Origin: Bolinopsis microptera
Taxonomy: Eukaryota; Ctenophora; Tentaculata; Lobata; Bolinopsidae
DNA length: 64,000 nt
Direction of reading: 5' to 3'
Assembly: GCF_026151205.1 (NCBI RefSeq)
Contig: NC_087083.1
Location: 558,001 to 622,000 of the forward strand
Positions 1-64,000 of this stretch are shown here, piece by piece. Position 1 is the first letter of the stretch, and each line of letters begins with the position of its first letter. The position numbers and the translations under genes are program-made. The notes under the pieces were generated by a model. That model saw nothing but the letters and a program-made list of their open reading frames with translations, was not told the origin of the DNA and did no database searches.

Positions 1-3000
1 TGAATTAGGTTATGTAGAAATTAATAAGAGATGGTGTACCTGAATTAGGTTATGTAGAAATTAATAAGAGATGGTCTACCTGAATTAGGTTATGTAGAAA
101 TTAATAAGAGATGGTGTACCTGAATTAGGTTATGTAGAAATTAATAAGAGATGGTCTACCTGAATTAGGTTATGTAGAAATTAATAAGAGATGGTCTACC
201 TGAATTAGGTTATGTAGAAATTAATAAGAGATGGTGTACCTGAATTAGGTTATGTAGAAATTAATAAGAGATGGTGTACCTGAGGTGAGTATGTAGAAAT
301 TAATAAGAGATGGTCTACCTGAATTAGGTTATGTAGAAATTAATAAGAGATGGTGTACCTGAGGTGAGTATGTAGAAATTAATAAGAGATGGTCTACCTG
401 AATTAGGTTATGTAGAAATTAATAAGAGATGGTCTACCTGAATTAGGTTATGTAGAAATTAATAAGAGATGGTGTACCTGAATTATGTTATGTAGAAATT
501 AATAAGAGATGGTGTACCTGAATTAGGTTATGTAGAAATTAATAAGAGATGGTCTACCTGAATTAGGTTATGTAGAAATTAATAAGAGATGGTCTACCTG
601 AGGTGAGTATGTAGAGATTAATAAGAGATGGTCTACCTGAATTAGGTTATGTAGAAATTAATAAGAGATGGTGTACCTGAATTAGGTTATGTAGAAATTA
701 ATAAGAGATGGTGTACCTGAATTATGTTATGTAGAAATTAATAAGAGATGGTGTACCTGAATTAGGTTATGTAGAAATTAATAAGAGATGGTCTACCTGA
801 ATTAGGTTATGTAGAAATTAATAAGAGATGGTATCCCTGAGGTGAGTATGTAGAGATTAATAAGAGATGGTCTACCTGAATTAGGTTATGTAGAAATTAA
901 TAAGAGATGGTCTACCTGAATTAGGTTATGTAGAAATTAATAAGAGATGGTATCCCTGAGGTGAGTATGTAGAGATTAATAAGAGATGGTCTACCTGAAT
1001 TAGGTTATGTAGAAATTAATAAGAGATGGTCTACCTGAATTAGGTTATGTAGAAATTAATAAGAGATGGTCTACCTGAATTAGGTTATGTAGAAATTAAT
1101 AAGAGATGGTGTACCTGAGGTGAGTATGTAGAAATTAATAAGAGATGGTATCCCTGAGGTGAGTATGTAGAAATTAATAAGAGATGGTCTACCTGAATTA
1201 GGTTATGTAGAAATTAATAAGAGATGGTCTACCTGAATTAGGTTATGTAGAAATTAATAAGAGATGGTGTACCTGAGGTGAGTATGTAGAGATTAATAAG
1301 AGATGGTCTACCTGAATTAGGTTATGTAGAAATTAATAAGAGATGGTCTACCTGAATTAGGTTATGTAGAAATTAATAAGAGATGGTGTACCTGAATTAG
1401 GTTATGTAGAAATTAATAAGAGATGGTATCCCTGAGGTGAGTATGTAGAGATTAATAAGAGATGGTCTACCTGAATTAGGTTATGTAGAAATTAATAAGA
1501 GATGGTCTACCTGAATTAGGTTATGTAGAAATTAATAAGAGATGGTCTACCTGAATTAGGTTATGTAGAAATTAATAAGAGATGGTGTACCTGAGGTGAG
1601 TATGTAGAAATTAATAAGAGATGGTGTACCTGAGGTGAGTATGTAGAAATTAATAAGAGATGGTGTACCTGAATTAGGTTATGTAGAAATTAATAAGAGA
1701 TGGTCTACCTGAATTAGGTTATGTAGAAATTAATAAGAGATGGTCTACCTGAATTAGGTTATGTAGAAATTAATAAGAGATGGTCTACCTGAATTAGGTT
1801 ATGTAGAAATTAATAAGAGATGGTCTACCTGAATTAGGTTATGTAGAAATTAATAAGAGATGGTCTACCTGAATTAGGTTATGTAGAAATTAATAAGAGA
1901 TGGTCTACCTGAATTAGGTTATGTAGAAATTAATAAGAGATGGTGTACCTGAGGTGAGTATGTAGAAATTAATAAGAGATGGTCTACCTGAATTAGGTTA
2001 TGTAGAAATTAATAAGAGATGGTCTACCTGAATTAGGTTATGTAGAAATTAATAAGAGATGGTGTACCTGAATTAGGTTATGTAGAAATTAATAAGAGAT
2101 GGTCTACCTGAATTAGGTTATGTAGAAATTAATAAGAGATGGTCTACCTGAATTAGGTTATGTAGAAATTAATAAGAGATGGTGTACCTGAATTAGGTTA
2201 TGTAGAAATTAATAAGAGATGGTCTACCTGAATTAGGTTATGTAGAAATTAATAAGAGATGGTCTACCTGAATTAGGTTATGTAGAAATTAATAAGAGAT
2301 GGTGTACCTGAGGTGAGTATGTAGAAATTAATAAGAGATGGTCTACCTGAATTAGGTTATGTAGAAATTAATAAGAGATGGTGTACCTGAATTATGTTAT
2401 GTAGAAATTAATAAGAGATGGTCTACCTGAATTAGGTTATGTAGAAATTAATAAGAGATGGTCTACCTGAATTAGGTTATGTAGAAATTAATAAGAGATG
2501 GTATCCCTGAGGTGAGTATGTAGAGATTAATAAGAGATGGTCTACCTGAATTAGGTTATGTAGAAATTAATAAGAGATGGTGTACCTGAGGTGAGTATGT
2601 AGAAATTAATAAGAGATGGTCTACCTGAATTAGGTTATGTAGAAATTAATAAGAGATGGTGTACCTGAATTATGTTATGTAGAAATTAATAAGAGATGGT
2701 CTACCTGAATTAGGTTATGTAGAAATTAATAAGAGATGGTCTACCTGAATTAGGTTATGTAGAAATTAATAAGAGATGGTATCCCTGAGGTGAGTATGTA
2801 GAGATTAATAAGAGATGGTCTACCTGAATTAGGTTATGTAGAGATTAATAAGAGATGGTCTACCTGAATTAGGTTATGTAGAAATTAATGAGAGATGGTG
2901 TACCTGAATTAGGTTATGTAGAAATTAATAAGAGATGGTGTACCTGAATTATGTTATGTAGAAATTAATAAGAGATGGTCTACCTGAATTAGGTTATGTA

Positions 3001-3768
3001 GAAATTAATAAGAGATGGTCTACCTGAATTAGGTTATGTAGAAATTAATAAGAGATGGTGTACCTGAGGTGAGTATGTAGAGATTAATAAGAGATGGTCT
3101 ACCTGAATTAGGTTATGTAGAAATTAATAAGAGATGGTCTACCTGAATTAGGTTATGTAGAAATTAATAAGAGATGGTGTACCTGAGGTGAGTATGTAGA
3201 AATTAATAAGAGATGGTGTACCTGAATTAGGTTATGTAGAAATTAATAAGAGATGGTGTACCTGAATTAGGTTATGTAGAAATTAATGAGAGATGGTCTA
3301 CCTGAATTAGGTTATGTAGAAATTAATAAGAGATGGTCTACCTGAATTAGGTTATGTAGAAATTAATAAGAGATGGTCTACCTGAATTAGGTTATGTAGA
3401 AATTAATAAGAGATGGTGTACCTGAATTATGTTATGTAGAAATTAATAAGAGATGGTCTACCTGAATTAGGTTATGTAGAAATTAATAAGAGATGGTCTA
3501 CCTGAATTAGGTTATGTAGAAATTAATAAGAGATGGTCTACCTGAGGTGAGTATGTAGAAATTAATAAGAGATGGTGTACCTGAATTAGGTTATGTAGAA
3601 ATTAATAAGAGATGGTCTACCTGAATTAGGTTATGTAGAAATTAATAAGAGATGGTCTACCTGAATTAGGTTATGTAGAAATTAATAAGAGATGGTCTAC
3701 CTGTGTGAGGTTATGTAGAAATTAATAAGAGATGGTCTACCTGAATTAGGTTATGTAGAAATTAATAA
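1..3768. repeat. 40-bp satellite array, left block
   Basis: About 94 head-to-tail copies of a 40-bp unit (core TTATGTAGAAATTAATAAGA). Units fall into a few variants: GTGTACC or CTACC endings, and a 39-bp form beginning TGAGGTGAGT. Variants occur in repeating orders, which shows block duplication. The array runs off the left edge and is interrupted at 3769 by the giant inverted-repeat element; the same satellite resumes at 38399. No coding content is supported. Confidence 0.97.
3763..3768. repeat. Target-site duplication TAATAA, left copy
   Basis: TAATAA lies directly outside the left terminal AG of the giant element. It is part of the satellite unit and is matched by the copy at 38393-38398. 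Confidence 0.88.
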
Positions 3769-6747
3769 AGCCCCCTCCCGGGTTGCAACATTGCCATGTT
3801 ACGCAAATAATTGCCGCGCTAACGAAATATTTGCCATCTTAGCAAAATATGCGCCGTGTTATGATGAATTTGCCAGGCTGCGCGTGATGATGCAAATATT
3901 TCATAAGGAGGCGAATTTTACGTTAGAAAAATGCGCATTCTTAGCAAAATATTTGCCAAACGGTCTGACGCGCGCTGCACGCTCCTTTTTAGTTTGTTTA
4001 CGCGAGAATGAAATCTTCGCATTCTTAGCAAAATATTCGCCTCCTTATAATTTATTTGCGCGAGAGTTAAATCTACGCTTTCTTAGCAAAATATTCGCCA
4101 CCTTATAGTTTATTTGCGCGAGAGTTAAATCTACGCTTTCTTAGCAAAATATTCGCCACCTTATAATTTATTTGCGGGAGAGTTAAATCTACGCTTTCTT
4201 AGCATAATATTTGCCGCCTTATAATTTATTTGCGGGAGAGTTAAATCTAGCTACGCTTTCTTAGAAAAATCATTGCCACATTATATTTTACATGTCTTCA
4301 TTTGTGATAGGAATTAGGATCATATGCTGCTTACGACTCTGCAGTGACTCACATACTGTATACGTAGATTGAACTGACCCGAAAGAATTATGATCAGTGG
4401 ATCACTTCGAAATACATAACGTGAACCGACGAATCGCGTCCACAAGATCACTTCGAAATAAGTGACGTCAACCGACCTGACGAATCACTTGATGAGTTAA
4501 TGATCCAAAAGAAGGATAGGATCTGACCTGAACTTGGAAATAAGATAGGATATTGTGTCGCACTGGATAGAGTACGCTACCTGGATTGTTATAGTGCGAC
4601 ACGTACTGTAGTCAGTGTAGTGCGAAAGATTACCTTTATAGTGTTAGCAGTTAAAAATATAAACTTCATCCCGTTTCAAATATCAAACCACAGTACGAAT
4701 TATTGCACTAATGCCGGTTATAATGAGGTCCAAAACACACGCTCAAAGTTAAAGTGTGTTTATATTTACCAATTAAACTTTAGTTGATGTTAACTTGTTA
4801 ATAATAACTGTGTACGACTACCTACCTAACAGTAACCGCTTCGATTTGTTTAACAAAACATCATTTTCCGAACTAAAGTGCGGTACCTATGACTTAGACT
4901 TTACTCCGCTAGAAACAAAAAAATTTAAAGAATTGGACACTAGCGAATCTACCTATAGCGAACTTTAGTGTTAGAACTTAACGGTGACCGACAACTAGGA
5001 ACCTCTCATTCCGGCCTCCCACAGGTATCACATCACATGGCCCAATCAGTGCCGTATCATTTGTGATGATATCCATATTCACATGACAGTTTAGTAAGTA
5101 TTTGGGTATTATAAAGGATTTTAAGAAGTGTTTGAGCTCTCGGCATGTGTTCACATAACGGACGTGAGCCAGGTCCAAAAGGGGCTGGTTCTCGTATCCA
5201 AGGATGTGAGCCGAGCATGCAATGGGAGTGATACGAGACATAAAATCACAAGTACGAGAGTTGATCAGCTGCTAATATACAACCGCAATTTTGGTATATA
5301 TACTGAAACGTGAACATGAAGAGTATCGGTTTTAATTCAACAAGCCTGCTTTCTCCAAATTCATAGAAGGACAGAGAGGATCTCAACAGCTGGTGGACAC
5401 GGACAGGGTACATAAAGAAGGCTAAAGATACAGCCATCTACTCTGCTTGGCGATGCCAGAAGCACTCCAATCTCCACAACCACCCTGCTGACAACGCTGC
5501 TCCACAGAAGCGTGAAGTCCTCTCCTCACTGAAGCGGAAAGCTACTGAGCAGCCCAAGGCAGTAGAGCCAAGGCGTCCGGATCTGCACAGCACTCTGAAG
5601 CGAAGACCTTAGAAGAATTCCTCCTTCCTTCTACCTGCACCTCCACGAGACGGGACGAGCCCTTTGTTATCTTCGACGGGAAGACAGATCGGAATGTACG
5701 AGTCGTTGCCTTCTCTACAGCCCGGAACCTTGCTACGCTGCATGGCATGGTAGCAACTGGATTGCAGACGGCACGTTTTACGTCGCCCCGAATATATTCA
5801 CCCAGAGTTATACGATTCATGCTGTTATTGACCAGAAACTTTTGCTGTGAAATCAGTGGATACCTACCTGAAGATTGAGAGATGGACGCCTCGAGATTGT
5901 TCTACAAGCTTACAAGGGCCCCCGACTGTTTAAACCAACTTCAATCGGTGTATTTTCGAACACTGATTCCGAATAACCCCTCATGACATCGATCACGTGA
6001 TATGACCGTAAGTTGACCCGAACTAAAGTCAACTACCTTCTGAACACGCACTGAAGTCCACCAGGGAAATATATTGAAAAATCTATTTTGTCAAACTCGA
6101 AGAAAACTTTTTGTAAACAGTAAAATAACTAATTCGTCAATAATGGATATGCAGATGATCCAGTTTCTCTCTAAACTTAAAACTCCGTAATATTTTGAAT
6201 CGATTTACTCGCGCATTCTTGGAAAAATAATTGCCAAACAGTTTGACGCGCGTTGCACGCCCCTTTTTGGTTTGTTTACGCGAGAATGTAATCTTCGCAT
6301 TATTAGCAAAATATTCGCGTCCTTATAATTATTTGCGCGACGCAAACAAATCTTCGCTTTCTTAGGGAAATATTCGCCACATTATAATTTATTTGCGAGA
6401 GGATTAAATTTGTGTTTTTTAAGTTCGCGCAGTTCTTAGCAAAATATTTATCTGAACGAAAGCTCAAAATTTACCGAGAAATTGACCGTCTAATTAATTT
6501 ATTTTAATGACTGTTTCTGACCTAAAATTGCACAAAAAATCGATTTAACTAGGTTTCAGAACCTATAAACAAATCCTTATTCCTCAAAATTTATGTTTTA
6601 TAGTTAATACGAGCAACAAGCAACGCCAGCATGTATGTGGTATTGATCCTTCGGTTCTACAGCTCATGACATAGGGCTGAAACCGTAAGATCGAGGCAAT
6701 CCTCACCTTAACTGATCGAACTTGAGCGGAGAGCAGAGTACGACAAA
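3769..6747 (+). repeat. Left terminal inverted repeat of the giant element
   Basis: It is the inverted copy of 35415-38392, nearly identical and ending at the shared GAGCAGAGTACGACAAA. The outer part (about 3790-4280) is built of degenerate repeats of roughly 60 bp with the recurring core TTAGCAAAATATTCGCC. Related modules recur at about 6200-6450. Several ORFs under 110 codons lie here but none has recognisable homology, except the transposase relic near 5400-5860. The repeated modules could be binding sites for the element's recombinase; that is inference. Confidence 0.93.
5395..5862 (+). pseudogene. MULE transposase relic with FLYWCH-type zinc finger (left TIR copy)
   Basis: One plus-strand frame reads AWRCQKHSNLHNHPADN, the C-terminal WRC...HNHP part of a FLYWCH finger. 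Further on, other frames read PFVIFDGKTDRNVRVVAFST and then ADGTFYVAPNIFTQSYTIHA. The latter matches the conserved DGTF..AP..F.Q.YTIHA block around the first catalytic aspartate of MULE transposases. The order finger, linker, DDE start is that of FLYWCH-type MULEs. The reading frame changes between blocks, and nothing of the rest of the catalytic domain follows, so this is a decayed N-terminal fragment. It appears to be an old insertion carried inside the giant element's TIR, because both ends hold it. It is unlikely to move the giant element: MULEs normally make about 9-bp duplications. Confidence 0.6.
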
Positions 6748-8615
6748 ACACAGCAGGTAAGCAACTCATTTTTGTGACTGTTCCTCACCTGTACAACGTT
6801 GCACGAGAAATCGATTTAAATTGGTTTTACAGCCCTAATCATGACCTACGGAGTTTAACTTAAGCTGAGACCGAAAGATCGAGGCAATCCTCACCTTCAA
6901 TGATCGAACAGGTACTACTAACACAATTTTCAGATAGAAGTGTTCGTTGCAATATGTTTGTTCAATAGACTATTGCAGCTCAGCTTTGCAATTTCTGCGA
7001 AGAGCAGAGTACGAGAAAACACAGCAGGTTTAAAGCAACTCATTTTTGAGTTGCTAACGTTGCACGAGAAATCGATTTAAATTGGTTTTACAGCCCAATA
7101 ACGCTTCCTTATTCCTCAAAGTCAACAAAGTTACGTTTGTTTACAATTCTTATCTGACCTTCTAGTTCTGTTCACATTGTTATCCACAGCTTGGCTCCTC
7201 AATTTCAAGGTGCTCATATATTCACCGCGGTACACACTACACACGCCATGATTACTAAAAATAGAGTGATCGTTAAAATCATATAAGCGTATAGTCGTAA
7301 TTTACTGGGCGGCGCTCAGCCTGTCATTCCGCCAAATCTTTTTTAACATAATAGCCTGGGGTCCCCAGCTAGGTAAAGTCGTAAATAACTACACTTGTCT
7401 ACTGATACTTGTTAACCAATTGCACGTACTCAAAGTTTAAGCTTAATTAAAGCATAATCTTTGACCACGTGCAATTAATGGCGCGCCGACAAAACTCTTG
7501 CCACGTTAATGCTTGCGCGCCGAATTCCACTGAAAAGCTTGTTGTGGCATTTTTGCTTGTAGAATTCTTGATTCAAGCAGCGCAGCTTCTAATTGGCGCG
7601 ACGTCTGATAATAATATATGTAAGCGTTTCTTACTTTGTACTTGCTTTGCAGCATTCATGGGTTCAGCAATTAAAGGATTAAAAAGTTCAATTTCAGTTA
7701 AGAATTTTTCTGATTCCAATAATGCTAAAATCTGATATAACTCATTTGCTACAATTTTCAGCTTTTTTGTCAAAATTGATACTCGCATGGCTCCTTCAAT
7801 TTAGTTTTTAATATCGGACTAAAATACTTGTATATAATCATAGTTGAACAATCGAGATCATATAAAAACTTTTCACGTCATTTTGTATGATAATTCAGCT
7901 GGTTTGGTTTATTTTTTTATCTGTTGCGGTGCAGAATCATTTATCTGTAGCACGTGGCAAAATGACAGCAATAGTAATGCCTTCTTCTCTCATCGTTTGG
8001 TCGTTCAAGTATACAGTCTTGGCTTCAAGACTTGGATAAACTCGCAAAAACTCTTCGAAGTCTGACCTTAATTCCATAATCTCGCACGGTCTTGCCAAAA
8101 TGCAAAATGATAGGTGCTACAAAATCAATCGTCAGTAAATTTTAAATTTTGTATATAAGTGCCACCAGCAGTTGAAACGAGTCCAGATCGATGTATTTTT
8201 AAACGCTGATTCCACATAACATTTACCCCACATCATATATAATTCAATTCCTTGGCGAGGATTAGAATTATACTTAAAGTCATGTTATGGTTTCGAATAG
8301 TCATACTAAGAAAACGTATTTTTCAAAGCCTCGTAAAACGCATACTTGTGAGTGAATTAGAAGAATTCTGATACTGCATCATTTATTTCCTTTGAAGCGC
8401 ACAAAAACCGAAATAAGGAAAAGAATCGTACGTAAAGTTTGAGGTAGTTTTGCTCTAATTATTTGAAGGCCTAATATCAATATAGTTTCACTTTCACAAA
8501 TTGTAAGTTTTAAAAGTTAAATTTATTTATTGGCATTACTTATTGCAGGCTTAAGTAATGAAATAATTAATACATAACAATAACCATACATGATATTTTG
8601 TTTCATGAATCAGAA
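6748..8615. other. Inner left arm without a recognised gene
   Basis: 6748-7130 contains second, diverged copies of inner TIR sequence: GATCGAGGCAATCCTCACCT recurs near 6872 and the AGCAGAGTACGA motif near 7003. 7130-8615 is AT-rich. ORFs at 7469-7735 and 7573-7788 overlap on opposite strands, show no homology that I recognise, and are left out. A promoter or 5' UTR for gene A is expected here, but I see no convincing core-promoter motif. Confidence 0.5.
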
Positions 8616-11600
8616 ATGATAGTGACCTACAAAGGATACCAGTTTGAAATCCGGAATCATAAATGGGCAGATTTGCCGGCCTTATTAGGATTCCAATTCC
8701 GGGGCAACATCTCCGACTACCTCATAACGCAAGAATTTTGGGATCGGAGAAATGCAAGGTTCGTACAAGTGGAGGCTGTCAACGAGCAAACGTTTGAAGC
8801 CCTCAAATGTTTGCCAGCCAAGGACCTTAATGTCAGAAAACCAGGAGAAGTACGAATAAAGTTCAAGAGGACAGAAAGGAATAAAAGTACGGGAAATAAT
8901 ATATCATTTTTTCATGGTTGATTTTACTCCTCCTGTTTTTATTGCATCTTCAGTTTTGTTTTTGTGAATCTTTTTGAGTTGATGCAGCCATGAAATTTAT
9001 CAGCACTTTCAGGACCAGAAAAAACAGCAAAGCACGTTCAAGGTATGAATATATTTTTTATACTACTTTACTTTGGGCGATCCTCAATATTACTGAGCTT
9101 CGCGTTAAAATCACCACACACTGCTAGCATGTTGTGAGGAGGTACCTTAGAGATAATCCTGGTTAGAGCGTTGTAGAATGCAGTTTTTTCTTCAATATCA
9201 CTGCAGTTAGTAGGAGCATAACATGAGAGGACAGTACCAATATTTATGAAAAAAAAATACTGTGCCCACAAAGGACTTCCGATTCTCACGATCTCTAATA
9301 AGCTATTAATTGTTATACATAATGATAAGATCTTGCTTCGTACTTTATTACATAGCACCTCCCTAGTCCCTATATGATATTGACATCATTAAGTTACTTA
9401 AACATTAAAAGGATATGTTTTAATACTGATATCTGGATAATATCCGGTTGGAAGAGACAAGGACAAACGAAACAAGTAAGTTAGGAGTAAGGGCAAATTT
9501 TCGGCGTTGAAAGTATTACTACTTTCAACACTACTATATAACAAATAATTTGAGCTTGAAGATGGCGTTGACGCCGAAAATTTGCCCTATTACTCCTAAC
9601 TTCCTTGTTTCATTTGTCCTTGTCTCTTCCAACCGGATATTATCCAGATATCAGTATTTCAATCATGAGACTAATGAACAGCGAACTACTCCGTTATTTG
9701 ATATGCTTTAACTTTTAATGTTTAAGTAACTTAAAGGAATTTTACTTTGTTACATCACAAAGTGCTGATTCTATAGTATAATAAAGTATTATTTCAAAAC
9801 AAGGTTATATTCATACTGTTCTATGTTAAGAAACTGACTGTTACCATTATATAGCCTCCAAAGCTGAAGATAAGATCCAGGACCTGGATCAGGACCCATT
9901 TGCTTTTGAGCCTCATGTACATCAACAAGGTAAGCGAAATATCATAAAAAAGATAATAATAATATTATAGAAAGCGTGATATTCTAAAATCTAATCCTGC
10001 TTCGTACTTTATTACATTTTGACATAGAATATTACTATACGAAACATTGTAATAATATGACAAGCAGTATGTTGTAGGATAGACCTAAATCCAGGTTGGT
10101 TATTTTGACATAGAATATTACTATTCGAAACATTGTAAAGTTGTAATATAGTCCTAAATCCAGGTTGGTTATTCTGACATAGAATATTACTCAAAACATT
10201 TCAATATAGTCCTAAATCCAGGTTGGTTATTCTGACATAGAATATCACTATTCGAAACATTGTAAAGTTGTAATATAGTCCTAAATCCAGGTTGGTTATT
10301 TTGACATAGAATATTACTATACGACACATTGTAATAATATGACAGGCAGTATGTTGTAGGATTGTCTTAAATCCAGGTTGGTTATTCTGACATAGAATAT
10401 TACTATTCGAAACATTGTAATAATATGACAGGCAGTATGTTGTAGGATTGTCTTAAATCCAGGTTGGTTATTCTGACATAGAATATTACTATACAAAACA
10501 ATGTAATAATATGACAGGCAGTATGTTGTAGGATAGTCCTAAATCCAGGTTGGTTATTCTGACATAGAATATTACTATACGAAACATTGTAATAATATGA
10601 CAGGCAGTATGTTGTAGGATAGTCCTAAATCCAGGTTGGTTATTCTGACATAGAATATTACTATACGAAACATTGTAATAATGTGACAGGCAGTATGTTG
10701 TAAGATAGTCCTAAATCCAGGTTGGTTATTTTGACATAGAATATTATTATACGAAACATTGTAATAATATGACAGGCAGTATGTTGTAAGATAGTCCCAA
10801 ATCCAGGTTGGTTATTTTGACATAGACTATTACTATACAAAACATTGTTATAATATGACAGGCAGTATGTTGTAGGATAGTCCTAAATCCAGGTTGGTTA
10901 TTCTGACATAGACTATTACTAAACGAAACATATATAGAATAATACTATACGAAACATTGTAATAGTATGACAGGTAGTATGTTGTAGGATAGTCCTAAAT
11001 CCAGGTTGGTTATTTTGACATAGAATATTATTATACGAAACATTGTAATAATATGACAGGCAGTATGTTGTAGGATAGTCTTAAATCCAGGTTGGTTATT
11101 TTGACATAGAATATTATTATACGAAACATTGTAATAATATGACAGGCAGTATGTTGTAGGATAGTCTTAAATCCAGGTTGGTTATTTTGACATAGAATAT
11201 TACTATTCGAAACATTGTAAAGTTGTAATATAGTCCTAAATCCAGGTTGGTTATTCTGACATAGAAAATTACTCAAAACATTTCAATATAGTCCTAAATC
11301 CAGGTTGGTTATTCTGACATAGAATATCACTATTCGAAACATTGTAAAGTTGTAATATAGTCCTAAATCCAGGTTGGTTATTTTGACATAGAATATTACT
11401 ATACGACACATTGTAATAATATGACAGGCAGTATGTTGTAGGATTGTCTTAAATCCAGGTTGGTTATTCTGACATAGAATATTACTATTCGAAACATTGT
11501 AATAATATGACAGGCAGTATGTTGTAGGATTGTCTTAAATCCAGGTTGGTTATTCTGACATAGAATATTACTATACAAAACAATGTAATAATATGACAGG

Positions 11601-14600
11601 CAGTATGTTGTAGGATAGTCCTAAATCCAGGTTGGTTATTCTGACATAGAATATTACTATACGAAACATTGTAATAATATGACAGGCAGTATGTTGTAGG
11701 ATAGTCCTAAATCCAGGTTGGTTATTCTGACATAGAATATTACTATACGAAACATTGTAATAATATGACAGGCAGTATGTTGTAAGATAGTCCTAAATCC
11801 AGGTTGGTTATTTTGACATAGAATATTATTATACGAAACATTGTAATAATATGACAGGCAGTATGTTGTAAGATAGTCCCAAATCCAGGTTGGTTATTTT
11901 GACATAGACTATTACTATACAAAACATTGTTATAATATGACAGGAAGTATGTTGTAGGATAGTCCTAAATCCAGGTTGGTTATTCTGACATAGACTATTA
12001 CTAAACGAAACATATATAGAATAATACTATACGAAACATTGTAATAATATGACAGGTAGTATGTTGTAGGATAGTCCTAAATCCAGGTTGGTTATTTTGA
12101 CATAGAATATTATTATACGAAACATTGTAATAATATGACAGGCAGTATGTTGTAGGATAGTCTTAAATCCAGGTTGGTTATTCTGACATAGAATATTACT
12201 ATACAAAACATTGTAATAATATGACAGGCAGTATGTTGTAGGATAGTCCTAAATCCAGGTTGGTTATTCTGACATAAAATATTACTTTACAAAACATTGT
12301 AATAATATGACAGGCAGTATGTTGTAGGATAGTCCTAAATCCAGGTTGGTTATTTTGACATAGAATATTACTATTCGAAACATAGTAATAATATGACAGG
12401 CAGTATGTTGTAGGATAGTCCTAAATCCAGGTTGGTTATTTTGACATAGAATATTACTATACGAAACATTGTAATAATATGACAGGCAGTATGTTGTAGG
12501 ATAGTCTTAAATCCAGGTTGGTTATTTTGACATAGAATATTATTATACGAAACATTGTAATAATATGACAGGCAGTATGTTGTAGGATAGTCCTAAATCC
12601 AGGTTGGTTATTTTGACATAGAATATTACTATTCGAAACATAGTAATAATATGACAGGCAGTATGTTGTAGGATAGTCCTAAATCCAGGTTGGTTATTTT
12701 GACATAGAATATTACTATACGAAACATTGTAATAATATGACAGGCAGTATGTTGTAGGATAGTCTTAAATCCAGGTTGGTTATTTTGACATAGAATATTA
12801 TTATACGAAACATTGTAATAATATGACAGGCAGTATGTTGTAGGATAGTCCTAAATCCAGGTTGGTTATTTTGACATAGAATATTATTATACGAAACATT
12901 GTAATAATATGACAGGCAGTATGTTGTAGGATTGTCTTAAATCCAGGTTGGTTATTCTGACATAGAATATTACTATTCGAAACATTGTAATAATATGACA
13001 GGCAGTATGTTGTAGGATTGTCTTAAATCCAGGTTGGTTATTCTGACATAGAATATTACTATACAAAACAATGTAATAATATGACAGGCAGTATGTTGTA
13101 GGATAGTCCTAAATCCAGGTTGGTTATTCTGACATAGAATATTACTATACGAAACATTGTAATAATATGACAGGCAGTATGTTGTAGGATAGTCCTAAAT
13201 CCAGGTTGGTTATTCTGACATAGAATATTACTATACGAAACATTGTAATAATATGACAGGCAGTATGTTGTAAGATAGTCCTAAATCCAGGTTGGTTATT
13301 TTGACATATAATATTATTATACGAAACATTGTAATAATATGACAGGCAGTATGTTGTAAGATAGTCCCAAATCCAGGTTGGTTATTTTGACATAGACTAT
13401 TACTATACAAAACATTGTTATAATATGACAGGAAGTATGTTGTAGGATAGTCCTAAATCCAGGTTGGTTATTCTGACATAGACTATTACTAAACGAAACA
13501 TATATAGAATAATACTATACGAAACATTGTAATAATATGACAGGTAGTATGTTGTAGGATAGTCCTAAATCCAGGTTGGTTATTTTGACATAGAATATTA
13601 TTATACGAAACATTGTAATAATATGACAGGCAGTATGTTGTAGGATAGTCTTAAATCCAGGTTGGTTATTTTGACATAGAATATTATTATACGAAACATT
13701 GTAATAATATGACAGGCAGTATGTTGTAGGATAGTCTTAAATCCAGGTTGGTTATTCTGACATAGAATATTACTATACAAAACATTGTAATAATATGACA
13801 GGCAGTATGTTGTAGGATAGTCCTAAATCCAGGTTGGTTATTCTGACATAAAATATTACTTTACAAAACATTGTAATAATATGACAGGCAGTATGTTGTA
13901 GGATAGTCCTAAATCCAGGTTGGTTATTTTGACATAGAATATTACTATTCGAAACATAGTAATAATATGACAGGCAGTATGTTGTAGGATAGTCCTAAAT
14001 CCAGGTTGGTTATTTTGACATAGAATATTACTATACGAAACATTGTAATAATATGACAGGCAGTATGTTGTAGGATAGTCTTAAATCCAGGTTGGTTATT
14101 TTGACATAGAATATTATTATACGAAACATTGTAATAATATGACAGGCAGTATGTTGTAGGATAGTCCTAAATCCAGGTTGGTTATTTTGACATAGAATAT
14201 TACTATTCGAAACATAGTAATAATATGACAGGCAGTATGTTGTAGGATAGTCCTAAATCCAGGTTGGTTATTTTGACACAGAATATTACTATACGAAACA
14301 TTGTAATAATATGACAGGCAGTATGTTGTAGGATAGTCTTAAATCCAGGTTGGTTATTTTGACATAGAATATTATTATACGAAACATTGTAATAATATGA
14401 CAGGCAGTATGTTGTAGGATAGTCCTAAATCCAGGTTGGTTATTTTGACATAGAATATTATTATACGAAACATTGTAATAATATGACAGGCAGTATGTTG
14501 TAGGATAGTCCTAAATCCAGGTTGGTTATTTTGACATAGAATATTATTATACGAAACATTGTAATAATATGACAGGCAGTATGTTGTAGGATAGTCTTAA

Positions 14601-17600
14601 ATCCAGGTTGGTTATTTTGACATAGAATATTATTATACGAAACATTGTAATAATATGACAGGCAGTATGTTGTAGGATAGTCTTAAATCCAGGTTGGTTA
14701 TTCTGACATAGAATATTACTATACGAAACATTGTAATAATATGACAGGCAGTATGTTGTAGGATAGTCCTAAATCCAGGTTGGTTATTCTGACATAAAAT
14801 ATTACTTTACAAAACATTGTAATAATATGACAGGCAGTATGTTGTAGGATAGTCCTAAATCCAGGTTGGTTATTTTGACATAGAATATTACTATTCGAAA
14901 CATAGTAATAATATGACAGGCAGTATGTTGTAGGATAGTCCTAAATCCAGGTTGGTTATTTTGACATAGAATATTATTATACGAAACATTGTAATAATAT
15001 GACAGGCAGTATGTTGTAGGATAGTCTTAAATCCAGGTTGGTTATTTGACATAGAATATTATTATACGAAACATTGTAATAATATGACAGCAGGGACAAA
15101 AGGATTTCGCGGCATGTACGAAATCGCGAAATTTCCCATTCTCCGCGACAAATTTGATGTATAGTTTAATGTATAGCCTGTTAAATTTCGCGGTACTGCG
15201 ATTTTTGGCCAAAATAATCGCGAAATCCTTTTGTCCCTGTATGACAGGCAGTATGTTGTAGGATAGTCTTAAATCCAGGTTGGTTATTCTGACATAGAAT
15301 ATTACTATACGAAACATTGTAATAATATGACAGGCAGTATGTTGTAGGATAGTCCTAAATCCAGGTTGGTTATTCTGACATAAAATATTACTTTACAAAA
15401 CATTGTAATAATATGACAGGCAGTATGTTGTAGGATAGTCCTAAATCCAGGTTGGTTATTTTGACATAGAATATTACTATTCGAAACATAGTAATAATAT
15501 GACAGGCAGTATGTTGTAGGATAGTCCTAAATCCAGGTTGGTTATTTTGACATAGAATATTACTATACGAAACATTGTAATAATATGACAGGCAGTATGT
15601 TGTAGGATAGTCTTAAATCCAGGTTGGTTATTTTGACATAGAATATTATTATACGAAACATTGTAATAATATGACAGGCAGTATGTTGTAGGATAGTCCT
15701 AAATCCAGGTTGGTTATTTTGACATAGAATATTACTATTCGAAACATAGTAATAATATGACAGGCAGTATGTTGTAGGATAGTCCTAAATCCAGGTTGGT
15801 TATTTTGACATAGAATATTACTATACGAAACATTGTAATAATATGACAGGCAGTATGTTGTAGGATAGTCTTAAATCCAGGTTGGTTATTTTGACATAGA
15901 ATATTATTATACGAAACATTGTAATAATATGACAGGCAGTATGTTGTAGGGTAGTCCTAAATCCAGGTTGGTTATTCTGACATAGAATATTACTATTCGA
16001 AACATAGTAATAATATGACAGGCAGTATGTTGTAGGATAGTCCTAAATCCAGGTTGGTTATTTTGACATAGAATATTACTATTCGAAACATAGTAATAAT
16101 ATGACAGGCAGTATGTTGTAGGATAGTCCTAAATCCAGGTTGGTTATTTTGACATAGAATATTACTATACGAAACATTGTAATAATATGACAGGCAGTAT
16201 GTTGTAGGATAGTCCTAAATTCAGGTTGGTTATTCTGACATAGACTATTACTATACGAAACATTGTAATAATATGACAGGCAGTATGTTGTAGGATAGTC
16301 CTAAATCCAGGTTGATTATTCTGATATAGAATATTACTATACGAAACATTGTAATAATATGACAGGCAGTATGTTGTAGGATAGACCTAAATCCAGGTTG
16401 GTTATTCTGACATAGAATATTACTATACGAAACATTGTAATAATATGACAGGCAGTATGTTGTAGGATAGTCTTAAATCCAGGTTGGTTATTTTGACATA
16501 GAATATTATTATACGAAACATTGTAATAATATGACAGGCAGTATGTTGTAGGATAGTCTTAAATCCAGGTTGGTTATTCTGACATAGAATATTACTATAC
16601 GAAACATTGTAATAATATGACAGGCAGTATGTTGTAGGATAGTCCTAAATCCAGGTTGGTTATTCTGACATAAAATATTACTTTACAAAACATTGTAATA
16701 ATATGACAGGCAGTATGTTGTAGGATAGTCCTAAATCCAGGTTGGTTATTTTGACATAGAATATTACTATTCGAAACATAGTAATAATATGACAGGCAGT
16801 ATGTTGTAGGATAGTCCTAAATCCAGGTTGGTTATTTTGACATAGAATATTACTATACGAAACATTGTAATAATATGACAGGCAGTATGTTGTAGGATAG
16901 TCCTAAATCCAGGTTGGTTATTCTGACATAGACTATTACTATACGAAACATTGTAATAATATGACAGGCAGTATGTTGTAGGATAGTCCTAAATCCAGGT
17001 TGATTATTCTGATATAGAATATTACTATACGAAACATTGTAATAATATGACAGGCAGTATGTTGTAGGATAGTCCTAAATCCAGGTTGGTTATTCTGATA
17101 TAGAATATTACTATACGAAACATTGTAATAATATGACAGGCAGTATGTTGTAGGATAGTCCTAAATCCAGGTTGGTTATTCTGACATAGACTATTACTAT
17201 ACGAAACATAGTAATAATATGACAGGCAGTATGTTGTAGGATAGTCCTAAATCCAGGTTGGTTATTCTGACATAGAATATTACTATACGAAACATTTTAA
17301 TAATATGACAGGCAGTATGTTGTAGGATAGTCCTAAATTCAGGTTGGTTATTTTGACATAGAATATTACTATACGTTCAAACATTGTAATAATATGACAG
17401 GCAGTATGTTGTAAGATAGTCCTAAATCAAGGTTGGTTATTCTGACATAGAATATTACTATACGAAACATTGTAATAATATGACAGGCAGTATGTTGTAG
17501 GATAGTCCTAAATCCAGGTTGGTTATTTTGACATAGAATATTACTATACGAAACATTATAATAATATGACAGGCAGTATCTTGTAGGATAGTCCTAAATC

Positions 17601-20158
17601 CAGGTTGGTTATTCTGACATAGAATATTACTATACGAAACATTGTAATAATATGACAGGCAGTATGTTGTAGGATAGTCCTTAATCCAGGTTGGTTATTT
17701 TGACATAGAATATTACTATACGAAACATTATAATAATATGACAGGCAGTATGTTGTAAGATAGTCTTAAATCCAGGTTGGTTATTTTGACATAGAACATT
17801 ACTATACGAAACATTGTAATAATATGACAAGCAGTATGTTGTAGGATAGTCCTAAATCCAGGTTGGTTATTTTGACATAGAACATTACTATACGAAACAT
17901 TGTAATAATATGACAAGCAGTATGTTGTAGGATAGTCTTAAATCCAGGTTGGTTATTCTGACATAGAATATTACTATACGAAACATTGTAATAATATGAC
18001 AGGCAATATGTTGTAGGATAGTCCTAAATCCAGGTTGGGTATTCTGACATAGAATATTACTATACGTTCAAACATTGTAATTATATGACAGGCAGTATGT
18101 TGTAGGATAGTCCTAAATCCAGGTTGGTTATTCTGACATAGACTATTACCTACTATACGAAACATTGTTATAATATGACAGGCAGTATGTTGTAGGATAG
18201 TCCTAAATCCAGGTTGGTAATTTGACATAAAATTTTACTATACGAAACCCTACAGACGAAATAAAATGCACGATCCAGATACAATTCATTCTTTTATTAC
18301 AGTTTAGTACGCATCTATACATGTATACCTTTTTGTTTGCTCACCTTTCATAACATACTATAATTTGAATACTAACTAATAATAATATGTGTTCCTGCAC
18401 TGCAGGACCTGCACTGCATCAAACTGCCCCAACCACACTACCCGATGAGGAAGAACTACCTTTTAATCTTGGTTAGTATGTACCATTACACACAGCTAAT
18501 ATTTTACCCTTTAATAACAAAGTGCTTTCTCTTTGTTAGCACAATGTAAGAATAAGATATTATTCTAAAATCTATGTTTGTTTTTCTCACTGTTTTTTTC
18601 TGTTTATTCTTTTTGTTTTTAACATGTTGGTGCTATAACTGCAATTTTCAGGACTTAATGATGTTGATATGGTAAACATTGAGGAGTGCATGTCAGTCGA
18701 TCCGCCAGGTAACTCCTTCCGAATCGAGAAAGATAGTAATCTGGACAGCGGAACTATGCAGCACCAAAAGGTACTTAAAGTTGATATGTGTTTTTAATTG
18801 ATTTTTTAACACTCACAGTTACTTTCAACAGAAAATATTTATAATAACACACAACAAGTGTTCTTAAAAGCCTTGGCGAATGGGCTTCGTGATGTTTCAC
18901 TCTCTACTTACGGTGAATTTTTATCCTGCAGTGCAATATTGTAAATGGCTACAACAGTAGTGGTGGAGCTGACAATTTTGATCAAAACCGTGTTCCCTCC
19001 GAAGCTAGCACTACTTTTGTTATTGGGAAGGGATACGACAGTAATTTGCGTAGTCGAGACAGAGACACCTCTAAGAAGCTTCAACCCACGCCTACAGGGA
19101 CGCCTGGAGCTAGAATTCAGTTCAACACTATCGACCCTGGAGCACAAGGAGAGAAATACCTTGATATCAAGGAAACTGGAGAATTAGTCGATATGGCGAA
19201 AGGTAAATGAGTTTTGTAATATTATGTTTATTATATTTGATGTCGTTTTAATTATAATGAGCCTCCATGCGAAGAATATGACATTATGAGTATTCCGACA
19301 GCAAAAAGGAACACTCGATTGTACCAAAACAAACAATAATATTAAATCAATAATGCTCCCGCAGTATCCCAACCTATCTCCATTTCACAACCATCTACCT
19401 TAGCTGCAGCTGAAGCTTTACCAACCAGCCAAGGTTTGTCGTTTACTTATTCAGAGGCTTTTTTTGGCGATCTATTAAATTTATAATAATCAGAATCTTT
19501 GCAGATCACGTTTATGAATATATAGTTATACAATATACATACATTATCGATGCTGTACACCATCCATAACACCATGGTATTTCTTACATAGCAAATTTTA
19601 CCAGGATTTACGATTGTTGGGTCAGATAGTTTGAAACCTATCCCAGTCTCAAAAACAACTCCTTCGTTCTCAGCGTCACCATGCAGCCAAGGTATGGCAT
19701 TCACTTTTGGCGAAATATATACTGCTTTATTACCTTCTTTCTGAGATAAATAAAATTGTTCAAATCCTTAATATGTCTTGTTACATATCGCTAACGCTTC
19801 TAGTACTTACATAGAAATAATTCAACTGAACTCAGCAGGATTCCTTAGTGGCGAAACATTCTCGGATAAAGGCTTCGCGATTGATGACTACGTTATAGTT
19901 TCGTATGACGGTGAGTATTATCCGGGAAAGATAAATGAAATGCCCGACGAAGAAAATGTTACTATTTCTTGTTTAGAAAAAGTTAACTCGACACACGAAT
20001 CAATGTGGAGATGGCCCAAACGAGAAGATGTTATTGATTTTGAAATTGGCAACATCATTAGTAAAATTCCAAGTCCAGTGGCCATAACGAAAGGGACGGG
20101 CAGACGAAATAGAATAGAATATTCTATTCCTGAACTACACCACAGAAGGGGTTCATGA
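8616..20158 (+). CDS. Gene A: nine-exon element-borne gene with C-terminal barrel-like domain, function unknown
   Basis: Predicted exons are 8616-8886, 9013-9042, 9855-9929, 18406-18471, 18652-18770, 18932-19202, 19365-19433, 19605-19691 and 19839-20158. All junctions are GT/AG and phases agree throughout (phase 1, except phase 0 between exons 5 and 6), giving about 435 aa. The start is the first ATG of the open stretch (MIVTYKGYQFEI). The exon 1 donor (AAAA/GTACGG) is weak and is the least certain junction. Residues 1-90 look globular and basic. The middle is acidic and then Ser/Thr/Pro-rich. The last 106 residues contain VIVSYDGEYYPGKI and MWRWPKRED, resembling a Tudor/SH3-like small barrel; that resemblance is my inference. 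Intron 2 holds a LINE fragment and a TTAA fold-back element, and intron 3 an 8-kb satellite. A possible AATAAA lies at 20369. Exon 4 is duplicated in gene B. Confidence 0.68.
9068..9260 (-). mobile_element. LINE endonuclease fragment
   Basis: The minus strand reads VLSCYAPTNCSDIEEKTAFY and then MLAVCGDFNAKL. These are the YAPTN and GDFNA blocks of the APE-type endonuclease of non-LTR retrotransposons. The rest of the domain and the reverse transcriptase are absent. It sits antisense in intron 2 of gene A. Confidence 0.6.
9393..9730. mobile_element. Fold-back MITE with TTAA target duplication
   Basis: The two halves are inverted copies. They begin GTTACTTAAACATT and end AATGTTTAAGTAAC, with matching inner blocks GATATCTGGATAATATCCGG and GGCAAATTTTCGGCG. 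TTAA flanks both ends (9389-9392 and 9731-9734), as expected for piggyBac or Kolobok superfamily elements. The right arm has about 45 bp that the left lacks. No coding capacity. Confidence 0.72.
10010..18240. repeat. 86-bp satellite array inside gene A intron 3
   Basis: About 94 tandem copies of an 86-bp unit (core AATCCAGGTTGGTTATT; period measured at 86 bp in several places). Higher-order structure is clear. A shortened unit with ACTCAAAACATTTCAATATA occurs near 10191 and 11271. A unit with AAACATATATAGAATAATAC occurs near 10926, 12008 and 13496. These show segmental duplications of about 1.1-1.5 kb. Short minus-strand ORFs are by-products of the repeat. One hAT MITE interrupts the array at 15091. 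Confidence 0.95.
15091..15239. mobile_element. 149-bp hAT-type MITE with 8-bp TSD
   Basis: TIRs are CAGGGACAAAAGGATTTCGCG and its near-complement at the other end. It is flanked by TATGACAG at 15083-15090 and 15240-15247. Removing the element and one TATGACAG restores a normal 86-bp satellite unit. An 8-bp duplication with CAGGG termini is typical of the hAT superfamily. Non-coding. Confidence 0.88.
18281..18533 (+). repeat. Duplicated exon-intron segment (copy 1, gene A exon 4)
   Basis: Nearly identical to 20674-20917, including the exon encoding HQTAPTTLPDEEELPF and both its splice sites. Just upstream, 18248-18262 keeps CCCTACAGACGAAA, the truncated start of the other duplicated exon found at 20611 and 21190. 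Confidence 0.85.
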
Positions 20159-20400
20159 ATATATATATATATACGTTCAATTGACTTTGTTATTAAATTT
20201 AATTTATTGTCTTTTAGTATGCCTGCAAAGTGCAAACTTATATTTCGTAATTTTATTCCTTGTTTGAATATATCATAAAAATATGCCGTGAAGAAATAAT
20301 TCTACTGTTATGAAATTTAGAATGGGTATGCTATTTTGATATTATATGTTAATTTTAAATCCCCTGCTAATAAAAATGAAACAGGTTTAGAAATGTCAAG

Positions 20401-22467
20401 ATGAATAATTTTTCTAATCCGGAATTAGATCAAGATCTGCCACTCGCTTTTCCTCTCGGTAATGGTTAGTAATAGTATGTACCATAATACACATCTAATA
20501 TTGTGCCCTTTAATAAGTTCCGAATGAACCACTGACAATAGCTCTTGAGGCTACAGTGAATACTTTGAATTCTAATTAAATAACTTTACGACACCGATCT
20601 TACCCTACAGACGAAACACACGATTCTTCCTTGCTGAGACTTCTAAACGAAGAAATAGGTACGTAATACAAATACAATTCATTCTTTTAATATATTTTAG
20701 TACGCATGTATACCTTTTTGTTTGCTCACCTTTCATAACATACTATAATTTGAATACTAACTAATAATAATATGTGTTCCTGCACTGCAGGACCTGCAGT
20801 GCATCAAACTGCCCCAACCACACTACCCGATGAGGAAGAACTACCTTTTAATCTTGGTTAGTATGTACCATTACACACAGCTAATATTTTACCCTTTAAT
20901 AACAAAGTGCTTTCTCTAACTATCTGCCCGATTTCCTGCTGGGGCAAATAAAACATATTCTACTTTCCTAAAAATATGACCCGAAAGTGCGTTCATGATA
21001 ATATACATAATACATAGTAATCGTACCTAAAAAGGTTTCGGTCAATCTCAAAACGGTACAATTATTTGTTTAATCGCACTCCCTAAAACCCGGTGCAATT
21101 ATGAAATTAATAAGTGGCCGCCAAATTGGTCAAAAGTGGAATTATACCAAGTATGCGATCGTTGAACCACTGACAATCTTACCCTACAGACGAAACACAC
21201 GATTCTTCCTTGCTGAGACTTCTAAACGAAGAATTAGGTACGTAATACAAATACAATTCATTCTTTTAATATATTTTATTTTGATCCTATTTGTTGGTAA
21301 TGCATATGTTGTTGCTGGTACGATTAACTTTATAATCTCATGATACGCCGTTAGATTATCACGTTTTAACACAAGAACTACTATGATGACAATGCAATAT
21401 AACTACTAGAATCTAAATAAGGCTAGTTTTTATTGCAAAAGTTTTCTCCCACAAATTCATCATCCTGCTAAAATTTAATTTATTTGCAGTTGCTGAGGAC
21501 ACAGTTGCGAATACAGTGATATTCAGCTATAAGGGTTTAAGTCTATATAATTTATTTTCATGCTAAAGCTATATCTTACCTAGGCTCGAAATTACATGAA
21601 TGGCGATTTTGAACACTGCTCATATAGTAATATAAACTATATATTTATTGAAACCATGGTGTTATTAAGTTTCGATTCGTCACTATTTGGTAAGCTGTTT
21701 TGATTTGATTGAGATTTTACGAGTTAATTTATTACAACCTATTGACTTATCGTGTCAGGACACTATAGGGCTGCAAGAGTTGGTAACCCGGAAGATGTTC
21801 TTGAAACTGTCCGGAAAACATTTGGGTTAAAATCCAATCGAACTTTATCAATGACAGGTGATAGAAAATTATAACGTTCAAAATTATATATTATTAGACA
21901 TGTTAAACTTTGCACTTAAAACTTTGCAATAATTCAAACAAATGTATGTATACACTATTCATTATGCAATACTGATTCATACACGATTGTACTGCAATTT
22001 GAAGCTCTGAATAAAACATTTATTCATCCCAAGGATTCGACCAGATCGGGGGAACAATGACTGTTATCATGGAGGAGGGCAACTTCGAGAGTTTCTGTTC
22101 AATGCTGAACACCCTGGCCCTGAAGAGCGGAGATATCATAGATATCAACCACGTGGGAAAAAGACGCATGCGCCCAGAGGAATTGAACATGCGGCAACTG
22201 CAGAAAGGGTTCAGTGTTCAGCTGTACCCTGTTCTGTCAAGAAATATTGGGGAGAGTAAAAGGATGATGGGGGAGTTATTGAACGGCGGAGCTTCGAGGG
22301 TAAATAATACGGAAGTGATTTGTCCGTGCTGCGAAAAAAAAATCAAGCTGCTGACAAATGGTCGATTGACCAGCTTACTAAACCATTTACGTAGAAAAAC
22401 ATTGAAGGAGCCAAATGAAAGGCGAGCTGGAATGCTCCATAAACTTAAAGTCCTTCTGAAAGCTTAA
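20401..22467 (+). CDS. Gene B: seven-exon element-borne gene with CPCC zinc-binding end, function unknown
   Basis: Predicted exons are 20401-20458 (or 20464), 20611-20658, 20791-20856, 21190-21237, 21490-21534, 21759-21857 and 22034-22467. Every intron is phase 1, giving about 265 aa. The start is ATG at 20401 (MNNFSNPELDQDLPLAFPLG); the ATG at 20393 meets a stop after two codons. Two donors 6 nt apart end exon 1 and both keep frame. Exons 2 and 4 are near-identical copies and exon 3 copies gene A exon 4, so the acidic N-terminal half grew by exon duplication. The last two exons encode a compact domain (HYRAARVGNPEDVLETVRKT onward) and then VICPCCEKKIKLL...LLNHLRRK, which looks like a zinc-binding finger. 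AATAAA lies at 22521, 54 nt after the stop. I do not recognise the family. Confidence 0.66.
20674..20917 (+). repeat. Duplicated exon-intron segment (copy 2, gene B exon 3)
   Basis: Direct copy of 18281-18533, about 2.4 kb downstream. The exon differs at one base (GCACTG versus GCAGTG). A neighbouring segment, 20597-20700, is itself repeated at 21176-21270, so gene B carries two near-identical 48-nt exons encoding DETHDSSLLRLLNEE. Confidence 0.85.
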
Positions 22468-22696
22468 ATCTGTATTATTTATGTAATTATATTGCTTCCT
22501 ATTTAACCCTTTAATTTTGAAATAAAATTCTTTAAGAGATAAAAATTTGTACATTCTGTCTTTTCTTCGTTTATAAAACGTTTATAAATTGATCATGTCA
22601 AATATTGTTAACGTTGTCATGCACTTCTTGATTCAAAAGATACTATTCGTTATAAATGTATTTATACAATCAGAATGACAATGATAATTTGAGACG

Positions 22697-25600
22697 ATGT
22701 TACCAATACAACTCCCGTCACCCGATGTGCAGTCAAAGTTGGTCAACAAATCTTTGAAGGTTTGCAAATATGCTTTCTTATGGTTTTTTGTTTTTGTAAA
22801 TATCAAATTACCAAAATTACTTAAGTTTATAATTATTTAAAAGAATTTCCGTCCTGTCCAAATAAGTGGGTTAAGCATATAGTTTTAAACTCTTCAGACA
22901 TTATGTTGTCGAGTTATCTGAAAAACTCTTATATTTCATCAGTCACAAGTTGAAATAACAGTAAATTCTTAAAGTTGAAATAACTCCGTTTCTGATCAGA
23001 GTTAGAAGCTAAATTTGGGCATCAGATCATTCAGAGCTATCACATTAAGTGGGCTAGAGAAAAGTTTTAGACTCCTCAGATATTATGTTGTCGAGTAATT
23101 TGAAAAAAACCTTATATTTGATCAGTCACAAGTTGAAATAACAGCAAATTCTTAAAATTGAAATAACTCCGTTTCTGATGAGAGTTAGAAGCTAAATTCG
23201 GGCATCAGATCATCCAGAGCTATCATATTTAGTGGACTAGAGACAAGTTTTAAACTCCTCAGATATTATGTTGTCGAGTAATTTGGAAAAAAACCTTATA
23301 TTTGATCAGTCACAAGTTGAAATAACAGCAAATTCTTAAAATTGAAATAACTCCGTTTCTGATCAGAGTTAGAAGCTAAATTTGGGCATCAGATCATTCA
23401 GAGCTATCACATTGAGTGGACTAGAGACAAGTTTTAAACTCTTCAGATATTATGTTGTCGAGTAATCTGGAAAAAACCTTATATTTGATCAGTCACAAGT
23501 TATACGTTATGCTGTTACAGTTATATTAAACTATTAATGTAATCAAAGCTGCCTTAGTTTAGTGATAGTCGGTTAGCTTGAACATGATTACTCTATTTTC
23601 GTACAATGTCCAAATTCAAAATAAATAATGCATGACAATGTATCGGTTTTTGTATATTAGAGCTTTAGCCACAGGTAGGTTGGTCTAGGCGTGCCTAGAA
23701 AAAGATAATCCTAATATAATAAATATATATAATAACAATATGCAAATAATCGTACTGCTTACAGATCGAATTAAGAAGCTCAGGAGAATGGACAGAAAAA
23801 GCTACCGAAATTCTTCTGTCAAAACCATTGCTTCTGTTCCAGTTTCACCGATTACAACAGTCAATAACGCAAGTTTTCGAGAAAAGTTTTATGCTCAATC
23901 CTGTAATGTGTTGGTGTCCGATTTGTGGTATTGTAATCAACCTTCCAGAATGTAATCGGATAAATCTGCTATCCACACATATAGCATCGTTTCATCCAAC
24001 TAAAACAAACGTCACTGAGATTTGTTTAAAGCTGGAGCAACCACTATTCAATCGAAAATTTGACACAAAAATCCAAATAAGAAGAATAGCTGATAAACAT
24101 TTATCCGAACAGAAAAAACAGTTGCCATCATGTTTGGGAATTCCAGAAGACACACACTACCTTGCATATTGGTTTAATCATGTCTTGAATCAGGAAATCA
24201 TAGAACCGACACATATAACCTTTCAAGAGGTTGACGCCCTCATGGAAATAATTCTACGTTACCCAAAACCTGCTCCAAATGGATTAGGGTGGAAGACCTG
24301 GCCCACATTGGCTGCTTATGTGCAGAAAATAGGATCATCTTTTTCTAGGCATGCAGTAAAGTTTTATCTAGGATCACACAAGGTCACTGATAAATCTTTG
24401 CAAGGACTAAAAAACTTTGTAGCTTCCGTAAATCATGCAGGACCAAGTCTCACGACTGTTGACTCCTGGAAACCCCCGTTGCAGTTAGTTTCCGGACCAA
24501 ATCATCTGACAACATTGTTACACCTTCAGATCTTGATAAAATCAAAAGATTCGCCCCAAATCAGTAATGAGAGAGTCACACGATTTCCCGGAGTACTGGT
24601 TTATGACGAACAGGAAATCAATCAGGGTGTTTTTCCAGTTGAAATCGATGGAAAAATTAATCTGGCTGGATTTTCGGAACTAATTTCGGTCGACGACATT
24701 GACACTGAAAATCTTTCGTCTCAAATGAGAACTGATCCGTCTTACAAAATGATATCTGCTGCTCGTGCTTTTCGGTTCGCTGACTTCGGGGATTATTTTA
24801 GCAGCGCTAATTTCATCTCGTACATCGCTGGAGCAGAAAAACACCCAGAGATTGCTCTTAATCTGGAGACAGCTATAAAGTGGATCACAAGCTGCAAAAA
24901 CTGTCTAGAGAAGGGTTAGAAATAGTTAATTTCCTATATATTTAGTTTATTAGCTGTCCTTTTTCTATACCAAGCCAAACCAATACTTCATGCCGTAAGG
25001 ACTTTATAAGTGGGTTAAGCATATAGTTTTAAACTCTTCAGATATTATGTTGTCGAGTAATCTGGAAAAAACCTTCTATTTGATCAGTCACAAGTTAAAA
25101 TAACAGCAAATTCTTAAAATTGAAATAACTCCGTTTCTGATCAGAGTTAGAAGCTAAATTTGGGCATCAGATCATTCAGAGCTATCACATTGAGTGGACT
25201 AGAGACAAGTTTTAAACTCCTCAGACATTATGTCGTCGAGTAATCTGGAAAAAACCTTATATTTTAACAGTCACAAGTTGAAATAACAGCAATTTGTTAA
25301 AATTGAAATAACTCCGTTTCTGATCAGAGTTAGAAGCTAAATTTGGGCATCAGATCATTCAGAGCTATCACATTGAGTGGACTAGAGACAAGTTTTAAAC
25401 TCTTCAGATATTATGTTGTCGAGTAATCTGAAAAAAAAACCTTATATTTGATCAGTCACAAGTTAAAATAACAGCAAATTCTTAAAATTGAAATAACTCC
25501 GTTTCTGATCAGAGTTAGAAGCTAAATTCGGGCATCAGATCATTCAGAGCTATCACATTGAGTGGACTAGAGACAAGTTTTAAACTCTTCAGATATTATG

Positions 25601-28600
25601 TTGTCGAGTAATCTGGAAAAAAAACCTTATATTTGATCAGTCACAAGTTGAAATAACAGCAAATTGTTAAAATTGAAATAACTCCGTTTCTGATCAGAGT
25701 TAGAAGCTAAATTTGGGCATCAGATCATTCAGAGCTATCACATTGAGTGGACTAGAGACAAGTTTTAAACTCTTCAGATATTATGTTGTCGAGTAATCTG
25801 AAAAAAAAACCTTATATTTGATCAGTCACAAGTTAAAATAACAGCAAATTCTTAAAATTGAAATAACTCCGTTTCTGATCAGAGTTAGAAGCTAAATTCG
25901 GGCATCAGATCATTCAGAGCTATCACATTGAGTGGACTAGAGACAAGTTTTAAACTCTTCAGATATTATGTTGTCGAGTAATCTGGAAAAACCTTATATG
26001 AAATTTAAACAGCAAATTCTTAAAATTGAAATAACTCCGTTTCTGATCAGAGTTAGAAGCTAAATTTTGGCATCAGATCATTCAGAGCTGTCACATTGAG
26101 TGGAATAGAGACAAGTTTTAAACTCCTCAGACATTATGCTGTCGAGTTTTCTGGAAAAAACCTTATATTTGAACTGTCACAAGTTGAAAAACAGCAAATT
26201 CTTAATATTGAAATAACTCCGTTTCTGATCAGAGTTACAAGCTAAATTCGGGCATCAGATCATTCAGAGCTATCACATTGACTGGACAAGAGACAAGTTT
26301 TAAACTCCTCAGATATTATGTTGTCATAACAGCAAATTCTTAAAATTGAAATAACTCCGTTTTGGATCAGAGTTAGAAGCTAAATTTGGGCATAAGATCA
26401 TTCAGAGCTATCATATTGAGTGGACTAGAGACAAGTTTTAAACTCCTCAGACATTATGTTGTCGAGTAATCTGGAAAAAACCTTATATTTTAACAGTCAC
26501 AAGTTGAAATAACAGCAATTTGTTAAAATTGAAATAACTCCGTTTCTGATCAGAGTTAGAAGCTAAATTTGGGCATCAGATCATTCAGAGCTATCACATT
26601 GAGTGGACTAGAGACAAGTTTTAAACTCTTCAGATATTATGTTGTCGAGTAATCTGAAAAAAAAACCTTATATTTGATCAGTCACAAGTTAAAATAACAG
26701 CAAATTCTTAAAATTGAAATAACTCCGTTTCTGATCAGAGTTAGAAGCTAAATTTGGGCATCAGATCATTCAGAGCTATCACATTGAGTGGACTAGAGAC
26801 AAGTTTTAAACTCTTCAGATATTATGTTGTCGAGTAATCTGGAAAAAAAACCTTATATTTGATCAGTCACAAGTTAAAATAACAGCAAATTCTTAAAATT
26901 GAAATAACTCCGTTTCTGATCAGAGTTAGAAGCTAAATTTGGGCATCAGATCATTCAGAGCTATCACATTGAGTGGACTAGAGACAAGTTTTAAACTCCT
27001 CAGACATTATGTTGTCGAGTAATCTGGAAAAAAAACCTTATATTTGATCAGTCACAAGTTAAAATAACAGCAATTTGTTAAAATTGAAATAACTCCGTTT
27101 CTGATCAGAGTTAGAAGCTAAATTTGGGCATCAGATCATTCAGAGCTATCACATTGAGTGGACTAGAGACAAGTTTTAAACTCTTCAGATATTATGTTGT
27201 CGAGTAATCTGGAAAAAAACCTTCTATTTGATCAGTCACAAGTTAAAATAACAGCAAATTCTTAAAATTGAAATAACTCCGTTTCTGATCAGAGTTAGAA
27301 GCTAAATTTGGGCATCAGATCATTCAGAGCTATCACATTGAGTGGACTAGAGACAAGTTTTAAACTCTTCAGATATTATGTTGTCGAGTAATCTGGAAAA
27401 AAAACCTTATATTTGATCAGTCACAAGTTAAAATAACAGCAAATTGTTAAAATTGAAATAACTCCGTTTCTGATCAGAGTTAGAAGCTAAATTTGGGCAT
27501 CAGATCATTCAGAGCTATCACATTGAGTGGACTAGAGACAAGTTTTAAACTCTTCAGATATTATGTTGTCGAGTAATCTGGAAAAAAAACCTTATATTTG
27601 ATCAGTCACAAGTTGAAATAACAGCAAATTCTTAAAATTGAAATAACTCCGTTTCTGATCAGAGTTAGAAGCTAAATTTGGGCATCAGATCATTCAGAGC
27701 TATCACATTGAGTAGACTAGAGACAAGTTTTAAACTCTTCAGATATTATGTTGTCGAGTAATCTGGAAAAAAACCTTATATTTGATCAGTCACAAGTTAA
27801 AATAACCTTATATTTGATCAGTCACAAGTTAAAATAACAAACAGCAAATTCTTAAAATTGAAATAAATCCGTTTCTGATCAGAGTTAGAAGCTAAATTTG
27901 GGCATCAGATCATTCAGAGCTGTCACATTGAGTGGACTAGAGACAAGTTTTAAACTCTTCAGATATTATGTTGTCGAGTAATCTGGAAAAAAAACCTTAT
28001 ATTTGATCAGTCACAAGTTAAAATAACAGCAAATTCTTAAAATTGAAATAACTCCGTTTCTGATCAGAGTTAGAAGCTAAATTTGGGCATCAGATCATTC
28101 AGAGCTGTCACATTGAGTGGACTAGAGACAAGTTTTAAACTCTTCAGATATTATGTTGTCGAGTAATCTGGAAAAAACCTTATATTTTAACAGTCACAAG
28201 TTGAAATAACAGCAAATTCTTAATATTGAAATAACTCCGTTTCTGATCAGAGTTAGAAGCTAAATTCGGGCATCAGATCATTCAGAGCTATCACATTGAG
28301 TGGACTAGAGACAAGTTTTAAACTCTTCAGATATTATGTTGTCGAGTAATCTGGAAAAACCTTATATGAAATTTAAACAGCAAATTCTTAAAATTGAAAT
28401 AACTCCGTTTCTGATCAGAGTTAGAAGCTAAATTCGGGCATCAGATCATTCAGAGCTATCACATTGAGTGGACTAGAGACAAGTTTTAAACTCCTCAGAC
28501 ATTATGCTGTCGAGTTTTCTGGAAAAAAACCTTATATTTGATCAGTCACAAGTTAAAATAACAGCAAATTCTTAAAATTGAAATAACTCCGTTTCTGATC

Positions 28601-31600
28601 AGAGTTAGAAGCTAAATTTGGGCATCAGATCATTCAGAGCTATCACATTGAGTGGACTAGAGACAAGTTTTAAACTCCTCAGACATTATGCTGTCGAGTT
28701 TTCTGGAAAAAACCTTATATTTGATCAGTCACAAGTTAAAATAACAGCAAATTCTTAAAATTGAAATAACTCCGTTTCTGATCAGAGTTAGAAGCTAAAT
28801 TTGGGCATCAGATCATTCAGAGCTATCACATTGAGTGGACTAGAGACAAGTTTTAAACTCCTCAGACATTATGCTGTCGAGTTTTCTGGAAAAAACCTTA
28901 TATTTGATCAGTCACAAGTTGAAATAACAGCAATTTGTTAAAATTGAAATAACTCCGTTTCTGATCAGAGTTAGAAGCTAAATTCGGGCATCAGATCATT
29001 CAGAGCTATCACATTGAGTGGACTAGAGACAAGTTTTAAACTCTTCAGATATTATGTTGTCATAACAGCAAATTCTTAAAATTGAAATAACTCCGTTTTG
29101 GATCAGAGTTAGAAGCTAAATTTGGGCATCAGATCATTCAGAGCTATCACATTGAGTGGACTAGAGACAAGTTTTAAACTCTTCAGATATTATGTTGTCG
29201 AGTTTTCTGGAAAAAACCTTATATTTGAACTGTCACAAGTTGAAAAACAGCAAATTGTTAATATTGAAATAACTCCGTTTCTGATCAGAGTTAGAAGCTA
29301 AATTCGGGCATCAGATCATTCAGAGCTATCACATTGACTGGACAAGAGACAAGTTTTAAACTCCTCAGATATTATGTTGTCATAACAGCAAATTCTTAAA
29401 ATTGAAATAACTCCGTTTCTGATCAGAGTTAGAAGCTAAATTTGGGCATAAGATCATTCAGAGCTATCATATTGAGTGGACTAGAGACAAGTTTTAAACT
29501 CCTCAGACATTATGTTGTCGAGTTTTCTGGAAAAAACCTTATATTTGATCAGTCACAAGTTGAAATAACAGCAAATTATTAATATTGAAATAACTCCGTT
29601 TCTGATCAGAGTTACAAGCTAAAGATAAATAGTACATTTATTTCAGGAAGAATATGCGATTTTACGAATATGCTAGACCCCTGCTCCTTTTGTGTTAACG
29701 AGAAACAGATTTGCTACTCTCTTGCGATCTTTCAGATATTGTCTGATAAATACAGTGCTCAGGTAATTTCTTGCGAATATTGTTATTGTAACTTGAATAT
29801 GATAAGATGACATTTCTTAACCTTGTTGATTTATCGAATTACACGCAACACACCTTATTACCGTTTTTGAAGCCAAATCTGTTTATTAGAGGGTCATTTA
29901 AAAACTGTTTTTCAATACATTTCTTTTAAAATTGTACGAATTAATCACATTTCGAAATTTTGAACAGGTTAGTGTGTCCAAGAACTGGTCAGCAATACTG
30001 AAAACCTTCAGTGAGACCCTTAAATCTTCCCGATATCATCACAGTTACGGCTTTGGCATGTTACACAACATGAAGAACGTCGTCAATTTCACCAGAAATT
30101 ACTTGCTTTGTCACAATGGAGAGGCATTCTCTAAGAAAGCCTTGATCCATATATGGAATAGAGATCCAATAATCAAGTCACTTTTAACAGCTAAAGTTGG
30201 TAAGTAAATTATTGAAGATGTTATTCTGGAATTTTTATTTCGATTCTTTAATTTTTTGATATATCAAATCCTGAAAATATCAGAATGAGTGAAATATTTA
30301 GTATTTAAGGTAATCTTTTTTTTCCTTCAGTTCATGGCCTTGACAGGCAAAGTGACTTCACAAGTTTTGCAGTGACAAGCGCGCCGGTCATCAACAGACT
30401 TCGGGAGCTGGAAGAGGTTACATTTCAAATCTTCCCGGAAAATGTTTTCGTATACAAGCTCGAGGCTCAAAATCACAAAGATGTCAGGGTCTTATCTCTT
30501 CTCGCATTTGATCTACTAAACATTATCATTTATGATCAAATATACAAAAAGCTTTGGAGGGTAACGAATGCGATCATTGGAAAGGTTAGTGAGATTCCGA
30601 GCTCACAGTTCGAGTTCGTCTCTGATATTGCTGTGGGGAACATCACCAATAATGTGAAACTGACTGCATTATTAGCTATGGATGGCTCATCAGTCCATGT
30701 TTTGAAAATTGGGCTGAAAGTCGAATACCTCCAACGACTTAAAATACCATCAGTGGGAGAGTGCTTCGTGTTTCAGGAGAGTACACAGAGCATTATTGTC
30801 TTAACATCAGACTCAAAATTGATGATTTTTGAGATAACAAACAAATATCAAAATGTGCTCCAAGAAAACGGAAAGAGACGTCGGATTGTTGTTTGCTCTC
30901 TGACAGAAAAAGTTAAACTAACTCTGGCACCAAAACCAGAAAAAGTTTTGCTGTACGGTGAAAAAATGTTAGTGTACGGTGGAACCTCCTTGAGCGTATT
31001 CAACAATGAAATCAATTGTTTTGAAATGTCCGTCACAGTTGAGCCAATTTTGGCTTTTGCAAGACACAAAAAACCAGACGTCTTGTATGTAGTGTATAAG
31101 TCCTCACCAAATCATATCAGGACTGTAAAAATGTCAGATGGAGTACTTGTGGACGTTACAAATCCGATAACTCTGACTGAAGAAATAACATTGCTTGAGA
31201 ATGGTTTTCAGGGACTATTACATGTAGTTACAAAAAGAGATCAGATCTTTGTACATACTGAGTTGGATTTTGTGGTTAGGTTATGGGGGGCAGTACAAAA
31301 CGGCTACATAGCGTGCGGTTATGAAAGTGACAACGTATCTGCAAAAAATGCTGTCAAACCACCTAACGAAGTTGCAAAGAAGGCAATGGGAGAATGCTGC
31401 CAATTCCTTGATGAATGGGACACTAAAAAAAAGGAAGTACTCGGTAAGGTAAATGTTATGGGGAAACACGGTAATGTTTGCTCGGCGGATGTCAAATGCA
31501 TCTTAGAAACTAAAAAAGCCATGGATATTAATTTGACTCGCATGGAAAGTTTGAATATCAAAAACCAGACAAAGATACGTATCTCTACTATGTTTAGCGA

Positions 31601-32327
31601 GGCCCATGCGGAGCATGGCTTCGGGAACATGCCACAGGGAACAGCGCGGACATTGCTAGATTTCGCAATTGGCCAGCGGAATACAACGATTAACATGCTC
31701 CTACAGTACACAGATTCTGGATTCTCTCAGCCAGCTGAATACAGGAAATCTTATTTTGAGCCAAACACCGAAAATTCTCTTAATGTGGAAGAACTTTTGA
31801 CCTTAATAAAAGAAATAAAACCGATCATTGAGAAGACCCCCCGTTACCACATTCTGTCAAGTTATGTGAACAACGCTGGTAATCACAGAGTGGAGGATAA
31901 AAAGCTATATGAGATCCTGAATATTGCCAGATCTCAGCCAAGGAGGACAACCCGACAATTTTATAAAGAGTCTGCTGGATTTGGTCCCCAGGTTTTGGAT
32001 GAGCGGCAGAATCCTGATCTTCTTTTCAACAAAGACGATGTTGCTGCTTTTGAGAATTTAGACGGAACTGTTGGGTTCATAGCCCTATCAGTTAATCTCA
32101 CAAAGGACGAGTTTGAGAGAAACAATAACATCATAGGAAAGAAGCTACTAAAAATTAGTCAGTTTCAGTACAAATGTGGAGATATTTCTACAATAAGTTC
32201 AAAGTTTCTGCTTCGTGATAGATTGGGAAGCTATCTTTGTGAATCAGGATGTAACGAAAATGATATTTTTAATCTATCCGAGAAGTTTTACGACGACGTA
32301 AAAAGTGCACATTCGTTAACTCTGTAA
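22697..32327 (+). CDS. Gene C: about 1185-aa element-borne protein with zinc fingers, candidate transposase, function unknown
   Basis: Predicted exons are 22697-22759, 23765-24914, 29647-29762, 29968-30199 and 30331-32327. Junctions are GT/AG, phases 0, 1, 0, 1, with total length divisible by three. Without the donor at 24915 exon 2 would stop three bases later. Splicing there joins CKNCLEK to RICDFTNMLDPCSFC and builds one continuous cysteine cluster, which supports the model. Near residue 65 is CPICG...THIASFH, a C2H2-like finger. The region with LTTVDSWKPPLQL and RFPGVLVYDEQEIN looks globular. The last exon (665 codons, open throughout) starts with a beta-rich part, possibly propeller-like, and ends in a mixed region containing EHGFGNMPQGTARTLLDFA. 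No DDE or tyrosine-recombinase signature can be assigned by eye. It is the largest protein of the element, hence a transposase candidate by position only. Candidate AATAAA at 32552. Confidence 0.66.
22880..23510. repeat. 183-bp satellite, short block in gene C intron 1
   Basis: About three and a half copies of the same unit that fills intron 2 (shared core ATAACTCCGTTTCTGATCAG; another shared block TTATGTTGTCGAGTAAT). Units differ by small indels in an A-run. The block ends about 250 bp before exon 2. Confidence 0.92.
25005..29625. repeat. 183-bp satellite, long block in gene C intron 2
   Basis: About 25 copies of a unit of roughly 183 bp (core GGGCATCAGATCATTCAGAG). Some units are shortened where CGAGTAATCTGG... 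is missing (near 26324, 29060 and 29380). One short internal duplication lies near 27790. The array occupies nearly the whole intron between exons 2 and 3 and stops about 20 bp before the exon 3 acceptor region. Confidence 0.95.
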
Positions 32328-33008
32328 TTATTTGTTTATTTTAACAGTTATTATTTTAATTATTCACTTTTAAGGGTCTTATTCTCAATATAAGGACACG
32401 TTCATTTGAGAAATTTTGTACACCAACAATATTTAATCTTTTTGACGCAAGTGGAATAACTATAATTGTAGCATTTATCAATCTCACACGTTTAAAAGTT
32501 CTAAATATTAGCCACGTGACCTTTACTTTCTCATATACTGCATTCCTCAGAAATAAAAGTTATAGTAATTAGTGTAATGGTTGAAATGTCTCATTTGCTA
32601 TTTAAATTTCCTGTATTAATCAATTCTAACTACCAAGATCTGTGGATGTGTTAGAAAATGCATTGTATTTTATATGTTTTTAGTGTTTTTCTACTAGTTT
32701 AAAGTTTTTAGGAGCATTTCAAGTTTATAAGAGTAAAGTGAACAAGATACACTTTTAATAATGATCATTAGTTCTAAGGTTAAGTTTATAAGCTTATAGT
32801 TACACTTTCTGTGAGAGTGTTCTTTCACTTTTCAAATTGTAGGTGTAGGCCTTTTTTCGTAAGTTTTATCATGTTATGCAACCATTCTTTTCGTCCTAAA
32901 AATACTTAGGTTGAAAACAATTTAATGAGATATGATCTTAATTCTTATTTCTGGCTCTGAGGAAGAGAAATTTATTTGTGTTAGAACAGGAATGGGGCTT
33001 TAACTCTA
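32328..33008. other. AT-rich 3' flank of gene C
   Basis: There is no gene-like ORF here. It contains a candidate polyadenylation signal AATAAA at 32552. I see nothing else that can be named. Confidence 0.6.
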
Positions 33009-33917
33009 ACTGTTAACTACACTTCAGAGCTAACTCTAACTCTGTAGTGTAGTTAGCAGTAAGAGTTAGCTCTGAAGTGTAGTTAACAGTTAGAGTTAGC
33101 TCTAAAGTGTAGTTAACAGTTTGAGTTAACTCTGAAGTGTAGTTAACAGTTAGAGTTAGCTCTGAAGTGTAGTTAACAGTTAGAGTTAACTCTGAAGTGT
33201 AGTTAACAGTTAGAGTTAACTCTGAAGTATAGTTAACAGTTAGAGTTAACTCTGAACTCTGAAGTGTAGTTAACAGTTAGAGTTAACTCTGAAGTGTAGT
33301 TAACAGTTAGAGTTAGCTCTGAAGTGTAGTTAACAGTTAGAGTTAACTCTGAAGTATAGTTAACAGTTAGAGTTAGCTCTAAAGTGTAGTTAACAGTTAG
33401 AGTTAACTCTGAAGTGTAGTTAACAGTTAGAGTTAGCTCTGAAGTGTAGTTAACAGTTAGAGTTAGCTCTGAAGTGCAGTTAACAGTTAGAGTTAGCTCT
33501 TAAGTGTATTTAACAGTTATAGTTAGCTCTGAAGTGTAGTTAACAGTTAGAGTTAGCTCTGAAGTGTAGTTAACAGTTATAGTTAGCTCTGAAGTGTAGG
33601 TAACAGTTAGAGTTAGCTCTGAAGTGAAGTTAACAGTTAGAGTTAGCTCTGAAGTGTAGTTAACAGTTAGAGTTAACTCTGAAGTATAGTTAACAGTTAG
33701 AGTTAGCTCTGAAGTGTAGTTAACAGTTAGAGTTAGCTCTGAAGTGTAGTTAACAGTTAGAGTTAGCTCTGAAGTGTATTTAACAGTTATAGTTAGCTCT
33801 GAAGTGTAGTTAACAGTTATAGTTAGCTCTGAAGTGTAGTTAACAGTTAGAGTTAGCTCTGAAGTGTAGTTAACAGTTAGAGTTAGCTCTGAAGTGTAGT
33901 TAACAGTTAGAGTTAGC
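33008..33917. repeat. 30-bp minisatellite
   Basis: About 30 tandem copies of a 30-bp unit (core GTTAACAGTTAGAGTTAGCT), with scattered single-base variants. One copy of the unit at the left edge is in inverted orientation (TAACTGTTAACTACACTTCAG near 33010). The minus-strand 158-codon ORF here is only the repeat read in one open frame. Confidence 0.95.
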
Positions 33918-34365
33918 AACTCAGTCACGGGCTCTGTATTCCGTAAAGTTAAACAAATAGTAATACTATTGTACAATATATATTGATAGTATTATTAAAG
34001 CTTTAAAGCGGAATAAGAAATACTGTGTTTCATTTCGTACAAAAATCTTGGAAAACCCAAATTCATGATACAGTTTCCTCGGTAAAATTGAATGAAACTA
34101 TCGATGTTTTAAAATTTCGGGTATATATATAAATTTTGAATTTGGAAGTATTGACTTCAGCGCAATTCGGACAAACAGCACTTTAAAAAATTCATGAAAA
34201 GAAAATTCAACGGGTAAATAAATAAAAATTATTAAACGTGTGCCAGTTCATTATATTTGGCATTAATTATGCACGTACATTAGTTTCACATAAATTGAAT
34301 GTGAAGAGCTAAGTTCTTCACTCAAAGTCAAGGTCGCTATGCGTAGCTTCGCCTTCCCTTTAATG
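33918..34365. other. Unique AT-rich stretch between minisatellite and right arm
   Basis: No ORF, RNA gene or repeat that I can support. Confidence 0.5.
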
Positions 34366-35412
34366 GTTATAGCCCTAGGTCGAATACATATGTTGCTTGT
34401 TGCTCGTATTTACTATAAAACATAAATTTTGAGGAGTAAGGATTTGTTTATAGGCTTTGAAACCTAGTTATATCGATTTTTCGTGCAATTTTAGGTAAGA
34501 AACAGTCATCAAAATAAATTAATTAAAAGGTCAATTTTTCGGTAAATTTTGAGCTTTCGTTCAAATAAATATTTTGCTAAGAACTGCGCGAACTTAAAAA
34601 AACACAAATTTAATCTTTTCGCAAATAAATTATAAGGTGGCGAATATTTCGCTAAGAAAGCGAAGATTTGTTTGCGTCGCGCAAATAATTATAAGGACGC
34701 GAATATTTTGCTAATAATGCGAAGATTACATTCTCGCGTAAACAAACCAAAAAGGGGCGTGCAATTGCAACGCGCGTCAAACTGTTTGGCAATTATTTTT
34801 CCAAGAATGCGAGTAAATCGATTCAAAATATTACGGAGTTTTAAGTTTAGAGAGAAACGTAACTCAATTAAAATATGATGTTACTAATACTGGATCATCT
34901 GCATATCCATGATTGACGGATTAGTTGGATGATAATTAACTGATTTCAACTGTCGGGGGCCCTTTTAGAACAATCTCGAAGATCGACTGTAGAGTGATTT
35001 AGTACGCTCGGGATTAGTTATTTTACTGTTTACAAACATAACTTAGGTATAGATCAATCTATACTGTGTAAAAATTAAACGTAAAGTCGGTGTTGTACAC
35101 ATCATGATCGCTTTCACTTTTTACTTTTTTAGCATAATGCCAATATGTAAGATGATAAATATAATTATGAATTGTGGTACGTAGCTAAAACTCGCAATTA
35201 AAACGACTTTATCTGACGACTTAAGTTCGTCAAATTAGATTTTTCAATATATTTCAGTGCGTGTTCAGAAGGTAGTTGACTTTAGTTCGGGTCAACTTAC
35301 GGTCATATCACGTGATCGATGTCATGAGGGGTTATTCGGAATCAGCGTTCGAAAATACACCGATTGAAGTTGGTGTAAACAGTAGAACAATCTCGAAGAT
35401 CAACTGTAGAGT
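34366..35412 (-). repeat. Second, diverged copy of the inner right TIR segment
   Basis: Direct repeat of about 35510-36270: shared blocks include TTGCTTGTTGCTCGTATT, GTTTGCGTCGCGCAAATAAT and CAACTTACGGTCATATCACG. The two copies differ by scattered substitutions and indels. It makes the right arm longer than the left and is older than the outer TIR, which is nearly identical at both ends. Confidence 0.82.
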
Positions 35413-35414
35413 GA

Positions 35415-38392
35415 TTTGTCGTACTCTGCTCTCCGCTCAAGTTCGATCAGTTAAGGTGAGGATTGCCTCGATCTTACGGTTTCAGCCCTATGTCATGAGC
35501 TGTAGAACCGAAGGATCAATACCAAATACATGCTGGCGTTGCTTGTTGCTCGTATTAACTATAAAACATAAATTTTGAGGAATAAGGATATGTTTATAGG
35601 TTCTGAAACCTAGTTAAATCGATTTTTTGTGCAATTTTAGGTCAGAAACAGTCATTAAAATAAATTAATTAGACGGTCAATTTCTCGGTAAATTTTGAGC
35701 TTTCGTTCAGATAAATATTTTGCTAAGAACTGCGCGAACTTAAAAAACACAAATTTAATCCTCTCGCAAATAAATTATAATGTGGCGAATATTTCCCTAA
35801 GAAAGCGAAGATTTGTTTGCGTCGCGCAAATAATTATAAGGACGCGAATATTTTGCTAATAATGCGAAGATTACATTCTCGCGTAAACAAACCAAAAAGG
35901 GGCGTGCAACGCGCGTCAAACTGTTTGGCAATTATTTTTCCAAGAATGCGCGAGTAAATCGATTCAAAATATTACGGAGTTTTAAGTTTAGAGAGAAACT
36001 GGATCATCTGCATATCCATTATTGACGAATTAGTTATTTTACTGTTTACAAAAAGTTTTCTTCGAGTTTGACAAAATAGATTTTTCAATATATTTCCCTG
36101 GTGGACTTCAGTGCGTGTTCAGAAGGTAGTTGACTTTAGTTCGGGTCAACTTACGGTCATATCACGTGATCGATGTCATGAGGGGTTATTCGGAATCAGT
36201 GTTCGAAAATACACCAATTGAAGTTGGTTTAAACAGTCGGGGGCTCTTGTAAGCTTGTAGAACAATCTCGAGGCGTCCATCTCTCAATCTTCAGGTATCC
36301 ACTGATTTCACAGCAAAAGTTTCTGGTCAATAACAGCATGAATCGTATAACTCTGGGTGAATATATTCGGGGCGACGTAAAACGTGCCGTCTGCAATCCA
36401 GTTGCTACCATGCCATGCAGCGTAGCAAGGTTCCGGGCTGTAGAGAAGGCAACGACTCGTACATTCCGATCTGTCTTCCCGTCGAAGATAACAAAGGGCT
36501 CGTCCCGTCTCGTGGAGGTGCAGGTAGAAGGAAGGAGGAATTCTTCTGAGGTCTTCGCTTCAGAGTGCTGTGCAGATCCGGACGCCTTGGCTCTACTGCC
36601 TTGGGCTGCTCAGTAGCTTTCCGCTTCAGTGAGGAGAGGACTTCACGCTTCTGTGGAGCAGCGTTGTCAGCAGGGTGGTTGTGGAGATTGGAGTGCTTCT
36701 GGCATCGCCAAGCAGAGTAGATGGCTGTATCTTTAGCCTTCTTTATGTACCTGTCCGTGTCCACCAGCTGTTGAGATCCTCTCTGTCCTTCTATGAATTT
36801 GGAGAAAGCAGGCTTGTTGAATTAAAACCGATACTCTTCATGTTCACGTTTCAGTATATATACCAAAATTGCGGTTGTATATTAGCAGCTGATCAACTCT
36901 CGTACTTGTGATTTTATGTCTCGTATCACTCCCATTGCATGCTCGGCTCACATCCTTGGATACGAGAACCAGCCCCTTTTGGACCGGGCTCACGTCCGTT
37001 ATGTGAACACATGCCGAGAGCTCAAACACTTCTTAAAATCCTTTATAATACCCAAATACTTACTAAACTGTCATGTGAATATGGATATCATCACAAATGA
37101 TACGGCACTGATTGGGCCATGTGATGTGATACCTGTGGGAGGCCGGAATGAGAGGTTCCTAGTTGTCGGTCACCGTTAAGTTCTAACACTAAAGTTCGCT
37201 ATAGGTAGATTCGCTAGTGTCCAATTCTTTAAATTTTTTTGTTTCTAGCGGAGTAAAGTCTAAGTCATAGGTACCGCACTTTAGTTCGGAAAATGATGTT
37301 TTGTTAAACAAATCGAAGCGGTTACTGTTAGGTAGGTAGTCGTACACAGTTATTATTAACAAGTTAACATCAACTAAAGTTTAATTGGTAAATATAAACA
37401 CACTTTAACTTTGAGCGTGTGTTTTGGACCTCATTATAACCGGCATTAGTGCAATAATTCGTACTGTGGTTTGATATTTGAAACGGGATGAAGTTTATAT
37501 TTTTAACTGCTAACACTATAAAGGTAATCTTTCGCACTACACTGACTACAGTACCTACGTGTCGCACTATAACAATCCAGGTAGCGTACTCTATCCAGTG
37601 CGACACAATATCCTATCTTATTTCCAAGTTCAGGTCAGATCCTATCCTTCTTTTGGATCATTAACTCATCAAGTGATTCGTCAGGTCGGTTGACGTCACT
37701 TATTTCGAAGTGATCTTGTGGACGCGATTCGTCGGTTCACGTTATGTATTTCGAAGTGATCCACTGATCATAATTCTTTCGGGTCAGTTCAATCTACGTA
37801 TACAGTATGTGAGTCACTGCAGAGTCGTAAGCAGCATATGATCCTAATTCCTATCACAAATGAAGACATGTAAAATATAATGTGGCAATGATTTTTCTAA
37901 GAAAGCGTAGCTAGATTTAACTCTCCCGCAAATAAATTATAAGGCGGCAAATATTATGCTAAGAAAGCGTAGATTTAACTCTCCCGCAAATAAATTATAA
38001 GGTGGCGAATATTTTGCTAAGAAAGCGTAGATTTAACTCTCGCGCAAATAAACTATAAGGTGGCGAATATTTTGCTAAGAAAGCGTAGATTTAACTCTCG
38101 CGCAAATAAATTATAAGGAGGCGAATATTTTGCTAAGAATGCGAAGATTTCATTCTCGCGTAAACAAACTAAAAAGGAGCGTGCAGCGCGCGTCAGACCG
38201 TTTGGCAAATATTTTGCTAAGAATGCGCATTTTTCTAACGTAAAATTCGCCTCCTTATGAAATATTTGCATCATCACGCGCAGCCTGGCAAATTCATCAT
38301 AACACGGCGCATATTTTGCTAAGATGGCAAATATTTCGTTAGCGCGGCAATTATTTGCGTAACATGGCAATGTTGCAACCCGGGAGGGGGCT
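35415..38392 (-). repeat. Right terminal inverted repeat of the giant element
   Basis: It is the inverted copy of the left TIR. The differences I noticed are single-base changes. Just inside its inner end, about 34366-35412 is a second, more diverged direct copy of the inner TIR segment (about 35510-36270), so the right end carries a tandem duplication that the left end lacks. Confidence 0.93.
36298..36766 (-). pseudogene. MULE transposase relic with FLYWCH-type zinc finger (right TIR copy)
   Basis: This is the inverted copy of the relic in the left TIR. On the minus strand one frame is open from 36764 to 36405 and reads the HNHPADN finger end and LSSLKRKATEQPKAVEP. The catalytic-start block DGTFYVAP lies in another frame. 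Its near identity to the left copy shows that both TIRs duplicated or converted after the fragment was acquired. Confidence 0.58.
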
Positions 38393-38398
38393 TAATAA
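38393..38398. repeat. Target-site duplication TAATAA, right copy
   Basis: TAATAA lies directly outside the right terminal CT of the giant element and continues into GAGATGG of the satellite unit, as in uninterrupted copies. Confidence 0.88.
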
Positions 38399-41300
38399 GA
38401 GATGGTGAACCTGAATTAGGTTATGTAGAAATTAATAAGAGATGGTGTACCTGAATTAGGTTATGTAGAAATTAATAAGAGATGGTCTACCTGAATTAGG
38501 TTATGTAGAAATTAATAAGAGATGGTGTACCTGAATTAGGTTATGTAGAAATTAATAAGAGATGGTCTACCTGAATTAGGTTATGTAGAAATTAATAAGA
38601 GATGGTCTACCTGAATTAGGTTATGTAGAAATTAATAAGAGATGGTCTACCTGAATTAGGTTATGTAGAAATTAATAAGAGATGGTGTACCTGAATTAGG
38701 TTATGTAGAAATTAATAAGAGATGGTCTACCTGAATTAGGTTATGTAGAAATTAATAAGAGATGGTCTACCTGAATTAGGTTATGTAGAAATTAATAAGA
38801 GATGGTGTACCTGAGGTGAGTATGTAGAGATTAATAAGAGATGGTCTACCTGAATTAGGTTATGTAGAAATTAATAAGAGATGGTCTACCTGAATTAGGT
38901 TATGTAGAAATTAATAAGAGATGGTCTACCTGAATTAGGTTATGTAGAGATTAATAAGAGATGGTGTACCTGAATTAGGTTATGTAGAAATTAATAAGAG
39001 ATGGTGTACCTGAATTAGGTTATGTAGAAATTAATAAGAGATGGTCTACCTGAATTAGGTTATGTAGAAATTAATAAGAGATGGTCTACCTGAATTAGGT
39101 TATGTAGAAATTAATAAGAGATGGTCTACCTGAATTAGGTTATGTAGAAATTAATAAGAGATGGTCTACCTGAATTAGGTTATGTAGAAATTAATAAGAG
39201 ATGGTCTACCTGAATTAGGTTATGTAGAAATTAATAAGAGATGGTCTACCTGAATTAGGTTATGTAGAAATTAATAAGAGATGGTCTACCTGAATTAGGT
39301 TATGTAGAAATTAATAAGAGATGGTCTACCTGAATTAGGTTATGTAGAAATTAATAAGAGATGGTGTACCTGAATTAGGTTATGTAGAAATTAATAAGAG
39401 ATGGTCTACCTGAATTAGGTTATGTAGAAATTAATAAGAGATGGTCTACCTGAATTAGGTTATGTAGAAATTAATAAGAGACGGTCTACCTGAATTAGGT
39501 TATGTAGAAATTAATAAGAGATGGTGTACCTGAATTAGGTTATGTAGAAATTAATAAGAGATGGTCTACCTGAATTAGGTTATGTAGAAATTAATAAGAG
39601 ATGGTCTACCTGAGGTGAGTATGTAGAAATTAATAAGAGATGGTCTACCTGAATTAGGTTATATGTAGAAATTAATAAGAGATGGTCTACCTGAATTAGG
39701 TTATGTAGAAATTAATAAGAGATGGTGTACCTGAATTAGGTTATGTAGAAATTAATAAGAGATGGTCTACCTGAATTAGGTTATGTAGAAATTAATAAGA
39801 GATGGTGTACCTGAATTAGGTTATGTAGAAATTAATAAGAGATGGTGTACCTGAATTAGGTTATGTAGAAATTAATAAGAGATGGTCTACCTGTGTGAGG
39901 TTATGTAGAAATTAATAAGAGATGGTCTACCTGAATTAGGTTATGTAGAAATTAATAAGAGATGGTGAACCTGAATTAGGTTATGTAGAAATTAATAAGA
40001 GATGGTGTACCTGAATTAGGTTATGTAGAAATTAATAAGAGATGGTCTACCTGAATTAGGTTATGTAGAAATTAATAAGAGATGGTGTACCTGAATTAGG
40101 TTATGTAGAAATTAATAAGAGATGGTCTACCTGAATTAGGTTATGTAGAAATTAATAAGAGATGGTCTACCTGAATTAGGTTATGTAGAAATTAATAAGA
40201 GATGGTCTACCTGAATTAGGTTATGTAGAAATTAATAAGAGATGGTGTACCTGAATTAGGTTATGTAGAAATTAATAAGAGATGGTCTACCTGAATTAGG
40301 TTATGTAGAAATTAATAAGAGATGGTCTACCTGAATTAGGTTATGTAGAAATTAATAAGAGATGGTGTACCTGAGGTGAGTATGTAGAGATTAATAAGAG
40401 ATGGTCTACCTGAATTAGGTTATGTAGAAATTAATAAGAGATGGTCTACCTGAATTAGGTTATGTAGAAATTAATAAGAGATGGTCTACCTGAATTAGGT
40501 TATGTAGAGATTAATAAGAGATGGTGTACCTGAATTAGGTTATGTAGAAATTAATAAGAGATGGTGTACCTGAATTAGGTTATGTAGAAATTAATAAGAG
40601 ATGGTCTACCTGAATTAGGTTATGTAGAAATTAATAAGAGATGGTCTACCTGAATTAGGTTATGTAGAAATTAATAAGAGATGGTCTACCTGAATTAGGT
40701 TATGTAGAAATTAATAAGAGATGGTCTACCTGAATTAGGTTATGTAGAAATTAATAAGAGATGGTCTACCTGAATTAGGTTATGTAGAAATTAATAAGAG
40801 ATGGTCTACCTGAATTAGGTTATGTAGAAATTAATAAGAGATGGTCTACCTGAATTAGGTTATGTAGAAATTAATAAGAGATGGTCTACCTGAATTAGGT
40901 TATGTAGAAATTAATAAGAGATGGTGTACCTGAATTAGGTTATGTAGAAATTAATAAGAGATGGTCTACCTGAATTAGGTTATGTAGAAATTAATAAGAG
41001 ATGGTCTACCTGAATTAGGTTATGTAGAAATTAATAAGAGACGGTCTACCTGAATTAGGTTATGTAGAAATTAATAAGAGATGGTGTACCTGAATTAGGT
41101 TATGTAGAAATTAATAAGAGATGGTCTACCTGAATTAGGTTATGTAGAAATTAATAAGAGATGGTCTACCTGAGGTGAGTATGTAGAAATTAATAAGAGA
41201 TGGTCTACCTGAATTAGGTTATGTAGAAATTAATAAGAGATGGTCTACCTGAATTAGGTTATGTAGAAATTAATAAGAGATGGTCTACCTGAATTAGGTT

Positions 41301-44300
41301 ATGTAGAAATTAATAAGAGATGGTCTACCTGAATTAGGTTATATGTAGAAATTAATAAGAGATGGTCTACCTGAATTAGGTTATGTAGAAATTAATAAGA
41401 GATGGTGTACCTGAATTAGGTTATGTAGAAATTAATAAGAGATGGTCTACCTGAATTAGGTTATGTAGAAATTAATAAGAGATGGTCTACCTGAATTAGG
41501 TTATGTAGAAATTAATAAGAGATGGTGTACCTGAATTAGGTTATGTAGAAATTAATAAGAGATGGTCTACCTGAATTAGGTTATGTAGAAATTAATAAGA
41601 GATGGTCTACCTGAATTAGGTTATGTAGAAATTAATAAGAGATGGTCTACCTGAATTAGGTTATGTAGAAATTAATAAGAGATGGTGTACCTGAGGTGAG
41701 TATGTAGAAATTAATAAGAGATGGTCTACCTGAATTAGGTTATGTAGAAATTAATAAGAGATGGTGTACCTGAATTAGGTTATGTAGAAATTAATAAGAG
41801 ATGGTCTACCTGAATTAGGTTATGTAGAAATTAATAAGAGATGGTATACCTGAATTAGGTTATGTAGAAATTAATAAGAGATGGTCTACCTGAATTAGGT
41901 TATGTAGAAATTAATAAGAGATGGTGTACCTGAATTAGGTTATGTAGAGATTAATAAGAGATGGTCTACCTGAATTAGGTTATGTAGAAATTAATAAGAG
42001 ATGGTCTACCTGAATTAGGTTATGTAGAAATTAATAAGAGATGGTGTACCTGAATTAGGTTATGTAGAAATTAATAAGAGATGGTCTACCTGAATTAGGT
42101 TATGTAGAAATTAATAAGAGATGGTGTACCTGAATTAGGTTATGTAGAAATTAATAAGAGATGGTGTACCTGAATTAGGTTATGTAGAAATTAATAAGAG
42201 ATGGTCTACCTGAATTAGGTTATGTAGAAATTAATAAGAGATGGTGAACCTGAATTAGGTTATGTAGAAATTAATAAGAGATGGTGTACCTGAATTAGGT
42301 TATGTAGAAATTAATAAGAGATGGTCTACCTGAATTAGGTTATGTAGAAATTAATAAGAGATGGTCTACCTGAATTAGGTTATGTAGAAATTAATAAGAG
42401 ATGGTCTACCTGAATTAGGTTATGTAGAAATTAATAAGAGATGGTCTACCTGAATTAGGTTATGTAGAAATTAATAAGAGATGGTGTACCTGAATTAGGT
42501 TATGTAGAAATTAATAAGAGATGGTGTACCTGAATTAGGTTATGTAGAAATTAATAAGAGATGGTCTACCTGAATTAGGTTATGTAGAGATTAATAAGAG
42601 ATGGTCTACCTGAATTAGGTTATGTAGAAATTAATAAGAGATGGTCTACCTGAATTAGGTTATGTAGAAATTAATAAGAGATGGTGTACCTGAATTAGGT
42701 TATGTAGAAATTAATAAGAGATGGTCTACCTGAATTAGGTTATGTAGAAATTAATAAGAGATGGTGTACCTGAGGTGAGTATGTAGAGATTAATAAGAGA
42801 TGGTCTACCTGAATTAGGTTATGTAGAAATTAATAAGAGATGGTCTACCTGAATTAGGTTATGTAGAAATTAATAAGAGATGGTCTACCTGAATTAGGTT
42901 ATATGTAGAAATTAATAAGAGATGGTCTACCTGAATTAGGTTATGTAGAAATTAATAAGAGATGGTGTACCTGAATTAGGTTATGTAGAAATTAATAAGA
43001 GATGGTCTACCTGAATTAGGTTATGTAGAAATTAATAAGAGATGGTGTACCTGAGGTGAGTATGTAGAAATTAATAAGAGATGGTGTACCTGAATTAGGT
43101 TATGTAGAAATTAATAAGAGATGGTGAACCTGAATTAGGTTATGTAGAAATTAATAAGAGATGGTCTACCTGAATTAGGTTATGTAGAAATTAATAAGAG
43201 ATGGTGTACCTGAATTAGGTTATGTAGAAATTAATAAGAGATGGTCTACCTGAATTAGGTTATGTAGAAATTAATAAGAGATGGTCTACCTGAATTAGGT
43301 TATGTAGAAATTAATAAGAGATGGTGAACCTGAATTAGGTTATGTAGAAATTAATAAGAGATGGTGTACCTGAATTAGGTTATGTAGAAATTAATAAGAG
43401 ATGGTGTACCTGAATTAGGTTATGTAGAAATTAATAAGAGATGGTCTACCTGAATTAGGTTATGTAGAAATTAATAAGAGATGGTGAACCTGAATTAGGT
43501 TATGTAGAAATTAATAAGAGATGGTCTACCTGAATTAGGTTATGTAGAAATTAATAAGAGATGGTCTACCTGAATTAGGTTATGTAGAAATTAATAAGAG
43601 ATGGTCTACCTGAATTAGGTTATGTAGAAATTAATAAGAGATGGTCTACCTGAATTAGGTTATGTAGAAATTAATAAGAGATGGTGTACCTGAATTAGGT
43701 TATGTAGAAATTAATAAGAGATGGTGTACCTGAATTAGGTTATGTAGAAATTAATAAGAGATGGTCTACCTGAATTAGGTTATGTAGAAATTAATAAGAG
43801 ATGGTCTACCTGAATTAGGTTATGTAGAAATTAATAAGAGATGGTGTACCTGAATTAGGTTATGTAGAAATTAATAAGAGATGGTCTACCTGAATTAGGT
43901 TATGTAGAAATTAATAAGAGATGGTCTACCTGAATTAGGTTATGTAGAAATTAATAAGAGATGGTGTACCTGAATTAGGTTATGTAGAAATTAATAAGAG
44001 ATGGTCTACCTGAATTAGGTTATGTAGAAATTAATAAGAGATGGTCTACCTGAATTAGGTTATGTAGAAATTAATAAGAGATGGTCTACCTGAATTAGGT
44101 TATGTAGAAATTAATAAGAGATGGTGTACCTGAATTAGGTTATGTAGAAATTAATAAGAGATGGTGTACCTGAATTAGGTTATGTAGAAATTAATAAGAG
44201 ATGGTCTACCTGAATTAGGTTATGTAGAAATTAATAAGAGATGGTCTACCTGAATTAGGTTATGTAGAAATTAATAAGAGATGGTGTACCTGTGTGAGGT

Positions 44301-44545
44301 TATGTAGAAATTAATGAGAGATAGTGTACCTGTGTGAGGTTATGTAGAAATTAATAAGAGATGGTGTACCTGTGTGAGGTTATGTAGAAATTAATAAGAG
44401 ATGGTGTACCTGTGTGAGGTTATGTAGAAATTAATGAGAGATGGTGTACCTGTGTGAGGTTATGTAGAGATTAATAAGAGATGGTGTACCTGTGTGAGGT
44501 TATGTAGAGATTAATAAGAGATGGTGTACCTGTGTGAGGTTATGA
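38399..44545. repeat. 40-bp satellite array, right block
   Basis: About 154 copies of the same unit as 1-3768. Higher-order blocks are visible. The rare variant ACGGTCTACC occurs at 39481 and 41041, 1560 bp (39 units) apart. The 2-bp insertion TTATATGTAG recurs at 39659, 41339 and 42899. The last eight units (from about 44290) are all of the TGTGTGAGG type, as if at the ageing edge of the array. Confidence 0.97.
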
Positions 44546-44842
44546 ATACGGCGAGCATCTAGAAACTTCCTGATTACATAGGAAGGCTCCACGTGACCGA
44601 TAGTACCGATATACTTGGATATAGCTCCGTCGTGATCCCCTGGTTAGAGTAGAGTGAGGTGGGAGTAAAGAGTTTTATTTTATTAATTAATAACTGATTA
44701 ATTAATTAATTATAATTTTTTTGAATATACTGGTTAGAGTAGAGTGAGGAGGTGTCAGGTTAACACTATTTGAGTATAATGTCGTGGGATGGAAGCCGTG
44801 CTGGCTCCATAATATAATGAATTTATTTGAATTCTAGATGAA
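44546..44842. other. Unique stretch at the right edge of the satellite
   Basis: The sequence CTGGTTAGAGTAGAGTGAGG is present twice (near 44640 and 44730), separated by an AT-rich run with ATTAATTAATTA. No gene found. Confidence 0.5.
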
Positions 44843-45379
44843 ATGCTAGAATATATAATATATATTGAGACATTATTCCGTAAACAAAAGCAAGGAATGC
44901 GGATGGTTATGCCAGGATATGTAAATTACTTTTACAAAGACGGCAAATTGCCAGCTCACACCAGAGAAGCATTCTGCAAATTTGAGATTTTGACAATACA
45001 CGGCATCATCGTAAAGAATGCGCTTACATTAATGCACCGCATGAAGCACTTTCCTAACACAGTACCTGTATCAATTAGAAATTTGTTTCCAGATAACATA
45101 CCCACGCATGGTTCAAATCATGAGAACAGTAGCGAATGGCTAGATACGTACAATAACCGATGTTTCAAAGCATCCATCTTTTTTAAAGGACCTTTACTAG
45201 CTCTAACAGACACCAACAAGAACATCACGTCCCTACCTAGCTTATTTTCAATAAATATTTACAAATCGAACGCAAAACGCGTGCTTCTTGAGCAACAGTC
45301 AACACTAGCTAACTCAGAGGACAGCTGGCCAGCATTTCTGCTACACAACGTACCTGGTTTGAGGAAGTCCAATAGATGA
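44843..45379 (+). mobile_element. LINE reverse-transcriptase C-terminal remnant
   Basis: A 178-codon open frame contains LPAHTREAFCKFEILTIHGI, KNALTLMHRMKHFP and FFKGPLLAL. This layout is familiar from the thumb/C-terminal part of Jockey/CR1-type non-LTR retrotransposon proteins. The palm domain with its YxDD motif is not upstream: the preceding sequence is unique DNA and then satellite. It is therefore a 5'-truncated copy, as LINE copies usually are. Assignment rests on remembered family patterns and is moderately sure. Confidence 0.55.
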
Positions 45380-45964
45380 GGGATGATTGAGTAATACAGC
45401 GACCAATAATCGCTAAATCATGACATCATATCATAACATAACATAACATAGGACGACAGCAAACACACAATAAACGAGCAGTAATAAACAACGTTCGCTT
45501 AATGGACTGACATATTTCAGCATATTTTTCACTGCCAAAGCGCTGATAACAGCAAGCCTTACCCCACTCCGCGCGGCTTTTTAATGCACAAAATCTTAAA
45601 GATAATTCTCGTGATAAAATTTTCATCGTCACGCTTGAAAATTTCTAGAAATTAGAATAGCCGTATATTATAACAAACTATAGCAAGCAGAATTAAAAGA
45701 TAAAAGGTTCTGGGACTTAAGTGGTACAAATAAAATGAAAGGCATGCTGATGCTAATCATGCTTACGTGCTGTAATGTGTCGAGAGTTTTTTTTAATTTT
45801 TACTATTTGACAAAATAATTGATCTTTTTAGTGTGAGTGTGATTTCAACTTTGAGTTTGAAAATATTTTGAAACGACTTTCGATATTATTGATTATTATA
45901 TTATATTTAATAAACTGTCTCAAAGCCCTTAGAGGTGGCTCTATACGGGTCTTTACAACAACAA
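45380..45964. other. Unique AT-rich stretch
   Basis: Contains a short TAACA microsatellite near 45433. No exon of VPS11 or other gene could be found on either strand. Confidence 0.5.
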
Positions 45965-45972
45965 CATATTGT

Positions 45973-46748
45973 ATATTGGTGGGCCAAAAGTCAGTACCCA
46001 TACGTTGGCCTTTATAGCTCAGTCACTGAGTGCCCAATTTAAATACTTCTTTCTGGTATGACTTAGTACCACCACTGGTTCGAGGAATTTGTCAACTCGA
46101 AAAATATTCGCGTTCATTTTTTTCAAATGGAGGTTCATTTTCACATTTATTTGATAGTTTGGATAGTCGGATCAAGCTAAATGTTATTGAATTGTGTTTG
46201 GCCATTCGAATTACGTTTGTCCTGAAAGAATTAGAACTGTAGCTTCTCAGATGACCGAGATATGAAGCATAACGAGTTTATTCATTACGTGTGATTAGGT
46301 GATTGGTTTACCTAATCACGTGATAAGGTGCCCCCGTTAACTACCCCGTTAAACATTATGGGAATTGTTAAGGGTGCCCAATTAAGGTGTCGTGTCACGG
46401 TGTCACATAATCACCCAGTCAATATTGTTAACGAGATACAGAAAATGCTTGATAACTTCGTCATTTCTAATCCGTTTTGCCCCATGTTTTCAGATCATAT
46501 ATGCAACATTTGATAATCTACCGTCTCTGAAAAAAATTAGGCGTTCAGTATGTTCAGAGAAAACAATATAGGTGTTTTAATATTGAATGGGCGTGGTCTA
46601 AAATATTCGAATTTTCAAATTTTGACGACGGAATCCTCGAACCAGTAAGTACAGTATGCCATCTGCAAAGCAACAGCTCTCAAATATAAAACACGGCGGA
46701 GCTATTAAGGCCAACGTATGGGTACTGACTTTTGGCCCACCCTGTATA
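45973..46748. mobile_element. Mariner/Tc1-type MITE, about 0.78 kb
   Basis: Inverted ends share GGGCCAAAAGTCAGTACCCA and continue as TACGTTGGCC, for about 43 bp in all. The right end reads, in complement, TACAGGGTGGGCC, the usual start of many Tc1/mariner elements; TA flanks both sides. Two internal ORFs of 61-70 codons have no transposase motif, so it is non-autonomous or a deletion derivative. It lies in VPS11 intron 10. Confidence 0.78.
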
Positions 46749-46774
46749 TAATATATATAATAATATTTATTTAC

Positions 46775-49700
46775 CTTTACTAGCTAGATGATCACCGTGC
46801 GCCTTAATGAGGTTCATGTGATCGTCCTGGTTGTTCTTAGCTAACTGTATAGCATCATCATACAAACATTTCCTCTTTAAGATATCTATCTTCTCTTGGA
46901 TCCCTGCAATCAAAATGCCCGTTTAATTCTCAGAAATGCCCGTTTAATTCTCAGAAATGCCCGTATTCTCAGAAATGCCCGTATTCTCAGATCTGTTCTT
47001 CTTCGTAGATCACGTGATTATTTCCAAAACTACTAATACCAAGCAACTCTCACAAAAGACTAAAAAGTGTCAAACCTTTCTCATTGAGTTTATAGATCTC
47101 GTTGTTTTTGCCGATAACATAAAGAGATCCCCATTCTACTAACAGAGCTTTAACTGGTGGGAACGTTCCAGTGAACCCTGAAATATTTGTTTACAATTAT
47201 TAAAATATATACTGTGAACTTAACTGCATAGTTCACTTCTCACACTTTAAAGCACAAGCAGTTAACAAGCAGTTAACAAACAGTTAACAAGCAGTTAACA
47301 AGCAGTTAACAAGCAGTTAAAAGCAGTTAACAAGCAATTAACAAACAGTTAACAAACAGTTAACAATCAGTTAACAAGCAGTTAACAAGCAGTTAACAAG
47401 CAGTTAACAAGCAGTCCACAAGCAGTTCACGAGCAGTTAACAAGCAGTTAACAAGCAGTTAACAAGCAGTTAACAAGCAGTTAACAAGCAGTTAACAAGC
47501 AGTTAACAAGCAGTTAACAAGCAGTTAACAAGCAGTTAACAAGCAGTTAACAAGCAGTTAACAAGCAGTTAACAAGCAGTTAACAAGCAGTAAACAAGCA
47601 GTTAACAAGCAGTCCACAAGCAGTTCACGAGCAGTTAACAAGCAGTTAACAAGCAGTTAACAAGCAGTTAACAAGCAGTTAACAAGCAGTTAACAAGCAG
47701 TTAACAAGCAGTTAACAAGCAGTTAACAAGCAGTTAACAAGCAGTTCACAAGCAGTTAACAAGCAGTTAACAAGCAGTTAACAAGCAGTTAACAAGCAAT
47801 TAACAAGCAGTTAACAAGCAGTTAACAAGCAGTTAACAAGCAGTTAACAAGCAGTTAACAAGCAGTTAACAAGCAGTTAACAAGCAGTTAACAAGCAGTT
47901 AACAAGCAGTTAACAAGCAGTTCACAAGCAGTTAACAAGCAGTTAACAAGCAGTTAACAAGCAGTTAACAAGCAGTTAACAAGCAGTTAACAAGCAGTTA
48001 ACAAGCAGTTAACAAGCAGTTAACAAGCAGTTAACAAGCAGTCCACAAGCAGTTAACAAGCAGTTAACAAGCAGTTAACAAGCAGTTAACAAGCAGTTAA
48101 CAAGCAGTTAACAAGCAGTTAACAAGCAGTTAACAAGCAGTTAACAAGCAGTTAACAAGCAGTTAACAAGCAGTTAACAAGCAGTTAACAAGCAGTAAAC
48201 AAGCAGTTAACAAGCAGTCCACAAGCAGTTCACGAGCAGTTAACAAGCAGTTAACAAGCAGTTAACAAGCAGTTAACAAGCAGTTAACAAGCAGTTAACA
48301 AGCAGTTAACAAGCAGTTAACAAGCAGTTAACAAGCAGTTAACAAGCAGTTCACAAGCAGTTAACAAGCAGTTAACAAGCAGTTAACAAGCAGTTAACAA
48401 GCAGTTAACAAGCAGTTAACAAGCAGTTAACAAGCAGTTAACAAGCAGTTAACAAGCAGTTAACAAGCAGTTAACAAGCAGTTAACAAGCAGTTAACAAG
48501 CAGTTAACAAGCAGTTAACAAGCAGTTAACAAGCAGTTAACAAGCAGTTAACAAGCAGTTAACAAGCAGTTAACAAGCAGTAAACAAGCAGTTAACAAGC
48601 AGTCCACAAGCAGTTCACGAGCAGTTAACAAGCAGTTAACAAGCAGTTAACAAGCAGTTAACAAGCAGTTAACAAGCAGTTAACAAGCAGTTCACAAGCA
48701 GTTAACAAGCAGTTAACAAGCAGTTAACAAGCAGTTAACAAGCAGTTAACAAGCAGTTAACAAGCAGTTAACAAGCAGTTAACAAGCAGTTAACAAGCAG
48801 TTAACAAGCAGTTAACAAGCAGTTAACAAGCAGTTAACAAGCAGTTAACAAGCAGTTAACAAACAGTTAACAAGCAGTTAACAAGCAGTTAACAAGCAGT
48901 TAACGAGCAGTTAACAATCAGTTAACAAGCAGTTCACTGTACCTATAAACTTGTTGCTCATATCGTAGATGGTCAGGTCGCAGATAGAGTCCTGTTTTAG
49001 CATGGTTCTCCTGGCGAAAGAGACGGACACCAGACATCCCCTGTACCACGCTATGTGGGACCTGGTACCTGGAGATAGTGAAATAGTGAAAGAGACGGAC
49101 ACCAGACATCCCCTGTACCACGCTATGTGGGACCTGGTACCTGGAGATAGTGAAATAGTGAAAGAGACGGACACCAGACATCCCCTGTACCACGCTATGT
49201 GGGACCTGGTACCTGGAGATAGTGAAATAGTGAAAGAGACGGACACCAGACATCCCCTGTACCACGCTATGTGGGACCTGGTACCTGGAGATAGTGAAAT
49301 AGTGAAAGAGACGGACACCAGACATCCCCTGTACCACGCTATGTGGGACCTGGTACCTGGAGATAGTGAAATAGTGAAAGAGACGGACACCAGACATCCC
49401 CTGTACCACGCTATGTGGGACCTGGTACCTGGAGATAGTGAAATAGTGAAAGAGACGGACACCAGACATCCCCTGTACCACGCTATGTGGGACCTGGTAC
49501 CTGGAGATAGTGAAATAGTGAAAGAGACGGACACCAGACATCCCCTGTACCACGCTATGTGGGACCTGGTACCTGGAGATAGTGAAATAGTGAAAGAGAC
49601 GGACACCAGACATCCCCTGTACCACGCTATGTGGGACCTGGTACCTGGAGATAGTGAAATAGTGAAAGAGACGGACACCAGACATCCCCTGTACCACGCT

Positions 49701-52700
49701 ATGTGGGACCTGGTACCTGGAGATAGTGAAATAGTGAAAGAGACGGACACCAGACATCCCCTGTACCACGCTATGTGGGACCTGGTACCTGGAGATAGTG
49801 AAATAGCGAAAGAGACGGACACCAGACATCCCCTGTACCACGCTATGTGGGACCTGGTACCTGGAGATAGTGAAATAGTGAAAGAGACGGACACCAGACA
49901 TCCCCTGTACCACGCTATGTGGGACCTGGTACCTGGAGATAGTGAAATAGTGAAAGAGACGGACACCAGACATCCCCTGTACCACGCTATGTGGGACCTG
50001 GTACCTGGAGATAGTGAAATAGTGAAAGAGACGGACACCAGACATCCCCTGTACCACGCTATGTGGGACCTGGTACCTGGAGATAGTGAAATAGTGAAAG
50101 AGACGGACACCAGACATCCCCTGTACCACGCTATGTGGGACCTGGTACCTGGAGATAGTGAAATAGTGAAAGAGACGGATACAAGACATCCCCTGTACCA
50201 CGCTATGTGGGACCTGGTACCTGGAGATAGTGAAATAGTGAAAGAGACGGACACCAGACATCCCCTGTACCACGCTATGTGGGACCTGGTACCTGGAGAT
50301 AGTGAAATAGTGAAAGAGACGGACACCAGACATCCCCTGTACCACGCTATGTGGGACCTGGTACCTGGAGATAGTGAAATAGTGAAAGAGACGGACACCA
50401 GACATCCCCTGTACCACGCTATGTGGGACCTGGTACCTGGAGATAGTGAAATAGTGAAAGAGACGGACACCAGACATCCCCTGTACCACGCTATGTGGGA
50501 CCTGGTACCTGGAGATAGTGAAATAGTGAAAGAGACGGACACCAGACATCCCCTGTACCACGCTATGTGGGACCTGGTACCTGGAGATAGTGAAATAGTG
50601 AAAGAGACGGACACCAGACATCCCCTGTACCACGCTATGTGGGACCTGGTACCTGGAGATAGTGAAATATTGAAAGAGACGGACACCAGACATCCCCTGT
50701 ACCACGCTATGTGGGACCTGGTACCTGGAGATAGTGAAATATTGAAAGAGACGGACACCAGACATCCCCTGTACCACGCTATGTGGGACCTGGTACCTGG
50801 AGATAGTGAAATAGTGAAAGAGACGGACACCAGACATCCCCGGTACCACGCTATGTGGGACCTGGTACCTGGAGATAGTGAAATAGTGAAAGAGACGGAC
50901 ACCAGACATCCCCTGTACCACGCTATGTGGGACCTGGTACCTGGAGATAGTGAAATAGTGAAAGAGACGGACGCCAGACATCCCCTGTACCACGCTATGT
51001 GGGACCTGGTACCTGGAGATAGTGAAATAGTGAAAGAGACGGATACCAGACATCCCCTGTACCACGCTATGTGGGACCTGGTACCTGGAGATAGTGAAAT
51101 AGTGAAAGAGACGGATACCAGACATCCCCTGTACCACGCTATGTGGGACCTGGTACCTGGAGATAGTGAAATAGTGAAAGAGACGGACACCAGACATCCC
51201 CGGTACCACGCTATGTGGGACCTGGTACCTGGAGATAGTGAAATAGTGAAAGAGACGGACACCAGACATCCCCTGTACCACGCTATGTGGGACCTGGTAC
51301 CTGCAGATAGTGAAATAGTGAAAGAGACGGACACCAGACATCCCCTGTACCACGCTATGTGGGACCTGGTACCTGGAGATAGTGAAATAGTGAAAGAGAC
51401 GGACACCAGACATCCCCTGTACCACGCTATGTGGGACCTGGTACCTGGAGATAGTGAAATAGTGAAAGAGACGGACACCAGACATCCCCTGTACCACGCT
51501 ATGTGGGACCTGGTACCTGGAGATAGTGAAATAGTGAAAGAGACGGACACCAGACATCCCCTGTACCACGCTATGTGGGACCTGGTACCTGGAGATAGTG
51601 AAATAGTGAAAGAGACGGACACCAGACATCCCCGGTACCACGCTATGTGGGACCTGGTACCTGGAGATAGTGAAATAGTGAAAGAGACGGACACCAGACA
51701 TCCCCTGTACCACGCTATGTGGGACCTGGTACCTGGAGATAGTGAAATAGTGAAAGAGACGGACACCAGACATCCCCTGTACCACGCTATGTGGGACCTG
51801 GTACCTGGAGATAGTGAAATAGTGAAAGAGACGGACACCAGACATCCCCTGTACCACGCTATGTGGGACCTGGTACCTGGAGATAGTGAAATAGTGAAAG
51901 AGACGGACACCAGACATCCCCTGTACCACGCTATGTGGGACCTGGTACCTGGAGATAGTGAAATAGTGAAAGAGACGGATACCAGACATCCCCTGTACCA
52001 CGCTATGTGGGACCTGGTACCTGGAGATAGTGAAATAGTGAAAGAGACGGACACCAGACATCCCCTGTACCACGCTATGTGGGACCTGGTACCTGGAGAT
52101 AGTGAAATAGTGAAAGAGACGGATACCAGACATCCCCTGTACCACGCTATGTGGGACCTGGTACCTGGAGATAGTGAAATAGTGAAAGAGACGGACACCA
52201 GACATCCCCTGTACCACGCTATGTGGGACCTGGTACCTGGAGATAGTGAAATAGTGAAAGAGACGGATACCAGACATCCCCTGTACCACGCTATGTGGGA
52301 CCTGGTACCTGGAGATAGTGAAATAGTGAAAGAGACGGATACCAGACATCCCCTGTACCACGCTATGTGGGACCTGGTACCTGGAGATAGTGAAATAGTG
52401 AAAGAGACGGATACCAGACATCCCCTGTACCACGCTATGTGGGACCTGGTACCTGGAGATAGTGAAATAGTGAAAGAGACGGACACCAGACATCCCCTGT
52501 ACCACGCTATGTGGGACCTGGTACCTGGAGATAGTGAAATAGTGAAAGAGACGGACACCAGACATCCCCTGTACCACGCTATGTGGGACCTGGTACCTGG
52601 AGATAGTGAAATAGTGAAAGAGACGGACACCAGACATCCCCTGTACCACGCTATGTGGGACCTGGTACCTGGAGATAGTGAAATAGTGAAAGAGACGGAC

Positions 52701-55700
52701 ACCAGACATCCCCTGTACCACGCTATGTGGGACCTGGTACCTGGAGATAGTGAAATAGTGAAAGAGACGGACACCAGACATCCCCTGTACCACGCTATGT
52801 GGGACCTGGTACCTGGAGATAGTGAAATAGTGAAAGAGACGGACACCAGACATCCCCTGTACCACGCTATGTGGGACCTGGTACCTGGAGATAGTGAAAT
52901 AGTGAAAGAGACGGACACCAGACATCCCCTGTACCACGCTATGTGGGACCTGGTACCTGGAGATAGTGAAATAGTGAAAGAGACGGACACCAGACATCCC
53001 CTGTACCACGCTATGTGGGACCTGGTACCTGGAGATAGTGAAATAGTGAAAGAGACGGACACCAGACATCCCCTGTACCACGCTATGTGGGACCTGGTAC
53101 CTGGAGATAGTGAAATAGTGAAAGAGACGGACACCAGACATCCCCTGTACCACGCTATGTGGGACCTGGTACCTGGAGATAGTGAAATAGTGAAGTAGTG
53201 AAATAGTGAAATCCCCAGTGAAATAGTGAACTAGTGAACTAGTGAAATAGTGAGATAGTGAAATAGTGAAATAGGGTAATTATTTTGGTTAATTGATTGG
53301 AATTATAATCGGGTTATCACTTACGAGACATAGAGTTTAAATTGCAATAGATTTTAATTGTTCTAGATTTTAATAATCTACTTAAAGAGTTATGCCTAAA
53401 TAATAATTGCGTGTTCTTAGACTGTTTCTCAGACTTTTTAACTCGAGACTTTAGATCCTGTAATGAACTTCTATACCATGATTGGCTTCATCTCAACATG
53501 AGAGGAGTAGGTTTACTGTCCACTTGGCTTAAGTTTGTTGTAAACGAACACAGTTTTGACAGAGTTGTAAATAATCTTCTGGGAATTTAAATCTTTGATC
53601 TTTTCTTTCATTTAATATTTTGATTAAGACGTTGCGCCTAAAATTAAAACTCAAACAAATCTCTGATTTAATCTCTTCTCAATTTTATGCCTCCTATTTC
53701 AGGTACATTCGGTCACTGCCCATTTTCCCATATGTTAGACAATGAATCGTTTAGACTTAGAATAGGTCTTTTTGCATGCAAAAGGCCTCGTACACAGTCA
53801 AGAAATGCACATATACATATCAACACGTTTATACCTAACAAAATTTACACATTTAAGTCTCCATGCACCCCACACATCAACTACAATTATCATAATCATA
53901 TGTTTCTCTTCTATTCTCTCATCATGACTTACTTTCTCCCAATTCTTCTCTCCACGACTAGGTCCATGAACACTGTACTCCCCCTAGATTCTAATATTCA
54001 TTCCTCTCTACTCCTTGACAGCCCACGTTATCTTATACCATTTCTTGCTTGCTCCCACATCAAACTTTTCTTTGTAATTATCTCCTCGTGGTTTATAAGA
54101 AATGTTCTTCTCCCTGGTAAGATGAATAGAGCCAAGTATTCCAGCCGCCTCAGGCGTCTAGTCTCTTTATTCATTCTTTGGGTTTTCTCTCTTAACTTTC
54201 TTTTGATAACTCTTGTTAATCCTTCTATGCTTAATCCAGGTCCCAACTCCCTATCTGTACTCTACCAAAATGTCCAAGGTCTTATTCCTTTCAGTAACCT
54301 AAGCTCCTCCCATCCCCTTCTTGATGGTAATAAGATTTCCGAACTTCAATCCTTTGCTAACATAGAGCAGCCTGACATAATTGCCCTAAATGAGACTTGG
54401 CTCAAAAAATCTATTTCTAGCAACGAAATCTTTCCTTCTTCTCAATATGAAATCTTCCGCAATGACCGCACGAGAAAGACTCATCCTCAAGATCCTAATA
54501 ACCCTAAAAAGTTTAGGGAAAATGGAGGTGCTGTTCTTTAGGCTGTTCGGTCTGATCTCGACGCCACTACAGCCCGACTACCAGTTAGCCTAGGTGCAGA
54601 AATGCTTGCCGTTAAAATTGCTTTTCCTAACAAAGAGAGTATTGTAATCTGTACTTGTTATAGAGTAGGAACTCTTGGGTTACCTAATCATGATGTCATA
54701 GTTAGTTATATTCGCAAGCTAGTTTCCAAAAATAATCCCCCTAAAATCTATGTTATTGGTGATTTTAATCTCCCCCATACAGACTGGCTATCTTCATTCA
54801 GTACCGTACCTATTGAGCAATCCTTCATAGATTCTTTCAGTGATCTTTCTCTCTCCCAGTTGATCACATCACCCACCCATAAAAGTGGTAATACATTAGA
54901 CATTCTTCTCAGTAATTATGATAACACGATCGATAACTTGAATGTCTGTGATCCTCATTCCGTGTGCAAATCTGATCATTTTCCTGTCACTTTTTCAATT
55001 AAAAGCTCCTTTTCCCGCAAGAAAACTCCTAAACGTAAAATCTATAATTATAAGAAAGCAAACTGGGACATGATTAATCGTGAATTATGCTCGATTAATT
55101 GGCAAGTCCTAGAATGCCTAGATCCTGATTCGTCTTGGAAGTTAGTTAAAGACTGCATTATGAATTTAGTTGATATACATATTCCTAAAGTAACTATTAA
55201 ATCAGAGTTTCAACCCCCGTGGTTCGATAGTGAACTTTTTTCTTCATGCCGTAAAAAAGATAGACTCAGAGCTAAATTTAAAATTTCTGGTTCTATTTCT
55301 GATGAGTTAAAGTTTGTTACTAGCCGTAAAGATTTTAAGAGGCTTTCATCAGCCAAAATAAGAGACAATCTTTTCAATAGTGATGATCCAGCGCTTATAA
55401 CTAAGAAGTTTTGGTCACATGTTAAGTATAAATCTAACTCCTGCCGTATTCCTAATTGTGTTAGTTATTCTGGACAGCTTCGGTTCAAACCCAAAGCTCA
55501 AGCTGAACTTTTCAATTCTTTCTTTTATAACCAGTTTTCGGATCCTTCACTTTATGACACTGACATCTCCTATGTCAATGATGTTGATTTTGATATTGAC
55601 TTCGATCATCGGGATGTTCGTAAGCTTCTTTCAAATATTAATTCAAATAAAGCCCAGGGACCAGATGGCATACACGGTAAAATTCTCAAAAATTGTTCCG

Positions 55701-58700
55701 TAGGTTTAGCTTACCCTCTAACATGCATTTTTCGTGGATCTTACAACAGCGGCTACATTCCACAAGAATGGAAACTTGCAAATGTTGTCCCAATATTTAA
55801 GAAAGGTAAGAAAAGTGAGGTTGAAAACTATAGACCAATATCCCTTACTTGTTTAGTCATGAAAGTTTTTGAGCGCATTGTTAAACGTAAACTGCTTTCT
55901 TTGACAAGTACCCTTCTTGATCCCAGGCAGCATGGTTTTCTAGAGCACAAGTCATGCACAACCAATATGGTTGACTTTTGTGATAGCCTGGCATTGTCTC
56001 TTAACGAAAACATTATCAATCATGTTGTGTATTTTGATTTTGCTAAGGCATTTGATTCTGTAAATCATGATATCCTTCTTCATAAGCTAAAGACCTTATA
56101 TAACATTGATGGTACACTTCTCAAATTTCTTACCAATTACCTTCAAGGCCGTTACCAAAGAGTGGTTATTGGTAATGAGATGTCATCTACCCTCTCAGTT
56201 AATTCTGGTGTCCCCCAGGGCTCTATTCTTGGTCCCTTACTTTTTGTATTGTTTATCAATGATATTCCTCTTGGCCTTTCGGATAATACTGATATTGTTT
56301 TGTATGCCGATGATACAAAAATCTGGCGTAAAATACATTCATCTTCTGATAATACTAATTTACAAATGGATATAGACTATCTCTCTGACTGGGCACTAAG
56401 AAACAAAATGCGATTCCATCCAGCAAAATGTAAAGTGCTTATTGTTTCAGGAAAACCATCTTTATCTCCTCCATTCGCATATAATCTTGATGGCTCTCCT
56501 CTTGTGTATGTAGAGTTAGAAAAAGATCTTGGAGTCGATGTTACTCCTAAGCTAAGTTGGAATAGTCAGTGCGACAGAATTTATACTAAGGCCTGCCAAC
56601 AACTTGGTATGGTCAGAAGAGATGGCCATATTGTCATTGATCAGAAACGTCGCCGGGCGCTTTACCTCTCCCTGGTTCGTAGCCAATTCGAAAATTGTTC
56701 CATAATCTGGCGCCCTTGTAATAAAGCACTTAGTGATAAATTAGAAAGTCTCCAAAAGAGAGCTATTAAATGGATTCTGTCTGAAGAGGGCCGCAGTTAT
56801 CCACCTGAGCAATATGTCAAAAAGTGCAAGCTTGTCGACATTCTCCCTTTGTCTCAAAAGTTTGACTTGAATGATCTTATTTTTTTCCACAAAGTTCTTA
56901 ACAATTTAATTCCTGAATCGCTGCCTCACTATCTCTCTTTATATCAGGGCACTTCTCGACTAAGACGTTGCCACCTCGACAGTCTGTCTATTGTGTCATC
57001 AATTTTACCTAAGTTAAGTCAGAATTCACACACCACATGTACCTCAAATAGCCCACTGGCAAAATCATTTTTCTACAGAACCCATATACTGTGGAATGGA
57101 CTCCCTTTACAGGTAAGACAGATAGTGTCTACTAGTCTTTTCAAAGCTGAGGTCACTAAGCATCTCAGGAAATGTTTATTGGATAGTGAAACAACAGTCT
57201 AGCCTAGTCTCTTTGCTCCCCATATTATTATTATTTTTGTTTTATTAATTTTTTTTATCTACCTTCCTATACTTTCAACATCATATCACACTTCACCCGC
57301 ACACCTTCTCACACATTAATGACCATTTCAGACCTGTATCTAATGTATCTGGAATTTGACGTATTGAAATACCAATTTTGACTCTATATCCACAGTTATT
57401 CACCATGGATTTGTTTGTTATTAAATAGTTTTTCATAAATTTTTGGATTTAGATTAATTCGATGTAATGGGTCCAAGTTACTGCGGACATAGTTCACTAT
57501 GTGTTTACCGTGTTTGGGTGCCCATCATATTTTACAGATGGGGGCGATATTTTGAACGATTCTATTTTATATTCATCTATTGCTGTACTCTGTAAAATTT
57601 GAAAAGTATTTAATAAAAAAATAAGCAAACAGCTCGATTCTTAGAATATAGGAACCAATACTGTAACTAGAAATGAAATCAGGTAGCAAGAGATTACTTA
57701 CCACAAGAGATTACTTACAAGATATTACTGAGCCGTAAGTATTACTTACCATCCATGGGGAGGTTATTTCCAGGATCGTCCACAGTAAAGAAAAGGAACT
57801 TATTCTTAGGAGCAATAAGGAACTGATGGTACTGATGGTGATCAGTAAGGAGGGACAGGCCCAGACCACACCCCTCACTGGAGAGAAACGTCGGCAAGGG
57901 GTTGCTATCTGATACCTGGGATATGTTTACATATTTTTTTACATATTTTTTATAAATTTGTTTATATATTTTTTTGTATATTTGTTGCTACGACCACTCT
58001 CAGTGAAGTGAACCAACTTGCGTCTCGAAATTAAACTAAAGATAAACTAAAACACAAATCACAAAAAAATCATACTCAATATTCGTGGTGATTCAACTAA
58101 TTTCTGGCAATTTCTTTTTATTCTTTTCTTTAATTTTTAATAACGTAAGTATTTAAATGTTGTATACCCGTTTGTAGGAATGCACCGCAGTTTCAGTAGC
58201 AACAAACAATGCCACTTCCTTGTTGAACGCCAGTCCAGTTATAGACGCCTTGTCCGAGTGGATCACTTTGTATCTGTGAAGATTGGGTTAAGATCAGTAT
58301 TCATCTAAGAAGAAGTACAGTAAAACCCCGATTTTTACGATTTACCATGGCCATTTCTTACCCCAAAATGTGGGTTAACATACATAATGTGAACAATCAA
58401 AACCCCGATTAACTGCGACCCCTGATGCACTGGATGCTTTCTTTTCCCCAAACTCCACAGTAAATCGGGGTTTTACTGTGATATACAATGTACATTGTAA
58501 TAATAACCGTTTGATAAGAACCTAGCCTGGTAATAATATGATCAATATAATATGATCAATATAATATGATCAATATAATATGATCAATATAATATGATCA
58601 ATATAATATGATCAATATAATATGATCAATATAATATGATCAATATAATATGATCAATATAATATGATCAATATAATATGATCAATATAATATGATCAAT

Positions 58701-61700
58701 ATAATATGATCAATATAATATGATCAATATAATATGATCAATATAATATGATCAATATAATATGATCAATATAATATGATCAAGATTAAGAGCTGCAGTT
58801 GTCAGGTCACTTAAAATGGATCATAATTACAGATAAATACACTGTTGAAAATAGCACTCTAGAGAGATAAGTACAGATAATAATATGGGAACTGACCGCT
58901 GCTCCCTTGCAATGTCTAACACTCTAGAGAGATAAGTACAGATAATCATATGGGAACTGACCGCTGTTCCCTTGTTATGTCTAACACTCTAGAGAGATAA
59001 GTACAGATAATAATATGGGAACTGACCGCTGTTCCCTTGTTATGTCTAACACTCTAGAGAGATAAGTACAGATAATAATATGGGAACTGACCGCTGCTCC
59101 CTTGTAATGTCTGACCGCTGTTCCCTTGTTATAAATCAAGAGGCTTGCATATAATGAACATATTGACACGGGTGCAGAGTTGAGTCTGTACGGAACCTAG
59201 TAGTTTCAGATCCTTGTTTAACTTGCCGTACAGCAAGGTCATCCACTACTTTAGCCCGGCGAGGCACATAACTCCCTCTACAACTCCATGACAAATGTTT
59301 CATATATACTACTATATACTACTAGTTATGTCTAACACTCTAGAGAGATAAGTACAGATAATAATATGGGAACTGACCGCTGCTCCCTTGTAATGTCTAA
59401 CACTCTAGAGAGATAAGTACAGATAATAATATGGGAACTGACCGCTGCTCCCTTGTAATGTCTAACACTCTAGAGAGATAAGTACAGATAATAATATGGG
59501 AACTGACCGCTGCTCCCTTGTAATGTCTAACACTCTAGAGAGATAAGTACAGATAATAATATGGGAACTGACCGCTGTTCCCTTGTAATGTCTAACACTC
59601 TAGAAAGATAAGTACAGATAATAATATGGGAACTGACCGCTGCTCCCTTGTAATGTCTAACACTCTAGAGAGATAAGTACAGATAATAATATGGGAACTG
59701 ACCGCTGCTCCCTTGTAATGTCTAACACTCTAGAGAGATAAGTACAGATAATATTATGGGAACTGACCGCTGTTCCCTTGTAATGTCTAACACTCTAGAA
59801 AGATAAGTACAGATAATAATATGGGAACTGACCGCTGCTCCCTTGTAATGTCTAACACTCTAGAGAGATAAGTACAGATAATAATATGGGAACTGACCGC
59901 TGCTCCCTTGTAATGTCTAACACTCTAGAGAGATAAGTACAGATAATAATATAATGGGAACTGACCGCTGCTCCCTTGTAATGTCTAACACTCTAGAGAG
60001 ATAAGTACAGATAATAATATGGGAACTGACCGCTGCTCCCTTGTTATGTCTAACACTCTAGAGAGATAAGTACAGATAATAATATGGGAACTGACCGCTG
60101 CTCCCTTGTAATGTCGTGTTTGTAAAACAGCCACACAGTTCCATCTGCTAATCCTGCAGAAATAATATACTTAGTTAATTAATTAATTAATTAATTAATT
60201 AATTGATCTATCATACAATTATAAATCATAGAATACAATATATTTCAGAAAAAAGCAGCCTCATTATACAGGCACACATTCAAATAAACACACAAAAAAA
60301 GCACACACACAAACACACAGGCAAACACACAAACATACACACAAGCAAGCACATAAACATACAAGCACACACAAGCACAAACAAGCAAACATACACACAA
60401 GCAAACACACGATATTTACCTACTGCCATGTTAGACATGTTATCACTGACAACAATACAAGTCACGTTAATTGTAACGTTAGTTTTGGAGAGGGTCGTCA
60501 GGTCTACGTAACGAACACAGCCACTGTCAGCTAACCGTGGGGTCATGTTCCACACCTGTCAGTTAATTGATTACGTGATTAATTATATAATTAGTTAATT
60601 AGTTACATTTTATAAGGTACAATACTACTGTTAGCCTACGTATTATTATAATATGTGAACTGGTTGTGGAACGTTTTTATTTTATTCATGAATATCGGTT
60701 GAATAATTTAAGAAGCAACTGATTTACAAATCATTTATATTAACCTTGAATGACAAACTAACAAATTAACCAATTACCCGGAGTATAGGATGCGCAGGTT
60801 CGTCCTCCCCGATAGTAACCACTATGTTGTGTTAAGCTTACTAATTACCTAATTGCGTATTTATTTAACTAACTTATCAATAAATTAACTAATTAATTAA
60901 TTGAATAATTAACCAATTACCCGGAGTATAGGATGCGCAGGTTCGTCCTCCCCGACAGTAACCACAATGTTCTGTTTAGCTTTAGGTATTTGTACCAGAT
61001 GTGTGAGACGAGTCTCGTACAGTTTCCTGACCTCCACATCCTAGTAGTATCGTTAGTAGAGTTATATAATAGTTCTAGTGGAATTAAGTTAAGTTAAGTT
61101 CTGTTGGAATTAAGTTAAGTTTTATTGGAACATTATTAGCTTTACTTTAAACTGAAAATCCAAAAGGATGGAGCACACTGCTCAATTAAGTGATCTCAAA
61201 ATGCACTGTAACATAAAATAGAATGGCAATAAAATCACTTTTAAAAGAAATTAAATATATAATATTACTACGATTTATTTTGTTGGATTGAGACAAACCT
61301 TCATGTCCTGAGTGAGACAGTGCAGGTGACCTTTACTGTCTCCAATCAGTAGTTTACCTCTCCCACTAGCTGTACATGTTATGTCTATATCCTGTGGAAT
61401 ACAATAATCACTAACTTTAATCTTTAACTTTAAATGTTTATTGATTTAAAAAAATAAATCTTATTAAGCGTCTACTGGCGGATGTGTACGAGATACTAAT
61501 GTTCGTACCATGATAATATGCTGAATAAAGAAAGACTGAGGGGAAGTTGTGACAATTACAATAAGTTGATTTGTTAACTGCTGCTTTCTAGAAGTTTTTA
61601 GAAGTTTCTAGAAGTTTCTAGAAGTTTCTAGAGTTTTCTAGAACTTTCTAGAACTTTTATAGAACTTTCTAGAACCTTTTAGAACTTTCTAGAACCTTTT

Positions 61701-61829
61701 AGAACTTTCTAGACGGTTCTAAAATTTTTCCAATAAACTAACCTGAAGACCGGACCACTTGTCCCCGTTTTCATCTTTAACAACTTCCTTACTGAAGAAA
61801 GCAAACCTCCTCCATTGATGGGACACCAT
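46775..61829 (-). CDS. VPS11: Vacuolar protein sorting-associated protein 11 (HOPS/CORVET core subunit), exons 1-10, C-terminal half absent
   Basis: VPS11 is the core scaffold of HOPS and CORVET, which tether endosomes, lysosomes and vacuoles before fusion. Exons on the minus strand: 61743-61829, 61299-61391, 60921-61040, 60420-60555, 60096-60153, 58168-58273, 57750-57915, 48943-49068, 47076-47177, 46775-46903. Phases agree at every junction (1123 nt, 374 codons). The start MVSHQWRRFAFFSKEVVK matches the animal VPS11 N-terminus. VTVGEDE, DITREQ, SITGLAF, IYDMSNKFIG, VEWGSLYV and KAHGDHLASK align in order with human VPS11. This covers the N-terminal beta-propeller and the start of the alpha-solenoid. 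The rest of the solenoid and the C-terminal RING are not found left of 46775, so intron 10 is either over 46 kb or the gene is broken. Introns carry minisatellites touching splice sites and an antisense LINE. Confidence 0.9.
46910..46996. repeat. Short tandem repeat at VPS11 exon 10 acceptor
   Basis: Four copies of a 19-22 bp unit containing CAGAAATGCCCGT lie in intron 9. They begin about 8 bp upstream (minus strand) of the exon 10 acceptor. Confidence 0.85.
47251..48936. repeat. 11-bp minisatellite in VPS11 intron 8
   Basis: About 150 copies of AACAAGCAGTT. Marker variants (AGTCCACAAGCAGTTCACGA) recur near 47412, 47610, 48216 and 48600, so blocks of many units were copied together. The array begins about 7 nt after the exon 8 splice donor (minus-strand order). 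Confidence 0.96.
49016..53191. repeat. 72-bp minisatellite containing the 3' splice site and start of VPS11 exon 8
   Basis: Fifty-eight copies of a 72-bp unit, nearly identical. Read on the minus strand, each unit has CTATCTCCAG/GTACCAGG, i.e. the exon 8 acceptor, and then codons for IAWYRGCLVSVSF. The copy at the low end continues into the real exon 8 (ARRTMLKQDS). Because 72 is a multiple of 3 and the unit has no stop, the array is open in the VPS11 frame from end to end. The same property makes frames of about 1400 codons on both strands; these are not separate genes. Decayed AGTGAAATAGTG repeats trail to about 53275. Confidence 0.97.
53400..57640 (+). mobile_element. CR1-like LINE, 5'-truncated, antisense in VPS11 intron 7
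   Basis: Order: tail of ORF1 (53415-53590, with YHDWLHLNMRG, like the end of the esterase domain found in CR1/L2 ORF1 proteins), ORF2 with endonuclease and reverse transcriptase (53687-57202), and an AT-rich 3' UTR ending near AATAAAAAAATAAG at 57610. Only the end of ORF1 is present, so the copy is truncated at its 5' side. Clade assignment (CR1/L2/Rex-like, Jockey superfamily) is by motif memory. Confidence 0.85.
53687..57202 (+). pseudogene. LINE ORF2: APE endonuclease plus reverse transcriptase with one in-frame stop
   Basis: One frame runs 53687-57202 (about 1170 codons) with a single in-frame TAG at 54539-54541. Endonuclease blocks: LNPGPN, SVLYQNVQGL, ALNETWL before the stop, then VIGDFNLPHTDW and KSDHFPVTF. 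Reverse-transcriptase blocks: NKAQGPDGIHGKIL, FKKGKKSEVENYRPISLTC, VYFDFAKAFDSVNHDIL, NSGVPQGSILGPLLFVLFIN and the catalytic VLYADDTKIW. The C-terminal region reads SLVRSQFENCSIIW and ILWNGLPLQVR. ATG at 53687 gives MPPISGTFGH, but the true start may be later, since the first 170 codons have no known domain. The single stop suggests a young copy. It is antisense to VPS11 and removed with intron 7. Confidence 0.88.
57660..57749. repeat. Duplicated splice-donor context after VPS11 exon 7
   Basis: The exon 7 donor context (minus strand GGTAAGTAAT) is repeated twice more within 80 bp, at about 57692 and 57711 (ATTACTTACCACAAGAG and ATTACTTACAAG on the plus strand). It makes two extra consensus-like donors in the intron. 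Confidence 0.7.
58318..58482. mobile_element. Pogo/Tigger-like MITE, about 160 bp
   Basis: Ends are CAGTAAAACCCCGATTTTTA and, inverted, AAATCGGGGTTTTACTG. CAGTAAAACCCCG termini are typical of pogo-group MITEs. TA is clear on the left; the right flank reads TGATA. Lies in VPS11 intron 5. Confidence 0.68.
58537..58784. repeat. 14-bp tandem repeat
   Basis: About 17-18 perfect copies of ATGATCAATATAAT in VPS11 intron 5. Confidence 0.96.
58850..60114. repeat. 65-bp minisatellite containing the end of VPS11 exon 5 and its 5' splice site
   Basis: About 16 copies in two blocks (58850-59132 and 59325-60114), split by a unique 190-bp insert. Minus strand: each unit holds ACATTACAAGGGAGCAGCG/GTCAGTTCCC, i.e. 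the last 19 nt of exon 5 and its donor, then 46 nt of intron. The copy nearest the gene start is the real exon 5 end at 60096. Unit length is not a multiple of 3. Two sub-variants (GCTCCC and GTTCCC) alternate. Confidence 0.95.
59133..59325. other. Unique insert splitting the 65-bp array
   Basis: About 190 bp unlike the array, with a less AT-rich middle part and CTACTATATACTACTA at its end. No terminal repeats recognised, origin unknown. Confidence 0.5.
60170..60422. repeat. TTAA microsatellite and CA-rich low-complexity run in VPS11 intron 4
   Basis: A TTAA run at 60171-60205, then ACACACAAACACACAGGC-type purine/C-rich sequence at about 60285-60410 that stops next to the exon 4 donor. Overlapping ORFs on both strands here are low complexity and not genes. 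Confidence 0.85.
60766..60836. repeat. Duplicate of the VPS11 exon 3 end and its donor
   Basis: Near-identical to 60907-60979: AATTACCCGGAGTATAGGAT and GCAGGTTCGTCCTCCCCGA are shared. It therefore repeats about the last 55 nt of exon 3 plus GTAATT of the donor, inside intron 3. Lacking an acceptor, it is an exon-edge fragment, not a second exon. Confidence 0.9.
61586..61715. repeat. TCTAGAA-rich minisatellite in VPS11 intron 1
   Basis: About a dozen degenerate 10-12 bp units of the TCTAGAAGTT and TCTAGAACTT types. The unit contains the palindrome TTCTAGAA. No other function visible. Confidence 0.85.
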
Positions 61830-62493
61830 CCTGACGTTCAGTTAATTATCTTAATGGGATCATTAGTTAAGTAATTAATTGTTTAATGATTAAGTTATAA
61901 GATGACACGCTTGACAGCAGTTATTCTCATAAAATCTATTACATGTTTGTTGGATTGTGACAGAATCTTTAAAAGAGTTAAATCTCTACGTAAAAAAGAA
62001 AACAAATAAAAAGAATATAATTAACTATAGTAGCAAATTGCAGGTCACTGTTAGGACACAATATAATATATTGATTGATCATTAATTAACTCCAAATACT
62101 ATATAATATAACAAATAATCTCAGATATGATATAGGCCAAAAGGGTCACATGATACAAAACAATTTGCAGTTTGATTTGCATAAAACATATAATTATATC
62201 TATTAATAATAATTAACTGATGAAATCTCGTAAAATTTCTAAAGTTGGGTCGCAATAAAATTAATTATCATTACTATGACGAATACAATCTTACAATACT
62301 AGCACAATTTCCAAATATTTAAGTAGAAAAATATCAAATCATAATGTTATGTAAATTATCATTGAAATCACTGGTTGCGACATAAAATACTATCATCCAA
62401 AAACTCATGAAGAATCAAATATATAATAGTAATATCCATAATGAAGCTCACTCAGAAAAAAAAACTCTACAAACAAATTCCTACATGACATAA
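61830..62493. other. Intergenic region between ALAS 3' end and VPS11 start
   Basis: 664 bp, very AT-rich, between two genes on the same strand. It must contain the ALAS 3' UTR and the VPS11 promoter, but no TATA box or other element stands out. Confidence 0.6.
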
Positions 62494-64000
62494 CTAATTC
62501 TTCAATGAAAAGTTTTCACATTTGGGCAGATCCAAGTTGCTCCAAACATCATCCAGCGCGCTGATCAAGTAGTCCATCATGCGGGGTGTATGGTAGGGGG
62601 TGGCCACGAAACGGAGTAACTCCCTTCCTCTAGGTACCGTCGGGTAGTTTATCGCCTGTGAAGTGGTCACTTGAATGTTTCTTTTTTAGGTATATTTTTA
62701 ATGCGTGTAATAAATATTGGAACTTATTGGTTATATTTAGGAGGTCAGAGGTGCAAGATAATTTTCAGTTGATATAAAATATTATTGATCATAAAAGCCA
62801 AAAACGTGCCAAAAACGTGTCTTCGTTAATTATCAAACAAGTAGTTAAAAATAATCAGTATATACATTATACCTGTACGTAGAGCTTGTGTTTCTCAAGA
62901 AGGGTATCCATGCAGAGTGTAGCCTTTAGAGCGTCTCCTATGTGAAGAGGAACTATGTGACTTGGACAGTCCAGTACCGGGAATCCAGCTTTTAACTGTA
63001 GGATTTTACTTTTTTAATAAATAAATAAGTGAATTTTATTATTGTGCTTTTATTTTAATTTACTATTAAGTTAAAAAGGTTATCGAATAAAGATCAAATT
63101 TATTAAAATAATATATACTATTTAGTGATTATTTTACTAATCCACCTAGTAGACTTTTAAACGTTTGAAACATACCAGTTTGACTCTAAGAAGATTATAC
63201 GCAGCGCGATGACGGAGGCGCAGTTCACGTCCCTCCTGCTGCGCGAGAATGTTGATACTAGTGACAGCACCAGCCGCAGTACTAGGTGGTATGGAGGTGG
63301 TGAAGATTAGACCTGAACCGAGACTTCTCACTACATCAATCAGAGGTCCTGAGAGAAATTATTTTATTTTTTTATTAATTGTTTCTCGTTTATTTTCCAT
63401 GGAAATAATCTTTATCAAGCTTAAAAGAAATTTTAGAGAACCCGAAAAATAATTCTTTTTATTAACACCATTGGCCTAGGCTGGTTCAATAATCATAGAA
63501 GTCTACATTATATAATTCATTAAACAACAGTTCAACTGTTGAACAATTACCAGTAGAAGCAATATAACCACCGACCAGACCGTAAGATTTACCCAAAGTA
63601 CCAGATACAATATCAATCTTGTGTGCCATGCCCCGCTCCTCCGCAAGTCCCGCGCCATGGTAACCATACAAACCCACTGCATGTACCTGTCGTGAAGTAC
63701 AATATTAATGTACAAGCTCATTATCGTTATGGAATTAAGAATCTTTGGTCCACCGAGACACAATCACTCAATAGTTGTATAGAAAATGGGGCAGAATATA
63801 CGTATTATCATAAAACTTGATATAACAAATAATTAAATACATGACAATATAATTCGGACTCTCCAATAATCAGTCCAATCATTTTCGTAGCCTAAACATT
63901 AATTTTTGTCTCCATGTTGTATATCAATGCATTTTTTGATAAAAGTTTCAAATCAAATCAGTTTAATACCTCATCAGTAACTAATAAAATACAGGAAATA
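62494..64000 (-). CDS. ALAS: 5-aminolevulinate synthase, C-terminal exons (partial, start off the right edge)
   Basis: ALAS condenses glycine and succinyl-CoA to 5-aminolevulinate in the mitochondrial matrix, the first step of animal haem synthesis, using pyridoxal phosphate. Minus-strand exons: 63551-63686, 63176-63348, 62873-62995 and 62494-62655, phases 1, 0, 0, ending in TAG. The first contains VHAVGLYG and [18 protein letters not shown], whose GTLGK lysine forms the Schiff base with the cofactor. The second has [10 protein letters not shown], the third [13 protein letters not shown], and the last [16 protein letters not shown]. All match animal ALAS in order, with no frameshift. The tail after the conserved fold is short (CENFSLKN). 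A further upstream exon end probably lies at 63970 (VTDE, before VHA), reaching the window edge or forming a tiny 11-nt exon. The N-terminal half and mitochondrial presequence are outside the window. Confidence 0.93.

Follow-up and report, generated by a model that had tools for sequence, protein, structure and literature searches.

A 34.6-kb transposon of Bolinopsis microptera points to a gene-bearing cut-and-paste lineage with a putative DDE transposase split by a predicted beta-propeller

The 34,624-bp element at positions 3769-38392 of the window, by which we mean the whole stretch of 64,000 nucleotides of Bolinopsis microptera DNA that was analysed (contig NC_087083.1, positions 558,001 to 622,000), is a mobile, genuine transposon with relatives in the same genome. 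Eukaryotic DNA transposons fall into a limited set of superfamilies, which are sorted by their transposases. Searches of Pfam, NCBIfam and PDB revealed no match to a transposase family, and the present element most likely represents a new cut-and-paste lineage. Its ends, its target site duplications (TSDs), two families of copies (the window family and a second one, referred to as family 2) and internally deleted derivatives of family 2 can all be read directly, and parts of genes 1 and 3 of the element are linked to both families. For gene 3, the searched libraries contain no matching protein family, and it probably encodes the mobilising enzyme. On balance, we consider it likely that this is a gene-bearing cut-and-paste lineage in which gene 3 is a DDE transposase split by a propeller and genes 1 and 2 are co-mobilised helpers.

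The element has AG..CT ends and is bounded by inverted arms of about 2.98 kb each. When compared with each other, the arms align in ungapped pieces of 887 nt (99% identical) and of 841, 805 and 459 nt (100% identical), and a pairwise alignment reveals, up to the point of divergence, three indels of 1-4 bp as well as 6 substitutions. A compensating pair of 58-nt gaps in the pairwise alignment was rejected as an artefact, because the arms contain internal 58-bp repeats and the other comparison aligns the same stretch without gaps. The insertion host is a 40-bp satellite. Satellite arrays are located on both sides of the element (1-3768 and 38392-44544), and when the flanks are joined with a single copy of the TSD, an intact 40-bp monomer spans the junction. 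An earlier note on this DNA had described a 34.6-kb inverted-repeat element with terminal inverted repeats (TIRs) of about 3 kb and a perfect TAATAA duplication, and had taken it for a genuine large insertion; the arms, the TSD and the restored satellite monomer bear out both statements. An assembly artefact as the origin of the element is unlikely, since the same ends were found on copies at other sites.

Outside the element, the window contains a 72-bp minisatellite (49016-53194; 58 copies, 99% matches), the period of which is a multiple of three and through which open frames run on both strands. Near the satellites, at 54542-57202, a LINE-type frame codes for 886 aa and includes an endonuclease and a reverse transcriptase domain.

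The features of the element are listed in Table 1. The exon models of genes 1-3 were drawn up by visual inspection of splice signals and open frames. The start exon of gene 3 was not found, and its 1164 codons are thus a minimum. For gene 2, the open frame that includes the last coding exon matched the Pfam zf-BED profile with an E-value of 0.28, which is not significant, and a partial homologue is present at locus L053 (56% over 70 codons). Satellite DNA makes up about 14 kb of the element; two introns contain some 12.8 kb of it, and these two intron arrays account for much of the element's size. Intronic sequence of gene 1 also contains a weak LINE endonuclease-like match (9068-9385; Pfam E 0.0034, which does not reach the cut-off of the profile) as well as an inverted pair of 69 bp (9422-9490 and 9590-9658).

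Table 1. Positions of the features of the element within the window
Feature	Position	Strand	Remarks
Target site duplication TAATAA, left copy	3763-3768		sequence, TSD comparison
Left terminal inverted repeat	3769-6747 (arm end approximate)	+	starts AGCCCCCTCCCGGGTTGCAAC
58-bp tandem repeats within left terminal inverted repeat	3993-4290		
Gene 1	8616-20158	+	nine GT-AG exons, 435 aa, no internal stop
Gene 1, exons 1-5	8616-8886, 9013-9042, 9855-9929, 18406-18471, 18652-18770	+	
Gene 1, exons 6-9	18932-19202, 19365-19433, 19605-19691, 19839-20158	+	
Satellite array in gene 1 intron	10071-18248		mainly 86-bp units, 8.2 kb
Gene 2, partial reading	20401-22467	+	candidate first exon 20401-20464
Gene 2, last coding exon	within open frame 22015-22467	+	150 aa, CxxC...H region
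Gene 3, putative transposase	23765-32327	+	four GT-AG exons, 1164 open codons, no internal stop
Gene 3, exons	23765-24914, 29647-29762, 29968-30199, 30331-32327	+	
185-bp satellite array in gene 3 intron 24915-29646	25025-29623		4.6 kb
30-bp tandem array, interval between gene 3 and right arm	33040-33917		
Right terminal inverted repeat	35414-38392 (inner limit approximate)	-	finishes ...GGGAGGGGGCT
Target site duplication TAATAA, right copy	38393-38398		sequence, TSD comparison

The genome searched for copies comprised 264.65 Mb in 232 contigs. A 601-base query starting at position 3750 produced at least 42 matches, and the first 21 bases of the element, with up to 3 mismatches, were found 33 times in forward and 38 times in reverse orientation, compared to 0 and 8 times for the reversed control. 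The recurrence of this end pattern is not due to chance. For the window family, 19 opposite-strand pairs of ends were considered, namely the window element, 13 other copies that were obtained whole (7.3-11.3 kb), a 33.1-kb pair, and four pairs represented by their flanks only, which include copies of 322 bp and 3.8 kb; unpaired ends, ends in the same orientation and ends some 267 kb apart were left out of this count. An exact 6-bp TSD was found in 17 of the 19 tested pairs, the exceptions being the 33.1-kb pair (TTGGAG/TTGAAG) and C7:15516699/15527939 (no match). Over both families, the TSD was exact in 28 of 31 tested pairs and no pair of its own ends matched at 7 or 8 bp; in the control, mismatched pairs agreed at 6 bp in 10 of 930 cases. 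The 28 exact TSDs represent 24 distinct AT-rich sequences that lean to TTWWAA. The search with the element ends that had been suggested as a test of mobility thus yielded further copies that share these ends and are flanked by 6-bp duplications of other sequence, and mobility is borne out.

Some copies deserve separate mention. The 33.1-kb pair on C1 was rejected as a second giant copy and was not counted as proof: its TSD agrees in 5 of 6 bases, and none of genes 1, 2 and 3 was found in it by tblastn with ORF queries. Host DNA may have been captured between these ends, or the two ends are unrelated. The stretch (L057-L060, C1:7053207-7086349) contains a 704-aa frame in which C2H2 zinc fingers were recognised by eye, as well as LINE-like frames. 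The right flank ATAATACTCCTGCAG is common to L063 (C7:15527939) and copy c12b (C12:9772841), suggesting that recombination or segmental duplication has occurred between copies. Among the part of the copies that was viewed, the interiors of several short window-family copies consist of long GA-rich repeats reading as RE/SL-rich frames. The divergent copy c7a, the ends of which are about 79% identical, contains a tyrosine recombinase fragment (L023, 3473-3862; PF00589, E 2.6e-8) and, on the minus strand, a reverse transcriptase frame (L023, 1279-3153; PF00078, E 1.5e-19). Tyrosine-recombinase elements, such as Crypton and DIRS, carry a YR gene and are not known to leave a TSD. A tyrosine recombinase was rejected as the mobiliser, as TSDs are present and the YR fragment occurs in copy c7a only.

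When the proteins of genes 1, 2 and 3 were compared by tblastn with the 13 other window-family copies (3 of them partly masked), only a remnant of gene 1 was detected, which corresponds to its N-terminal part and is located in c7a (47%, E 1e-17). Moreover, the gene-3-like loci on C1, C13, C5 and C9 have no window-family end within about 0.7 Mb, among the ends listed. Both observations would suit the view that the window element is non-autonomous, with arms moved by an unrelated transposase encoded elsewhere and with three captured passenger genes. Inverted repeats were sought in ten pieces around gene-3-like loci, of which the one in L033 was informative; the pieces from C1 contained no inverted repeat of at least 18 nt. 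A 23-base inverted end, AGGCCCCTTCCAGCCATTGC, was found to bound repeats that hold some of the gene-3-like fragments. The family 2 ends (AGGCCCCTTCC) have the motif AG[CG]CCCCT[CT]CC in common with the window family. Genome-wide, the family 2 end was matched 119 times (100 matches listed), compared to 0 for the reversed control, and exact 6-bp TSDs were present in 11 of 12 tested pairs (L033, L039, and 9 of 10 further flank-only pairs).

One family 2 copy of 7,593 bp (C12:3466208-3473800; TSD TACCTT, inverted repeat of 27 bp) contains a homologue of the N-terminal part of gene 1 (23% over ~120 aa, with an E-value of 5e-4 from a blastp search against two sequences only) and a homologue of gene 3 (35% over 285 aa and 23% over 226 aa). 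This copy is itself incomplete, because the N-terminal region of gene 3 remained unmatched in tblastn and no match to gene 2 was seen. L033 and L039, which have the perfect TSDs TTCATC and AATTAA, respectively, match both ends and the gene 3 C-terminal part of the C12 copy with main blocks of about 90-94% identity, while the middle is missing. They are internal deletions of the C12 copy.

Since part-homologues of genes 1 and 3 reside inside family 2, which is alike in ends and TSD length, these genes belong to the transposon and do not look like passenger cargo. The passenger view would need two independent captures of the same gene pair, and we regard it as improbable. The earlier note was right in reading three spliced unknown genes in the element, but its description of them as cargo is probably not apt. 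Likewise, the term ‘giant’ is apt for this 34.6-kb copy but not for the lineage, in view of the satellite-swollen introns, the 7.6-kb family 2 copy and the other copies of 7.3-11.3 kb. Nor are long arms a defining trait of the lineage, because the inverted repeat of the gene-bearing family 2 copy is limited to 27 bp.

The gene 3 homologue on C1 has both main parts of gene 3 in one 1038-aa frame, with its end displaced to another frame, and it is 25-38% identical by part to the protein encoded in the window. The frame upstream of this homologue showed no significant match to gene 1. dN/dS values were computed by NG86, with stop codons skipped. Values of 0.20 and 0.22 were obtained for the N-terminal part of gene 1 against two copies at one C5 locus, and a value of 0.12 for the N-terminal part of gene 3 against each of two decayed copies on C13. 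For the C1 homologue, comparison with two C11 copies gave 0.32 and 0.42. In part of the C-terminal half of gene 3, the values were 0.90 and 0.62 relative to two other C5 copies and 0.35 relative to a C9 piece, and family 2 fragments gave 0.5-1.3 among themselves. Parts of genes 1 and 3 have been under purifying selection. The high values fit decay after insertion, and the low values fit selection before insertion.

The window protein and the C1 homologue, which are the two sequences that cover the region of D281, D340 and H455, have in common the motifs YDxQxxNQGxFxV..DGK (D281), D340, CxxC (377-380), GxLHxxKNxxNxxRN (H455) and EAxxEHxF (E927); the last of these is also kept in the C12 homologue. 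Between H455 and E927, 23 strands are predicted in a row. Two AlphaFold models of diverged gene 3 homologues had poor mean pLDDT values of 36.6 and 39.5. In Foldseek searches with both models, the leading matches were propeller proteins, as judged from the entry titles; among the matches listed, TM-scores were 0.03-0.26, and for one model non-propellers were mixed in below about rank 15. No transposase was seen among the best 50 matches listed for either model. These predictions suggest that a beta-propeller is likely to lie between H455 and E927. The assignment of gene 3 as a DDE transposase with D281, D340, H455 and E927 is a reasoned guess from motifs and low-confidence models. For the window ORFs and their homologues, no transposase family was found in Pfam and NCBIfam at E-values up to 1, or in PDB and Pfam at E-values up to 10. 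Searches of viral contigs with the gene 3 C-terminal ORF and with alignments A4 and A5 matched 3, 68 and 32 stretches, respectively, none of which encodes a relative.

These findings can be combined into a model in which a cut-and-paste lineage with AG..CT ends would insert at AT-rich sites and make a 6-bp target duplication. Gene 3 would most likely be its transposase, a DDE-type enzyme with an RNase H fold interrupted by a beta-propeller, where the propeller would occupy the place at which P-type transposases carry an insertion domain. We infer both the catalysis by gene 3 and the identity of its catalytic residues. Genes 1 and 2 may encode co-mobilised helper or DNA/chromatin-binding proteins, and the numerous copies lacking genes would be derivatives that are not autonomous and are moved in trans. 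A beta-propeller is usually a protein-interaction fold. If the model is true, a profile-less transposase with an apparent beta-propeller would be a novel means to control or target transposition. In addition, the genome offers a ready test set, with gene-bearing copies in two families, deletion derivatives, a 322-bp miniature and readable duplications.

Whether the lineage amounts to an undescribed superfamily, defined by a DDE transposase split by a beta-propeller with helper gene 1 alongside in both families, is a more tentative matter, to which we assign somewhat less than an even chance. Among the papers listed in literature searches, in a collection without most subscription papers and Repbase reports, none describes, by title and opening lines of the abstract, a transposase lineage with a propeller or WD40 insertion; likewise, no such lineage appears among the papers listed on superfamilies with 6-bp TSDs, giant transposons, satellite-linked long-TIR elements or AG..CT ends. 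A rival explanation, which overlaps with our preferred one in mechanism and differs from it on novelty, is that the element belongs, as a remote relative, to one of the DDE superfamilies already described (Dada, P, hAT6, Kolobok or another one in Repbase) and has diverged too far for the profiles used to recognise it. The H..KN and E..F motifs of gene 3 presumably resemble the C/DxxH and final-E motifs of the P/Dada/hAT-type clan, but in both sequences that extend over C/DxxH a glycine takes the place of the C or D. We judge this explanation to be less likely than our preferred one, although a distant kinship to the C/DxxH clan may exist.

The TSD of P elements and the usual TSD of hAT elements is 8 bp, and P and most hAT are disfavoured by the 6-bp TSD observed here. 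Nonetheless, hAT5, hAT6 and hAT7 are exceptions to the 8-bp rule, and hAT families with 6-bp TSDs exist (PMC12730594, in part). Gene 3 is like the P element transposase and THAP9 in that D, D and then an H motif are followed by a large inserted domain and the final E; in DmTNP these positions are D230, D303, an insertion at 339-528, and E531 (PMC8230255, in part). It differs from them in that there is no sequence match and in that its insertion is a predicted beta-propeller instead of the GTP-binding helical domain of P.

Dada is another group that the motif order of gene 3 brings to mind, and it shares with the present lineage the 6-7-bp TSDs and the introns; it has an inserted exonuclease in Laccaria and Ectocarpus, and its D-D spacing is 68 as compared to 59 here (PMC3706591, in part). 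However, many Dada families enter small RNA genes, whereas the insertion sites reported here are varied and AT-rich, and Dada is disfavoured by this target choice. The N-terminal CCCC and C-terminal CCHC fingers of Dada were not recognised here, and its DxxH stands against GxLHxxKN at H455, the D or C being absent in our two sequences, in a comparison made by description. The part of PMC3706591 that was consulted describes no inserted propeller.

A degenerate Polinton/Maverick stripped of its viral genes would account for the 6-bp TSD, the long inverted repeats and the AG-type ends, which are also found in Mavericks (PMC8097293, in part). However, in agreement with the earlier note, which saw no Polinton gene, Pfam searches of 16 window ORFs and six homologue ORFs revealed no match to a protein-primed DNA polymerase B, rve integrase, packaging ATPase or capsid, although short exons could escape such searches. 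In addition, introns are numerous in the genes of the element, and a 7.6-kb copy whose inverted repeat measures 27 bp contains homologues of parts of genes 1 and 3. For vertebrate Mavericks, the end motif is reported to be (AG)3 or (AGT)2, which differs from the ends observed here (AGCCCCCTCCC and AGGCCCCTTCC). Polinton is disfavoured by gene content, and we consider this origin very improbable.

IS3EU/GingerRoot elements likewise have a 6-bp TSD, but their termini are TA..TA, occasionally TG..CA (PMC10045372, in part), as opposed to AG..CT here. IS3EU is disfavoured by these termini, and no integrase-type match was found in the window element. Lastly, foldback elements such as Tetris resemble the window element in the long inverted arms with tandem repeats and the link to satellites that are reported for them (PMC4079207), whereas the gene-bearing copy of family 2 differs from them in its inverted repeat of only 27 bp.
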